Of a DNA stretch of 64,000 nt, positions 1 through 64,000 are shown piece by piece. The notes under the pieces were generated by a model. It did no database searches. It was not told the DNA's origin and saw nothing but the letters and a program-made list of their open reading frames with translations. The translations under genes were made by a program, and so were the position numbers. This DNA comes from Deuterostichococcus epilithicus (taxonomy: Eukaryota; Chlorophyta; Trebouxiophyceae; Prasiolales; Stichococcaceae), in assembly GCA_033439295.1 (NCBI GenBank), contig JAVTLE010000013.1:2852001-2916000 (forward strand), read 5' to 3'. Every line of letters begins with the position of its first letter. Within the stretch, counting starts at the first letter, position 1.

Positions 1-1273
1 CGACGCCACCCGCGCCGCCAGTGCAACGCTTGGGACCGCCGAACTATTTGCCGCAGGTGCGCTTTGCATTTGCATTATGTCGTCAGACCGGATATCGAAT
101 GGCCGCAGTAGGGGTGGCACGTTGCCTTTCTGCCCAGAACCCCGTTGTTCAAACCTGTCGTGCAGCACAGCAGTCCAGGTGCAGCTGGGGTGTCGATCTG
201 CAACACCAGTACTATGGTAAGATAGAGGGGAATGAAACTCGCAGTCGCTCGGATCCTGACGCGGCATGCTGACGCGCTGTGGCGCTGGGCACAGGCGATG
301 CGAGTGCATCGGCAGACGCAGCAGCACAGGCGTTACTGGCTGCCCGCACCGCAGCCTCCGCCGCAGCCGCAGAGGCTGGCGCCACACCCCCTGCTGATTC
401 GGCAGTGGCTGCCGCCGCTGCAGCCTGCATCACCGCTGTTGCTGCTGCGACGGCCGCATCTGCTGTTGCGGCTGGTGGGACCTTCTTCTTCGGTTCTTCA
501 CAGCAGTGTTCCGGTTGTGTCTGGCAGCAGTCTGCAAGTGACAGTATACCCAAGTCTTGGCCGGGTGTGAAGTAGCCTCGTGAAGCAGAAGGCTTGTCTA
601 GCGTGCATCAGCGGGTTGCAGCCAGTTTCAGAGAAGGTCGACTCTGACTATCTAGTCACCAGCGCACTGTGGAAGACGCTTTTCAAATTGCACTGCTCGT
701 ACAGGTGGGGCCGCCGCTGCTGTCCCTGCCGCGCTTGTTGCCATGAAGCTTTCCAACATCACAGCATTCTCGGCGGCGGCTGTCTTTGCTGCCGGTGGGC
801 TTCGCACCAGCGGCCAGGCCAACACAGCAGCGATTGCGGCAAATTCTGTGGCGGCCACCGCAGCTGCCGGAGACGCTGAGATCGCTGCGCATGACGCAGC
901 TGCTTGTGTGGCGTCGGTGCGCAGGCATTCGCGACGCTCAAAACATGATTATTCATTGACAAGTTCTGCACCGCCTTGCTGTGCTCAAGCAGCCAGCAGT
1001 TCGACGCTGCGGAGCATCAATCTTGCATCTGTAGATGGCACTCGCTGTCTCCCTCTGCAAAAGTCACTCTCATTGCCAGTTTCATCTTTCCTCATATTGC
1101 GACACCAGGATGCCGAACTGTCAGTGCAGGCGATGGCCGTCGCGCAAACCGTCTTTGCGGCAACAGGTCTGTTGGGGGCAGTTGCCGGCTTCGTCGCTGC
1201 TGACGCCTCTGTCGCCGCTTCCGGCGGTGTCCTGTCGTTTGCACCGAGTCCCGCACCACCGCCAGCCGGCTAG
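1..1273 (+). CDS. Ala-rich protein, last three exons (5' end outside or unresolved)
   Basis: Three exons join in phase: 295-474, 705-907 and 1130-1273, ending at TAG. The joins are CTG|gtggga to ..acag|GTGGGG and TGT|gtggcg to ..gcag|GCGATG. The encoded segment is strongly alanine-rich, with stretches such as SAVAAAAAACITAVAAA and a hydrophobic tail around TVFAATGLLGAVAGFVAA that could form a membrane segment. It ends in a short Ser/Pro tail. I do not recognise the family. The part upstream of 295 must hold or connect to earlier exons, and none could be fixed with confidence. An Ala-rich shadow exists on the minus strand, but the splice signals favour the plus strand. Confidence 0.5.
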
Positions 1274-2385
1274 TATGCAATGGGTGAGAACCGACCCCTT
1301 TCGTAGCAGCAAACCAGCCGCAGCAAGTCGGAAGCAGCACACGGTAATGATCGGGGGCCACTGCGGCGGACCATCAGCATGAGGCCAGCAGCACTGGATC
1401 AGCGGCGGTCGAAGTTCAGATCAGCCTCGCATCTGTCACCACAGTGGAATATGTTTTCCAATGGATCAGAACTCATTGGTCCTGTAAAGCGGTTCACTGA
1501 ACTCTGATTCGTCTGGATCTGCAGGAGGCTGAGCTGCTAACCCTGTAGTAGATAGGGGTCCCAGGAGGCACTGCGGATTCACCTTCATTCAGCACTACTC
1601 TACGTCTCGCGAACAGGATCCTTGCCTTTCGATCACGTATGACAGCTGGCCACCGTGAATGACGGTGCTGCTAGCACTAGATAGGTCGACCTTGCTGTGG
1701 GAGTGGCTGTCGTCGGAGATGTAGACAGTGGCCACCGTGCCGCAGGTGCGTTGTTGAACAAGGGCCTGCGAAGGCCGTGACGGTCGTGCGCAGAGACACC
1801 AAGAGTTACTGACTAAGACAACGCAATGATGCCCTGTCGCGAAGCACACCACTTCGTGAAGGCACATATCGATAGGATCTCTTGACGAATCCCCGCGACC
1901 ACCGATGGACGCGCACGACTACTGCCGATCTGATTGTTGTACCAGTCGAGCATATCATGCATTACCAGGTGACTGGATACAAGACAGATGGATCGAGGAT
2001 TGACGATACCGGGTTGCGGAACGTTGAGGCCGCAACAGGAGTCTAGGAGATCTCGGGCCACGTGAATCACATCAATCAGGCGAGAGAAGCAGAAGCTTGG
2101 GGCTGGCGCGGGGCTGTGTGTGTTCGTGATTTAGGATCTGTAGACCTCACCTCAATTTCAGCCACGTTCATGCCGGCTTGCGTCAAGACCCCGGTCTGGA
2201 TCTCCCTCGCAGGCCAAGGGGCAAGTTTTTGACACACGTGCCACGAAACCCCAGATCAGCCACCCAAAACAACCGCAGTGAGCCAGTGACACACCCTGAA
2301 CACACAGACATACAGCAGCTCAATCAGCAGTCAGAGACGAAGATTGCCAACTCAGAGACATCAAGGCTGTAGCACCCACACCACG
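1274..2385. other. Gene-poor interval with an unidentified minus-strand ORF
   Basis: No splice-supported gene was found in these 1.1 kb. The base composition is visibly less GC-rich than in the flanking exons. On the minus strand an open frame from about 2096 to 1813 reads like protein (for example RLIDVIHVARDLLDSCCG and MLDWYNNQIGSSRARPS) but has no ATG. A second minus frame (1867-1595) overlaps its end. I do not recognise either. They could be a decayed gene, an unsampled exon or chance. Confidence 0.25.
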
Positions 2386-5073
2386 ATGGCAACCGTCCCG
2401 AGCGGTGAGTGCGTGAAGTCGCCTGCTCTTTTGGGCGCTCGCTTTTTCTGCTCAATTTGCAGCAGATTAAGGATGCATACGAACGCTTCCCACAGACGGT
2501 GCATCTTACCACTCCCCACGTGGACCATGAGGGTTGCATGCCCGTGCCCCTGGCCGCAGCGATCGGCAACTGCTGCTGTCACGCTAGCAGCACTTTCTGA
2601 GTGCTTCTTCTCAGTGCATCTGCCGACATGAATCCCGTCAGCAGGTCGATCTGGTGGGCCTGACCGCCAACATGATCCAGCCAACTGCTGCTTCAGCAAC
2701 GCAGCCTTGCAGTTGCATACGCACGGAGATTCAATTGATGTTATGGAAAGCATCTGTAACACACCCAGCTTGTTCATTACAGGAGCTGCGGAGTACGCCA
2801 AGCTCTACCCCGAGACATCTTCCGATGGGGTGCGCGCTCATCACATTTCTAGACGTGATGAGAGCTATGTGGGTCACGCCGAAATTTAGAAAGCCATATA
2901 AGCATTAATGTGTGTCTGTGTGCGGCATTGCCATGCCAGATCAGATCCACCAGAATCAGTCCCATTGCTGTGGCCAGCCTGCTGCTGCTTCCGCTGCACA
3001 TTCTTAGCAAGGATCCCTGACGTGCCCCGTGCATGTGCAAGGACCCTGCTTCGATTGAAGACATGACGACGTCATGTACATGTCAGCCGAGGATGCGTGC
3101 CACTGGTTCACTCAGCTGCTGCGTCGCAGGTGCTGCGCTTGGGCAACATTGTGCCGGACTTTGAGGCGAAAACCACAATGGGCGACATGCACTGGCACGA
3201 GTGGATCGAGGGCAGCTGGGCCATTCTGTTCTCGCATCCCGCCGACTTCACGTGCGAGACAATCATGCTTTCTGATCCCGTTTGGTATCAGGCTTCGCCT
3301 CAACTGCACTACCATGCTCAGCCCGCCCCCGTCAGCCCCTGCCTGCAGCAGCAACACGCCATGACACAGTACCGTCATCTCGCAAGCACGATCGAGAGTG
3401 ATTGCGTCACACTGGCGTCATGTTTCCAGCAGCTGCACCGGTTTGCACGTGCCATTCTGAGACCGCAGCTGCGTCAATTTTCATGCAGGCCGGTGTGTAC
3501 CACCGAGATTGGCCGCCTGGCGCTCAAGTACAAGGATCTCGAGTCAAAGGTGTGCTCCCTGTCAGCGCCTGCTCGCTGCTTAAGCTCCTCCGGCTGCTGC
3601 CACTGACGCTGCCACTGTACTGCTTGCAGCCAGCCCCTGCCATTGCCACTGCTGTTGTTCCACATATGCCAGCTTGCTGCAGCGCAGCCCAGCACACTCC
3701 AACTCGATCCTGTCACGTTGCAACGTGAAATGTCAGGAGACCATCGTTGCGTGCAGGGTGTGAAGCTGGCGACGCTTTCTTGCGACGTAGTGGAGTCGCA
3801 CACAGCCTGGCTCGAGGATGTGGTGCGCACTTCTCTGAATGCTCCTGTTTCAAAAACACGGTCGCCTTTGCAATATGTTCTCGACGATGCACAGGCATCA
3901 GTCACGCGCTGCAGCGTTTGGACTGCATTGCAGACGCCATCCAAACTCTGCTGTGCAAGCTGTGAAGCATCGATCATCGTCAGTGTGCCGGCCAGCACAG
4001 CTACTTTTCACCCTTATTGCAGGTGGCACACTGCGAAAACAACGTCACGTAGGAGACTGCGCATCCGAACTCTGTGTGTCGCAAAAGCCAGATCGGACTC
4101 GTCAGCACGCAAGATCAAACTGCAGTCTGGCAACTTCACATCACCACACGCACCATTGCTGTGCACATTACTCGTCCCTTCTGTTGCGCAGAATTGACTT
4201 CCCAATCATCGCCGACCCTACGCGAGAGATTTCTGTCAAGTACGGCATGCTGGACCCCAGCATCACGGTGCGCTGAGCGCCTTGCCTCCCCAACAGACAG
4301 CGCCAGCTCACGCGCTGCAGTGGACGGGCGTTGACCACCTGGCGGCAGCGGTGGCTCAGCGTTCATTGCGCATGCGCATCGTTGCATCACCCTAGGCAGG
4401 ACCAACATCCCGGTGCTGCACAATGGATAGACAAGCCCTCGCCTCTGCTGCCACAGGACAAGGAGGGTTTACCGCTGACCTGCCGCGCAGTATTCATCAT
4501 CGGCCCTGACAAGAAGTTGAAGCTGTCGCTCAACTACCCCGCCTCCGTTGGTGTGCTCCCACCCGTCTTCTCTGTGGTCGCCGCCTGGTGCGCTGCCTGT
4601 TGCCTCTGTCTGCCTGAAATGCCTGTCGTTCCTCGAGGCACTCGATGAGGTGTCTGTCTCCCCAGAAATGGTTTCAATTGGATGGCGCAGGCCGCAACAT
4701 GGACGAGATCGTCCGGGTGGTGGACGCGCTGCAGCTGTCAGCCAGGGCCTCCGTCGCCACGCCCGCCAACTGGCCCAACAACCATGAGAACATCGGCGCT
4801 AAGGGCTGGGCCTTCCTGCTGCCCACCGTCACGCCCGAGGCGCGCCCCTCACGCACATGTAACTGGGTTCCGATAGCGTATTGATTGCATGCAACAGCAG
4901 CTGCCGCCGCGCAGAGCATGCAAGCGTATCAAGCTGACCCAGAACTGCTGCTCCCCGCTGACCACGTGCTTTTCATCTGGCAGGATGCCAAGGCCTACTT
5001 CCCTGGCGCCAAGCACTGCAAGGTGCCGAGTGGCGTCGACTACCTGCGCCTGACCGACACCACCAAGCTGTAA
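2386..5073 (+). CDS. PRX6: 1-Cys peroxiredoxin (Prx6 type)
   Basis: This is a thiol peroxidase that reduces hydrogen peroxide and organic hydroperoxides with a single peroxidatic cysteine. Exons: 2386-2404, 3116-3251, 3489-3549, 3757-3822, 4023-4048, 4192-4267, 4457-4550, 4691-4839 and 4984-5073, all in phase, giving 238 residues. The core [20 protein letters not shown] and PVCTTE (catalytic Cys55, split across an intron) is followed by [18 protein letters not shown]. The C-terminal Prx6 extension carries TPANWPNN and a YLRLTD ending. No resolving cysteine motif of the 2-Cys type was seen. The first exon (MATVPS) is the least certain part: it fits in phase but needs a 711-base intron. Intron 8 appears to use a GC donor (GAG|gcgcgc). 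The stop codon lies within TGTAA, a polyadenylation motif in green algae. Confidence 0.9.
2455..2835 (+). other. Exon-like open segments inside peroxiredoxin intron 1
   Basis: Between the proposed first two peroxiredoxin exons lie stretches that read like protein after good acceptors: [19 protein letters not shown] near 2463-2560, [15 protein letters not shown] near 2640-2685, and [15 protein letters not shown] near 2785-2830. They are in different frames and I could not join them with matching splice phases. They may belong to a separate small gene, an alternative first exon set, or a decayed gene. No family was recognised. Confidence 0.25.
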
Positions 5074-5684
5074 ACTTCATTCATAGCCCTGAGTCGTTGC
5101 CACGGGACGGCCTTGCCCACGGCTGCTTGCTGTGAGGTCACCGCTATAACGTCTGATGAGAAGCGTTGCAAGGTTATTTTCAGCCTGCCGGTGCGTGATT
5201 CCCCACGTGTGCCACACAATTAGCGATTGTTGCATACTTTCTACATGCCATGCCAGCGGCGCTCGTCCGTCATTATGATGCTTGCTTGACATTGTGACTA
5301 TTATGCATGGCGGATTGGACACATGGATAGGTCCAAAGAATTTCTTTGCATCTGCTAGCTGTGCTGTAGATCTTAGTAGGTGGCTCGGTCGAATCAGCTG
5401 GATCAGTCGCATCCGGAGAGGAACTGTATGATTACTATACCCAAGCACCACACTTCCATAATCCTGCTTTCCCTCGTTCCGGGCAAGGGTTACGAGTATT
5501 TGATGTTAGTAAGGCACAGTTCCAGCTGGCGGGTGGAGCTGCAGAGCTTCGGCAGTGCCCAGATTGCATGAATCTAAAGAATTTGCAGGGACGTCCATTC
5601 CCTCTCGGCTCACACACAAGTCGTGTGCACCCTGGTTTTCCTTGCCACGCCATTCCCTCACACCGCTTTCCTCCGCACCGTGGC
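5074..5684. other. Intergenic, peroxiredoxin to F-box gene
   Basis: These 611 bases hold the presumed peroxiredoxin 3' UTR and the promoter of the next gene. No coding exon with splice support was found and no core promoter motif stands out. Confidence 0.5.
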
Positions 5685-8600
5685 ATGGCACCAAGCGAAG
5701 AAACCTGCCTGCCAGACCTTCCGGATGATGTCCTGGCAATTATACTGGACCGGCTCCGCAGGCAAGCATGCTGAAACAGGAGGAGACGTGGATGACTGGA
5801 TGCCATGCTAGCTGGCGAATTCATCCGACGAAACAATCTGCATCCTCAAGCCAAATTGTGTGTAAGCAGTGCTGTATGATGCAAAGTGCAGTGACGACAA
5901 CGTCGCGGATCTCGCTGCCGCGAGAGCCGTCTGCAAAGGTTGGCGCTGTGCCGTCAGCGGCGGTTTCAGGTCGCTGCAGCCAGCGACTTTGCCGGACGCC
6001 AGGCTGGCCTCGGCGTTCCCTAGCCTGCAGACGCTCGATCTTTCGCGGTTGAGACTGCCCGTGCAACCAGGATCCTCATCGTCAGCGGCGGTGACAAGAG
6101 CACTCCGGCAGCTGCCAGGAGCAGCGCCAAACCTGACGGCCATCGTTCTGAACGGTCTCTGGTGATGCCCGATGCAACCCATGCTGCGCTTCGTGTCATG
6201 CATGTGCAGTGCAACCGTGACGGCTGTGCTTGTCGTCAGCACGGAGCGCAGCGCCTGTGCCGGGCCCTGCAGTGAACGTCTGCACATGTGTACGCCCTCT
6301 GGCGTCCACGCCCCACGTACATGCGCATTCACCAGCTGGCGTGACGTGCTGCAGGAAGACCGCCCCAGGCGCGCTCGCATCGCTGGCGCGGCTGCCGCAC
6401 CTGGCTCATCTCAGCCTTGCGTGTGACCTGGCCGAGGCCAGAGCGCCGGCTGTGCCGCCGGTGTGGGCGCTGGCGCCTCTGGCGCCTATGCTCACGTTCC
6501 TGGACCTGTCGTGCTGCCTGTTGGGCAGCCCAGAGCAGGGCAAGGCGGCGCAGGCCGAGCACCGGCAGCGGCTGCACGACGTGCCGGCGGCTCTGGCGCA
6601 GCTGCGGGGTTTGAGGGAGCTGCGCTTGGACAGCAACACGCACGTCACAGACGCATGTGAGGGTGTTGCACTTGCAATGTTTTGCAAACTCAAGGCCTCA
6701 AGTGCAGTTGTACTTGCTCTCGGAGCGCTGCCTTGCCTCCAGCATCTCGCCTAGCGTGCCAAGGCCTTGTGTGTCAAGGCGGACAAGCTTGTGTCTTGCA
6801 CCTTGCCTAGCGTGTCGACTGAAGCTTCTCGTGATGTCCGCCTGTGCTCCGCCTCCCACCTGTGCGTTGGCATTCACATGAGCACTTTGTTTCTTGTGCA
6901 GGGCTTGCGGCCCTGGAGCCGCTTGCGGGCAGCCTTCAGAGCCTGTCGCTGCAGGGGAACAGGCGCCTCGGTGGCGAGCCGCTCGCCGTGCTGACCAATC
7001 TCACGGCCCTCAACCTGAGGCAGTGCTCGGCCATCAACTGCTATGTGCCCTGGCGGCTGCCACGCTTGAAGAGTCTGATCATGGCCGTCGGCATGAGTGT
7101 CGACAGCACCAAAGGTAAGCCCCCCTCCTCATCCTCTGGCAATTCTAACGCAGCGTTCTGAGGCAGACATTACTCTCCGACAACCTGGAGCTGAAGACCC
7201 GGAAGTGACTCCCTGCGCTGCCACTGCCGCCTCTGGGCTGGCATTGAGCCGCTGGAGCCATGATGCATTGAGCCGCTGGAGTTCTCGTTTCGCTGGCTTC
7301 CGATCGGCCAATGTCATGATGCAGCTGACCACAATTCCCACTATGGCGCCAATTTGACCAGAGGGCTGTGCCATGTGCTGCAGTCCGGCTTGCGTTCGCG
7401 AGAATAGCGCGAATGCGGCGCCTGAGCAACCTGGAGTTCTTCAGTTCCATGAAGCTAACACCTGGGCACCTGGATCATCTGTCGAGTCTCCAGCTGAGCC
7501 GCCTGACGCTGGACTTCTGCCAGTTTCAGGTGCGCCATCGCATTCCCTTTTCGTTTCAGGGCATACCCGTGCATTTGGAGTGCGTGCCATGCACCCGGGG
7601 CATGTACAGACCCGCAGAAAAGCTGAGATGCAAAGGTGCTTGCACCTAGGCTGCGCCCCTTGCTGCAGGGACGAGGCCAGCCACTCTTTCAATGAAAGAA
7701 TGCAAATATGAGTATTGCTGCCCCCTGCAGGCGCACCCCTCGTTCACGGCGGTCGGCTGGGATCAACTGCAGAGCCTCAGCCTGTTTTCTTGCAATGTCA
7801 CCACGCCGACCGTGGACGTCATCTGCGAGCGGCTGACGCTGCTGACCACCCTGCAGCTTAGCATGTGCAACTCTGCAGTGACAGACTGGTGCCGCCTGCT
7901 CACCAAGCAGCACCTCTCGACCTGCCTGTTCGAGTTCCTCCAGCCGTCCCGCGCATCTTCTGTCCTCCGCACAGCCCAAAGGCTGTCATCTGTCTGCCGG
8001 ATCTCGCCATGAGGCTCCACTCGTGCTGTCATTACCTGTACCTCCAGGCGGTGCCTACAAGGTGCCACCGGCTTGAGGGACCATGCACCTTGCCATTGGT
8101 GGGCTTTGCGCCTGCCTCTTGCATTACCTCATGACCCACGTGACCGCCCACTGCCGCGCCGCAGGTGCTGCAAGCGCATTACTGAGCGCCTGACACGGCT
8201 GCGGCGGCTGGGTCTGGCACGCCATCATGGCCGCGGGCATTGCAGCCCTGCGGCCATTGCAGCAGTCGCCTCACTGCCCACCCTGGAGCGTCTGGACATC
8301 TGCGAGACGTGCACACAGCTGCCGTGGGGCGGAGGCACCCGCTGCCAGCTGACCGCATTGGAGGTGTCTCGGTGCCACCTCACAGAGGTTTGGCTTTTCG
8401 CCTGCTTTCAGCCTGTTCTTGCTTTCTTGGCACTAACAGCACAGACCAGCACCGAAAGGGCGATGGCAGAGCAGCTAATTGCCTGTCGACCCTTGAGCGC
8501 ATGCCACTTTGCAGTTGTCAACTTGCGAACTGTTGGCGGCTGCAATGCACGGAGTGCAGTTTCATGCCCTGAACATGCCATCCGCATTTCTGCAGTATCT

Positions 8601-9309
8601 ACATTCTCTCACACCTGCCTCAGCGCCCTCCCCACTCCATGTCGTGGGTCTGGAACAGGCCAGCCTGCAGGGCCTAGCGGCGGCCTGCCCGCGCCTGCGG
8701 GAGCTGCGGTGCATGGCATGCATTTTCCACGACGGCGCCGGCGCAGGGCTGGCGGCACTGGCGTCGGTCACCGCGCTGCACCTGCCCAAGGCGGTGGGTT
8801 TCGACGAGCGTGACTGCGCCGTCATCGCACGGCTGCCGCTGCTGCAGGTGGTGAACCTCGACGGGGCCACAACGCTCAGGTGCGGTTGCGAAACCATCCA
8901 CCGAAGGCCGCCCAAGCCTTGTTGACTTCCGAGGAGCTTGCTCCATTTGCAGGGATGCGCATGGGAACGATCTCATGGGCGTCGGCCCTCCCATCTGTCC
9001 ACAGTGTTGGCTGCGGGCTCAGTCGCAATTCAACTGGGAAGCTGGTGCTGCGAAGCAGAGTTGCGCAGGCAAGCATGACGCAGCAAGCGGTGCGGGTTCG
9101 TGCGGGTAGAGCTGCAACACCGATTTCAAGCTTACCAAGGTGGTGCACGCGTGCGCTCTCGCAGTGAGCAGCTGGCGCCGCTGTGGTGCATGAAGGCGCT
9201 GCGGCTCCTCAGTCACAAGGATATATGTGGCGTGGAGCATGGCGACTTTGCGGCGGGCCGGTATTTGCGGCTGTGCGATGGGATTGATCTTGAGATCTTG
9301 ATTTGCTGA
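5685..9309 (+). CDS. F-box / leucine-rich-repeat protein, copy 1
   Basis: A probable substrate-recognition subunit of an SCF ubiquitin ligase. Nine exons join in phase to 605 residues: 5685-5761, 5892-6161, 6355-6656, 6902-7114, 7384-7529, 7731-7888, 8165-8387, 8596-8879 and 9165-9309. The N-terminal F-box is clear: LPDLPDDVLAIILDRLRS followed by VADLAAARAVCKGW and AVSGGF. Leucine-rich repeats fill the rest (for example LRELRLDSNTHVTDAC, LQSLSLQGNRRLGG, LERLDICETCTQLPW, LRELRCMACIF), in the cysteine-containing style of FBXL proteins. Intron 1 starts with GC in a strong context (CGCAG|gcaagc), which alone restores the F-box reading frame. The acceptor of exon 8 could instead be the AG just before 8672. 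No transmembrane segment was seen. The substrate is unknown. Confidence 0.85.
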
Positions 9310-9719
9310 TGGCAGCGCCGGCAGAGACATGCACCGAGTTGCTTGCCCTTGTCAGCGCCGGTGTTTGTCCTTGGATTATTGAGTGAGATAAGTTGACGCA
9401 TAGGATCTGTGGTGGCAATGTCCTTTCGACTTTTGACTGCAAGCGACGCAAGACGCAACGCTCTGAACAGGAACATCAGCTGCTCGCAGAAGGGTCAGGG
9501 TCGGGCCCTGACGAGGCCACGCATGCATGCGGTTGAATGTTTGTCCGTTTGATCGCTGCCATTGCTGCTCAATCAGCTAAATCGGCTCACATCACACCTC
9601 AAGAGCTGCAGCATCCTCTCGTGTTCGCGGACAGCCGCTGTTGACACGCTGACAAGCAGAAGCCCGTCTCTTTGAGGAAGCTGCCCATAGAGTGGAGGTG
9701 CAGCCGCGCTGCTAGCACT
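9310..9719. other. Intergenic, F-box gene 1 to aldo/keto reductase
   Basis: A 410-base gap between two same-strand genes. No exon was recognised. It should contain the 3' UTR of the F-box gene and the reductase promoter. Confidence 0.5.
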
Positions 9720-12700
9720 ATGAGCGCGTCCGCGGCATTGCTTCAGCAGCCTGTAGCCAACAGATCGCTTAAGGGAAAGCCCTTCGTGGCAGCCACGCCG
9801 CGTGCGCTGCGATCACCGGCCGCTCAGAAGGTATATGCCCAGCACTCACTAACAAGGAGTGTCTCGCAGACGCCTACATGTGTACGCGTCCATCATCCGT
9901 ACACTGGCTTACTGAAAGCCTCTGCAGCCGCACCGGCAGCCGCCCCCTGAGGTGCTGCGGAGCGACGCTGCACTCAGCGCGCCACTGGGGGCTGCCAGCC
10001 AGCCTTTGATTACGAACTTGTGCCTTGCAGGCTGCCAGATGCGACGCCACGCCGGTGCGGCCGGCGTCGGACCAGCAGCAGCAGGGGCAGCACTCGCGGC
10101 GCGCTGCACTCGCGATGGGCGCCGCTGCCGGCCTCGCGGCGCCGCAGCTGCTGCGGCCCTCGGACGCCACTGCGGCCCCGCAGCAGCCGCTGTGCCGCTC
10201 GTCGGCGTACGACGGCGGGCTCGGCAGCGGCTCGACCGCCTCGGCAGGGGCCTTCGCAGCAAATCCTGTGGCAGACATTGCGGAGGGCAGCACGGCAGAG
10301 CGCCGCGGCGACCGCATCCTCCTGGGCAAGTCAGGTGGGAAGATTGGCGCGGCAGTGAAATTTCATCTAGCCATTCCGGTCTTCGTTTCCTGTGTGAGAG
10401 GCTGCACGTGGCTTTGCCTCTCGTTGATTGCTTTGGTGGTGGACGCACGGCGCGGTCGTTCCTGCTGCTGAGAGACGGCACATGGGAAGGACAGCAGTGC
10501 GTCCTGCTGCCGAAGCGGGCACAGAACAAGAAGTGAGCCGGTAAGACACCGCAGTTCCGCCTGTCAACACTGCCGCCTCGACGTCAGCTGCGGGTTAAAT
10601 TCCCCAAGCACTGGGCATGAGCCGTGCGCGACCATTTCTCGGGTTGGCGTGGCCAGCTTGTAGCCCTGAGGCTTCATGGTCCCTGCTTCTGCAAAGGAGC
10701 CTGGCCTCAGAACAAAGAATCTCGGCGTTGCAGAGCTGGAGGGGCGTCCTCCACCGGCACCAGGGCCTGGTCTTGGGGCCACCGCAGAAGCTGCGACCTG
10801 GTTGCCGACAGGGATTCAATTCTTTGTTCCGCACGCTGCAGACCTGGAGGTGTCGCCTATTGGCATCGGCGCCTGGTCGTGGGGCGACCGATCGTCCTAC
10901 TGGGGCAACGATCTTACTTCCCCGGCGCGCAAGGCCGAGAACCTGGAGGCGTACACCGCGCTCGTGGACAGCGGCGTCGGCCTCATTGACACTGCGGAGG
11001 TGAAGCACAGCGCTGATGCAAAGAGGTTCCTGGGAACACCATGTGGTTGCCGTCAGATTGCAAAGCCATGCATGCTGTCTCAACTCAGCAACAGCCTGCC
11101 TGTCACCGCACAGGTGTACGGCTTCGGCCTTTCGGAGGAGTTCATCGGGGACTTCATGCGGCAGACGAACACGCGGCCTGCGATCGCCACCAAGTTCGCG
11201 CCGCTGCCCTGGCGCTTCACATCCGGCTCCGTGGTGGACGCCTGCAAGTGAGCGCCGCATGGTTGCTCTATTGGGTTCGGACTGGCCAACGTGCTGCTGA
11301 GCTGTGGCGCCACTTGACAGCTCAGGCAGAGGTTTGAGTATCTGAAACAGCCGCAGTTCCAATGCACGGTCAGACGATACAGTCGAAAGCAGGTCGGAGG
11401 TACAGCTGGCGACGCTGATTGCACTCCTTTGAATATGCAGCGCAGATGACTTGTGTCACACTGCAGACGAAGTGCTCTTGGCTCATCTTGCAGGGCTTCC
11501 ATCGGGCGGCTGGGCGTCGACAAGCTGGCGCTGTACCAGATCCACTGGCCCGCCTTCGCCACCAACTTCTGGTGCAATGACGCCTTCGTGCAGGTGGGCG
11601 CCATCGGCTTTGCCTGTAAACTGAAGCCCTTTGCTGCAGCATGGGTGCAGAAATCTGCACCAGGCCTGCGAGGCAACGCCCAGCCTCGGCACTTCAGCCA
11701 GCCCGATGCTGCCGTCGCCGCCAATGTGCTCACTCGTAAAGTGCACTCGTCGTGTGCGTGCCGCGCCCCAGGGGCTGGCGGACTGCCAGGAGCAGAGGCT
11801 GCTGCAGATGCTGCGCGATGTCTTTGAAAGTCTCTTGTCATCAACCAAAGTATCTCGATGTGCTGCTGCGCAGGGTCTAATAAACTGCCAGGTGCAGGGT
11901 CTGACACGGGCAGTGGGCAACGCTTTTGCAAGCTTCTCAAGTCATTTTCGAGTAGATTGAAACCAAATCCACTTCACTGCAGGGGTTTGCGGACTGTCAG
12001 GTGCAGGGCGTGGCGCAGGCGGTGGGCAAGGCCTCTGAAAGTGTCCAAAAAGTCACTAAACCTGTCTCGGGTCTGCTGCCACGCAGGGGCTGGCGGACTG
12101 CCAGGTGCAGGGCCTGACGCAGGCGGTGGGTGTGTCCAACTTCAAGGCCGACCGCGTGCGGCAGGCGGCTCGGGTGCTGCAGGTGGGGTTGGCGCCTGCG
12201 GCTTGTGCTTGCTCTGCCCGCCGTTTCACAGGGCCGCGAGCATCCCTGTGTCAGGTCGAACTGCGCGGGTGCACTCTGCACTGCAGCGTCAGCTGAGGGG
12301 CATCGCAAGCCATGTGAACCCTTCAGCACTTGTATGCATGACCTTCTGCCGAGGGGGGCTCGGGCCTTTGCACGGCGCTGTCGCCGCCTGTACCCCAGCA
12401 GACATGCCCAACCTCCGTGGCGCGTCGCACTGGTCCACTGGCGCGATTGCCTTCGAGAGACGCCCATCAACCGAAGCTGCTGTTGTGAGCCACACAGCGC
12501 TGCGTTCCTGGCCAGTCGGCCTTGCAACAGACGTCCCTGTGTTTTCTCACTGCAGGACAACGGGGTGCCGCTGGCGAGCAACCAGGTGCAGTACAGCCTG
12601 CTGTACCGGGAGCCGGAGCGCAACGGCGTCGCGGACGCGGTGAGGGAGGCGGGCTCCACCCTGATCGCCTACAGCCCCCTCAACCAGGGCCTCCTCACAG

Positions 12701-14027
12701 GTGTGCGCCCAGCTGGTTTCCTGACCTCCTCCTCGGCCCTCCGCCTGCCGGAGCGCCGGCAGGCGCCTTGCGTTTGCGCCTCCAGGGACGACCTGCTGCA
12801 CAGCTGCCGCACATCTGCACTTCGCTGGTTCCTGCCCAAACCCCGCACCAGCCTGCCGCACTCCTGCGCTGCGCAGGCAATTATACGAAGGACGACCTGC
12901 CGAGCGGCGCCCGGGCGCTGGTCATCAACGAGGATTGCAACACCCAGGCTGATCCCCCTGTTTCTGCCTGTCAGTGTGCAGGCAGGGCCTCCAAGGCCAA
13001 CCTGGCGGACCAGTCCCTGTAGTTCGCTGCTTTATACCCAGACCCGCACCAGCCTGTAGCATTGCTGCGGTGCGCAGGCAAGTACACGAAGGACAACCTG
13101 CCAGGCGGCGCCCGGGCGCTGGTCATCAACGAGGAGCGCGTGAACGCGGTGCAGCCGCTGCTCAGCCTGATGCGGGACATCGGCAGCGCGCACGGCGGCA
13201 AGACGCCCGGCCAGGTTGGGAACCTATCAACCTAAAAGCTCGATCAAGTGGGAACCTCCAAAGCTGATCAGGCACGCCGACCCTGCAGCGAGTCATGGGT
13301 GCGGCTCGCCAGCACGTCATGGGCGCTGCGCCCACCTTAGCCTGGCACCCTGACGTGGACACCGGAGGGCTGGCGTCTCATGACGGGACGCTGGGTGCAT
13401 TCCTGCGAACTCCTGTCCTTTGGCCCGGCTGCATCGGAGCGCTACCTCCTGCCCCACGGCGCGGGCGGGAAGGAGCACCTGCCGAGCTCGGTGAGGACCC
13501 GTTGTGAGCAGTGCTCCCGGCGCCGCTGCAGGTGGCAATCAACTGGTGCATCTGCAAGGGTGCGGTGCCCATCCCTGGCGCCAAAAACGCCCGCCAAGCC
13601 AGAGAGGCCGCAGGTGAGCGCGCAAACCTCCTCTGACGGATCCGATCACGCTGCCTGGTAGCGTGGGTGTGCAGCGGGTCGCTTGCCGCTCGAGGCGCGC
13701 TGTGCGCGCATTCTGCTCTGCCGCACAGTCCGCCGGCGCCACTTGCTGCGCACGAGCGCGCATTGTCGGGACGCCGGCCTGCTATACCTGCTTACACCCT
13801 ACAGCACGCCGAGATTGCTGCTGGTGGCTGCTCCGGGTGCGAAGTATGTGTCGGCCATTTTTCCTTGCTGTGTGACAAATGGCGCAGAGGCCAAAACGCT
13901 TTGAGCGACTCACTGCCTGCCTGCAGGCGGATTTGGCTGGCGCATGTCAGATGACGAGGTGGCGGCGCTGGATGCTGCCAGCGACAAGGTCCCCGAGTCC
14001 ACGGGCGCGCCCTTCGAGAAGTGGTAG
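9720..14027 (+). CDS. Plastid-targeted aldo/keto reductase
   Basis: An NAD(P)H-dependent oxidoreductase that reduces aldehydes or ketones. Ten exons join in phase to 455 residues: 9720-9830, 10031-10334, 10842-10999, 11114-11247, 11494-11593, 12087-12182, 12556-12700, 13078-13214, 13532-13613 and 13927-14027. The barrel starts near residue 135 ([20 protein letters not shown]). The AKR tetrad is intact: Asp188 (LIDTAE), Tyr193 (VYGFG), Lys218 (ATKF) and His253 (YQIHWP). [28 protein letters not shown] and [11 protein letters not shown] are typical family motifs. The leader is Ser/Ala/Arg-rich like a chloroplast transit peptide, then has Arg60-Arg61 before a hydrophobic run ([14 protein letters not shown]), reminiscent of a twin-arginine lumen signal. 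Introns 5 and 7 carry degenerate copies of exons 6 and 8. Confidence 0.92.
11772..12086 (+). repeat. Three degenerate tandem copies of AKR exon 6
   Basis: Segments starting at 11772, 11874 and 11993 each repeat the 5' half of the true exon at 12087 ([15 protein letters not shown]). They read [27 protein letters not shown] and [15 protein letters not shown] in the exon's own phase. Each is preceded by a CAG acceptor-like end. Spacing is 102, 119 and 94 bases. None keeps the second half of the exon ([16 protein letters not shown]) or its donor, so they are probably non-coding relics of local duplication. Confidence 0.8.
12877..12955 (+). repeat. Degenerate upstream copy of AKR exon 8
   Basis: The sequence from 12877 repeats the start of exon 8 at 13078, 201 bases downstream. 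Both encode [17 protein letters not shown] after the same gcgcag acceptor. The similarity extends upstream into the intron (cccgcaccagcctg in both). After NE the copy diverges, so only the true exon continues into the family sequence. Confidence 0.8.
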
Positions 14028-14464
14028 AAGTCCGGGAAATCGGTCGTGCAACGACAGGGATCTCGTAGAGGAATGGACTGCTTGACGGACTATTGATGGG
14101 CTGCCATGGCATTGTACGGGGGGCCCGCACGCCGCCTGCATGCGCGGCCGGCGCTGCGGTAGGTAGCCTTAAGGAGTGGATGTGCACGTGACAACGACAT
14201 TCGTGTCTGCACTGGACCAAACAGGCCGCCTGCTGCACGCTGAGCCAGTGCCGGTCAATTAATGAACCCCATGGAGCGTGCCTAGACGCAGTTTGCAAGC
14301 ACCCGAAACAGGCTGTCTGAGTTCCAGTGACATATTGAAATGAAATGAGCTCGCATTGCCTGGAAGTCTGATCTGAAGCCCCTGATTGCTTACCTATAAT
14401 CAATGTTCAGCAACAAAAAGCTATTGAAGCAGTGACGCTGCCCAAGGCCAGCCGCTAACTCCTG
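14028..14464. other. Convergent intergenic gap
   Basis: 437 bases between the stop codons of the reductase (+) and the THUMP gene (-). It should hold both 3' UTRs. No gene was seen. Confidence 0.5.
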
Positions 14465-16701
14465 TCACTTGCAACCGTCCCGCGCGGCCGTTGCCGCTAC
14501 CTGCAGCTTCGGCTTGAGTGTCAGCGCAGCCGCCGGCAGCACCGCCAGGCCCACCATCATAGCGCAGCCCGCCACCGGCAGCGCCTCCGCAACCAGGGCC
14601 CAGTCTGGTTGTGCCAGGTCCACTTTCGCTGCCTTGCCTGCCGCCTCGGCGGCGGCGGCCGCCGCCGCAGCCATCACCTTGATGGCCTCGCTACGGCCGA
14701 GCTGCAGGCCGGCGGTAGCTGCGGCAGTAGCGTCTGCCGGCGATGCGGGCGCTGTAGGCAAGGAGGCCGCCGCCGAGCGCTGCTCTGCTGGCAAGTCGCC
14801 GTCCAAAGCTCCGCCAGTGGCGGCTGGCGCCTGCTGGCGGGGCTGCGTGGCCACCTTCTTTTCGCCTGGTGCCGCGCCCCTGTGCTTGTGTGCAACTGCA
14901 AAGGCAGAACGACCGATACCATGTCAGCATCTGCAAATGCTTTGCCCTGGATGTGCGAATGCAGTCGCCGCCGCATGCAACCTGCCGACCAGCGCCGCGC
15001 AGGTCTGCCGCGCTTCAGGCTGGCATGGCATGGCGGTGCGCTGGCGGTGCGCAGGCAGCAACACGACACTGACGAGCGTTGACGCCTGATCGCATTTCCG
15101 CTGGGCGAGAGCGCACCAGCATACGAGCAGAGGGCCGCCAGCTCGGCAGCCGCTGGGCTGGCCAGCCAGGCCGCCACGACGGACTGTGCGGCTGTCGCCA
15201 GTGCCGGCTCAGTGAGCTCGCACATCGCCTCCACCGGCACAATACGCTGGCAGTGCCTGCAGGTGAGGACTTGCACTCCCGTGACTGTGCCACGCAAGAG
15301 CTATGCAGAGTCTGCTGTGCTTCCCATGTGCTAGCGCTCGAGAGGGCTGACTGCTTTTGTATGACGCCTACTGGCTGCATGTGTGCATGTCAATTCGCCT
15401 GCCGCTGAGACAACCATAAGAGCGCGCTCCTCATGTGTGGCTCAAGTATACACCTGGACTCCAATTCCCAACTTCCTGTTTCCGACACAGGCAGAGCGAC
15501 TCACTGCAAGCGCGGATGACGTCCCGCGGCCAGGTCCGCCAGCAATGCCGTCACGACAGCTGTCACGACGCCCGGCGGCGCGCCGCCTGCGAGACAGAGC
15601 AGGGGCCAAAGTGAAACCAGTCTTCGCGATGGCTTTCATGGTGATGCGGTGCCAGATACCACACAGCCGACAGTGTTACCCTGCGGCTGCCCCACACCGT
15701 CACAGGATGCACGAAAACAAAGGAAGTGTTTTGCTGCCAGGGGAGTTTGGAGGACTTTGCGATGCAGGAGCGAGGGAGGCCCACCTTGCAGCTGCAGCAG
15801 CATGAGGCCACTGCAGCCAAGCTTCACTGCCGCCAGGCCGGCGCCGCCGTTGCCACCAGCATTGCCGGAGGCTGACGCTGCACCAGCTTGGCCGACAGAC
15901 CCAGCCGCCTGCGCTGCCGCAGTCGGCCCGAGGGTCGGCTGCACCGGCTGCGAGCTGCAGGGATCGTCCTTTGCTGTGCTGCCCAGATCGTCTACTGCTG
16001 TGCTGCCAGATGCATGCGAGGCTGCGGCTGCGGGCGTTGCGGCATCTGCATGCTCCACAGGTATGGCGCGTCGGTCCCCTGCCGCCGCCCCGTGAGCGTT
16101 GCCAGGCGGCTCGGCAGCCACTGCAGCGTCCCCCGGCGCCGGCGCTGCTGTGTGCTGCGTTGCCCAGCCCGCAGCCCTCAGGTAGTGGTGGAGCACCTCG
16201 CCTGCCTCCTTCGAGGCGCTCCTTTCCCTGGAGACGGGCAGGCAGCCATCCTGTGGATTGCCGCCCGTGCGCCTCCCAGATGCAGGAGTGACGCGCGCCG
16301 CTGCATCTGGTCGATATGAAAAGGCTGACGAGCGCACACGCAGACTGTTCCGTGTCATTTCATGGGGTGGCCAAATGTGCATTTCACCTGCGGAAGCTGC
16401 AGTGCACCACAAATGCGGGGCCGATGACGCCTCGGGCGGCGGCGTAGTCATACCGGCCGATGCGACGCTCAGTCGTCAGGCTGCCAGGGCCTGCAAGCCA
16501 GTCTTAACAAGTGAACTGTGCTTGTTGTGTCACATACATTTGTAAACACCCTCAGCAGTAGTTTCACATGCGCCCCGCCGGCCGCTCGCCAGCGGTCTGC
16601 ATCTTACCTTCTGTTCGCTTGCGCTTCGGTGGCTGCATTCTGTGACCACCCGGAGCATCGCGGCGCATCTCTGCCTCTGCTGCACGGCGCAGGGCCTCCA
16701 T
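14465..16701 (-). CDS. TAN1: THUMP-domain protein, TAN1/THUMPD1 family
   Basis: A tRNA-binding adaptor that in yeast and human partners the NAT10/Kre33 acetyltransferase to make N4-acetylcytidine in tRNA-Ser and tRNA-Leu. Six minus-strand exons join in phase to 430 residues: 16701-16608, 16490-16388, 16227-15785, 15586-15505, 15256-15117 and 14895-14465. Exon 1 ends in a basic PPKRKRTE motif. Then comes GPAFVVHCSFRRERSASKEA, the family's start-of-domain pattern. KLGCSGLMLLQLQG, QRIVPVEAMCE (RIVPV at 245-249) and VDLAQPDWALVAEALPVAG (from residue 379) match the THUMP core strands. Residues about 90-200 and 300-350 are Ala/Gly/Pro-rich insertions longer than in animal or yeast relatives. Identification rests on motif order; the Ala-rich drift makes individual stretches weak. 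Confidence 0.82.
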
Positions 16702-17033
16702 GTTGGCTTCAGTCGTGCGCTCTACAAACTAGACAGCTCCCTTTCTGCAGCCTGTCGTGCTGTTAGAATATGAATGCAAATGGGTCTTTCCTGCGCAACG
16801 GCCTCACTGTCTGAGGCAGTCAGCAGAGCTGGAGCACCACTGAAATATGATCTGTCTGACAGGTTTGCGTGCAGCCATCCGACAGCATTTTAACGCAGAT
16901 CCAATCGGTAGCACATCCTCGACAGCCTCTTCGCTTCGCCAACGATCCTTTCACCTTGTCGTCAGCAACTCGCGCGAGTCATACTCAACGTGCATATTCA
17001 CAGTGCTGTCTGGTCGGTGGTCGCGCGGTCGTG
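16702..17033. promoter_or_regulatory. Putative bidirectional promoter
   Basis: 332 bases separate the start codons of the THUMP gene (-) and F-box gene 2 (+). Such a short head-to-head gap must contain both 5' UTRs and core promoters. No TATA box was recognised. Shared control is an inference from spacing only. Confidence 0.45.
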
Positions 17034-20000
17034 ATGCGTCGGTCCAAGAGGCTGGCTGGAGTATCAGCTGAAGGATCGACGGTACCTGCCTGTCACTCGC
17101 CGCTCCTGGCGCTGCCAGTGGAGTTGCAGGATCTCATCTTGCAGATCGTCGTCAGGTGCACCTTCTGTTATGCAGCCTCCTGAAAGCTATTTGCCTGCAG
17201 TTTATAGCAACAGAAACCAGGTGAAGATAGTGCGCTGGCCTTCTGCCCACTTCTAAGCTCGGAAAATTATTCTCATATATATGACACGCAATCATACACA
17301 ACACAGGGAAGCGGACGCGGATGAGCCCACGATGGCGGCGGTGCGCCTGGTGTGCCGCGCCTGGCACGCCGCCGTCAGCAGATATTTGACCGGCACCATC
17401 ATCCCAGCCAGTCTGCGCACCGCACAATACCTGGTGGCGTTCCCCGGCATCAAGGTGTCGCACCTAAGCCTTCTCCCGGTCGTGCAGACCAGACCATCGC
17501 CGTGGCATGTTTGAGCCGATGCCTCGAGCCAGCCAACGCTGTTGCACAGGCCGCTGCTGGCTGCCGCCGATAAATTTGTTTTGGCGATGACCCGCTTCTG
17601 CTGCCGCCCATGTCGTGACGCGACAGGCGCTGGACCTGCGGGACGCGGCCTCCTGCGGCGCTGTGTCGGCGGGCGCAGTGCGGTCGCTGGCCCGCGTGCT
17701 GCCGCAGATGACGCATCTGCACCTAGGGCCGCTCAGGTGGGTGGCTGTTCTGTGAAACGAGGAGCAGCAACCAGATGCGCAGCCGGCATGTGCGGCGTCC
17801 CGAGATATGTTTGTATGCGCTGCAGGTCGCTCTCGAAGCCGTGCGTGGCAGCGCTGGCGCGGCTGACGGCGCTGCAGGTGTGCTTTGGTCTCGCCAGGAC
17901 TTTGCTGCTGCAGCACGGCAGCAGCTAAAAAGGCGTCAAGCAAACTGAAACAATGCTGGGGCGGTGTGGTCATGCCTGCCCTGGCGTCGGGGCCCGAGCA
18001 CGACCTGTTGCCTGGGGCGTAATGCCTCGGGCGCATGCGGGCAGCTGCCCCGCTCAGCCGCACCTACTGCATGCGCAGCTGGTGCCACCCGCTCTGGCAG
18101 CCTGTGCAAGGCAGTGCATGCATGTTTTGCCAGATCGCCAACCTGCGAACAGTGTGCTGTCATGCCTCACCTGCACTCGAGATATACGTTCAACCACCTG
18201 CAGGCGCTCTCCTTCGAGGGTTGCGCCCACCTGCGGGACGACCACCTAGAGCTGCTGGCGCCGCTGGCGCCGTCGCTGACGACGCTGTCGCTGGGCGGCT
18301 GCATGCGGCTGCTGCGGGCGGGCGGGCTGCGGCACCTGACGGCGCTGACGTCCCTGCGGCAGCTGTGCCTACGGGAGATGTTCCTGACCGATGCAGGTAA
18401 CCAGGGGCACCTGCTGCCCGCAGAAGCTGCCTTGGAAGCCTGCCGTGCTCAAGCTGCTCCATGCCGCGCGACTTGCAGCAGCTCGACAGCAGCACGAGCT
18501 GCAACCGCACTACAGCCGCTGCCGTGCGCATCATCCGCTGCCCGCAGCACCTCATCCTGGTATGGAAAACCAAAGAGCGATGTTGGATTTGCGCTCTCTG
18601 CTCAACCCTGGTACAGCCCCCGAAAGTCTCCTCAACAGGTCGCTCCTCCCACCGCAGTGCTGCGCGACATCGGGTGCGCCTGCACGTCGCTGCGGGGGCT
18701 CGACCTGACGGACTGCTACGACCTGCAAGGCGACGGCGTGGGCGGGCTGGCCAGCCTGACGATGCTGGCGCTGCAGGGGGGCGTCAACCTGGAGCCGACG
18801 CTGCTGGCGCCCGCGCTGGCGAGACTCACGGGGCTCAAGGGCCTCGCGCTCAGCGCCTGGAGCCTGCCCAACGGTGGGGTATCTGGCATTACGAGGTCTT
18901 TCTGATGCCGAAATCCTCCTGCTCACAGTGCCATGTCCCTGTGGCATCTGAGCGCGGGTAGGTCGCGGCGGCATGAGCGAGTGCGCCGGCTGCGGCTCTC
19001 CTTTTGCAGTTTGGCGGTCCAGTGATATCAATTTGCCAGGCACGGAGACAAGCACGTGGCAGCCGCTGGCGCTGGATGGGCTGGCGGTGTCTAGTCACAC
19101 CGTCTGCATGGGCTGGCCGACTGCCAGTATAGGCCTTCCTCTCGTAAATGCAGACACAGGCGCACAAATGTCGCGGCAGCTGACACTGGAGGCGACGAAG
19201 CTGCTCGAACCGCCGCATGAGCCGTTCGGTGTTGGCTGTAGACATCTCAGCACATGTTGCTCAGGGCGCAGATGTGGTGTTGCTACGGTGCGGCAGCTGT
19301 CGGCGCTGGAGGAGCTGGCCGCATTCGAGGGTGCTCGCCTACTGAGTAGGACGAGGGGTCCTGCAGACCAGTTCGTGTATTTGGTGGATGCAGCCATGGG
19401 CGCAGATGCAGTGCACAACTCACGATGACGGAGGGGCTGGCCGTGCTCGAGGGCACCCGCTTTCAGCGATGTGGAGACCGCCGCATGGCCTGAAGAGCAG
19501 CTCTTTTGGCCGTCGCAGAGACTGGCGCTGAGGCAGTGCGGCAGCTGACGGCGCTGGAGGAGCTGGCCGTGTTCGAGGGCAACTACTTTGCGGACGAGGG
19601 CGCGCCTTCCTCCTGGTGCTCGGGCCTGGCGGGCCTCACCCGCCTGCAGTGCGCCACACTCGCCGAATTCGATCAGGTGGGCGGCTGGCAGGCTCTTCCA
19701 GCGTGAAATTCACCTAGGCATCCTGACAGTTCAAGGTCGCCTGCTGCGTCTGGCGCTGATCGTCTGGTTTGGCTGGGCTTCGCCGCCGGCAGCGCAAGCC
19801 GCCATCGACTGGGCCCGGCGGGCCCGATCTGCACGAAGTACGTGGTGTGCACGGAGCCCGATGTGTGGTTGGCGGTTCAATTCCATGGGACCTGGACCCG
19901 CGCACTTGCATTGACGGAGCAAGCTTGTGTTTGAGATCGTTCACTTGCTCATTCTGTGATGCGCAGATGGAGGAGTTTCGGCCAGTTTCGGCAGGCTGGG

Positions 20001-22121
20001 GGACGTGTCTGCGGGACCTGGACCTGAGAACCTGCGTCAACTTGCGGGACGAGGCGCTGCTCGATGTGTGCCGCCGGTTTGCAGGCCTCACGCGCCTCAA
20101 CCTGTCTGACTGCTGGACCGCGCTCACCAACAGGTCGGCGGCCGGTTTCGCTTCTGTTTGCTGTCGTTCTGCCAGGAAGTGACGAAGCAATGAGCGCAAA
20201 ATGGGGCTGGAGTGCCCTGCTGTGACCTGGGGGCTTTGCACAGTCACTCCTGCCTGCGGCAGCGATGCTTTGTTCATGAGAGAGATGTTTGTCCTCGTTT
20301 CTGACGCATTCTGCACGCTCTGCCACACCCAAATAACTTCGCGAAACAGGCATGCCCCTCGAGTGATGCTGCATGATGCACAGGTCTGCAGCAGTGGCGG
20401 CGGAGCGGCTGACCGCGCTGCGCGCGCTGTGTATGCACGGCTTCTCTGCCGCGGACGACAGCAGCCGCGGCGTCGTTGGCGCGCTGGCCGCCCTGCCGGC
20501 GCTGCAGGACTGGGATCTGAAAGATTCGGAGGAAGTGGACCTCACCCCCCTGGGGCGCGCCACGGGCCTCACCCGGCTGGTGATCAGCGGCTACACGCTG
20601 CCGCCGCAGCGGGAGGTGCGCGCAGCCTCTGTGTTCCTGCTCACTGAGCTGCGGTGGCCTGCTTTCGGGCCTGCTTCGGTGCAGCGATTCCGCTCCAGGG
20701 CGGCGCAGCGGAGGAGGCAGAAGGCGGTCGGCGGCTACATGCTGCCACCGTTTCGGGATCCGCGGCGGCCTCCTCCCCAAAGCCACCTAAAAGCCTTTTA
20801 CCTGTTGTGCTTCCAGCAGCATTAGCTGGTCCTCAGCGGCGCCATGCAGGTGCGCCGCCAGAGGAACGGGTCTTCTGTCAGGCAGCAGCAGCTCGGCGTC
20901 TAAGTTGCAGTAGTATCGTGCCCCAAGGTCGGAAGGTGGTAGCAACAACACTCTGCAGCTGCTGCGGATGGCGAAAGCAGTGGCCACCTGTCTGCATGTG
21001 TTTCGGGCTGGCCACCGAGCAGCAATAGCCCAGAGGGACTGTGTGGCTGTGAGCGGTCAGCCGGCAGCAGCGCCTGATGCGGGCACCTTATGCGGATCTG
21101 GCTGTGGGCAGCAGCCACTACAGGCCGCTGTACACAGGTGCCGCACCTTGCAGAGTTCAATCCCGCTTCCAGTCCTCGGCAGCCACTCCACATCGCAGGC
21201 GCACCAAAGCGTGACTGGCGCAACAGCGCCCGGTTTGCTGATCGTAATTCATTCTCCGATGCGCGCCATGGCCCTATTTACTATGGCGCCCTTTAGCACC
21301 AAGGAGGGGGCGTCGGCTCTCTGCGCGCTGCGTCGGCGCCGGCGTCCTCCGACAGCAGCCGGCAACACCCGGCCTGACTTAAAATCTGAGGCAGACGCCT
21401 GCTGCTGCCCTGCCGCAGGGCTTGGCCAAGGGGCTGGCGGCGCTGTCGGCGCTGCACCGCCTGGCGTGCCTCCACGTCAGCGAGTCGGAGCTGAAGGCCA
21501 GGGCGATGCGCGCCGTCGGCGCGCTCACGAGCCTCACGGAGCTGCGCCTGGCCGTCAGCACCGTCAACGACTCGGGGCTGCGCCAGCTGGCGCGGCTGAG
21601 CGCGCTGCACCTGCTGGACGTCAGCTGCTGCGCCGCCATCACGCCCGGGTGGGTCCTCCGTCAGGGTTCAGGCCGGGCCAGGCCGCCGCCTGGAGGTGCC
21701 AGGGATTGGAGTGGTGGGAGACAGGACAACAAGTGTGGCGCCGTGTCATTAGTGCTGCCTAGTGTGGGTGGCGACATGGCGAAGCTCGCTTTCAGACAGA
21801 ACCTCTGAGCAGCAGCATGCCGCCTTGCGATCGAGGCATTGCCCACGGCCTCTGCTGGAGGGCAACCACATACGTCGCTGATCCTGCCGCTGCTCGCCGC
21901 TCCACACCTGACACCAGGCAGCTTCTTGCGCCGCTCCTTTGCGTGTGCTTGCGACCGCCGGCCCGCCAAATGATGCTGTGGCGACATGTCGCAGGGGCGT
22001 TGAGGCGCTGCGCGCGCTGCCGCAGCTGCGGGAACTCAACCTGGCCGGCAGCGGCAACCGCAGGGCGCCCTGGCCGTCCCCGCGCAGTTTCGCCTTCCCC
22101 TACATGCGGCTGCGGAGCTAG
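17034..22121 (+). CDS. F-box / leucine-rich-repeat protein, copy 2
   Basis: Probable SCF ubiquitin-ligase adaptor. Eleven exons join in phase to 584 residues: 17034-17155, 17307-17454, 17627-17736, 17826-17877, 18204-18396, 18658-18873, 19519-19676, 19967-20133, 20384-20615, 21419-21648 and 21995-22121. The F-box spans about residues 22-68 (LLALPVELQDLILQIVVR, then MAAVRLVCRAWHAAVSRYL). At least ten LRRs follow, such as LTTLSLGGCMRLLRAGG, LRGLDLTDCYDLQGDG, LRDLDLRTCVNLRDEALL and LHLLDVSCCAAITPGG. A basic MRRSKR start could be a nuclear signal. It resembles copy 1 in architecture, but the exons do not align closely, so this is not a recent duplication. Introns 6 and 7 contain degenerate exon copies. 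Confidence 0.87.
19056..19470 (+). repeat. Four degenerate tandem copies of F-box 2 exon 7
   Basis: Copies begin near 19056, 19171, 19285 and 19401, about 115-128 bases apart; the true exon starts at 19519. The clearest (19285-19366) encodes VRQLSALEELAAFEG against VRQLTALEELAVFEG in the real exon, and similarity continues into the following acidic stretch. The copy at 19401-19470 retains EGLAVLEGTRF after a gcgcag acceptor. The two upstream copies retain only pieces such as RQLTLEATKLLE. The gradient suggests serial local duplication with decay. Confidence 0.75.
19884..19925 (+). repeat. Degenerate upstream copy of F-box 2 exon 8 core
   Basis: A 40-base stretch encodes WDLDPRTCIDGASLC, matching RDLDLRTCVNLRDEALL of exon 8 (19967-20133). 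It sits in the intron about 125 bases upstream of the corresponding position, a spacing like that of the other exon copies in this window. Confidence 0.55.
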
Positions 22122-24008
22122 CCTGGCGGCCGTGCGGGGGTGGCGGTGGCACCCACCTGCTGTCTGGGGCATCGATCATTGATGCGGCACTGCACTATGG
22201 CATCCATGCTGGAGCAGCAAGCGCATGGCGAAAATTTCGTTGTGAAGTCATTGAGCGTGTGCGCATCATCTGCAAACGAACGCAAGCTCGTTGAGAGCTG
22301 GTTGAGTATGTGTTCCGTCATCTCACAGTCACGATTGGTCATTCATAATTGGCCATGCATCGCAAATCCGGAGGAGTTTAGGTACACATTTCCAGCCTCA
22401 CTCAGACTGCTTCTCTGAGGTCAAGTCATACTGCAATGCACAGGCAGAGATGCATTCAGTATTCAGAGTTTGAAGCGCGAGCCCCTAGGAGAATGGTGTA
22501 TCTGCTTCTCTTGCAGTCCGGTCCATGCGTAAGCTGCCGACAGCACATTGTGCTGCCAAGATCTTCCAGCTGGAGGCTTGGCTTCTCACACATGTAACCT
22601 CTTGGTCCTGGCCAGCTCAATGATCTTCTTGATCTGCTGCTGCCCGCCTGACAGACAATGTGTTGCTCTGGCAAAAGGTACCGGTGAAGATGAGTGCTAT
22701 CCTGCCGAGTCAGCGCAGCGCTCATGCCCATGAGCACCACTGAGACCATGCAATCGCTCTGCGGTTGCTGACTGAACAGACGACAACATCACTGCAATTC
22801 ACAGACGCAGAATCTCACCCCACCTGAAGCACGACTGGCGGGCCGCTTGAGTGGCGATGAGGTTAGACGGCCGCTGGCCGATTATTGGTCTGCAGCACTT
22901 TACCCCCTAGCCGCAGCTGCTGCCACCACTTGGTAGTTTTGCACTGTCCATGTGCCATAGCTCCGCTACATGTTGTCCCACAGGCAGATCTCCTGCGCTA
23001 ATCCGGCACGATGGCGGCGGCCGTGACGGCAGTCTATGTTGCCGCGAGGCGGCCTGCTGCGCCATCCGCGTCAGCACTATTGGGGCCCTGTTAGCTGCAC
23101 GTCATCATGCCTCGGACTGGCATTCAAGAGCATTGTGACTGAAGGGCATTGTAAAGTCTTCGGGATGCCGGCACTTATTCCCTGATCCACTCCGCACGTG
23201 CGTGGCGTGTGCAGGCGTTGCAGTCGCCCTCGCAATGGACTTCGCCACCTCATGCATCTACGAAGGAACCGTCTGTCTCTTTGAGCGCTCTCTGCACGCC
23301 CGCTGCGCTACTCATGACAAGGCTGCTGCCCTGGACATTGCGTAATCCGTCGTACAGCAGAGTCCTGCAACTGCTCGTCAAACCCATCGAGTTTGGTTCG
23401 CTTTACTTGCTGCCGGCTACCGATCCAGTCTGTGCATACCCACGGTCCAAGATCGAGGAGTGGCACGTTGCAGCTGCCCTGCTGTCCATGCAGAAGGGCT
23501 GCCAGTGGCTAAACTGTTGTCTTCATTGGCCAATCTGACGCATCATGACGGCTTCACCTGCATCAACCAACGGAGATTTGTGACATTGTGACACAACGAT
23601 GGTGTAGTCGTTGCGCCATCATGTCATCCTTGTCTTCCAGCTGTCGTGCTTCTGGCCTTCCAGTACGAGTGGTACAGTCATCTGGCAGCCTTGGCGAGAG
23701 TTTGCATCGGCGAATTCCATTCCTGCCGGTATACATAGCGTCCTTTGGAGTGAGCCGTGGGTCGATGCGGCCTGCGGCCGTGTCATCGACATCGTCACGC
23801 TCGTCATCAGTCGGTAATGATGAATTCCGTCGGGCAGCTTTCGGTTGCGCTGCAAGAAGGCCGCCAGACTGCCGCGAAGCAAGGGCGGATGAGCCCAATG
23901 AGCCCAGGGCTCGTCGGCCAGTGATACGGAAGACGGCTCCCTGCAATGGGCGCTGTGGCCAGCGCGCCCATGGCCGGCGGGCATCGGGTGGTGGGGGCAA
24001 GGTGGCGG
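22122..24008. other. 1.9-kb interval with no firm gene
   Basis: No complete model could be built. One plus-strand segment after a TGCAG at about 23213 reads VAVALAMDFATSCIYEGT and continues to TAA at 23343, and could be a terminal exon of a small membrane protein. A short ATG frame at about 23011 (MAAAVTAVYVAARRPAAP) is another candidate. The part from 22200 to 22800 is less GC-rich and shows nothing recognisable. The last 400 bases should hold the promoter of the first GH-like gene. Confidence 0.3.
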
Positions 24009-27000
24009 ATGGCTGTTGCTGTCGCGGCAGCTCTAGCCCTCTTAGCTGCGACGTGTGCCGCTGCAACGGGCCCGAGTGCTGGAGTGCACCATGATGGTCC
24101 TGCAGCGGCGACCAGCACTGGCCCAGGTGATGAGCGCAACCTTGCGGCGGCAGCCTGCTGCTGCCGCCATGCTTGCATGGGACGTTCCGTGTCAATAGAG
24201 TGCCCGCATGTTTCCATGGAGTGCATAAGTGAGCACCTTCCGTTGGTGACAGGGCTGGGGGCAGCGGCCAGCGCTCTCATGCAGCACCGCAGCAGCAGCT
24301 GGCAGCGGCAGCTGCTGCATGCGGCCGCCGGACGTCCCACGCAGCAGCGGCGGCCCACTCGCATCAGGCCCACACGCCGGCCGACCCGCAGGCCCACCCG
24401 CAAGAGGCCGACCAAGCGGCCAACCAGGAGGCCAACCCGCAGACTAACACGAAAGCCAACCAAGCGGCCCACCCGCCGGCCGACACGAAAGCCAACAAAA
24501 CAGCCAGCCAGACGTCCAACTAGGCGGCCTTCTAGTAAGCCTACTAACAGGCCGACCAAACGGCCGACCAAGCGGGTGTTGCCGCCAATCTCCCCCGTTA
24601 GTGTGCCTGTCACGGTGAGCGCCCACAGCCTCATGAACGCAGCACTCGACTTAACAATTGCTGTAGAAGGCAGCTGGCACTGCATCACCCTTGTCCCCTC
24701 ATCTCCACGGCAGGCGGCAAGCACAGCGACTGCATATCGGCAAAGCGTGTTGCAAGGTATGCCGCAGCTGTGACGCACATGTCGGCTCGCTTCTAGCACA
24801 GCGAGGCAGAAGTCACGCTGATCCGCATCAGGTGGATGCTTGCTGTGCAGGTGACCATTGGCGCGGCAGGCTCTGGGGCAACCACAGCAAGCACGCTGGG
24901 CGTGACCATGGGCGGGCACAGCGCGGCCACCAATGCGCCGCGCTTCTACCAGTGTGCACCTTGTCGTTCAGGGGCTCTGCAGCACGCACCAAGCTGGCGC
25001 AGTGCTGTGCTGACTGTTGCTCGTGCTTTCGAAGCGTGAAGACCACGTTGGGCGGGTCAAGAATGTGGCTCTTGCTTGTAGGGGCAACGTTACAGCCGCC
25101 GCTTGACGGAGACACATACTGTGCTACAAGGCAGACCTAGCATCGATGGCAGCTGCCAAACATAGAAAAAGGCCAGCACTCCCCGCAGACAGCATCACTC
25201 CAGCGTCAGGAAGTTCATTGCTTCCAATTCACTACCTGTTGCAGGCGGCTTGGCATCAATGCTGGGCGTCTGTTCACCTCCGGCGCCCAGCCGTGGCCCA
25301 GCATCACCGGCGCGGACTACGGGTTCAGCCTCAGCGGCGCGCCGGTCGGCACTGAAGCTGGCTGGCAGGCAGCGGTCGCCGAGCTGCGAACACCCGCGGG
25401 GTAAATTCAGCCCATTGCTGCCCCGCACGATCATGCCACTTGAGATACAGGGCGGATACTCTGCTCCAAAGTCTGAGGCCCAACCACGCAGCCTAGCGAC
25501 TGAGTTTGAGAACATGCGGCTCAACGGACAGCAGCTGCACCAGATGCATGGGAAGCTAAGCGGCAGGAGAGATCAACAGCATCGGCGCTCCATCATCTGC
25601 AATGTCATGCAAAGACAGAAGCATCCACCGAGCCTGATCGGCGTACATGCTTACTGCGGCAGGCATGACCCGGTAAACAGTGCGGCGTGGGCACGTCCCA
25701 TGAAGTTCGACGCCTACGCTGCTAACCTTCAGAGCTCCTGGCGGGAGCCGACAGCCAGCTTCGCCCAGGACGTCCAGGTGCGCGGTATTGGCTCTTCCTC
25801 AGCTCGAAATGCTGGAGGCCTTGAGCCAGGAGCCTTGGATGGCGCGCGGCGCAGCATATCTCGGGGCTGTGCAGCAGACGCCGCCATGCCATCGTATCGT
25901 CACGCTGTCGGTTCCCAGCGCTGATGTGCGAAGCGACACCATGCTACCTCGGTGCCCGCATCGCGAGCTTCTGCGGGGGCTTTGCGCGCATCCGGGCGCG
26001 TCCAGCGGCAGGTTCACTCTGTGTGCTCACAATGCTGTGCCGGCTGCGGTGGCGCAGGCTCTGAAGGCCCTTGGCCTGTCCATGGAGATGGTCCTGACGG
26101 GTGTGTGCAGCCCGCCGGGCGGGCCATGGGGCATGCCACCCTTTGCATCCCGAGACCCCAGGGCCGCCGGATACTGGGCAGAGCGCTGGGAGGTAAGCTT
26201 GCCGTCCTCCTGAGTGGTCATTGTGTGCGGGCCGCCCCAGTCTGCGGAGTGCGCGCGATTACGCCGCTCCATGGCAGCTCTTTGCCGTCTGCGGCTGCAT
26301 GGCGGCACACTGCATGCCTTGAGATGTCATAAGCATATGTTCATAGCACGGTCGCCACAGTCTGACGCAACATGCTTGCCCCTCTGGCTGATGGCTGTAT
26401 CGGCAGCATGTATCGAATGGCACATGCAGCGTCGATTGTGATCCCGTCCCGCGACTTTCCTGAACGCAGCTCTACCGTGTTCTGTACGCCATGAGCTGGA
26501 CTGCCGCAGTGGCCGGCATCACGTCTATCGAGGTAGTGGCTCGCCTTGCCTCGCCTCGTGCTGGCAACCGCAATCCCCATGCGCGGTCCGCATGTGCTCT
26601 GTCTTCCAGTTGCACATGGCTCCCTGTGGCATCCTCGCCGGCAAGGCTGGCTCGACAACATGTCAGACCGAGTTCAGGGAGCGCATAGGCTGGCCTGGCT
26701 CCCATGGTGTACACGTCCGAGCCAAGAAATTGCAACTGGTGACTTGCAGTTGATGAACGAGCCGGACCTGATGGTCCGAAATTCGAACGCAACATGCACC
26801 TTCACCGCTGACGACTGGTGCGGCACCGCGCGGCTGTTGCACCCGCTGTCTGGGTGAAGGGCAGAGCATTTTTGGGCGCTGCCGTCAGGGCTTCTCTTCA
26901 CTAAACGTGCATCCCAAACTCATCATGTATACATGCAGCGTTTTGTCCACCTGGCGGCACGTCCTCATGCACACGTCTCCCACCCGTCAGTTGAGGGTCC

Positions 27001-30000
27001 CAGCATTTTACGCACATGCAGGCTGGACAACTTGACCATCCGCTCAGCGGCGACACGGGCGGCATTTGCGGATCAGGGTGCCGCGGTCACCATCCGGGCC
27101 GCGCCGTTCGCTACTGTGAGCCCCTTGTGTGTCCCGTGAAGTGCTCTATTTTCTACATCTGAACTGTAACAACACTAGGGCTGACCTACAATGCTCGGCT
27201 CCGCTGGTTCCCTGTCTGCGTTGAGCTCTGCGCCCGTTCAAAGACCTTGCAATGCAGCTGGAATGGTCAGCATCTCCATGCGTATGCTGAACGCCTCGTC
27301 GCAGCCATCAGCGAGAGTTTGCGGGTTTGTGCCGCAGGTCGGGTACAAGGGCGGGAGCGTCGCGCAGCTGACGGGCCAGAACATGTACCTCCAGTTCCCG
27401 ACAGTCCTCGCCGATGGCAGCCGGTGCGCCCTGGACCGCCTTCTAGGGGGCAGCAAGGTCCGTCTGTGCAGCGTCGGCGGGAGCAGCCCAATACGCCAGC
27501 AATTTTTCAGCAGTCTTGATTGAAACAGTCGATTGAAACTGTGAGTAGCGCAGGGCGGGACGCTGCTGCCAGTGGGCGCAGACTCCCCGATACTGCAGGC
27601 CACATGGGTGTGGGCAGGCTGGCCAGCCCATCTTGAGCGGTGACCGTCCCATGTGTAACGTGCAGGAACACGGTGCCGGGACCGCTGCTGTTCGACGCGT
27701 GGGCGTACAACCAGTACGGTGCCACAGCGAAGCGGGCGCTCGAGGTGAGGGACGAAATCGCAGCAGGCGTGCTGGCGGACATCGGTGCCGCTCTGCCGCT
27801 GTCAGTGTGCGAGTACTCTGCCGCAGCCGCAAGGTGAGGCAGATCAGCACAACCAAGCATCGCAGTCGCACTTTTGCTGTTCAGTGTTTCAGTGGCCACC
27901 ATTCGTTGTCCAGGCACCACTTTCCGTGCACTGTCACAATGTGCAGTACAAGCTCGCACACGGCATCATCCTGTTCAGGCTTTCTCTGACGCACTTGCCG
28001 CTGGTGCACTCTGGGCTGGCGGTCAGCCAGCGGCCACAAATCCTCGCCATGCAGGGCCTTCGACTCCTATGGCGGGACCAGTACGGCAGACACGGCCAGG
28101 TGGGCGGCGCGGTGGGCGGCGGAGACGGCAGTGTATCTCCAGACCGCCTCAGCAGCATTCGCCTTCGTGTTTGGCACAAACCCCTACCCGCTGGCGACCA
28201 AGAGCGGCATAAAAAAAGTGAGTCCACTCGCGGTCCTCGTGCAGGCAGCTCGCATGAGCCTGCCCCTCCTGCCCTCGAACCCAGCTGCTAGCATGTGCAA
28301 GTCTGAGGGCAAAAAAAAAGGGCGCACCGGGTGCCAGCACATGCCGGCACGCTGGCCATGGCAGATCAAAAGCTAGCCTTGCTGCTGAAGCGGCCGCAGG
28401 GACCCCAGGCCGAGCATGCGAATGGAGCGCATGCCTAAATCTCGAGGGCTGTGCAGCGCATCGATGTGCCGCCCTGCTCTGCTCATTCTGTCCGGCCTGA
28501 CGCCTGTACCGGCACTGCAGCAAGCCCATGCACAAGATCCGGGCCTGTGGCTGTCAGCTCCTTCAGCTGCCAGAACGGTTCTCGCCTGTCCCCCACAGCG
28601 TGTAGCTGCTTCCCTGCCTCGCGACATCACAGCAGACGGATATAGCATGCAGACCTACTGTACCCAGTACACCCAGTACACCACTCACTGCTGGTACAAC
28701 TTCCATCAGTCAGCAGATGCTGCATGTCAGATGTTGCGCACGCTGAGCTGTCGGATCATGTGTACCATGCAAGACACGACAGCAACTAAAGCAGCAACAT
28801 CCACAGCTCCTTGACGTCGCTCTGTCGCAGAACCTGCTGCACTGGACGGAGACGGCGCTGCCGTCGCGCGTCGGCGACAGCACGCTGACTGCTGAGGGCC
28901 TGCGGATGCTGGCGTCGCACGCGGTCGGCAAGCCCATGTGAGGCCACGCAATTCGTTCTGTTCGGGCTACAAACCCTGTCTGCGGGGCTGCTTTACGTCC
29001 GCACCTGCTGTGACAGCGCTGCGGATCAGCTGCGACAGCGCTGAGGGTCAGCTGTCTGTGTGAGGCTGCCATTCGAAGGGCAGCCAGATGCATCGCGGAC
29101 GAGGAAGAGTCGATAGCGCTACTCATGACAGTCGTCCGAGAATCTTTTCAGGCCTCGACGGGCAAAGCTGGCCCGTCTGTAGGCAATCTACAGCATGCAA
29201 TGACACCGCAGACCTGCTGCAGACTGCTAGGACCGCACCCAGGCAGGCTCGCAGGTGACTGATGTTGACGAGTCCAGTACACAGTGTCTGACGGCTGCGT
29301 GATTGCTGCTCGCACTCGCAGCCTGCCCGTCACCTCGTCACCCGGCAGCACAGCCCGCACGCTGCTGGCGGTGGACGACGGCACATTCTATCGCCTGTAC
29401 TCGGTGAATGACGATGCTGCGGCACTGGCGCTGACGCTGGACCTTTCGGCGTGGGGCGCTGCCCCCGGCGCGTCCGTCATTGCGGAAGAGATGTCGAGGG
29501 TGACCTGTCCACTGCTTTTTGCAGTTTCATGCGTTGCAGAGTACCGGTGGGCTTACAATGCAGTATTGACAGCGACGGCAGCGGGGTCGCAGAATGTGCT
29601 GCCGCCTCGCCGCCTCGTAGCATGATGGGCTCCAGAGGCAGCAGCAGGGGTGGCAGCAGCAGCAGAGCAGCAGCAGCAGCAGCGGCGGCAGCAGCAGCGG
29701 CGGCAGCAGCAGCGGCGGCAGCAGCAGCAGTGGCAGCAGCGGCAGCCAGGGGCGGCTCCAGCAGCAGCAACAGCAGCAGTGGCTGTGGCTGCGGTGGAAC
29801 TTGAAGTGACATGATGTATCTGGCACTGTTCGTCGCCACATGCAGGATCGTTTTGGGGAGGTGGGACCCGTGGTCACCCTGGCGCCGGGACTCTACAGCT
29901 ACTCGCAGCCCCCAGAGTCGCTGGTCATGTTTTCGGTACCCAAGGGCCCGGCGCCGGTGGCAACGGCCGTGCTGCCAGCGGCAGAGGATACAGCGCTGTT

Positions 30001-31431
30001 TGCCGGCGACCTGCAGGTACTGCCATTTTCAATGCTGGAACTCTGGCGAGTCGGTACAGGCTCCTGCCGCCCACAGTTTTCGGGCGGCCTTCCGTTCAGG
30101 CTCGCGTGCTTGCCTGCTTTCATTGCTCACGCCAGGCCACATCAAGCGCCTTTGCTTTGCCGTCCTTTACAGCGGTCTGCCGTTCAGTGCTCCCCCACTG
30201 CAGTGGATGCGAGTGCAGGCCTCCACCTGGCTTGCATTGGTGCGTCATGCAGCAAAGACGTGCTCAGAGTTTGCAGAGGCCTTGTGCAGAGCGCGATAGT
30301 GCTTGCCTGCAGGGGCTGCCGCAACCTGCAGACGCGCAATCACGCCTACCCGTCCGGACAGCCACTGCCGGCATGCACAACGCGACATCGGTGGCGCTGC
30401 TCAGATTTGACCTCGGCAGCATCTCCCCTGCCAGGTAGCTGTTAGAATTGCAAAGTCCAACTACAATTCATTTTCGCACTGGTCAAAACAAGGCCACCCG
30501 GACTCAGGTGTCAATCACCCTGACGCACCTCACTGCGTTTCGTCTTGCCACATTACCTGCTGCTCCCGCCACCAAGCGGCGTGCACGGTCGAATCAGAGA
30601 GGTACATAGAACTGCGACACTAGAACCAGGCAACAACACCTCATCGCTCTCCTTGCTGCAGCGTACTGTCGGCGGTGCTAACGCTGCATGTGGCCGAGGC
30701 CGGCGCCGGGCCCAACATCTTCACCCTGCTGGGCGTTAACGGCTGGCGCGACGACTGGTCGGCGGGCGGCACGACATGGGCTGTGATGCCCAACCTGTCG
30801 CCGCTGCCCAACGGCAAGGCGACAGATGCCATCGGCGACAACTTTCTGGACTGGCTGGGGACGGACACGCAGCCTCAGGTGGGGTTTGTGGCGAGGGCGT
30901 GCATGAGTGCAGCTGTTTACAAGCGCTGTGCTGTCCTTCGGGCAGCCCGCAGAGACGAGGGACACCCCAGCCTTTTCAGTGGCGAACGACATCTGCTGGT
31001 TTTTGATTGACACATGCGTGCCACCACGCGGGCGCATGTTCATGTTATGCGCCCCGAACATGTTTCAATTCCCTACACCGACCGGCACCCTGCGCCGGCA
31101 GCAACCACCAGTTGAATCCGAGCTCTGCTGCTGCTGAAGACTGCTGCCCACTCAGCAATCTCAATCTGCCATGGCGCAGGTCGCGGGCCACATCATGGCG
31201 ACGCTTGCCGACGCCATGGCGCAGGCGGCCTGCCAAGTCGATGTCACAGACTTTGTGAAGACTGCGCCCTCTTTCGGCGGCGTCCGCACGCTGTTGATGC
31301 TCCGGCCGTTCCGACACCCGGCATTTGGGGACATCCCCTCGGACGACCTGAGGCAGTCTTTTGTAAGCTTCCACTCAGCTGAGACCGCGGATCCTGCGCT
31401 GCAGCCGACGCTGACGGTGCAATATCGGTAG
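24009..31431 (+). CDS. Secreted GH-A-like glycoside hydrolase with basic RPT stalk and DNRLRE/CBM96-like domain, paralogue 1
   Basis: Eighteen exons in phase give 891 residues: 24009-24126, 24253-24614, 24851-24951, 25245-25400, 25663-25777, 26058-26192, 26470-26532, 26750-26817, 27022-27115, 27338-27423, 27666-27833, 28055-28217, 28831-28937, 29322-29499, 29846-30016, 30313-30434, 30662-30878 and 31180-31431. A signal peptide (VAVAAALALLAATCAAA) precedes a basic repeat of (R/K)PT units, about residues 67-150, with no polyproline hinge. The barrel-like part has RLGINAGRLF, YWAERWE, NEPDL (Glu354, likely acid/base) and VCEY (Glu482, likely nucleophile). A beta-rich segment follows (ARTLLAVDDGTFYRLYSV), then VALLRFDL, VLSAVLTL, VDVTDFV and a PTLTVQYR ending typical of DNRLRE/CBM96 modules. 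An in-frame ATG at 23946 could add 21 residues. Family assignment is by motif only; GH86 or another clan GH-A family is possible. Confidence 0.8.
29638..29785 (+). repeat. CAG/GCA/GGC trinucleotide repeat in intron 14 of GH-like paralogue 1
   Basis: An impure run of GCA and GCG triplets fills about 150 bases of the intron between exons 14 and 15. It produces poly-Ala and poly-Ser reading frames that should not be taken as genes. Equivalent introns of paralogues 2 and 3 lack it, so it is a recent local expansion. Confidence 0.85.
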
Positions 31432-32469
31432 TAGGAGCGCGGGTCTGGGAGTCCGGGCATTGCGCCATTAGTTTCATGAGCGACACAGCACTGTCTGCAT
31501 AGATTTATGGAGATTGGATTACGGGGAGCACTGCAAGGGGATATATGTGGGACAGCAGGTCAGCTAGACGAATGGTTCATTGCTTCATTCGGATCAGGAG
31601 CAATATGACCAGTAAGGCCAGAGTTTAGTTGTTGAGCGTTGTCAGCTGGACGAATGGAGTTGGATGACGCTGGGGCACTGCAAGGGGGTATATGTGGGAC
31701 AGCAGGTCAGCTGGAGGAATGGTTCATTGCTTCTTTCGGATCAAGAGCAGCATAACCAATAAGCGCAGAAGTTTAGTTGTTGAGCGTTGTCAGCAGAAGT
31801 TGAAGGTATGTCAAATTGTTGTTACGCTCAGCTGTGGTCTGGCTGAATAGTGTGTTGCAAATGACGATATCTTTAGGTAGTCGTCGAGCCCGTAGCCACC
31901 CGCACTCGGGCGGCTTGGGTTACCAAAGCTGACGCCCTTGGCGTGCTGTTCAATAGAGACTAGACTGGTTTGTAGAGAGCAGGGGTTTAGAATGTCAGCT
32001 GGACTTTGCAATGCGTGCGGCTGTTTAGATCATCACGCGCACTCTCGACGTGAAGGTATAATGCTGCGCACCAGTGCACCATTGTTCGTTGATCGTTGTT
32101 CTCACGATCCAAGGTGAGCTGAGGTCAGCACACGCAGCATGAGATGGCGTCCTTCACCGACCCTTAGCGAGCACACCAGGACAGTCCCGTGCACGTGATA
32201 CACGTGACCCGTCAAACTGCCAGCTGTTTTATCGGGCCAGCTGTTACACTTCGCATCACGGATCTGTGCGTTGCTTGGCAAACTTGAGTGCCAAAGTGCC
32301 TCACGCACCGCCGACGAGTCCCAGCGCGGCCGCGGCATGGGGTACAGCTCGATCGAATAGTCGAGCTGCTGCGCGCTGCAGTCGTTGGTCTGCGCAAACG
32401 AACTCGAGCCGCGTGCAGACTTGGACGTAGTCACAGCGCCATTTGCATAGCTGGTCTCAGGTTATCGAG
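31432..32469. other. Spacer between GH-like paralogues 1 and 2
   Basis: This 1.04-kb spacer contains a two-copy tandem repeat (listed separately) and, on the minus strand, an open frame 32434-32102 with protein-like stretches (SLTGHVYHVHGTVLVCSL) but a GTG start and no recognised family. A further minus frame lies at 32011-31811. It must include the promoter of paralogue 2. Confidence 0.35.
31528..31794 (+). repeat. Two-copy tandem repeat, period about 147 bases
   Basis: Copies at 31528-31646 and 31675-31794 share long near-identical blocks: gcactgcaagggg, tatatgtgggacagcaggtc, gaatggttcattgcttc and gtttagttgttgagcgttgt. The region has no coding frame and lies just downstream of paralogue 1. 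The copies differ at scattered bases. Confidence 0.9.
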
Positions 32470-35400
32470 ATGACGGTAGCCGGGACTCCGACGCGGGGGA
32501 CACATACTCACAGAAGGCAATCACAGGCCTTGGCTGCGCCTGCAGCCTTGGCGGTGCTCCTGCTGCTTGCGGCGTGCGCAACGACAGCTGCAATGTCTGG
32601 CTCCAGGCACCAGGCTGCGGCGACGCAGCTTGACGGTGCTGCAGGTACCACTTGTTCCCGGTGTGGACTGCTGTGTCCTGCACGCGCTCTGCATGGAGCA
32701 CATGCATGCCTCATAGCTCAGCTGCTCAATCATTCGATATGCGGCATCGTAGCATCGTGTCGCCCTCAGCCTTCCTGGCAACTCGCAGGATCTGGAGCTT
32801 CTGACACAGCGCCTGCCGCCAGCAGTCTGCAGCTGCGGTACAGGGGCAGCTTCAGCGGCAGGCGCCTGGCACAGGTCAGGCGCCCCACGAGGCGCCCCAC
32901 CAAGCGGAGGCCGACCAAGCGGCGTCCGACCCGGAAGCCCACGAAGCGGCGACCGACGAGGCGGCCCACCCGGCCCCTGCGGCGGGCGCCGACGAAGCGG
33001 CCTACCAAGCGGAGGCCAACACGGCGGCCGACGAAGGCGAAGCCTGCCAGGCCTACTCGCCGGCCTACCAGGAGTCCAACGAAGAAGCCCACTAAAAGGC
33101 CCACGAAAAGGCCCACGAAAGCGCCAACAAGGCGGAGCTCGCCGCCGCCGCTGCCGCCTCCGCCTGCGCCGCCGCCGCCAGCACCGCCGCCGCCTGCGCC
33201 GCCGCCGCCTGTGGCGATACCCAGCAATGCAATCACGGTGTGTGCCCGACGACCCCCGCATCGCAGGATTGCTGCGTTCTGCTGTGGCCCCGTCGCACGG
33301 CACGGCAACCTGAAGCAATCCGAACACCAGTGCAGCAAGTGAAGAGCTGGCCAGCATGTTGGCGCACTGTTGCACCAGCTCTCCACGAGCCTCACACATG
33401 ACGCAACATCGCTGTATCCTGCAGGTGACCGTAAGCGGCGCCGCCACAGGGGCCAGTACCATCAGCACGCTTGGCGTGACCGTCCACGGCCGCAATGGCA
33501 CCAACAATTCGTTGCGCTACTACCAGTGCGCCGCCTTCCTCTGGGTCATTTGTTTGTTTTGTTTGTGCATTCTGGGGCAGCAGGCAGCTCAGCCAGATGC
33601 GGCAGTGGAGCCTGAAATGTCACTCTACGAGTGCATGAGGCGGTAACGCTGAGGGAGTCGTCCGACAAGCACCCGGCTCAATGCCCTGCTGCGCCCGCTT
33701 CTGCCTGCAGCGCTGCGCGTGCTGCTGGCTCGCCTGCTGCGCTGAGCGGGATTTGCGCACAACCACCCGCCGGCAGCCCCAAAGCGAGGCAGAAAGGCGG
33801 AGAACTTGCTCAGTAAACAAATGTTGACATCTGTAGGACGTTTGTATTTTTCAAAAACTTCCAGGCGATACCAATTTCTGTCGCGCAGGCGCCTGGGCGC
33901 AAGCGCGGCGCGCCTGTTCCCCGCATCCCGGCAGCCCTGGGCCACCGTGACCAACACGTCGTACGGCCTCAGCCTGAGCGGCGTGGCGGTCAGCACACAG
34001 GACCAGTGGCTTGCGGCGGTTGCCGAGCTACGTACGTCAGAAGGGTGCGACACGGTTTCTTTTCTCACTTTCCCACTGGGCACCCCCCCCCTCTTCTTGC
34101 CCCCTCTTCGCCATGGTCAGTGGCACCTTTGTCGCCAACAGCACGCCCTTGCACTCAGCACCCAGCGGCGGCGGCGCCCACCACCGGCGCTCGATCCGGT
34201 GACACTCCTTGCGGCCGTGTTCTGCGTGATCTCATGTCGCATCGCGACTCACGCTTGCAGGCACGACCCTGCAAACACCGCGTGGGCAGCGCCCATACCA
34301 TGGGCTGGTTATGCTGACAACCTGCAGAACAGTGGGCAGGACCCCGCGATCTCCTTCGCTGCCGACATTCAGGTGCTGCTTCATGCACCCTGCCATGTCG
34401 CATGTTTCAACCCCAAACCCTGACTCCACAATTCCCTGCCGCCGTGGCATGCATGAGGGCGGCGCGGTGTGCCGCGGCCAGCCTTGACGCCAGCAGTCTC
34501 GGCTGGCGTGCAAACGCCTTGGAGGCTGCCCGACTGCTTCGCCGTAGCCCTTGCGCTCTGCAACCCTGCGCTCCCACTGCTGCCTTCTCACTGCGCGCTG
34601 AAACCGCTGATGCATGCTGTCCCGGCTGTGCCGCAGCTGCTGGCATCGCTCGGCATGGAGCCCGAGCTCATCCTGCCGGGCCTGTGCACCGGCGCGAGCT
34701 TCATCCCCAACTTCGCTTCCGAGGACGTCAACACGCCCCAGTACTGGACCGAGCGCTGGGAGGTGATCACACCTACTGCTGTGTTGAGGTGCCCAGTATG
34801 ATGCCCTGAATGATGCCTGCCTACTAATGAGCCGCAAGGCATCCTCGACTGGGCCTCCGCCGAGGCAAAATAACCTCATGCACAGTGATGGCTGTCATCG
34901 TGAAGTCACGACAGACACTTGACTCGCGCTCTGGCCTGGCGGCCGCCTGAGGCTGTTGACAGAGTGCCTGGCGTCGTCAGCGGGAGGCCGTGTGTGGAGC
35001 TGGCGGCATATGCCGCCAGTGACGCCCAGCGGCGGCAGAGGCTGCTCAGCTGGTGCCCCTCCCCCGTGCCCGCTGACTGTCAGGTTCCTGTTGTGTGCAG
35101 CTGTACCGGGTCCTCTACGTGATTGGCTACCTCGCCTCCGCCAATGGTGTCAAGGGCATCGAGGTGAAATCTTACAGATTCCATCCACAATCCACGTACC
35201 TGCGCCTATCCTTTTATCTGTTTTCTGGAGTGTGAGTTTTGGATCCGTCAGGTTATAATCGGTCCAGTCAAGCCTGATTGCAGACTGTTGTTGCTTGCTG
35301 TTGGGTGTCACCCTGCTTGGTGTTGGCTGTCAGCACCGCCAGCAACAGGTGGGAGTAGCCTGCTGCAGTCCAGATGCGGGCGATGTGCAAGGCAGGCGGT

Positions 35401-38400
35401 GTGACCGTGTGCTGTGTACGATGCGCAGATCGACAACGAGCCGGACCTGGCGGTCCAGTCCGGCGCGTGCGGCTTCGACGTCAACGATTGGTGAGCGCCA
35501 TGGTTGTGCGCCGGCCGTGCCCTGCTGCGTGGCGGTGCCGATTCCGTCTCAGTGTGCAGCCTGGTCTGCGGGCTTCCGTGGATGTCAAGACGCTGCAAGC
35601 ATGTGCACTAAGAAACTGTTGCCGCGTGCTGCCGTCTGCAGGTTCGACTACCTGACCATCAGCTCGGCTGCAGTCCGCGCTTCGTACGCAGACCAGGGTC
35701 TGACCGTCTCCCTCAGGGCCGGGCCGTTTGCGCAGGTTCGGGACTGGCTTGGGGTTGAGGGCTCACGTCCGGCCAGTGCGAGTACATGTTGCTGTTGGAC
35801 GTCCAAGCTGTTGAGCCATGTCGAGCATGCACTCCGAGAGCACGGTCCCATTTACGAATCGCACGATGTGGCCAGTAGACCTATGTGCCGCCACCGACGG
35901 CCCCATCGCGGATGCACGGCCGGCATGGCTGTCGTGCTGCACCAGGGCACCATGGCTCCGACACTGCAGCGTGTGCGTCAAGCGCAGGCGTGCTGCTGCC
36001 GAGTGCGCTGGTTTATTAAAGCGGTCGTCCTGTGTGGCTGCGCAGAACGGGTACTTGGCTGGGACCCTCGCTGTGATGACTGGCCAGAGCGCCTACCTGC
36101 AGTTCCCGACCGTCCTGCCTGACGGCACCAGGTGAGGTGGATATTGGGGAAGTAGCAGGCGTCTGCAGGAAGCGCAACAGGGTGCAGCTTGCATTGCATG
36201 CTTGCAGAGCCCCCTGTTTGCATCAGGTGGCACAGCACCCACTCTGTGCTGGGTCGCGGCGTGCATCACGCTCTGCGCGCCGTGCAGTTGTGCGCTGTCA
36301 GCACCAGGGGCCCCGCCCTGCAGACCTTCGACAGCTCTGGCATCACACACACCACAGCGCCGATACCTTCAAGCAGCGGCAGAGTAACTGCGGCAACAAA
36401 GCTTCTGTATCCTATCACTCGCTGCGCAGGAACACCGTGCCGGGCCCGCTGCTGTTCGATGTCTTCGCCTACAACATGTACGGCACCACAGCGGTGAGGG
36501 TGCAGCAGATTGCCGCGGCGACGGCAGCAGGGTTGCTGCAGGACACAGGTGTGGCGGTGCCGCTGGCAGTGGGCGAGTTTGCGCCGCAGACGTCCAGGTG
36601 AATTGCCTCACATCAACGGCTGTGTACCACACCAAGAAAGGGATGGGTGCAGATGCATCATCAGATCATGCATCACGATCAAACGGCTGAAATATTTGGT
36701 CGCGTGCAGGCTGCAGGGGCAGGTGTGTGCCAGCAGGTCGTTTCGCACGCCGGCTTGCATGTGTCGTGTCCTGAACTCTGAAATGCGTTTGGACTAACAG
36801 CATTGAGGCGAGAATGTTCAGACACGGGAGCGGGGCTGCAACCTGCCAGCATCCCCCAGTGTTTTGAGGTGTCTCTTGGAGCTGGAAGTCTGGGTTTGTG
36901 GCGGTGGCGCACTGATGAGGCTGGCCAAGGTTCCAAGTGTGGTGGATTGTGTTGGGACCTGAATCAAATGTGTGGTGACCTAAACAGGAACTTTGACCTG
37001 CTGTTCGGCGATGACACTGCGGACTTGCCGCGGTGGGCCTCCCGCTGGGGCGCGGAAACTGCGGTGCTGCTGCAGCAGGTGTCCGCTGCCTACACGTTCC
37101 GCTTCGCCACCAACCCCGACACGGCCAACCCCAACAGCGGCATCAAGAAGGTGTGCCGTGGATTTAGGGTCTAGGGGTCAGGGTTGCTGACCTGAGCGGC
37201 TGAAGTGGCACGGTGCAGCGATGCAGCGGCGTCACAAGGGGGCGGGTCGCATCCCGGGTCTGTGTTGGGTCAGCTCAGCAGGAGAGGCAGGCAGACAGAG
37301 TGCTGTCCGCTCAACTCGCCCAATGTAGCAGCAGTGCGTCTTGGCTCGGGCAAGTCTGCGCCCTGCGCCAGTCCAACCACAGCACAGCAGGCCCCATGCT
37401 TTACGCCTCGCCTGTGCGCTGCGCAGAGTGCCCCGCCTCACATATGCACTCGCTGCTGTCTCCAGCGTCTCCCCACTGACCCCTGTGCCTGTTGTGCACC
37501 GCAGAACGCGCTGCACTGGGCGGACCTGGCTGCGCCCTACAGGGTGGGCGACACCGACCTGTCCGGGGAGTCGGTCCGCCTCATGGCGACGCGCGCTCGC
37601 GGCCGCCCCATGTGAGCTTCGCCATGTTCAATCCCCCTAGCCCGCAACTGAACTCTGTTCTGTGCCAACTCGATCGGCAGATGCTGCTCCGTGCGTATCG
37701 GGGACAAGTGGGAGCAGTCCGCGCCGCGGTTCTCTTTGAGCATCTGCAGAATGGCCATGCGCATGCATGCTTGCCCTCGCCTGGCTGATCCCGGTGCCAA
37801 CGTTCGCAACCCCTGCTGGGGACGAAGCACCACAGTCCCGACGACATGTGGCCCCTCTCGAGACAGCATGCACACTACTGAATGCCAGCAAGCCCCAGGC
37901 ACTTGTAGCTTGCAGGAACACCGCTTCTGCGGCTAGTTGAGACAGATCAAGGGCAGTAGCGCCCCTCTGGCCCCCGTTTTCGTCACAGCATGGGCATGGC
38001 CTCGACGCTGACGAACCCCGCTGGCACCGTACTGGCGGTAGACGGCTGTGCCTGCAGGTCGACCGTACATCGCAGTATGTGCTGACGTTTCATGTGTGCA
38101 TTCTGCTCCGCAGCATGGGCGTGACGTCCACGCTGGTGAACCCTGCCTACACCCTACTGGCGGTGGACGACGGCGCTCAGTTCCGGCTGTTCAGCATCAT
38201 GGAGAACAACACGCCGGTGCCGCTGCTGCTGGACTTGACCGCGTGGAACGTTGCGCCGGGGTCGGCGGTCATTGCGGAGGAGATTTCGGCGGCGAGTGGC
38301 CTTCTCTTCTTGCAGCCTCTTGCAGTTCCTTGTGTGCAGCGGCCATCTTTCTCAGCAGTGCGACTCGGTGTCATACAATGGTGCGCCTCTGCATGTCTTG

Positions 38401-40391
38401 ATGCGCCGAGCCTTGCGCCGGCAACAGCTGCGGTCAACATGTTACGACCTGGGTGAGAGAGCCGTGAAGGGGGCGTCACAGCAGGCAGACAGGGTAGGCA
38501 GGCGCGCCAAGCCTTGCGTTGTGCCACAGCGGCAGTCAACGCATGTGCGACCTGGGTGTGATAGAGCGGTGCCGGGACTGTCACAGCAGGCGGGGCAGGC
38601 AGGCATGCTGAGGCCAAGTGCTGTCATCATGCCCAATGTAACGGCATCAGCCAGTCGGCTGCTCTGCTCCAGGCGAGGTCGCCTTCCCAAAATAGAATGC
38701 CTGCGCTCTCCTCACCCGCCTGCCTGATGACGCTTTCATCGACTCTTCACTGCTGCGTTATTTGCAGGCGCGCTATGCGGAGGTGGGCCAGGTGAATGCC
38801 ACCGCCACGTCCATGTACACCTACGCGCAGCCGGGCTACTCCATGGTCATGTTCTCTGTCATCAAGGGCCCCGTGCCGGTGGCCACCGCCGCGCTGCCGG
38901 CGGCGCAGGACACAGCCCTGTACGCCGGCGACTTCCAGGTGCCACTACTGCCAGTGGCAGTGTAGAGTTCCCCCCTCAGTTCCTCCTTATATGGATTTGC
39001 CATAGTCGGCAGCGACGCAGACTGCAGGTTCCTCGGGCACGTGGTCGGCTGGTGCTGGGGCAGCAGCACGCTGTGCATGTGCTGTCTTGCCTGCTCCCGC
39101 CATGCATGGCCGTCCCTGTTGCCCAATTCCCCTCCAGAGCTTTTATTTCCAGACCAGGAGTGCTCAGCTGCTGCTGTCCATGCGCGCCTGCAGGTCGCCC
39201 CGAACCATGGCCCCCAGGGGCTGCTGTCGGTGCAGACGGCTGCCGACGGCATCAACGACATAACGTCTGTGGCACTGCTGCGTTTCAACCTAGGCGACAT
39301 AAACCCTGCCAGGTGCGTCAAATGCACAAAACTGGGGAAGTATTTAGCGTTTGACACCGAAAAGTTGTAGTCCTGCCACGTGCTATGGTATGCCCCTGGC
39401 CGCAGCATGCGCCCCTGAGGCAATAGTCTCGTGCCAACATTCCTGGTCTCTTGCACTCGCCTGACCGCAGTCAGGTCTACATGTCCATGGGCGCGGCCAA
39501 GGCATGTTGGTCGAGCCATTTCCTGCTGTCTCAAGCCTGCTGACCATTATTCACCTAGGCCGTCCAATGAGCCAACTGCCTTTCGTGTGCGCACAGCGTT
39601 CTGTCGGCGGTGCTGACGCTGTATGCGTTCGACGTCGGCGCCGGAACCAACATCTTCACTGTGCTCGGCATCAACGGCTGGTCCAGCGACTGGAGCGCAA
39701 ACGACGTATCCTGGAGCACCATGCCCAACCTGTCGGCCTTGCCCAACGGACAGACAATCACCACCATCGGCGACAACTTTGTCAACTGGCCGGGGACGGC
39801 GCCGCAGCCCCAGGTGCGGCGCGCGGGTGCTGCTGAGCGTTTCTGTAATAGCGCCGCTTGCTGCAAACAGGCGGATCGTCTGATTCTTGTCCCACATTTA
39901 TAGTCGACCTGACACGCTCCAGTATCCGGACAGACCAGTTTGGAAACCTATGTCGAGGGCTCATGGCATGATGGTAGGGCAGCTGACAGCAGCAGCTGAG
40001 TCGTCTGCAGAAGCACATTAGCGGGGCCAATCCTGCAAATGTGTACAGCTTGCAGAGGTCAAGTCTCCTGCATCCCGGCTTCCCAGCAACGAAACTTGGC
40101 ATGGGCAGGTCTCAGTATGCCCGTGACCCACTGCCGCAGGTGGCGGGGCACCTCACCGCGACACCGAACGACGTCATCAATGTGACACCCCGCCGTGTGG
40201 ACGTCACAGACTTCATCACCAGCCCCGGCACCGGTGGCGCCGCCCGCACGCTGATGGTCTTTAGACCAATGCGCCACCCGGCGTACGGCGATGTGCCCGC
40301 GGACGACTTGACAAGTTCATATGCTAAATTCTATTCGGCCGAGGCGCCGACGCCTGAGCTGGCGCCAGTGCTGACGATCCAGTACCGATAG
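32470..40391 (+). CDS. Secreted GH-A-like glycoside hydrolase with basic RPT stalk and DNRLRE/CBM96-like domain, paralogue 2
   Basis: Eighteen exons in phase give 932 residues: 32470-32644, 32789-33237, 33425-33525, 33889-34044, 34261-34372, 34637-34762, 35101-35163, 35429-35490, 35642-35735, 36046-36131, 36430-36597, 36988-37150, 37505-37611, 38114-38291, 38768-38938, 39194-39312, 39597-39813 and 40140-40391. The signal anchor (APAALAVLLLLAACATTAA) has a long N-region. The (R/K)PT repeat is the longest of the three (about residues 89-176) and leads into a PPPPAPPPP hinge of the kind seen in algal wall glycoproteins. The conserved glutamates are Glu398 (NEPDL) and Glu524 (VGEF). C-terminal DNRLRE-like motifs are VALLRFNL, VLSAVLTL, VDVTDFI and PVLTIQYR. 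Intron 14 begins with GC (GCG|gcgagt) where paralogue 3 has GT. A degenerate copy of exon 14 lies at 37988-38050. Confidence 0.82.
37988..38050 (+). repeat. Degenerate upstream copy of exon 14, GH-like paralogue 2
   Basis: About 60 bases encode MGMASTLTNPAGTVLAVDG, closely matching MGVTSTLVNPAYTLLAVDDG at the start of the true exon (38114), 126 bases downstream, in the same phase and after a CACAG acceptor. The rest of the exon is absent. Confidence 0.8.
38432..38604 (+). repeat. Two-copy intronic tandem repeat
   Basis: Within intron 14 of paralogue 2, two units about 100 bases apart share GCGACCTGGGTG or ACGACCTGGGTG, GTCACAGCAGGC and GGCAGGC blocks, beginning near 38432 and 38532. There is no coding potential in the gene's frame. 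Confidence 0.6.
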
Positions 40392-41166
40392 AAGGGATTC
40401 GACCATACCCAGAGCATAGCTGGGCCGGTATTACTGAAGAGGTACGCAACACTGTGGAGGCACTGCACACTGCAGCACTTGACTGGTTTATTGTGGTGGG
40501 GCCGCAGTCATGGTGACATACATGGCGCATATCCCTGGGCGCATACAACTTTTACAGCAGCATATAAAAATATCTAGGTGTTTATAGGTTCAGTGGCGGC
40601 GACGTTTGTTTCATTCTCATCATTATTGATCCCAAGACAACCGCCGGTAGCTCATGACCCAGTGCATTAATATCACTTTCATAGGATGTCAATGCCCAAG
40701 CTGGGCTTCCGCTGTAAGATGTTGAGTCGCTCAGGCTCGTGTCGAGTAGTTTTTTTCGCACAGTATATATACAGCGCTGACTGTTGTTTTGGTACTTAGT
40801 AGCGGAGGGTTTCAAAGCAGTCCGACAGCCTGGCTTGCACGAGCCAGACTGACTCTCGTGAGGCAGTGTGCGCTGTCGTGCGCCCGCAGCGCCGATGCGG
40901 GCCACCCTTGCCACTACCTGGTCACAGACATCAGTCTCTGAGGCGCAGCTGGTTGCTGGGCTGCGGGTTTGGCGACCGAGCCGACGGCTGAGGCTGTTGC
41001 TGCGTAAGTAGTACCAGTACCCAGTACTTGTCAGCACGGCATGCCGGCCTCGCAAGTCTGGGACATTGAAGCAGCACCTCTGCATCTGCTCTCTCAGTCC
41101 TCGAGCAGCAGAGACCATCATTGAGCAGCAAAGACCGTCACTGGCTCATCAAGAGTGACAAGCAGC
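40392..41166. other. Spacer between GH-like paralogues 2 and 3, with a 179-residue antisense ORF
   Basis: The minus strand is open from an ATG at 41121 to a stop at 40582 (179 codons) in a stretch of lower GC. It includes pieces such as NVPDLRGRHAVLTSTGY and SPAWALTSYESDINALG and matches no family I know. A TATATATA run lies near 40765. Just before the paralogue 3 ATG, two 20-base units (GAGCAGCAGAGACCATCA and GAGCAGCAAAGACCGTCA) stand in tandem at about 41103-41140. The spacer presumably contains the paralogue 3 promoter. Confidence 0.35.
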
Positions 41167-44100
41167 ATGGCAGTCCGCGCTGCGCTCCTCGTCACGCTCG
41201 CCGTGTTTGCCTTCGCAACGTCTGGGGCATGCGGGAGCCCTCATTCCTCCACCAAGCCAGCCACTGACGCGTCGGGTATGCACGCGGCATCTTGCCCCTG
41301 ATGCCAGTGCAGCGACACTGGACTGCACAAGCCAGCAAGCCTCCCCGCAGTTCGGCTCCGCGCCTGAACGCCACGGCAATGCCTTGCGGAATGACTTTCA
41401 ACCGCATTGCGCAGGATCAAGCGCCGCCGCAGCAGTGCCGCTCGGCACCGAGCCGCACCCGACCCTGCATGCCGGCGGCCAGCGCCTGGCGCGGCAGTTG
41501 GCACGCCCCACGACCAGACGTCCGACGAAGCGGCGACCTACAAAGCGGCGACCCACGCGACGGCGGCCAACGAGGAGGCGCCCCACGAAGCGGCGCCCCA
41601 CTCGCAGGCCAACGAAGCGGCCGACTGCAAAGCCGAGGCCGATCAAAAGGGCGATAGCCCGCCGGCCCACCCGCCGGCCCACACGCCGGCCGACTCGCAA
41701 ACCGACGAAGGCTCCCACTGAGGCTCCGCCGCCGCTGCCGCCGCCGCTGCCGCCGCCAGCACCCCCTCCAATGCCGCCGCCGCCGCTGCCGCCGCCTATG
41801 CCGCTCGTCGGAGCTCCGGTTTTGGTGCGCTACGCACGTACTGCGCGTACCTTCAGCCTGCTGCCAGCAGGGTTGCGCACTCAGGAGGCTTCCCATGGCA
41901 TTTGCATGTCCCGCTCATGAGAATGCTCACAGCAACTGCAGCTGCTGCCTGCACTCGGAAATGCAAGCATGGCTGCTAGTGCCCGAATCCTATAAGGACA
42001 TCACCTGCTGCGACAAACGAAGGACAAATTGAAGCCGGAAATCTGCGTTCACAGGTCTCTGCCAGTGCCACCGGCACAGGCCTGACCACAGCCAGCATCT
42101 TTGGCGTCACCGTCGGCGGCCGCTACAGGGCATCCAACACCATGCGCTACTTCCAGTGAGCGTCCTGCAGTCGCCGAGCTATGCACGACAGCACGATCGA
42201 CAGAGCAGGACAATACACGCGAGCAACTGTCTGACCATGGACCCACTCATGCCCCGTTTGCTGCATGTGCAGCGCAAGCCTGGCTTCCGGGTCACCTGCC
42301 ACACGCACTGCTGCTGCCGTCAAAATCAGCCCTGAAACCTGGTCGAACCGACTCGGTCGCCATGCGCAGGCGCTTGGGCGTGAACGCAGGGCGCCTGTTC
42401 ATGGGGGCGACCCGGAAGTGGCGCGACATTGCGGGCGCAGACTTTGGCTATAGCATCAGTGGCGCTGCGGTCGGCTCACAGGAGCAATGGACTTCAGCAG
42501 TGGCCGAGCTGCGCACGCCTGCAGGGTGAGTGGTGACACATCGCCGCACCTCGACGAAAACCTGGAAACTGAAACTCATGACGAAACCTAGACTGAACCA
42601 CTCTGCAAGTGGGGAGCAGCATCGTGACGAAGTGCCCTTTCACGGCTGCCTGCTGACCGTCGGTACCGCGCCGGCTGTTCAACACCAGGCTGATACATTG
42701 CTGTTGGCGCCTGACCAGCCATCCAGCTGCAGCGCCTTCAGGAAGCGGCACCATCAAAGGCTGGGTTTGTCTTGCACCACAGGCACGACCCAGCGGCCAA
42801 CGGACAGTGGGCGCGGCCCATCCAGTGGGAAGCGTGGTCCTCAAACGTGGCGGTGCTTGGCAAGGACGCCAGCCTGACACCCGCCCAAGACCTGCAGGTG
42901 CTGGTAGATGCACCGATTTGGGGCGCACTTGCTCTTGCATCAACCTTGCAACTCGAACCAATGACACGTGCTGGCTCTCTGTGCAGGGTTGAAGGTGGCT
43001 GCACCGCCGCGCATTGCTCGAGTGTGTGTCACTTGAATCAGACCAACATAGCTGCACGGGTCACGCCAGCAGCAAGCAGCAACTCATCCTGATTCACTGC
43101 TTCCTGCCTTCTCTGCTGCAGCTGCTGCAGTCGTGGGGCATTCAGATGGAGCTCGTCCTGCCCGGCGGCGTGTGCATCGGCGGCTCTTCCCCCCTGGCCT
43201 CCTTCGATGTGTCCAACCCTCTCTATTGGCTCGAGCGCTGGGAGGTAACTGTCTGCATCTGCATCTTCTCATATACCACTAGGCTAGTTTCTTCTGTTCG
43301 CTGGCGCCTTTCACACCCCTGCTGGACGTGTTGCAACTCTGGTCCGTCCAGGAACTCGGTGAAAGCTGACGGCCAAGCGCCTACTGTGAGACTTCCTGAC
43401 GCCCTGCTCTCGCACAACTGCGGCGTGGCCATGTCAGCTGCGACACGCTAGCGTCAGTACGAGCTGAGTGTCTTGAACCCTGTGGCTGAGATATCGAATC
43501 ATTTTGTGTTTGCAACTCTGCAGCTGTACCGTACCATGTACGTGCTCGGCCGCTTTGCCGCCACCAATGGCGTCACACGCATTGAGGTGCTCTTGTGACT
43601 GCCGCACCAGCCACGCGCCCTTGTGTTGGCTGCAAGCTTATACTCGTCTCGCATGATGCAACAGCGTTGCTCAACTCGGGTTTTGTGAGCGGGTGTAGCA
43701 ACGCCTGCTGCCTTGTCCTGTTCTGCAAGCAGCAGGCGGTGCCCGATTGACATCGCACCAGATGCATGCTGACGTGCTGTCGCGGTGGCCGCTCCGGCAG
43801 ATCGCAAACGAGCCGGACCTTGAGGCGAAGAAGCCGTCGCCATGCAACTTCACCACAGCCTCCTGGTGAGTCTGTATAGGAAAAAGGAACACTGCAAATC
43901 CACCGGCTGGCTGGAACCTGGGCTTGACAGGAGCCTCAGTGTCTGACGCCAGCGGCCAGCCCCTGCGGAAATTCTCTACGAATGTGGTTACCTGGAGCCG
44001 GCGTAACTTGGCATGGCGCCGGATGTTGGAACTCATGCCAGATGCGATGGCGGGCTCCTGTCGGTCGTGTCTCAGACCCTGCATTGACGTTCCAATGCAG

Positions 44101-47100
44101 GCTGGACCAGCTGACAATTCGGTCCGCCGCGGTCCGCGCCGCATACACAGACCAGGGAGCGGCTGTCAACCTCAGGGCCGGGCCCTTTGCGCAAGTGCGA
44201 CGCCCTTGCATTAGTGTGCACCGAGTTACCACCTGAAGTTTGGAGGGGAATGAGTGCATGAGCTTGCATGGGAGTCGCAGAGAGATGCCTCTGGCATTGC
44301 TTCAGGTGTTCGATGCATGATCCACACAGTCATCTGAAACACCGATCACTCCTGCACATGACCTGCAGGTCTTTCCAGCAATGCGGTGGTTCGTGCAGCC
44401 GTTGCGATAACCTGCTCTGAGTAACCCAACGTATGCCAATGCCGTGCTCGTGCAGGCTGGGTATGCAAACGGGTCCCTGGCGCAGTTCACGGGGCAGAAT
44501 GCGTTTGGGCAGTTCCCCACCCTCCTTCCCGACGGCAGCCGGTGCGCACGGATCTGACTGGCAAGGTTTCGACGTGTGATCAGCTCACATGATGTGCAAG
44601 CATCTTACTTTGCATCTGACTGCGCAGCCTCGAGGCCAGCCCAATGCCAGGCTGATAACACATCCTTCAACCACTGTCATTCCGAGTGTCCTACCGCCGC
44701 CGTCGCCATTGCCGTTGCTGAATGCCGCTGCACCAACACAGCAACCTGGTGCCCGGTCCGCGCCTGTTCGACTCCTTCGATTACCACACCTACGGCGCCA
44801 CCGCTGCACGGGTGGCGCAGCACGCCGCCGCCACGACGGCGGGACTTATCCAGGACAGCGGCGGCTCTGTGGACCTGGTCGTTTCCGAGTTCAACGCCCA
44901 GACGGCAGGGTGCGCTACAGACGTGCTGGCACATGGAAGAGGGATGTGACTTGGCGATGCTGCAGCCCCATGGGAGAACAGGGGGTGGGATGTCTTCTTG
45001 GCACCGCATGAGGGGCACCTGGGTCTGGGGTGGCGTGGGTGAGCTGGGCGCACGGCTGGAGCTCCAGCCGCCAGGTCTTGCCTGTCGACTTTGCACGATG
45101 CATGCCTTGCTGTTGTCTCTGCGAGCAGCCAGACCATCGGATGTGAGATCTGGTTGCTGAGATTCTGAATCTGGGCCGCCGTTAGTCGCCTTGCATGACA
45201 GGACCCTCCTGCCATGTCCTGCTAGCATCCCACGGTGATAATTACTTTGGTCTGCCCCTGCCCCCAGGAACTTTGATGCCCTCAAGGGAGGAAACACCGC
45301 CGACACGCCTCGCTGGGCGGCCCGCGCCGCAGCTGAGGCGGCATCCCTGCTGCAGCTCGTGGCCGCTCCCTACGTGTTCGCCTTCGGTACCTCGTCGCAG
45401 CCAGCTGTCGCCCCAATCAGCCGCATCGCCAAGGCAGGCGATCCCGTACTGCTTGAATGCCATGCAGTCTGTTTCGCCATGTTTCTGCAACAGCTGGCAC
45501 TGGCCGTGTGAGCACGGCACGCCCACAGAGTGCACTGCCGGTGACGTGGTTTCATGCACGTTCTTGTCAGGTTGGGTCTGCTCTTTGTGGTCGTGCGACT
45601 AGAGACTCCCCTTTATTGTTGCAGAACCTGCTGCACTGGACGGAGACTGGGGGGTCATACAGGGTGGGCGACACTTCACTGACTGCTGAGCCGCTGCGGC
45701 TGCTGGCGGCGCACGCTGTCGGCAAGCCCATGTGAGCGCATCAGGAACTGGATTGTGACACTGCGCACACAGTGATTGGCTTTTCAGGCCATGAGAAAAA
45801 GCTGTCTCGCTTTGGAGGGAGTCTTGCCGGTACCATCTGGCACCGCTGTGCCACCCTCTGGTTGCGCCAAGGATGGGTCCGGCAAGCACAGCATTCGGCC
45901 AGCGCCCAGCTGCCAGGGCGGTCGGCCAAGCGCAGTCCAGCCCGTTTGAACGCTGTACCAGGGCTCCATCGTGTGTCTGAAGTTACTTTCGCCGGCCTGC
46001 AGACTCTTATCTGCCTCTTCGCGTGCGGACGGCACCCACACGCTGCTTGCCGTCGACGACGGCGACATGTTTCGCCTGTTTTCCGTTACCGACGCCGCTG
46101 CGCCGCTGGCGTTGTCTCTGGACCTGTCGGGCTGGGACATTGCTCCAGGCGGTGCCGTCGTCGCGGAGGAGGTCTCGGCGGTGAGCGCCGCACTCAACCC
46201 AAACTTGAGATTGGTCCTTGTAGGCACGGAGGCTTGACTTCGTTTGCACATTCTTGCGGACTCTGCGGCTTGCGGGTCGAGGCAACACGTGGCTGCTTCG
46301 CTGGGTGCGAAGCAGCGGCGGGGGTGGAATTGGTAGGGAGCTGCAGGGGTTGCAGTTCGCAAGCACAGCAGTGCGGCCGATTCCGCTGCCTGGCATGGGC
46401 TGCAGAGCAGTGGAATTGCAGCTAAGCGGTAGATCCTCTTTAGTGACACCTAATCAGTTGTAAGTTTAGCATAAAAGAGCCTCAAGACGCCATGCCGCTG
46501 CCCTGCAGGCGCGCTTCAGCGAGGCAGGCCCGATTGCGCCGCTGGACATGGGGACCTATGGCTACTCGCAGCCAGGGTACTCTGCCGTCATGTTCTCTGC
46601 GCCCAAGGGCCCGGCCCCAGTGACGACTGCTGCGCTGCCGGCGGCACAGGATGCGACACTCTTTGCCGGAGACCTGCAGGTACCTCCACAGCTCTGGTGC
46701 TTGATGCAGGACGTTTCTCCAGTCGTCATTGGCACACACATTGCTCAGATCCGGGGCACGACTTCGCTGGTACACTTGGTGACGCAATTCTGCAGCTGAT
46801 GCTAACATCGACAAATCCCACGCTGCAAGCGCTGAAGTTTGACATGTATTGTTGCTTACAGCTATTTACTATCGCCTGAGCACACATGCAACGTTATCTG
46901 ATGCAGACATCGCCACAGAGCGGCAGCACGACGCAGCTAGCAGTGAGGACATCCGCTGGCACCACGCACGACGTCACATCCGTGGCGCTGCTGAGGTTCG
47001 ATCTCGGTGACATCTCGCCCGCCAGGTGAGCGCGACTTGATCACGAAAAACTACTCGGATGCTGCAGGGCACCAAATATTGCAGGGCTACTGGTTGTGCA

Positions 47101-47869
47101 TCGCATGTGTGCACCATCGTGGACAATACAATCCATTGCGCGCTTTTCTACATCAGAAGAAAAACATTGCCTGAAGACTGTTTGCTTGCAAATTGCAGCG
47201 TCCTGTCGGCAGTGCTGACGCTACGCGTCGCTGACGCCGGGTTCGGGCAGAATATAATGACTGTGTTGGGCATCAATGGCTGGCGGAGCGAATGGCAGGC
47301 CGCTTCTGAGACGTGGGCCGGTATGCCGAACCTGTCGCCGCTGCCCAACGGCAAGGCGGTCGCTGCCATCGGCGACAACTTCGTCAACTTTCTGGGCACA
47401 GACCCGCAGCCGCAGGTGAGCAGGCCGCGTGATTTGCTGCAGGGGTTAGGGTTTTCCATTGTCTCGGTGATGACCCGGCCAGCGACCCAGCAGGGTCCGC
47501 ACGCTTGTGAGAGGCCAGCATGCAGCGCTCCCTGGGGGCCGCCATCGATGGCACATCACAGCCCGACAGTGAAAAGGAACAGCAGCTGACACTGTGTGTG
47601 GTCCCTGTGGCGGCCAGGTGGCGGGACACCTGTCGGCGACGCCTGCTGACGCCGCGGCGCAGGCGGCTCGCGGGGTGGATGTCACAGATTTCGTGAAGAA
47701 CTCGGCCTCCGGCGGCGGCATCCGCACGCTGCTGGTCTACCGCCCGCTGCGGCACCCGGCCTACGGCGACATCCCGTCAGACGACCTGACGAACTCTTTC
47801 GTGAACTTCCATTCGGCAGAGGCGCAGGATCCGGCGCTGCGGCCATTGCTTGTGATCCAGTATCGCTAG
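41167..47869 (+). CDS. Secreted GH-A-like glycoside hydrolase with basic RPT stalk and DNRLRE/CBM96-like domain, paralogue 3
   Basis: Eighteen exons in phase give 899 residues: 41167-41275, 41415-41824, 42055-42155, 42370-42525, 42783-42897, 43122-43244, 43524-43586, 43801-43865, 44101-44194, 44456-44541, 44742-44909, 45268-45433, 45625-45731, 46003-46180, 46509-46679, 46907-47025, 47199-47415 and 47618-47869. A clean signal peptide (VRAALLVTLAVFAFATSGA) is followed by (R/K)PT repeats (about 67-144) and a Pro-rich hinge. Glu363 (NEPDL) and Glu490 (VVSEFNAQT) are the likely acid/base and nucleophile; their spacing (127) matches the other copies (128 and 126). The C-terminus has VALLRFDLGD, VLSAVLTL, VDVTDFV and PLLVIQYR. 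Exon 17 is about 72% identical to that of paralogue 1 by hand count. Intron 12 uses a GC donor (AAG|gcaggc). Confidence 0.83.
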
Positions 47870-48375
47870 GGAATGAAGACGTGCCACAGATCAGTCGTAA
47901 TGATGGGCAACACTGGCTTTAGCAGACTCAGAACAGAACTTTCAGAATGGAGTCGGGATGTATTGCACTGACAGAGCGAATACCATAGGTGCGCTGCACT
48001 GCAATTGCTTACGCTCCGTATGCCAGCTTCGGCTTGAACTTGTGTTTCCTGTCACACGTTTCGCGCCTCTTGAGGTTCTTGAGGTGTGCGAAGAGAGGAG
48101 AATGCTGCCGATGAAGTCGCGCCTCAGCATACGCATGCGGGCAGCTGCCCCAAACGCTGTGCAGAAATCAGCAAGTTGACAAACTGGAGACTGTGATACA
48201 AAACTCTTCAGGTAGCTGAACAATGCTGGTGTGAAATCAATTTGGGATTGCTGCAACAGCATTCCGATCTTCACCCTCTCCTCGCTTCAGTGGAATCAGG
48301 CCGCAGTGTCTGGTCTGCTAGCCGTTCCCGTCGTTCCTGGCGTGCACATGGTGCTGCAGACGCCATCCAGCTGAT
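47870..48375. other. Convergent intergenic gap
   Basis: 506 bases between the stop of paralogue 3 (+) and the stop of the 14-exon minus-strand gene. No exon was recognised; it should hold both 3' UTRs. Confidence 0.5.
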
Positions 48376-51300
48376 TCATCCGTACACTTCGGCGACGCAG
48401 TTCCTGCGACAGGCAGTGCAGATGACTTCGTCATTAGACGGCACCTGTAGCAGGCACCGGCGCACACTGGCCAGTTGCAACAGTGCGCCTGGCTGCTGAG
48501 ATAGCTGCAACATCGCCTGCAGCAGTGGCAGCGCCTCACGCCTCGGCCCCGAGCACTGTGCTGCCGGCGTGAGGAAGGCTCGATGGCTCCTGAACGTCTG
48601 GTAGTCCCATGTGATCTGCAGGGCAGCCTACGTCGGCAGGAGAGAGCCTGGACCCGAAAAGCCCCAAGTCCCTATGAATGTACCCTACAACTCCTTGAGA
48701 CGCACCACAGGGCGGTGATGTCGCAGTGCTCCGGCATTGCTTTGAGTATGGCCCAGGCGCCCTGGACTGGGTTGAGCACCTGCACAGGGAATGTGCATTG
48801 GGAGTCTGCGATAGGGCATGTGATGCTCGTAATGCGGTTGTCATCTCTGCAGGTTCAGGGTCAGGCTGCCTGGAACGAGCCGGCATGTGTTTGCAACTTG
48901 GGAAACCGACACCAGGACAGATGTTAGTTGCAGGGCGGTCGCTCTGCGCGTCGGCGAGACGGCGTGTGGGCAGGGAGAAGCGATGAGGGGCATTCTTGTT
49001 CAACATGTACGCGCCTGCTTCCAGCAGATGAACTCCTCCTCGGAGCACACCCGCTGCTCCTCAGCCAGGTTTTTCCGCAATTTCTGCAGCGTCTGCACAG
49101 CAAGGGACCGATGTGATGCGAGACAGCAGCACTGCACACTCGGGGCCGAGCAGCCTGCGCCCGATGTAGCACTCCAGGGGCTGAGATTCAGATGGCAGCC
49201 TGAGCACAGGACGCAGAACAGCACGCAGGCCCGGCATCACAGGCATGATATCCCCTCGCACACCATGCACAGACGGCCGAAAGTCGCTGCATATAAGCAT
49301 CTGGCAAGGGCTGTGCAGCCCAGCAGAGAGCGCAGCAGCACACACCTCACGCAGCACGTCCGCATACTCGGGCTGCTGCGGCGGCGGCGGCTGAAGCAGA
49401 CTGAACAGGCGCTCGTTCAGCTGCTGCCGCTCCGCATACACCCTGCAGCATACAGGAGTGGAAGACGGCCTGAGGCGCTGGTCAGCTGTTGACCAGCTTC
49501 GACTATCCAAACGTCTCGTCCAGAGAGGACGCATTGCAGGTGGCGGCCGCCGCCGGCAGGCGTCACGCGAGCAGGTCCGCACCCTAAGCTGAGCAGTACA
49601 AGCCGCGGGACAGGGCAGGGCGGAAGCATGTCACACATTCAGCAGAGACGGAGCACCCCTGGCGAGGCCACTGTCCCAGCCGCCACTACAGTTGCTCATC
49701 CGGGGCGCGCACGAGCATCCTCGCAGTTCATCACTTCCAGGCCCGAGATGCGGCCACGCATTGGTTTTGTTGCTGCGCTCCTACTTGTACCATTAACTCA
49801 GCCTCACCTGTCAAACTTGGCGTGCAGGTACTGCCGCGCCGACAGCAGGTTGGCGCGCTGCTCCTTGCTGAGGTTGAGCGTGCGCGCGACCTGGACGAAC
49901 ACCTCCGTCTCGTTCCACCGGCTGCAGTTGCGCTGCGTCCTGCGGGCAGGCGCAGACACGCGGCCTCTCAAGACAGACTGCACTTCCAACGCCTGGATTT
50001 GTGCACCGGGAGGCGCCAAGCTCGGACGGTGCCCACGAGACGCTCAGTGGCCTCCTGGGTGCACACGGCACCATGTCTGTGTGCAGGCGGGTGGGCGTGC
50101 AGGAGATTGCACTGTCCTGTGTGTGAGTGATCCAACGACTTGTTCCAGACGCGCAACTGCCGTCTCCGGACAATGCTACTGTCAGCTTGTGCAAGCGCAA
50201 CGCGCGCTGTAATGTACAACTCACAATCTACATGCGCACGCTTCACACATGCTTTGAACCCCGCGAAAACGCACCGCGGCAGCAGCGCAGGCGCGGCGGA
50301 GCATGCAGCGCCGTGAACCTCGAGACCTCTCTTGCAGGGCTGCATGGCCACAACGTCACGGTTTCAGCACAGTCCTCGGAGCCGGGGCGCACCACTCGGG
50401 CGTCCGGCCGATGAGGTCACGCACGTCGGTGCCCCACCGCCGCATGAACACCTGGCTGCCAAAGACCACCTCCTCGACGCATTCCTCCAGCTCCGCCATG
50501 ACACGCTGCGCGGGGAGGTTTCAGCTGGATCAGATGCCGTGTAGGTGAGCTCATTCCAGTAGTTTTCTGATGAATTTGAATTGTGAGAGTTTGCGGCGCA
50601 TGGTCATGGTCCGTGTGGTGTGATGTCAGGCAGGTCTGGCCAGCGGCGATGACGACCGGTGCGCGACGCGTGCCGCCGCAGCGGCTCAATTACCACTGGG
50701 CCAGCGCACCAGCAAGACTCGCAGCTCGTTGCCAGCCATGGCAGCTCCCCGGGACCATGGCCCCAGTGCTGGACGACAGGTAGATTGTGTACTGAAAAGG
50801 TCACTGCGGCGCCAGAAGGCAGGGCGCAGCACGCTACAAACAGCAAGTCTGCGCACGTTGAAGACGGCGGCAAAGGACAGCGGCAGCGCGTGCGCCATGC
50901 CGCATGCGCTGAGCACCTCGAAGATGCGCTCTGCCGTCAGGTCCACCGTTTCCTGCAGGTTCCAGGGTTTGGGTTTCAGGACTTGGGGTCGCGGCCGAAG
51001 GCAGGGTGTGAGGCAGGGCTGCGGCCAGGGCTCCAGCCGTGGTGTCTTGCCAGGGTCTGGGCTCGAGTGTTCGGGCGGCCCAGCAGTGGGAGCTGAATTT
51101 TGAACTCTTTCAAGACTGTACCAACATGGACGTGCTTTGGGCTTGCTGCGGTGAGAGAATGACTCGTTCATGGAGGGCAGCAGGGAATGGGGGCTGCCCC
51201 GCCGAGGAAAGCAGCAGGAGGAGGAGAGCAACAGGGCGTTTTGGTTGGACTGACAAGCTAACCGTTGCCTAGATAGACGCACTACACAAATACGAGGACT

Positions 51301-53814
51301 AGCATTTCAGTCTATTCATACACAGGGATGAATCAGAAACAGAAACGGCCGACTCGCCTCCTTGAAGTCGCAGGCGTCCTCGAAGCCGGCGGCCTCGACA
51401 CGCAGCGCGTCGGCGGCGGCGCCATTGCCGTCGGCGGCCAGCCGCCGCCGCAGTTCCCGCTGCTCCTGCGCCGCCGCCTCTGCCAGCTCCTGGGCAAAGC
51501 ATTGGAATAAACATTGGATGATATCTCTGAACATTCCTTGAGAGAAGATGCGTCCAGGCGACTTCGCAGAGGATTGACGTGACTCATCGTGCCGCAGCCT
51601 GGTGTGCGGCTGGCGGACTCGGGTTCAGGCGCATCACGGTGCGCAGGCGCGCCGCGGAACCAGCGCAGAGGTAGGTCCCGGTTGCCCCGCACACCCAGGG
51701 TGGCCTGCCAGCCTTGCTGTGGGGTCAGCACACGGAGCGAGTTTCTTCTCCCGAGTTTCTTTCCCGGCAACCTCTTGTTGTCCACCGGCCCATTGAGTGC
51801 GGTATGCCGGACCCGAGAACAAAAGTTCCGATGCCCATAGCAGTGCCGCCCATAGCAGTGCCGCCCACATCGTGCAATAGGGCGCTAGGTCACCTTCATA
51901 ATGGACTTGAAGGCTGTGTTGGGCGGCGCCGGCCCCGCGTCGAAGACAGGGGCGCGCGGCGTGCGCGGCGCGCGCGGTGTGTCGGCGCCCGCCGCCGCCT
52001 CCAGCTGCTCCTGCGCCAGCCGCTTGCGGCTCCTGCAGGAGGGCAGACAGGCGTCTGAAGAGAAGACACCCGCTGCTGCTTGAACAGGGCTTGGCTGGTC
52101 CCGCTGAACCAGGGTGCCCGGCGGAGGGTGAGCAATGCGGAGCGGCTGGTCAGACGAGGATGTGCGGAACACAAAAGTATCTGGCCGATGCAGGCCAGAT
52201 GTGCCAATAGACACTGAAACATATCCGACCGAGCTGCCGCCTGCCAGCGGGCTCCCCGCTGCTGACGGCAAGCGGGCCGTACTCCGCCTGTCCGAACTCT
52301 CACCGGGGTGCCACAAGCCGATCAAAAAAAAAGATCCACCTAGATTTCGTCAGGAAGCCGAAGCCCTTGGACTCTTCGTCGGGCAGCTCCCGCGGCGTGC
52401 CGCGCTTCGACTTGCTGCGCTTGAAGAGCGCCTTGAAGCGGGCAGCACGCGTGCGCGGCGTCACCGGCGCCGGAGCCGGCGCGCCGCCGTTGCCTGCGGA
52501 GCAGTTTGAGAGTCGGAACGGCTCTCGACGAGGCCGCTGCTGATGCCGACATGCCGTCCGTAGCAGTGCAGAGCCAGTCTGGAAGCACGCTGCAACCTGG
52601 GATAGAGTTGGGGAGGCCTCGCCAGCGCTCACCACAGCGTGCGTATCATGCGGTGGGTGGACACGCAGCTCCACAACATTCGCATACGACATTCGCATGC
52701 AGGGCACTGCCGGGCAAAGCAGACGCCCAGGCCGGCGCACCAGACTGCGCCGCCGCGAAGGCCGCCGCGGCGCGTTCCTCCGGCGTCTTCTCCTTCCCGC
52801 TTCCGCCTTCCTCGCCGTCGCTGTCGCTGCCCTCCAGGTCCAGCAGGTCCGCCAGCGGGTGCGCCAGCAGCGGGTTCGCGGCGGCGTACAACAGACGAAC
52901 GTAGGCGGGGAAGAAGGCGGCACTTGGCTGCCACTCTTGGAAGCGCCCCGCCTCCGCGTCATACAGCTGCGGCGGGCAGGTTTCAGGGGCGGGGGTCACG
53001 ATGCCGGCAGCATGTGCGGCGCGCCCGCTCAACACCACGCGATGAAGGGCGCTGTGGGTGCTGGCCTCCCATGTCGGGCAGCAGCAAGCTATCCTGACAC
53101 AAGGAACTCCTATACTGACGGCTCCGCGAGCGCTCGACATCGGCTCCGGGCGCGGGCGCGACGTGGCGGGGCCGGAGGCGAGACCGCGGAGCCGGCCTTC
53201 CTCCGCGTGATGCTGGCGCTTCCCCAGCCACGGAGACACGTCGGCCAAGCAGCAAAATGTCATTTGACTATTTCTCAATAAAGTTGATCGGAAACTCGCG
53301 CACCACGTCGAGCATGGTGAGGTTGCGCACTGGCGGCGCCCGCGGTGTGCGCGCCTCAGCCCACTCCCGCGCCGCCAGTCGCCGCTCCGCCGCCTTGGCC
53401 GCACGGTGCGCCTCCTCTGACGCCATCTCTGCCGCCGCGGTGCCCTCCTCCTGCGGCATCTCCGTCCTGCAGACGCGGAAGTCCAAATCAACGAGAGCTC
53501 GGGCGCCGACTAGGTGTGGACATGCCATGATACTGCATTAATTCCAGATGTTTCTGCCTTGCAATACCTTTAAAGGCAGCGCAGCTTCCAGTTCTTACGC
53601 CTCGTGATATTTCCTGCAAGGCGGCGCACCTGATGCGCAGGCCCGTCAGGGACAAGCGCGGCACGCCATCCTGCTCCTGCGCCGCCGGTGGCGGCGTGCC
53701 GCCCGGGCCAATTGCGGTGCTGACGGACGCGCCATCATAGCCCGTCTCCGTCTCGTCGTCGCTGTAGGCGCCGCTGCTTCGCGTCGCCGCGCTGTATCCG
53801 CTGACAACGGACAT
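48376..53814 (-). CDS. Unidentified 596-residue protein with acidic N-terminus and helical C-terminus
   Basis: Fourteen minus-strand exons join in phase: 53814-53630, 53466-53304, 52966-52741, 52493-52340, 52032-51894, 51704-51638, 51524-51358, 50952-50857, 50505-50360, 49939-49808, 49442-49346, 49092-49015 and 48516-48376, with one more small exon possible between 50857 and 50505. Thirteen exons suffice for an unbroken frame. The start is Ser/acidic (SDDETETGYDG). Mid-protein there are basic low-complexity stretches (RFKALFKRSKSKRG and RSRKRLAQEQLEAA). The last third is helical and looks conserved: RIFEVLSACGMAHALPL, FMRRWGTDVRDLIGRTPEW, LNLSKEQRANLLSARQYL and VYAERQQLNERLFSLLQ. This last pair recalls helical regions that follow the basic zipper in some algal bZIP factors, but no zipper was found here. 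Two introns use GC donors (after 51358 and 49015). Function unknown. Confidence 0.7.
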
Positions 53815-54266
53815 GGCTGCGTAGAAGAAGAAGTTGTCTTTCCAAGACGCTGCCGCTTTGCAGAGCCGTGAGCTGCCTGCGGCGGGGTCCTCTCGCCGCT
53901 CTGCTGCTACCGACCAGAGGGGTGAAGTTCTACTGGATCTGAAGCTGCTATGATTCCTGGATGCTTCAGAAAGGCTGCGGCGGGAGGTCAACGGTGCGGA
54001 TGGCACGCCGGTCAACCCGCAGAAACGTTCAAAGCGTGGCAAGGGCGGTGGCGGCGAAGGATCGGATCAGACTATCAACAATGCAATAGCGAACGATGTC
54101 GATGATACGCCAAAATGTTTTTGTGCCGGCTGATTGCTGAAGCTGATTGAGAATGCGCAAGTGCGATCATGCTGACATGGCAGTGATGTGTTGCACGTCA
54201 GCGTTACACTTCGCGGAGGTTGGCTGCAACATCGAGTCGGAAAGTCATTGCCATGTCACGTCCCTC
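53815..54266. other. Intergenic, unidentified gene start to ELIP end
   Basis: 452 bases between two minus-strand genes. They should contain the promoter of the 596-residue gene and the ELIP 3' UTR. No exon was recognised. Confidence 0.45.
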
Positions 54267-54963
54267 CTAAAAGAAGCAGACACCGGCATTCCACTCCAGG
54301 GCTGCAACGATGGCAAAACCCAACATCGCGGCGCGGCCGTTTGTGACCTCCGCGCGGGGGGTGAACCATCCTGTGTACCATGGAAAAATGCTCTCAGCTC
54401 GAGCAGGTCGTGTGGTCAGTAGCGTTGATGTGTTCACAGCGAAGTGAGCAGGTTGCACAGCGAACATGCTACATGCATGCATGTTTCCTGCTAGCTCGCT
54501 CACCAAAGGGCTCTGACTTTGCGGCCTTAGTGATCGGCTGCAGCGAGGCCACCACAATGAGCAGCAGCCAGAAGATTGTGCCCGGGCTGAGGTGTGCCGC
54601 CTGCTGCAGCAGCGTCTCCCCAGTCTGCGACTCGCGGACGGCGCCCGCCACGAAGCCGACCATGGCCAGGCGGCTCTGGATGATCTCTGGCGCCGGGCCG
54701 TTGAACTTGAACGCGTCTGCGCGCATGCAGCAATACAGTACTTCATTATGTGGCTCGTGCAGACGAGACTCGTCCAGACAAGTTGTGCTTGCAAAAGACC
54801 TTCAAGATTTCAGTGTTCGGTTGTTTTCGTGTTCTGTGTCCTCACCGAACAGGGACACGCTCTTGGGCACAAACTTGACGACCGGCTTGCTGGCGGTTGC
54901 CACGGCAGCGGCTGCCTGCGGGTCGCTTGCCGAGTTTGCTGCTAGCACGTCCTCAGGGCGCAC
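54267..54963 (-). CDS. ELIP: Early light-induced protein (ELIP), exons 2-4
   Basis: A thylakoid pigment-binding stress protein of the LHC superfamily, thought to protect against excess light. Three minus-strand exons join in phase: 54963-54846, 54716-54504 and 54370-54267. Helix 1 carries the pigment-binding motif EIIQSRLAMVGFVAG, a middle helix is GTIFWLLLIVVASL, and helix 3 has AEVTNGRAAMLGFAIVAALE. The TGWFTP-like stretch before helix 3 is typical. Length and helix order fit a full three-helix ELIP. The first exon with the transit peptide is not resolved: an open stretch at about 55189-55010 (ATLAARAATTCPPLR) reads like a transit peptide but lacks an ATG, so an upstream exon may supply it. 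Confidence 0.88.
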
Positions 54964-55316
54964 CTGCACGTACAGTCTCAGTCAAAGTTTCGAGCGAGTG
55001 AGCAGTTTACATGATATTGACTCCAGCAAAGCAGGCGCATTTTGCTGGCGAAGCGCGGGCACGGAAGAGTTTGCCGCAGACAGCGGCGCTGCTGCTGACA
55101 GGCCACTGGTCTCCTCCCGGGGTGAATATAAACGACGCGCACCGCAGTGGTGGGCACGTTGTTGCTGCCCGGGCCGCTAAGGTTGCCACGGTACAGTGGC
55201 TTGCTGCTCCCCGAGGTTACCCCGCCTGTGGCATGGCTGTCGGCCTCAGCTCAGAATATGTGCCTTGGGAGAGGAGCTGGGCCTTAGGAGCTGCCCCACA
55301 CTGCTAGGCGAAGCGG

Positions 55317-55400
55317 ACGGGCAGGCAGGCAGGCAGGCGGGCGGGCAGGCGGGCAGGCAATGACGGGCAGGCAGGCAGGCGGGCAGGCGGGCAGGCAATG
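55317..55400. repeat. GGCA/GGCG tetranucleotide repeat upstream of ELIP
   Basis: Two tandem blocks, each starting ACGGGCAGGCAGGC and ending GGCAGGCAATG, form an impure tetranucleotide array. It lies in the divergent region between ELIP (-) and the Lys-rich gene (+), within or close to the ELIP promoter. Confidence 0.9.
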
Positions 55401-56355
55401 TGAGAGGTCACACTGTGCTCAAGCGCTGTGGAAAGCAAGGGGACCTGCCTGTGTTCCCGACCGCGGTGCTGCTCAAAGGCGGGCTCTGCAGGCCGCCGCT
55501 GCTGCTTGCGTCATACTTCGGCTGCGCACCGTACTGCGGCTGAACGCCGTTGGCGCTGCTGCGCAGGCTACGCATGCGTGGTGGCTCCCGTGCCGCCCAC
55601 ACAGGCGCCGTCAGCAGCGCCGGCGTCTGCGCGGGATGCCGCCGATGCCAGCAGCGGCGCAGGGGCTGGCCGCTGAGCGATGTCGACCTGCCCGATGATC
55701 GCAGGTCCGTATGCTGGCTCTGCATGACTGCCGTTGGTAGTGGATGTGGTGCGAGTTGCGGCGGCGCTGTAGGGCAAGCTGCAGGATACTGTACACGTCC
55801 ACTGCAACCCGCACGAAGGGGTTTCGGTTGATGACCAGTACGACGAATGCGTAACGGCGCAGAGTGAAGGATGCGAGACGGTATTGAAGCTTTGCAAGCC
55901 TAGGATTGGGTTGCTGCCAGAAATCACTTCTGTGTACACACAACACTCGTCGATGTACAATCACAAGAGGCCGCGGATCTGTCAGAGTAGCAGTCAAATT
56001 TGAATTGAGCAAAATATGGACTGCTGGCCGGGAAGCCACGCACTATTGAAAAAAAAGCGCAGTGCGGTATTTCAACACAGGGCGCGTGGCCGTCGGTAAT
56101 TAGGGTGTTGCACTTGGCCAAATTGCCGGCCGGGCTCAGCACTCAGGCGGACGCTGTCGCCGGATTCCGCTTTTGGAAGCTTGCAGCTGACATCCATCCA
56201 TCGAGCTACCTGTCTCGTACGACGCAGCTACAAAGTTGACAACAGCAGCAGCAACAAGCCGGCCATTTGCAGACGAGGTCGTGCCGGGTGTTCGATCCCT
56301 CAGTCGTCGGAACAGCTATCAGCAGCAGCAGCTCAGAGCGGGGTGGCTTCTTGGC
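55401..56355. other. Divergent upstream region, no firm gene
   Basis: About 950 bases between the tetranucleotide repeat and the start of the Lys-rich gene. Several open frames exist on both strands, but none has splice support or family similarity. It should include the promoter of the Lys-rich gene. Confidence 0.35.
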
Positions 56356-59308
56356 ATGTCAGACAGTGAGGATGACGTGCCTCTGGGCAACAGGACGGCG
56401 GCAGTGAGCAAGCCCGTTGCAGCCAAGGAGGCAAAGCAGGAAGCGAAGCCAGCAGCGGTTGCTCCAAAAGCAGCGGCAAAGCCGGACGTCAAGGCGGACG
56501 ACGCCGACGATGACCTGCTGTTCCGCAAGCCATCAGGTAGGCCATTTGCGTCACCCTTGGCCAGAACTTAAATTCGAAACGCTCATATGGCCTATGGCCA
56601 AGGCTGCAATTGCCAGGCAGTCCGATCATCATGGGCAATCAGGCGGTGGTAAGTCTCGTTTGAAATCATTCTATCTGCCGTGAATTGCGCCTGCCAGTCG
56701 CGTGTAACTTGCCCAAGATTGCACGACCGCTGGCTGAGCGTGGCTGTGTCGCCAGCGCTAAAATGCGTTGCAATCGTGTGAGCTATCGATTTGCGTGCTG
56801 TCGATGATGCCTCTGGGAGTCCTCTAGCGTTTACGTTTCACCTGAGCACAGCATCGAGGTGTGCGCCGGGTGCGACTGGTGGGGGATGCGGGGAATGGGA
56901 CCACCAACCAGCCTGTCGCAGTGACAGGCATGTACCATGCTCATATGCCTCGTTCGGAGTGGTTCCAACCCACATGGTTCCCTGATTCCTCCCTGCAGCC
57001 AAGCTGAAGCCAGCGGCAGCACCCGCAGTGAAGCCGGGGGGGAAGCCGGCCTCAGCCAAGCCAGCGCCATCAGCAAAGCCGGCTCTCACAGCGAAGGCGG
57101 CCCCCGCAGCCAAGCAGCAGGCCGCCAAGCCCAAGTCGGCGGCCGAGGTGGCGCTCACCAAGAACGAGTCGCTGGTGAAGCGTGAGGTAGAAGCGGAGCA
57201 GAGGGCGGAGCAGAAGGCGGAAGCCAAAAAGGCTGAGAAGGAGGTGCGTGTCAGCAACACGGCCGCGCATTCGGGTGCTCTGCTGGCAGCAGAGGCGGCA
57301 GCAGCAGAGAGACAGGAGGATAATGCCAGAGAATGCGCAGCAGATTCTTAAGACAGGATTTATCAGCGTCTGCATGTCAAGGCTTGTGCATGCAGGTTGC
57401 CGTGACACAGCTGCAGACGGCTGCCTGCAGCCTTGCTTTCCGGCAGCATCTTGCAGCACCGCAGTCTGTGATGGAGGCGCCGCATGCAGTCCACGCTTGC
57501 CCGAAGGCGGCTTCCTGACAGCAGCATGTGACATTCCGCCCCTCATCTGGCGCAGGCCGCGGCAAAGGAGAAGGCCAGGGCGGCAACGAAGGCGAACGGC
57601 AAGGCAGCGGCCGCCAAGCCCCGCGGTAAGGCTGCAGCGGAGAACACTTCAGCACAAGATGCATACATTTGCCGGCTCTGTGTTCAGGCGCAGCAGCTGC
57701 CGCCACTGCAGGGTGTCCCACACGAGCCGCACTCGCCGCGCCTTCGCGGCAGCCGCATCGCCGCCTGGTGGGCTGCAGCTTGCCGCGCGCAGAGCTCTCA
57801 CGCATCAGGTATTGTCGCAACTCTGGTGACTCGCGATCACCAGGCACGGAGCTGTGCCGCAGGCGGGAAGGAGGGGAAGGGCGAGGAGAAGGTGAAGAAG
57901 GAGAGGAAGGTGTTCGAGATGCCTGGCCAGACCAAGGACACACCCGGCGAGGTGCGCCCGGCCGCGGAGTTCGAGCACTGCACGCGAGAAAAGTGAATGC
58001 ATCCAAAGACGGGCGAACAGCTGGCACGAGGACGGTCGGAACGCGTCCTGTAATCCGTCAAATGCATGACTCCGCGTCCCCTGCAGGGTGGGCTCGCTGA
58101 CAATGTCCGACCCTTGCCGAGCCACGTCGTACACCCTTTCACCGATCCCCCTCTGCACGCCGCCCCTTGCAGGCGGACCCGCTGCGCAAGTTCTACGAGT
58201 CGCTGCGGTCGCAGCGCCCGGACAGCGAGATGGCACGCAAGTGGTGCGCCGACATAGCATTGCACGGGTGCACGTCCCGGGGTGGCCCCCCTGCCACGAG
58301 TGCTCCAGCCCGCAGCCGCGGACCCCGCCACAGTCTGCCCTGCAGGCTCCGCCCGCCGGGGCCTGACCGTTGCTGCGCCCTGCGCCTCTCCCTAAACCCT
58401 GAACCCTGCACCCGCAGGCTGGCGCAGCACGGGCTGCTGCCGCGGGAGGAGGCGGAGGCGTTTGTGGCGGAGCAAAAGGAGGCCCGCGCCGCCGTCCGGC
58501 CCGCCAAGTGAGCTCCATCTTGGTCCCTCGTATGAGCTCGGTTTCTCATGTGAGCTTTTCAAATGCAGCGCTCCACTTACGGCTTCACTACCTGGTCGTG
58601 CCTTCCTGTGGCACTTTCAGTGCAAAGAGACTGAGGTTCTCTTTCAGGCCCTCGATGCAGTTGTTTGCCATGTTTCCGACCGGGGTGGAACGCCTCAGGG
58701 AGGTGAGGCAGGCTGTTTCCTTGTCCAAAAATGGCCCACCAACTGTCCTCGCACTGCGCAGGTCGCCAGCCAAGCCGCGGGCGCGACCGGCAGCCAGCGG
58801 CAGCACCGGCGGCGACAAGCCCAGGCAGCGGGCCAAGGCGAAACCTGAGGCCAGCAAGGCCAACGGCGCGGTGGCGGGGCAGAAGCGGAAAGCAGGCGCC
58901 GCCGTCGGCGCGGCGCCAGCAAAGAAGCTGCCGGCAGGGAGGAAGCGACGAAAGGTGATGCCGGCCCCATGATGTTTGTGCCGGCGGCTCATCGCAGCCG
59001 GCGGCCTCTGCAATGCATGCAGGTGCCGATGTCATCTGGGCCCTGCTGCGGTGTGGGACAGCTGCCAGGGGCAGTACGTCAACACGTACTGCAGCGCCCC
59101 GTGTGACTTGCTGGGCACAGCAAGTCCCTCCCAGCATTGAAGCGATCACCCCGGCGTTGTCGTCGTGGATGTCTGCAGCCTGCGGCTTCCAATGTGCAGT
59201 CGCCAAGCTTCGGGGACACGTGTCCACCTGCAGGACGATGCGTTCACGGACGGAGGCCTGGACTCGGACGATGACATGCCCCTGGCAGCCCGCGCCGCCG
59301 CCAAGTGA
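56356..59308 (+). CDS. Lys/Ala-rich nuclear-type protein with a KFYESL...HGLLP motif
   Basis: Eight exons in phase give 337 residues: 56356-56536, 56999-57243, 57556-57625, 57863-57951, 58173-58243, 58418-58507, 58762-58954 and 59234-59308. Most of it is histone-H1-like Ala/Lys/Pro sequence (KPASAKPAPSAKPAL, RKAGAAVGAAPAKK). Two parts stand out. A compact block at about residues 196-240 reads DPLRKFYESLRSQRPDSEMA, then RKW and LAQHGLLPREEAE, and looks like a conserved short helical domain. The two ends carry a similar acidic motif (SDSEDDVPLG at the start, LDSDDDMPLA near the end). Basic clusters such as GRKRRK suggest nuclear import. I do not recognise the family with confidence. A further exon in the 57626-57862 interval cannot be excluded. 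Confidence 0.72.
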
Positions 59309-60009
59309 CCGCGGCGCTGAGACGCTGCTACCGGGCTGGCGCTGGGATGGCGGCTTCCGTAAGGGATCTGTCTTCAGCAGCGTCTGGCGCGGTGCGCGAG
59401 GCAGCCACTGCAAGCTCCCCGGAAGGGGCGGCGGCGAGTGCCATCTGGTCGTAGCCTCCGGCGCCAGCGCCGCCATTGGCAGCAGCAGGAACACTGGTGA
59501 CTGACGTTCCTAAGAACAAGCCATGCTCAGCAGCAGCCTGCTCTGCCAGGCTGCTTTGGTTGATCGGTTCTGATAGAGAGAGAGACTGACAGCAGTAGAC
59601 ACCTAGAAAACAGAGATACGTGTAAAGGCACCGGAGTCTGGACCATGAGCGGCCGTATACACCTAGAGGTAATGTCCGAGGTGGACGACAAGGACTGGCA
59701 GGTAGCTGTGTTTTGAGCTAATGGCTGCCCATTACGGCAGTATCTCAATGTAAAGCAAATTGGGACACAGACAGAAATTTACACATCTCATGATGTACAG
59801 TCGCTTGTATGTAAACATGTGTTGCACATCACTCTGAAGCAACTTTTGGTAGAATTAGTCCAAAATTGCGCGTCCACTGAACATACCGGTTGCAGATGAT
59901 TCCTTCATGCTGCAATTTTCTGCTGCCACAGCTGCGGTCGTGTTGTCTCCTCCACGAGACTGGCGCACAGCTGACTCGAGCTCGCCTCTAAATGCGGGAT
60001 TGTGACAGC
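59309..60009. other. Convergent intergenic gap
   Basis: 700 bases between convergent stops. It is less GC-rich than the genes and contains only short chance frames; both 3' UTRs should lie here. Confidence 0.45.
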
Positions 60010-61494
60010 CTATGAGGCGCTGCCCTCACCGCCACCGCCAATCTGGGTGCCACCCTCCTGCTTCTTCGAGAAGGGGTTCCGCTGCAGGCAGGATGCATGC
60101 GAAATCGATCAGTGACGGTCCTGAGCATGGGGTCGCGGCTTGAACGCACAGACACGTCGCATAGAATGCAGGCCACATGAAGCGTTTGCATGTCCGAGGG
60201 GTAGCTGCGGTTGCATCCCGCATTGCTGCAAGTCAGGGTTCACTGCGCCTCCTGTCCGACAACCTGTTCTGCTCGACGAACACGGTCCTCTCCATGAGCT
60301 GCGAAGGCGACAACAGTTGCAAGCTGGTCATATTGACATAGAGAAGGGGGCCCTCACGTCACGGATCTCCTTCCGCTCCTTGTCAATGTCGCCCTCGCCC
60401 GTGTACTCCTGGGTGGACAGGCAGGAGTTGGTAGGTTAAGATGCTCTTGAGTTGCGGCACAGCGCTGATGTTCTTCAAGACTTCTGCGCCGGTGCGTATG
60501 CACTGTGATGCACGCCTGTGCAGATGCCACGCATCGTCATGCCCCACTCACCTGGAACGGAGCTGTTCCCTTGAAGTTCTTTGGGTCGTCGATCTCCCTG
60601 ATCGCAAAGCATTACCAGCAAGTCACACTCCAGTTTTCACTGGTGCACTCGGATGGGATGCGACGCCACAGCCAAGAGGGCAGCTGGACACCTGGCCCAG
60701 CGCTGTCTGAATTCGGCAGAGAACATTACGAACCGCCGCATCGGCATGCCTGGCCTCGATGCGGGGTGGAAAGTGCATCGGACATGTCGGGCTGCAGGAC
60801 AGCGGCGGCAGGGCAAGATGCGGTGGAATGGCTCTGCCGGCTCACCTGGGCTGGCCGTGCTCTGTGATGGGCTGCGGCGGCCACGAGGCAGCAGGGCCCC
60901 ATGTGACGCCCTTCTCCGCCGGCGCGTTGTCGTCGCCGGCACCGCGGCGCACCACCGACCGCTGCACGCGGGCTGCAGTGGCAGGAAGGAGTGTCAACTT
61001 CGGTCGAGGGCGCACGTGCAGCGAGGCGGCGACGGCCGAGATCTACAGTACCGCATTGCCCGTGAATACGCCAAAGTCGACGTGCTGGAACGGCAGCCCC
61101 AACGAGAAATTTCCGTTCACCAACCAATCGCGCGGTCTGCAGGATGCGCGGATGCAACAAAGACTACAGGACGGTGGCAGCTGCTGTGGGATGATGCAGT
61201 GTGCATCACAGCCGCGTTCTGCGCAAGCGTCCCGACGGCTGTTGCTGCTGATCGGCAGAGATAAGGTACGTCAGGTGACGGGGCTCGGGCACGAAAGGTG
61301 CAGCAGCGAGGCCCCCGGCGAGTTTGCGCACTCCACTAGCAGCATCCCAACAGCCGTAGCTTGGGAGATCTTGAGCGAGACCGCTTGATGCTGTGCGGCT
61401 CAACGATGCGCTCACCGTTGCGGGATGGTCGCGTCGCGGGCGCCACGAAGGGTTTGCAGGTCAGTGCCGACATGCTGATCATTGCCTGAGCCAT
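60010..61494 (-). CDS. Small plastid-type protein, 124 residues, unknown function
   Basis: Five minus-strand exons join in phase: 61494-61416, 60972-60846, 60597-60552, 60408-60358 and 60081-60010. The N-terminus (MISMSALTCKPFVAPATR) is rich in Ser, Thr, Ala and Arg with few acidic residues, and VQRSVVRRGA follows, which fits a chloroplast transit peptide and cleavage region. The mature part is hydrophilic: KGVTWGPAASWPPQPITEHG, EIDDPKNFKGTAPFQ, EYTGEGDIDKERKEIRD and a Gly-rich tail (GGTQIGGGGEG). No membrane helix or cofactor motif was seen. Every exon is flanked by good splice signals, so the model is firmer than the function. Confidence 0.75.
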
Positions 61495-62286
61495 TTTGGA
61501 TGAGGTACTGGGTCAAGGTGGGCAGGTTGTTTGCAAGCTGGTGGGGGTCTGCTGCGGCGCAGTGCACGGAAGCTGCTCGGGCCTGCCTTGTCACGGGGCA
61601 CGTGCGGAGTCAGGGTTTAGGCTCGGCAAGCTTATGAAACGTTGAAGCTTGAAGGCGACAGACGATCTCTCAGTCAGCCCATACAGCCATGCTGGATGGT
61701 ACTGTGCCTAGAATGGAGGCCCTGACACGAAAAGGTCCCGGCCGAGTTCCCGTCAGCGGAAGGGCCAAGGCTTATGACCATGTCGAATGTGCTCATTGCA
61801 GCATTGACACGAAAGCCGCACAATGACACAACCCACCACATCCGGCAGCGCAAACACACCGAAAAACCCTGAGTCCTAGACAGAAAACAAGCGGTCCTCT
61901 GAAGCGCCGGAAAGAGTGCCAACCAAGTGAAAGATCATGCCCGCCTTGCCACTAGGTCGCCGGGCCTTGTTCCAATTCGTCACGGGCACCCTTGCAGTCA
62001 GATCATCGGAAGCCGACCGACTCGCCACCCATCGTGATGCGGCGGCCCTGCAGCAATAATTCAACAGGGATTTCGGCACAAACTCGAGAGCTTGCAGCAT
62101 CCACAACAGCAGCCCAGCTGGCAGCTACAACAGCCTCCCGCGTTTGATAACTGCATACTGGCTGGTGAATACTGGCCACCCCTTGCTGGTGAGTGGGCTC
62201 ATGAGCAGGCCTCGACGAATGCAACGCCTCCATTGGCGACTTCAAGTGATAGAATCGGAGCACAGGCTTCAGGAAAGGGAAGGCAC
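61495..62286. other. Interval with unidentified overlapping minus-strand ORFs
   Basis: Two overlapping minus-strand frames (62106-61876 and 61922-61674) show protein-like stretches (TNWNKARRPSGKAGMIFHL and CLRCRMWWVVSLCGFRV) in a lower-GC setting. Neither has a supported start or family. The interval must contain the promoter of the 124-residue gene and the 3' UTR of the gene at 62287. Confidence 0.3.
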
Positions 62287-64000
62287 CTATCTCTTCACCT
62301 TCTTGGCCTTGCCGGCGCTTCCGGCGCCAGAGACATGGCCACTGCTGCTGCTCGCGGGCTGCGCCTTCCGCTGCCGCTTCCTCTGCGGGCCCACCAATGC
62401 CGAAAGCGTTAGCAATAGGAGTGAACCGGGGGCTGTAGCACCCTCCTGCACAGCAGCAGCCCTAAAGCCCGCAGAAGCCTCCCAGCTCTGAAGCAGGCGC
62501 TGTGCACAGACACTGCATGACAGCTGCGACGCGTGGGGCTTCGCAATCTTGCCCGCACACAAGACCACCGCCATGCCAAGTCCTGTGACTGACGCAATGG
62601 AGACAACAGGCAGCACGAGAAGCTCAATAGGGTGAGGGCGGCGCACCGGCAGCATGAGCGCCAGCAGGGCCAGCAGCGGGCCCAGCACTGGCGCCGTAAG
62701 TACCGCCCACACCAGGTACTTGACAGTGGCCGCCTCGCCCAGCGGCGCCAGCAGCGGGTGGTTCCGCAGGAAGCGGCCGAACAGCAGCTCCAGCTCCGAC
62801 TGCGTGAGCGCCAGCTGCGCGAGCAGGGCCTTGACCTGCGGGGGCATGCAATGGTGTGCTGAGCAGCAACATGTTATGCTGAGAAGCAACACATTCTCTG
62901 ACTTTGAGGATGCCCAAACGGATGCGGGATCAGTTCTGCGTGTAAAGTGTGCCACACGACAGCTCGGGCAGCAGTGGCTGAGGTCCATCTGGCATCGAGC
63001 GACAGAGGGGTGCATGCGTGACACGGGGCCAAGGCGGCGTTGGTCGACAGGCACGCGGCGGGACTGATCCTCACGAGGGAGGGCAGCAAGGGCAGAGACA
63101 AAGTCGCAGAAATCGATAAGCAAGGGTGAGGAGGGGGCAGGGGCCCACCGGCTTCAAGTTGGTGACCGCGCGGGCCGCCTCACCAACCTTGCGCTTGAGC
63201 GCCGCGATGTGCGGGTGCTTCAGCACCTTCTCGTGCACATCGCCCGCCACCGTCTGCGGCGCATGGAAATCCCTACTCAGCCCGAGTGAGGCTGGAAAGG
63301 TGTACATGTCCTCTCTGCCGCAGGTCTTAGGCGAGTGCCAGAGCGGAGTGTGCTCTCCACTTGGTTCCGCCACACGAGGCGGTGGCCCGACACATGTTGC
63401 GTGCTTGCAGGAGCATCTCAGACGCGGTCGCTGCCGCAGCCGCCGCCAGGGCCGCGCCGTGTCATCCCTGCCGCAGCTGCTGGCTGCGTGCTCCTCAATG
63501 CCTTGCAGTCCAGGCCCCGAGATTCGCACAACACCAGCGCAGACAAACCCGTTTACGGTCGCATCAAAAGTCCGTGTCCGCCACACCACACCAAATCCAC
63601 TCCCTGCATGCATGTGTCTCGTAATCTCACCTTGGTGTAGTCGGCGTAGTACTGGGCGCTGGGGCCGGCGGCCTCCCAGGCCCGCCCCGCGACATCGCTG
63701 CTGCTGCGGTACAGCGTGCGGGAGGTGTCGGCGGTCGTCTCCCAGGCGGCGGCCGCCGCAGGGCGCACCCTCTGCGGGGGAGGGACAGGGGAGCAGCAGT
63801 GACAGCCAGCGCCGCAGCACGGCAGCCAGGACAGTCTGACCTGGCTGTGCCGGGCACCAGGACACGGTTCGCACAGGCCCTGCTTCTGCGGGGGCAGTTG
63901 CCGCAGCACGCAAGCTGCGAGCCCCTCGTGCTGGGCGCCGTCATGCGGCGCGCCATCATGCATGCCAGGCGCCTCACCCGCTCATAGCCGTCGGCGACCC
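62287..64000 (-). CDS. Membrane protein, 5' part beyond the window
   Basis: Partial minus-strand gene. Exons in phase: 64000-63978 (end of an upstream exon, VADGYER), 63771-63631, 63252-63148 and 62835-62287. The first full exon is amphipathic (TSRTLYRSSSDVAGRAWEAA). The second is basic and helical (EKVLKHPHIAALKRKVGEAA). The last holds two strong hydrophobic segments (VLTAPVLGPLLALLALMLPV and LPVVSIASVTGLGMAVVLCA), then a basic tail ending KAKKVKR, which is lysine-rich as in some ER-retained membrane proteins. The last exon might contain another intron around 62400-62500. The layout of amphipathic helix plus hydrophobic hairpin would fit an ER or lipid-droplet protein, but this is inference and no family was recognised. 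Confidence 0.6.

What the first reader, a model, noticed from the sequence alone, without database searches (positions are those of the whole stretch)
24009..47869. Tandem triplet of secreted GH-like enzymes with a novel-looking (R/K)PT cationic stalk
Seen: three same-strand genes of about 7-8 kb, each with 18 exons at matching positions and closing in frame (891, 932 and 899 residues). All encode signal peptide, dense Arg/Lys-Pro-Thr repeat, barrel-like region, beta-rich region and a DNRLRE/CBM96-like C-terminus. Known: DNRLRE/CBM96 modules bind polysaccharides. Inference: the basic stalk binds acidic wall or mucilage polymers electrostatically, holding the hydrolase on its substrate. I know of no described protein with this combination.
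Basis: partly seen in the sequence, partly recalled or inferred. Interest (0 to 1): 0.85.

Follow-up and report, generated by a model that had tools for sequence, protein, structure and literature searches.

The report
Tandem algal wall-enzyme genes, cationic stalk
Three neighbouring genes, probably of a green alga, encode secreted sugar-cutting enzymes that fit no named family and carry a long, strongly positive tether, which may hold them on negatively charged cell-wall sugars.

Summary
Genes A (24009-31431), B (32470-40391) and C (41167-47869) each rebuild as 18 exons with matching intron places and phases, giving 891, 932 and 899 aa. P0001, an uninterrupted protein from a 3302-base public contig, matches B without a gap across all 16 junctions after exon 2 (640 of 726 identical). 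Layout: hydrophobic start; (R/K)PT tract; poly-proline in B and C; barrel; beta-sandwich; CBM96/DNRLRE module. Pfam names CBM96 (and PT in A) but no GH family. Profile search gave 27 matches, 25 new. Two models of relatives show a clan GH-A-like barrel and a CBM96-like jelly roll. The paired glutamates are kept in 16 of 16 and 24 of 24 rows covering them. No GH family leads in both models. Best reading: secreted retaining glycosidases of an unnamed clan GH-A family. The stalk (+35 to +45) beside acidic enzyme and CBM modules suggests an electrostatic tether to anionic matrix polymers; that step and the substrate are inferred. New variant of a known kind.

The parts
24009..31431 (+). Gene A, 18 exons, 891 aa (912 aa if it starts at the in-frame ATG 23946)
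   Evidence: splice model; upstream ATG
32470..40391 (+). Gene B, 18 exons, 932 aa; closest to P0001
41167..47869 (+). Gene C, 18 exons, 899 aa
24253..24614 (+). A exon 2: (R/K)PT stalk, 16 triads
   Evidence: Pfam PT E 6e-13
32789..33237 (+). B exon 2: (R/K)PT stalk, 15 triads, then poly-proline
41415..41824 (+). C exon 2: (R/K)PT stalk, 13 triads, then poly-proline
26750..26817 (+). A exon 8: NEPD motif, presumed acid/base Glu
35429..35490 (+). B exon 8: NEPD motif, presumed acid/base Glu
43801..43865 (+). C exon 8: NEPD motif, presumed acid/base Glu
27666..27833 (+). A exon 11: barrel strand 6 (YNQYG) and strand 7 with presumed nucleophile Glu (CEY)
   Evidence: strands by alignment to the model of P0001
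36430..36597 (+). B exon 11: strand 6 (YNMYG) and strand 7 with presumed nucleophile Glu (GEF)
   Evidence: strands by alignment to the model of P0001
44742..44909 (+). C exon 11: strand 6 (YHTYG) and strand 7 with presumed nucleophile Glu (SEF)
   Evidence: strands by alignment to the model of P0001
29846..31431 (+). A exons 15-18: end of sandwich and CBM96/DNRLRE module
   Evidence: PF24517; NF033679
38768..40391 (+). B exons 15-18: end of sandwich and CBM96/DNRLRE module
46509..47869 (+). C exons 15-18: end of sandwich and CBM96/DNRLRE module
   Evidence: PF24517; NF033679

Best explanation
A tandem triplet of secreted, retaining clan GH-A glycoside hydrolases of a family that the libraries used here do not name. 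Shown or predicted: hydrophobic leader, polycationic (R/K)PT stalk (with poly-proline in B and C), beta/alpha barrel with Glu after strand 4 (NEPD) and Glu on strand 7, beta-sandwich, CBM96-like jelly roll. Inferred: the two Glu cleave a wall or mucilage polysaccharide by double displacement; the CBM96-like module gives sugar-specific contact; the stalk, opposite in charge to the rest of the protein, binds anionic (uronic or sulfated) polymer non-specifically and keeps the enzyme in the matrix, so that it works locally on the alga's own wall or its surroundings.
Against: No substrate or activity evidence. The CBM-like modules here are acidic (pI 4.4-5.0), unlike the positive groove of TM6-N4, so they may not bind anionic sugars. 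CBM96 was called at E up to 1 in only 4 of the 27 relatives (several are fragments). Models are of relatives, of medium confidence, and by my reading show 6 (P0001) and 7 (P0008) of 8 barrel strands as runs of 3 or more residues. GH27-type enzymes, not of clan GH-A as I recall, also appear among Foldseek hits (3a21 E 1.3e-11; 4nx0). Salt or O-glycosylation could weaken the stalk's binding. A signal anchor instead of a cleaved signal peptide is not excluded. A, B and P0001 have Asn where C and 23 of 24 covering public rows have His in the strand-6 motif (read by eye), so substrates may differ.
Confidence: 0.55

Rival explanations
1. The stalk is a structural wall anchor: a chimeric hydroxyproline-rich glycoprotein arm, hydroxylated, glycosylated and perhaps cross-linked into the wall, and the enzyme is fixed there covalently; charge is secondary.
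For: Poly-proline follows the RPT tract in B and C. [quoted passage not shown]
Against: A lacks the poly-proline part yet keeps the cationic tract; the constant feature of all three is charge, with 0 acidic residues within the triad tract.
Confidence: 0.22
2. Type II membrane protein: the hydrophobic segment is a signal anchor and the RPT tract a stem, so the enzyme trims or transfers glycans in the Golgi or at the cell surface.
For: B, and A if started at 23946, have about 20 residues with basic ones before the hydrophobic stretch. Stem-like, disordered composition.
Against: C has almost no N-terminal extension; a CBM96-like module fits polymer binding better; no signal-peptide predictor was available.
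Confidence: 0.12
3. Non-catalytic matrix protein that kept the GH fold as a scaffold or lectin.
For: No activity known; Asn for His in the strand-6 motif of A, B and P0001.
Against: NEPD in 16 of 16, strand-7 Glu in 24 of 24 and strand-6 Tyr in 24 of 24 covering rows.
Confidence: 0.08

Closest known systems
Clan GH-A enzymes with a beta-sandwich: GH51 (6zps), GH30 (4qaw, 3kl3), GH79 (5bwi, 7psk), GH44 (2eqd), GH39 (5jvk), GH86 (5ta1); clan assignment recalled
   Same: Barrel plus sandwich; Glu after strand 4 and on strand 7 (the Glu places of the known families are recalled; folds)
   Different: 7-15% identity in the listed fold alignments, no GH profile hit in A, B or C, no family ahead in both models
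CBM96 / DNRLRE domain (TM6-N4, PDB 7vbo; PMC9971899)
   Different: Acidic overall; binding residues not mapped; carried by a glycosidase-like protein of an intron-bearing genome instead of the alginate lyase of Defluviitalea phaphyphila
Chondroitin-sulfate-binding CBM of a chondroitinase (PDB 8wab)
   Different: 14-20% identity; ligand not tested
Chimeric extensins / HRGPs of green algae
   Same: Proline-rich rod joined to folded domains in B and C
   Different: Repeat is (R/K)PT, very cationic; hydroxylation unknown
Pfam PT repeat (PF04886)
   Same: Pro-Thr disordered repeat; called in gene A
   Different: A compositional class without a function; not called in B and C

Membership tests
Clan GH-A glycoside hydrolase | (beta/alpha)8 barrel | tested here: met
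Clan GH-A glycoside hydrolase | acid/base Glu preceded by Asn after strand 4 | tested here: met
   NE in 16 of 16 covering rows of 27 and in A, B, C; follows strand 213-216 of P0001 (strand number by comparison)
Clan GH-A glycoside hydrolase | nucleophile Glu on strand 7 | tested here: met
   Glu in 24 of 24 covering rows of 27 and in A, B, C; lies in strand 341-347 of P0001 (strand number by comparison)
Clan GH-A glycoside hydrolase | retaining hydrolysis of a glycosidic bond | not testable with these tools
   needs enzyme
GH39 / GH30 / GH51 / GH79 / GH86 | family-level assignment | tested here: inconclusive
CBM96 | profile match above curated cut-off | tested here: met
   33.8, 35.5, 33.9 bits against 26; DNRLRE NF033679 matched in 3 of 3
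CBM96 | beta jelly-roll like 7vbo | tested here: met
CBM96 | positive groove with Arg36, Lys27 and related residues (TM6-N4 numbering) | tested here: inconclusive
   no residue-level alignment obtained (one search gave no hit); modules are acidic overall
CBM96 | binds alginate | not testable with these tools
   needs binding assay
Extensin / HRGP | hydroxylated, O-glycosylated proline-rich rod | not testable with these tools
   sequence has the poly-proline part in B and C only
Secreted protein | cleavable signal peptide | tested here: inconclusive
   15-residue hydropathy maxima 2.40, 2.53 and 2.23 near the N-termini of A, B and C; no cleavage predictor used

The most novel reading that the evidence does not exclude
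The triplet and the 28 public relatives found here (P0001-P0028, several of them fragments) are the first seen members of an undescribed clan GH-A family, apparently of eukaryotes and not met in the bacterial, archaeal and viral scans made here, built as barrel + sandwich + CBM96-like module. In the alga it gained a polycationic (R/K)PT tether that turns a soluble glycosidase into one held electrostatically in an anionic matrix, so that targeting is split between a charged tether and an acidic CBM.
Probability: 0.35. Interest if true: 0.68.

Novelty: new variant of a known kind. Interest (0 to 1): 0.5.

Why it matters
Algal walls are hard to open, and few of the enzymes by which green algae remodel them are known (my own knowledge). 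A glycosidase family without a family name in the libraries used, with conserved catalytic residues and a simple charged tether, gives a directly testable set of enzymes and a possible general module for holding enzymes on acidic polysaccharides. Three diverged copies, one with an 88% identical counterpart from another source, suggest that the set is old and kept.

Tried and rejected
GH86/porphyranase profile PF18206 in the own genome: no match, but it rang in none of the control genomes either, so uninformative. Bacterial or viral origin: pattern-based scans of genome contigs and viral contigs, and tblastn of P0005 on plasmids, found no relative; these use short patterns or one protein, so distant relatives can be missed. 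PDB sequence searches with profiles: no convincing hit. 9ufe (E 5e-4) matches profile positions 99-157, the repeat tract, and is read as composition; Sec62 7kal (E 0.011) is read as chance; best E 0.99, 1.3, none. Pfam on the relatives gave 16 families at E up to 1, several plainly chance. PHROGs: none for the 3 proteins given. Viral fold library: best M1HRI8, E 8e-10, no name given, not followed. Further copies in the window: none beyond A, B and C by tblastn at E 1e-3. Literature: no held paper has both 'glycoside hydrolase family 39' and 'green alga' or all of 'extensin pectate', 'pectin', 'extensin'; DNRLRE with alga gave 3 papers, by title none on green-algal enzymes. From the listings I used two papers only: PMC9971899 (passages and section 7) and PMC10762512 (passages).

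Full report
Observation. I rebuilt the three genes from stop-to-stop peptides shared between the copies and splice-site scoring. The final models are A 24009-31431, B 32470-40391 and C 41167-47869, each 18 exons, 891, 932 and 899 residues, one stop at the end. 49 of 51 introns are GT-AG, two are GC-AG. The 17 introns lie at the same alignment place and phase in the three genes, apart from a one-column shift of intron 1 in A. Identity is 458 of 880 (A/B), 503 of 881 (A/C) and 503 of 889 (B/C). Differences are most frequent at codon position 3 in all nine region-by-pair comparisons, as for genes under protein constraint; in the A/B stalk the margin is small.

Independent support for splicing. 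The protein search with C (only the 7993 candidates sharing most words were scored) returned one protein, P0001, 753 aa on a 3302-base contig. From the start of the folded part it aligns to B without a gap, 640 of 726 identical, and each of the 16 junctions after exon 2 falls inside matched sequence, 8 to 12 of 12 residues equal around each. The 16 introns of B after exon 2 sum to 4979 bases (lengths), so P0001 must come from spliced RNA or a retrocopy (inference). P0001 begins at the end of the RPT tract and includes the poly-proline part, so exon 2 is joined to exon 3; the RPT tract and exon 1 are not covered by it. P0003 is an ORF on a contig of up to 93.5 kb; its two ends match B in exons 11 and 12 (59% over 74 and 79% over 56 residues) with unmatched sequence between, where intron 11 lies; that it is the same intron is inference.

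Corrections. Gene A has an in-frame upstream ATG at 23946 (adding MGAVASAPMAGGHRVVGARWR), in a stretch that blastp aligns with B's N-terminus. The stalk region is open in more than one frame, so openness alone is no evidence; the frame is fixed by joining to the leader and barrel and by conservation across the copies. B and C have a poly-proline part after the RPT tract, A does not.

The stalk. (R/K)PT triads: 16, 15 and 13; the triad spans of 79, 79 and 68 residues hold 35, 38 and 34 Arg+Lys and no Asp or Glu. Over the whole stalk segment (exon 2, roughly) the net charge is about +39, +45 and +35, pI 12, while barrel plus sandwich carries -6, -15 and -6 and the CBM -9, -9 and -6 (A, B, C). 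Pfam's PT repeat is called in A only.

The family. Pfam and NCBIfam name only the C-terminal CBM96/DNRLRE module besides PT. A profile of the catalytic region found P0002 and P0003 besides P0001; a profile that included P0002 found 27 proteins with E from 5e-250 to 9e-30 (7996 candidates scored), 25 of them new. They come from ena, ncbi, lgn and jgi sources without organism names, and many are fragments. CBM96 is called in only 4 of the 27 at E up to 1. Their asparagine-rich sequences look eukaryotic to me, and I thought of rotifers, but nothing here proves either (impression only). Scans for relatives in the 84,980-species bacterial and archaeal collection, viral contigs and plasmids found none, within the limits of those methods. 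A tree of 13 rows that I chose puts P0001 with B (100/100) and separates the algal four from the nine others (100/100); it is midpoint-rooted and 6 of its rows have a deviant composition.

How it probably works. Retaining cleavage by the two Glu is the expectation from fold and residues. The CBM96-like module suggests binding to a uronic or sulfated polymer, since its two best fold matches bind alginate and chondroitin sulfate, and TM6-N4 needs Arg36 and several Lys for that (PMC9971899 section 7). Against this, the modules here are acidic, and I could not align the binding residues (one search gave no hit). The stalk is the one strongly positive part and could supply the attraction to acidic wall or mucilage polymers; green-algal extracellular matrices include anionic polysaccharides (PMC10762512 passages, on charophytes and ulvophytes). 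This step is inference. Rivals are a cross-linked HRGP-type arm, a membrane stem and a non-catalytic scaffold.

Organism. The genome held is 46.8 Mb in 21 contigs; one window ORF weakly matches chlorophyll a/b-binding proteins, below Pfam's cut-off (E 0.004). A green alga is likely, not shown.

Verdict. Real genes, very probably functional, of a clan GH-A-like family that the libraries used here do not name, with a known kind of CBM and a stalk known in kind but not, as far as these searches show, in this combination.

Noticed in passing
window 10835-12765 (+): Two pieces of an aldo/keto reductase (PF00248, E 7e-8 and 5e-8).
   Followed up: partly
window 54517-54726 (-): ORF weakly like chlorophyll a/b-binding proteins (E 0.004, below cut-off); hints at a photosynthetic host.
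   Followed up: partly
window 6425-8874 and 18186-21625 (+): Several ORF pieces with a leucine-rich-repeat look by eye; no Pfam call for the three pieces scanned.
   Followed up: partly
window 4684-4842 (+): Short piece matching the C-terminal domain of 1-Cys peroxiredoxin (E 1e-4).
   Followed up: no
window 29638-29779 (+): GCA trinucleotide array, about 47 copies at 78% match, in intron 14 of gene A.
   Followed up: no
window 38403-38591 (+): 105-base unit repeated 1.8 times in intron 14 of gene B, the one with a GC donor.
   Followed up: no
P0024 and P0026 (public proteins): Relatives whose C-terminal part is followed by leucine-rich repeats, so the C-terminal attachment varies.
   Followed up: no
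P0007 and P0011 (public proteins): Relatives ending in a hydrophobic tail, in P0007 after a Thr-rich stretch; possible membrane or GPI anchoring, untested.
   Followed up: no
M1HRI8 in the viral fold library: Best viral structural match, E 8e-10 over 635 columns, unnamed.
   Followed up: no
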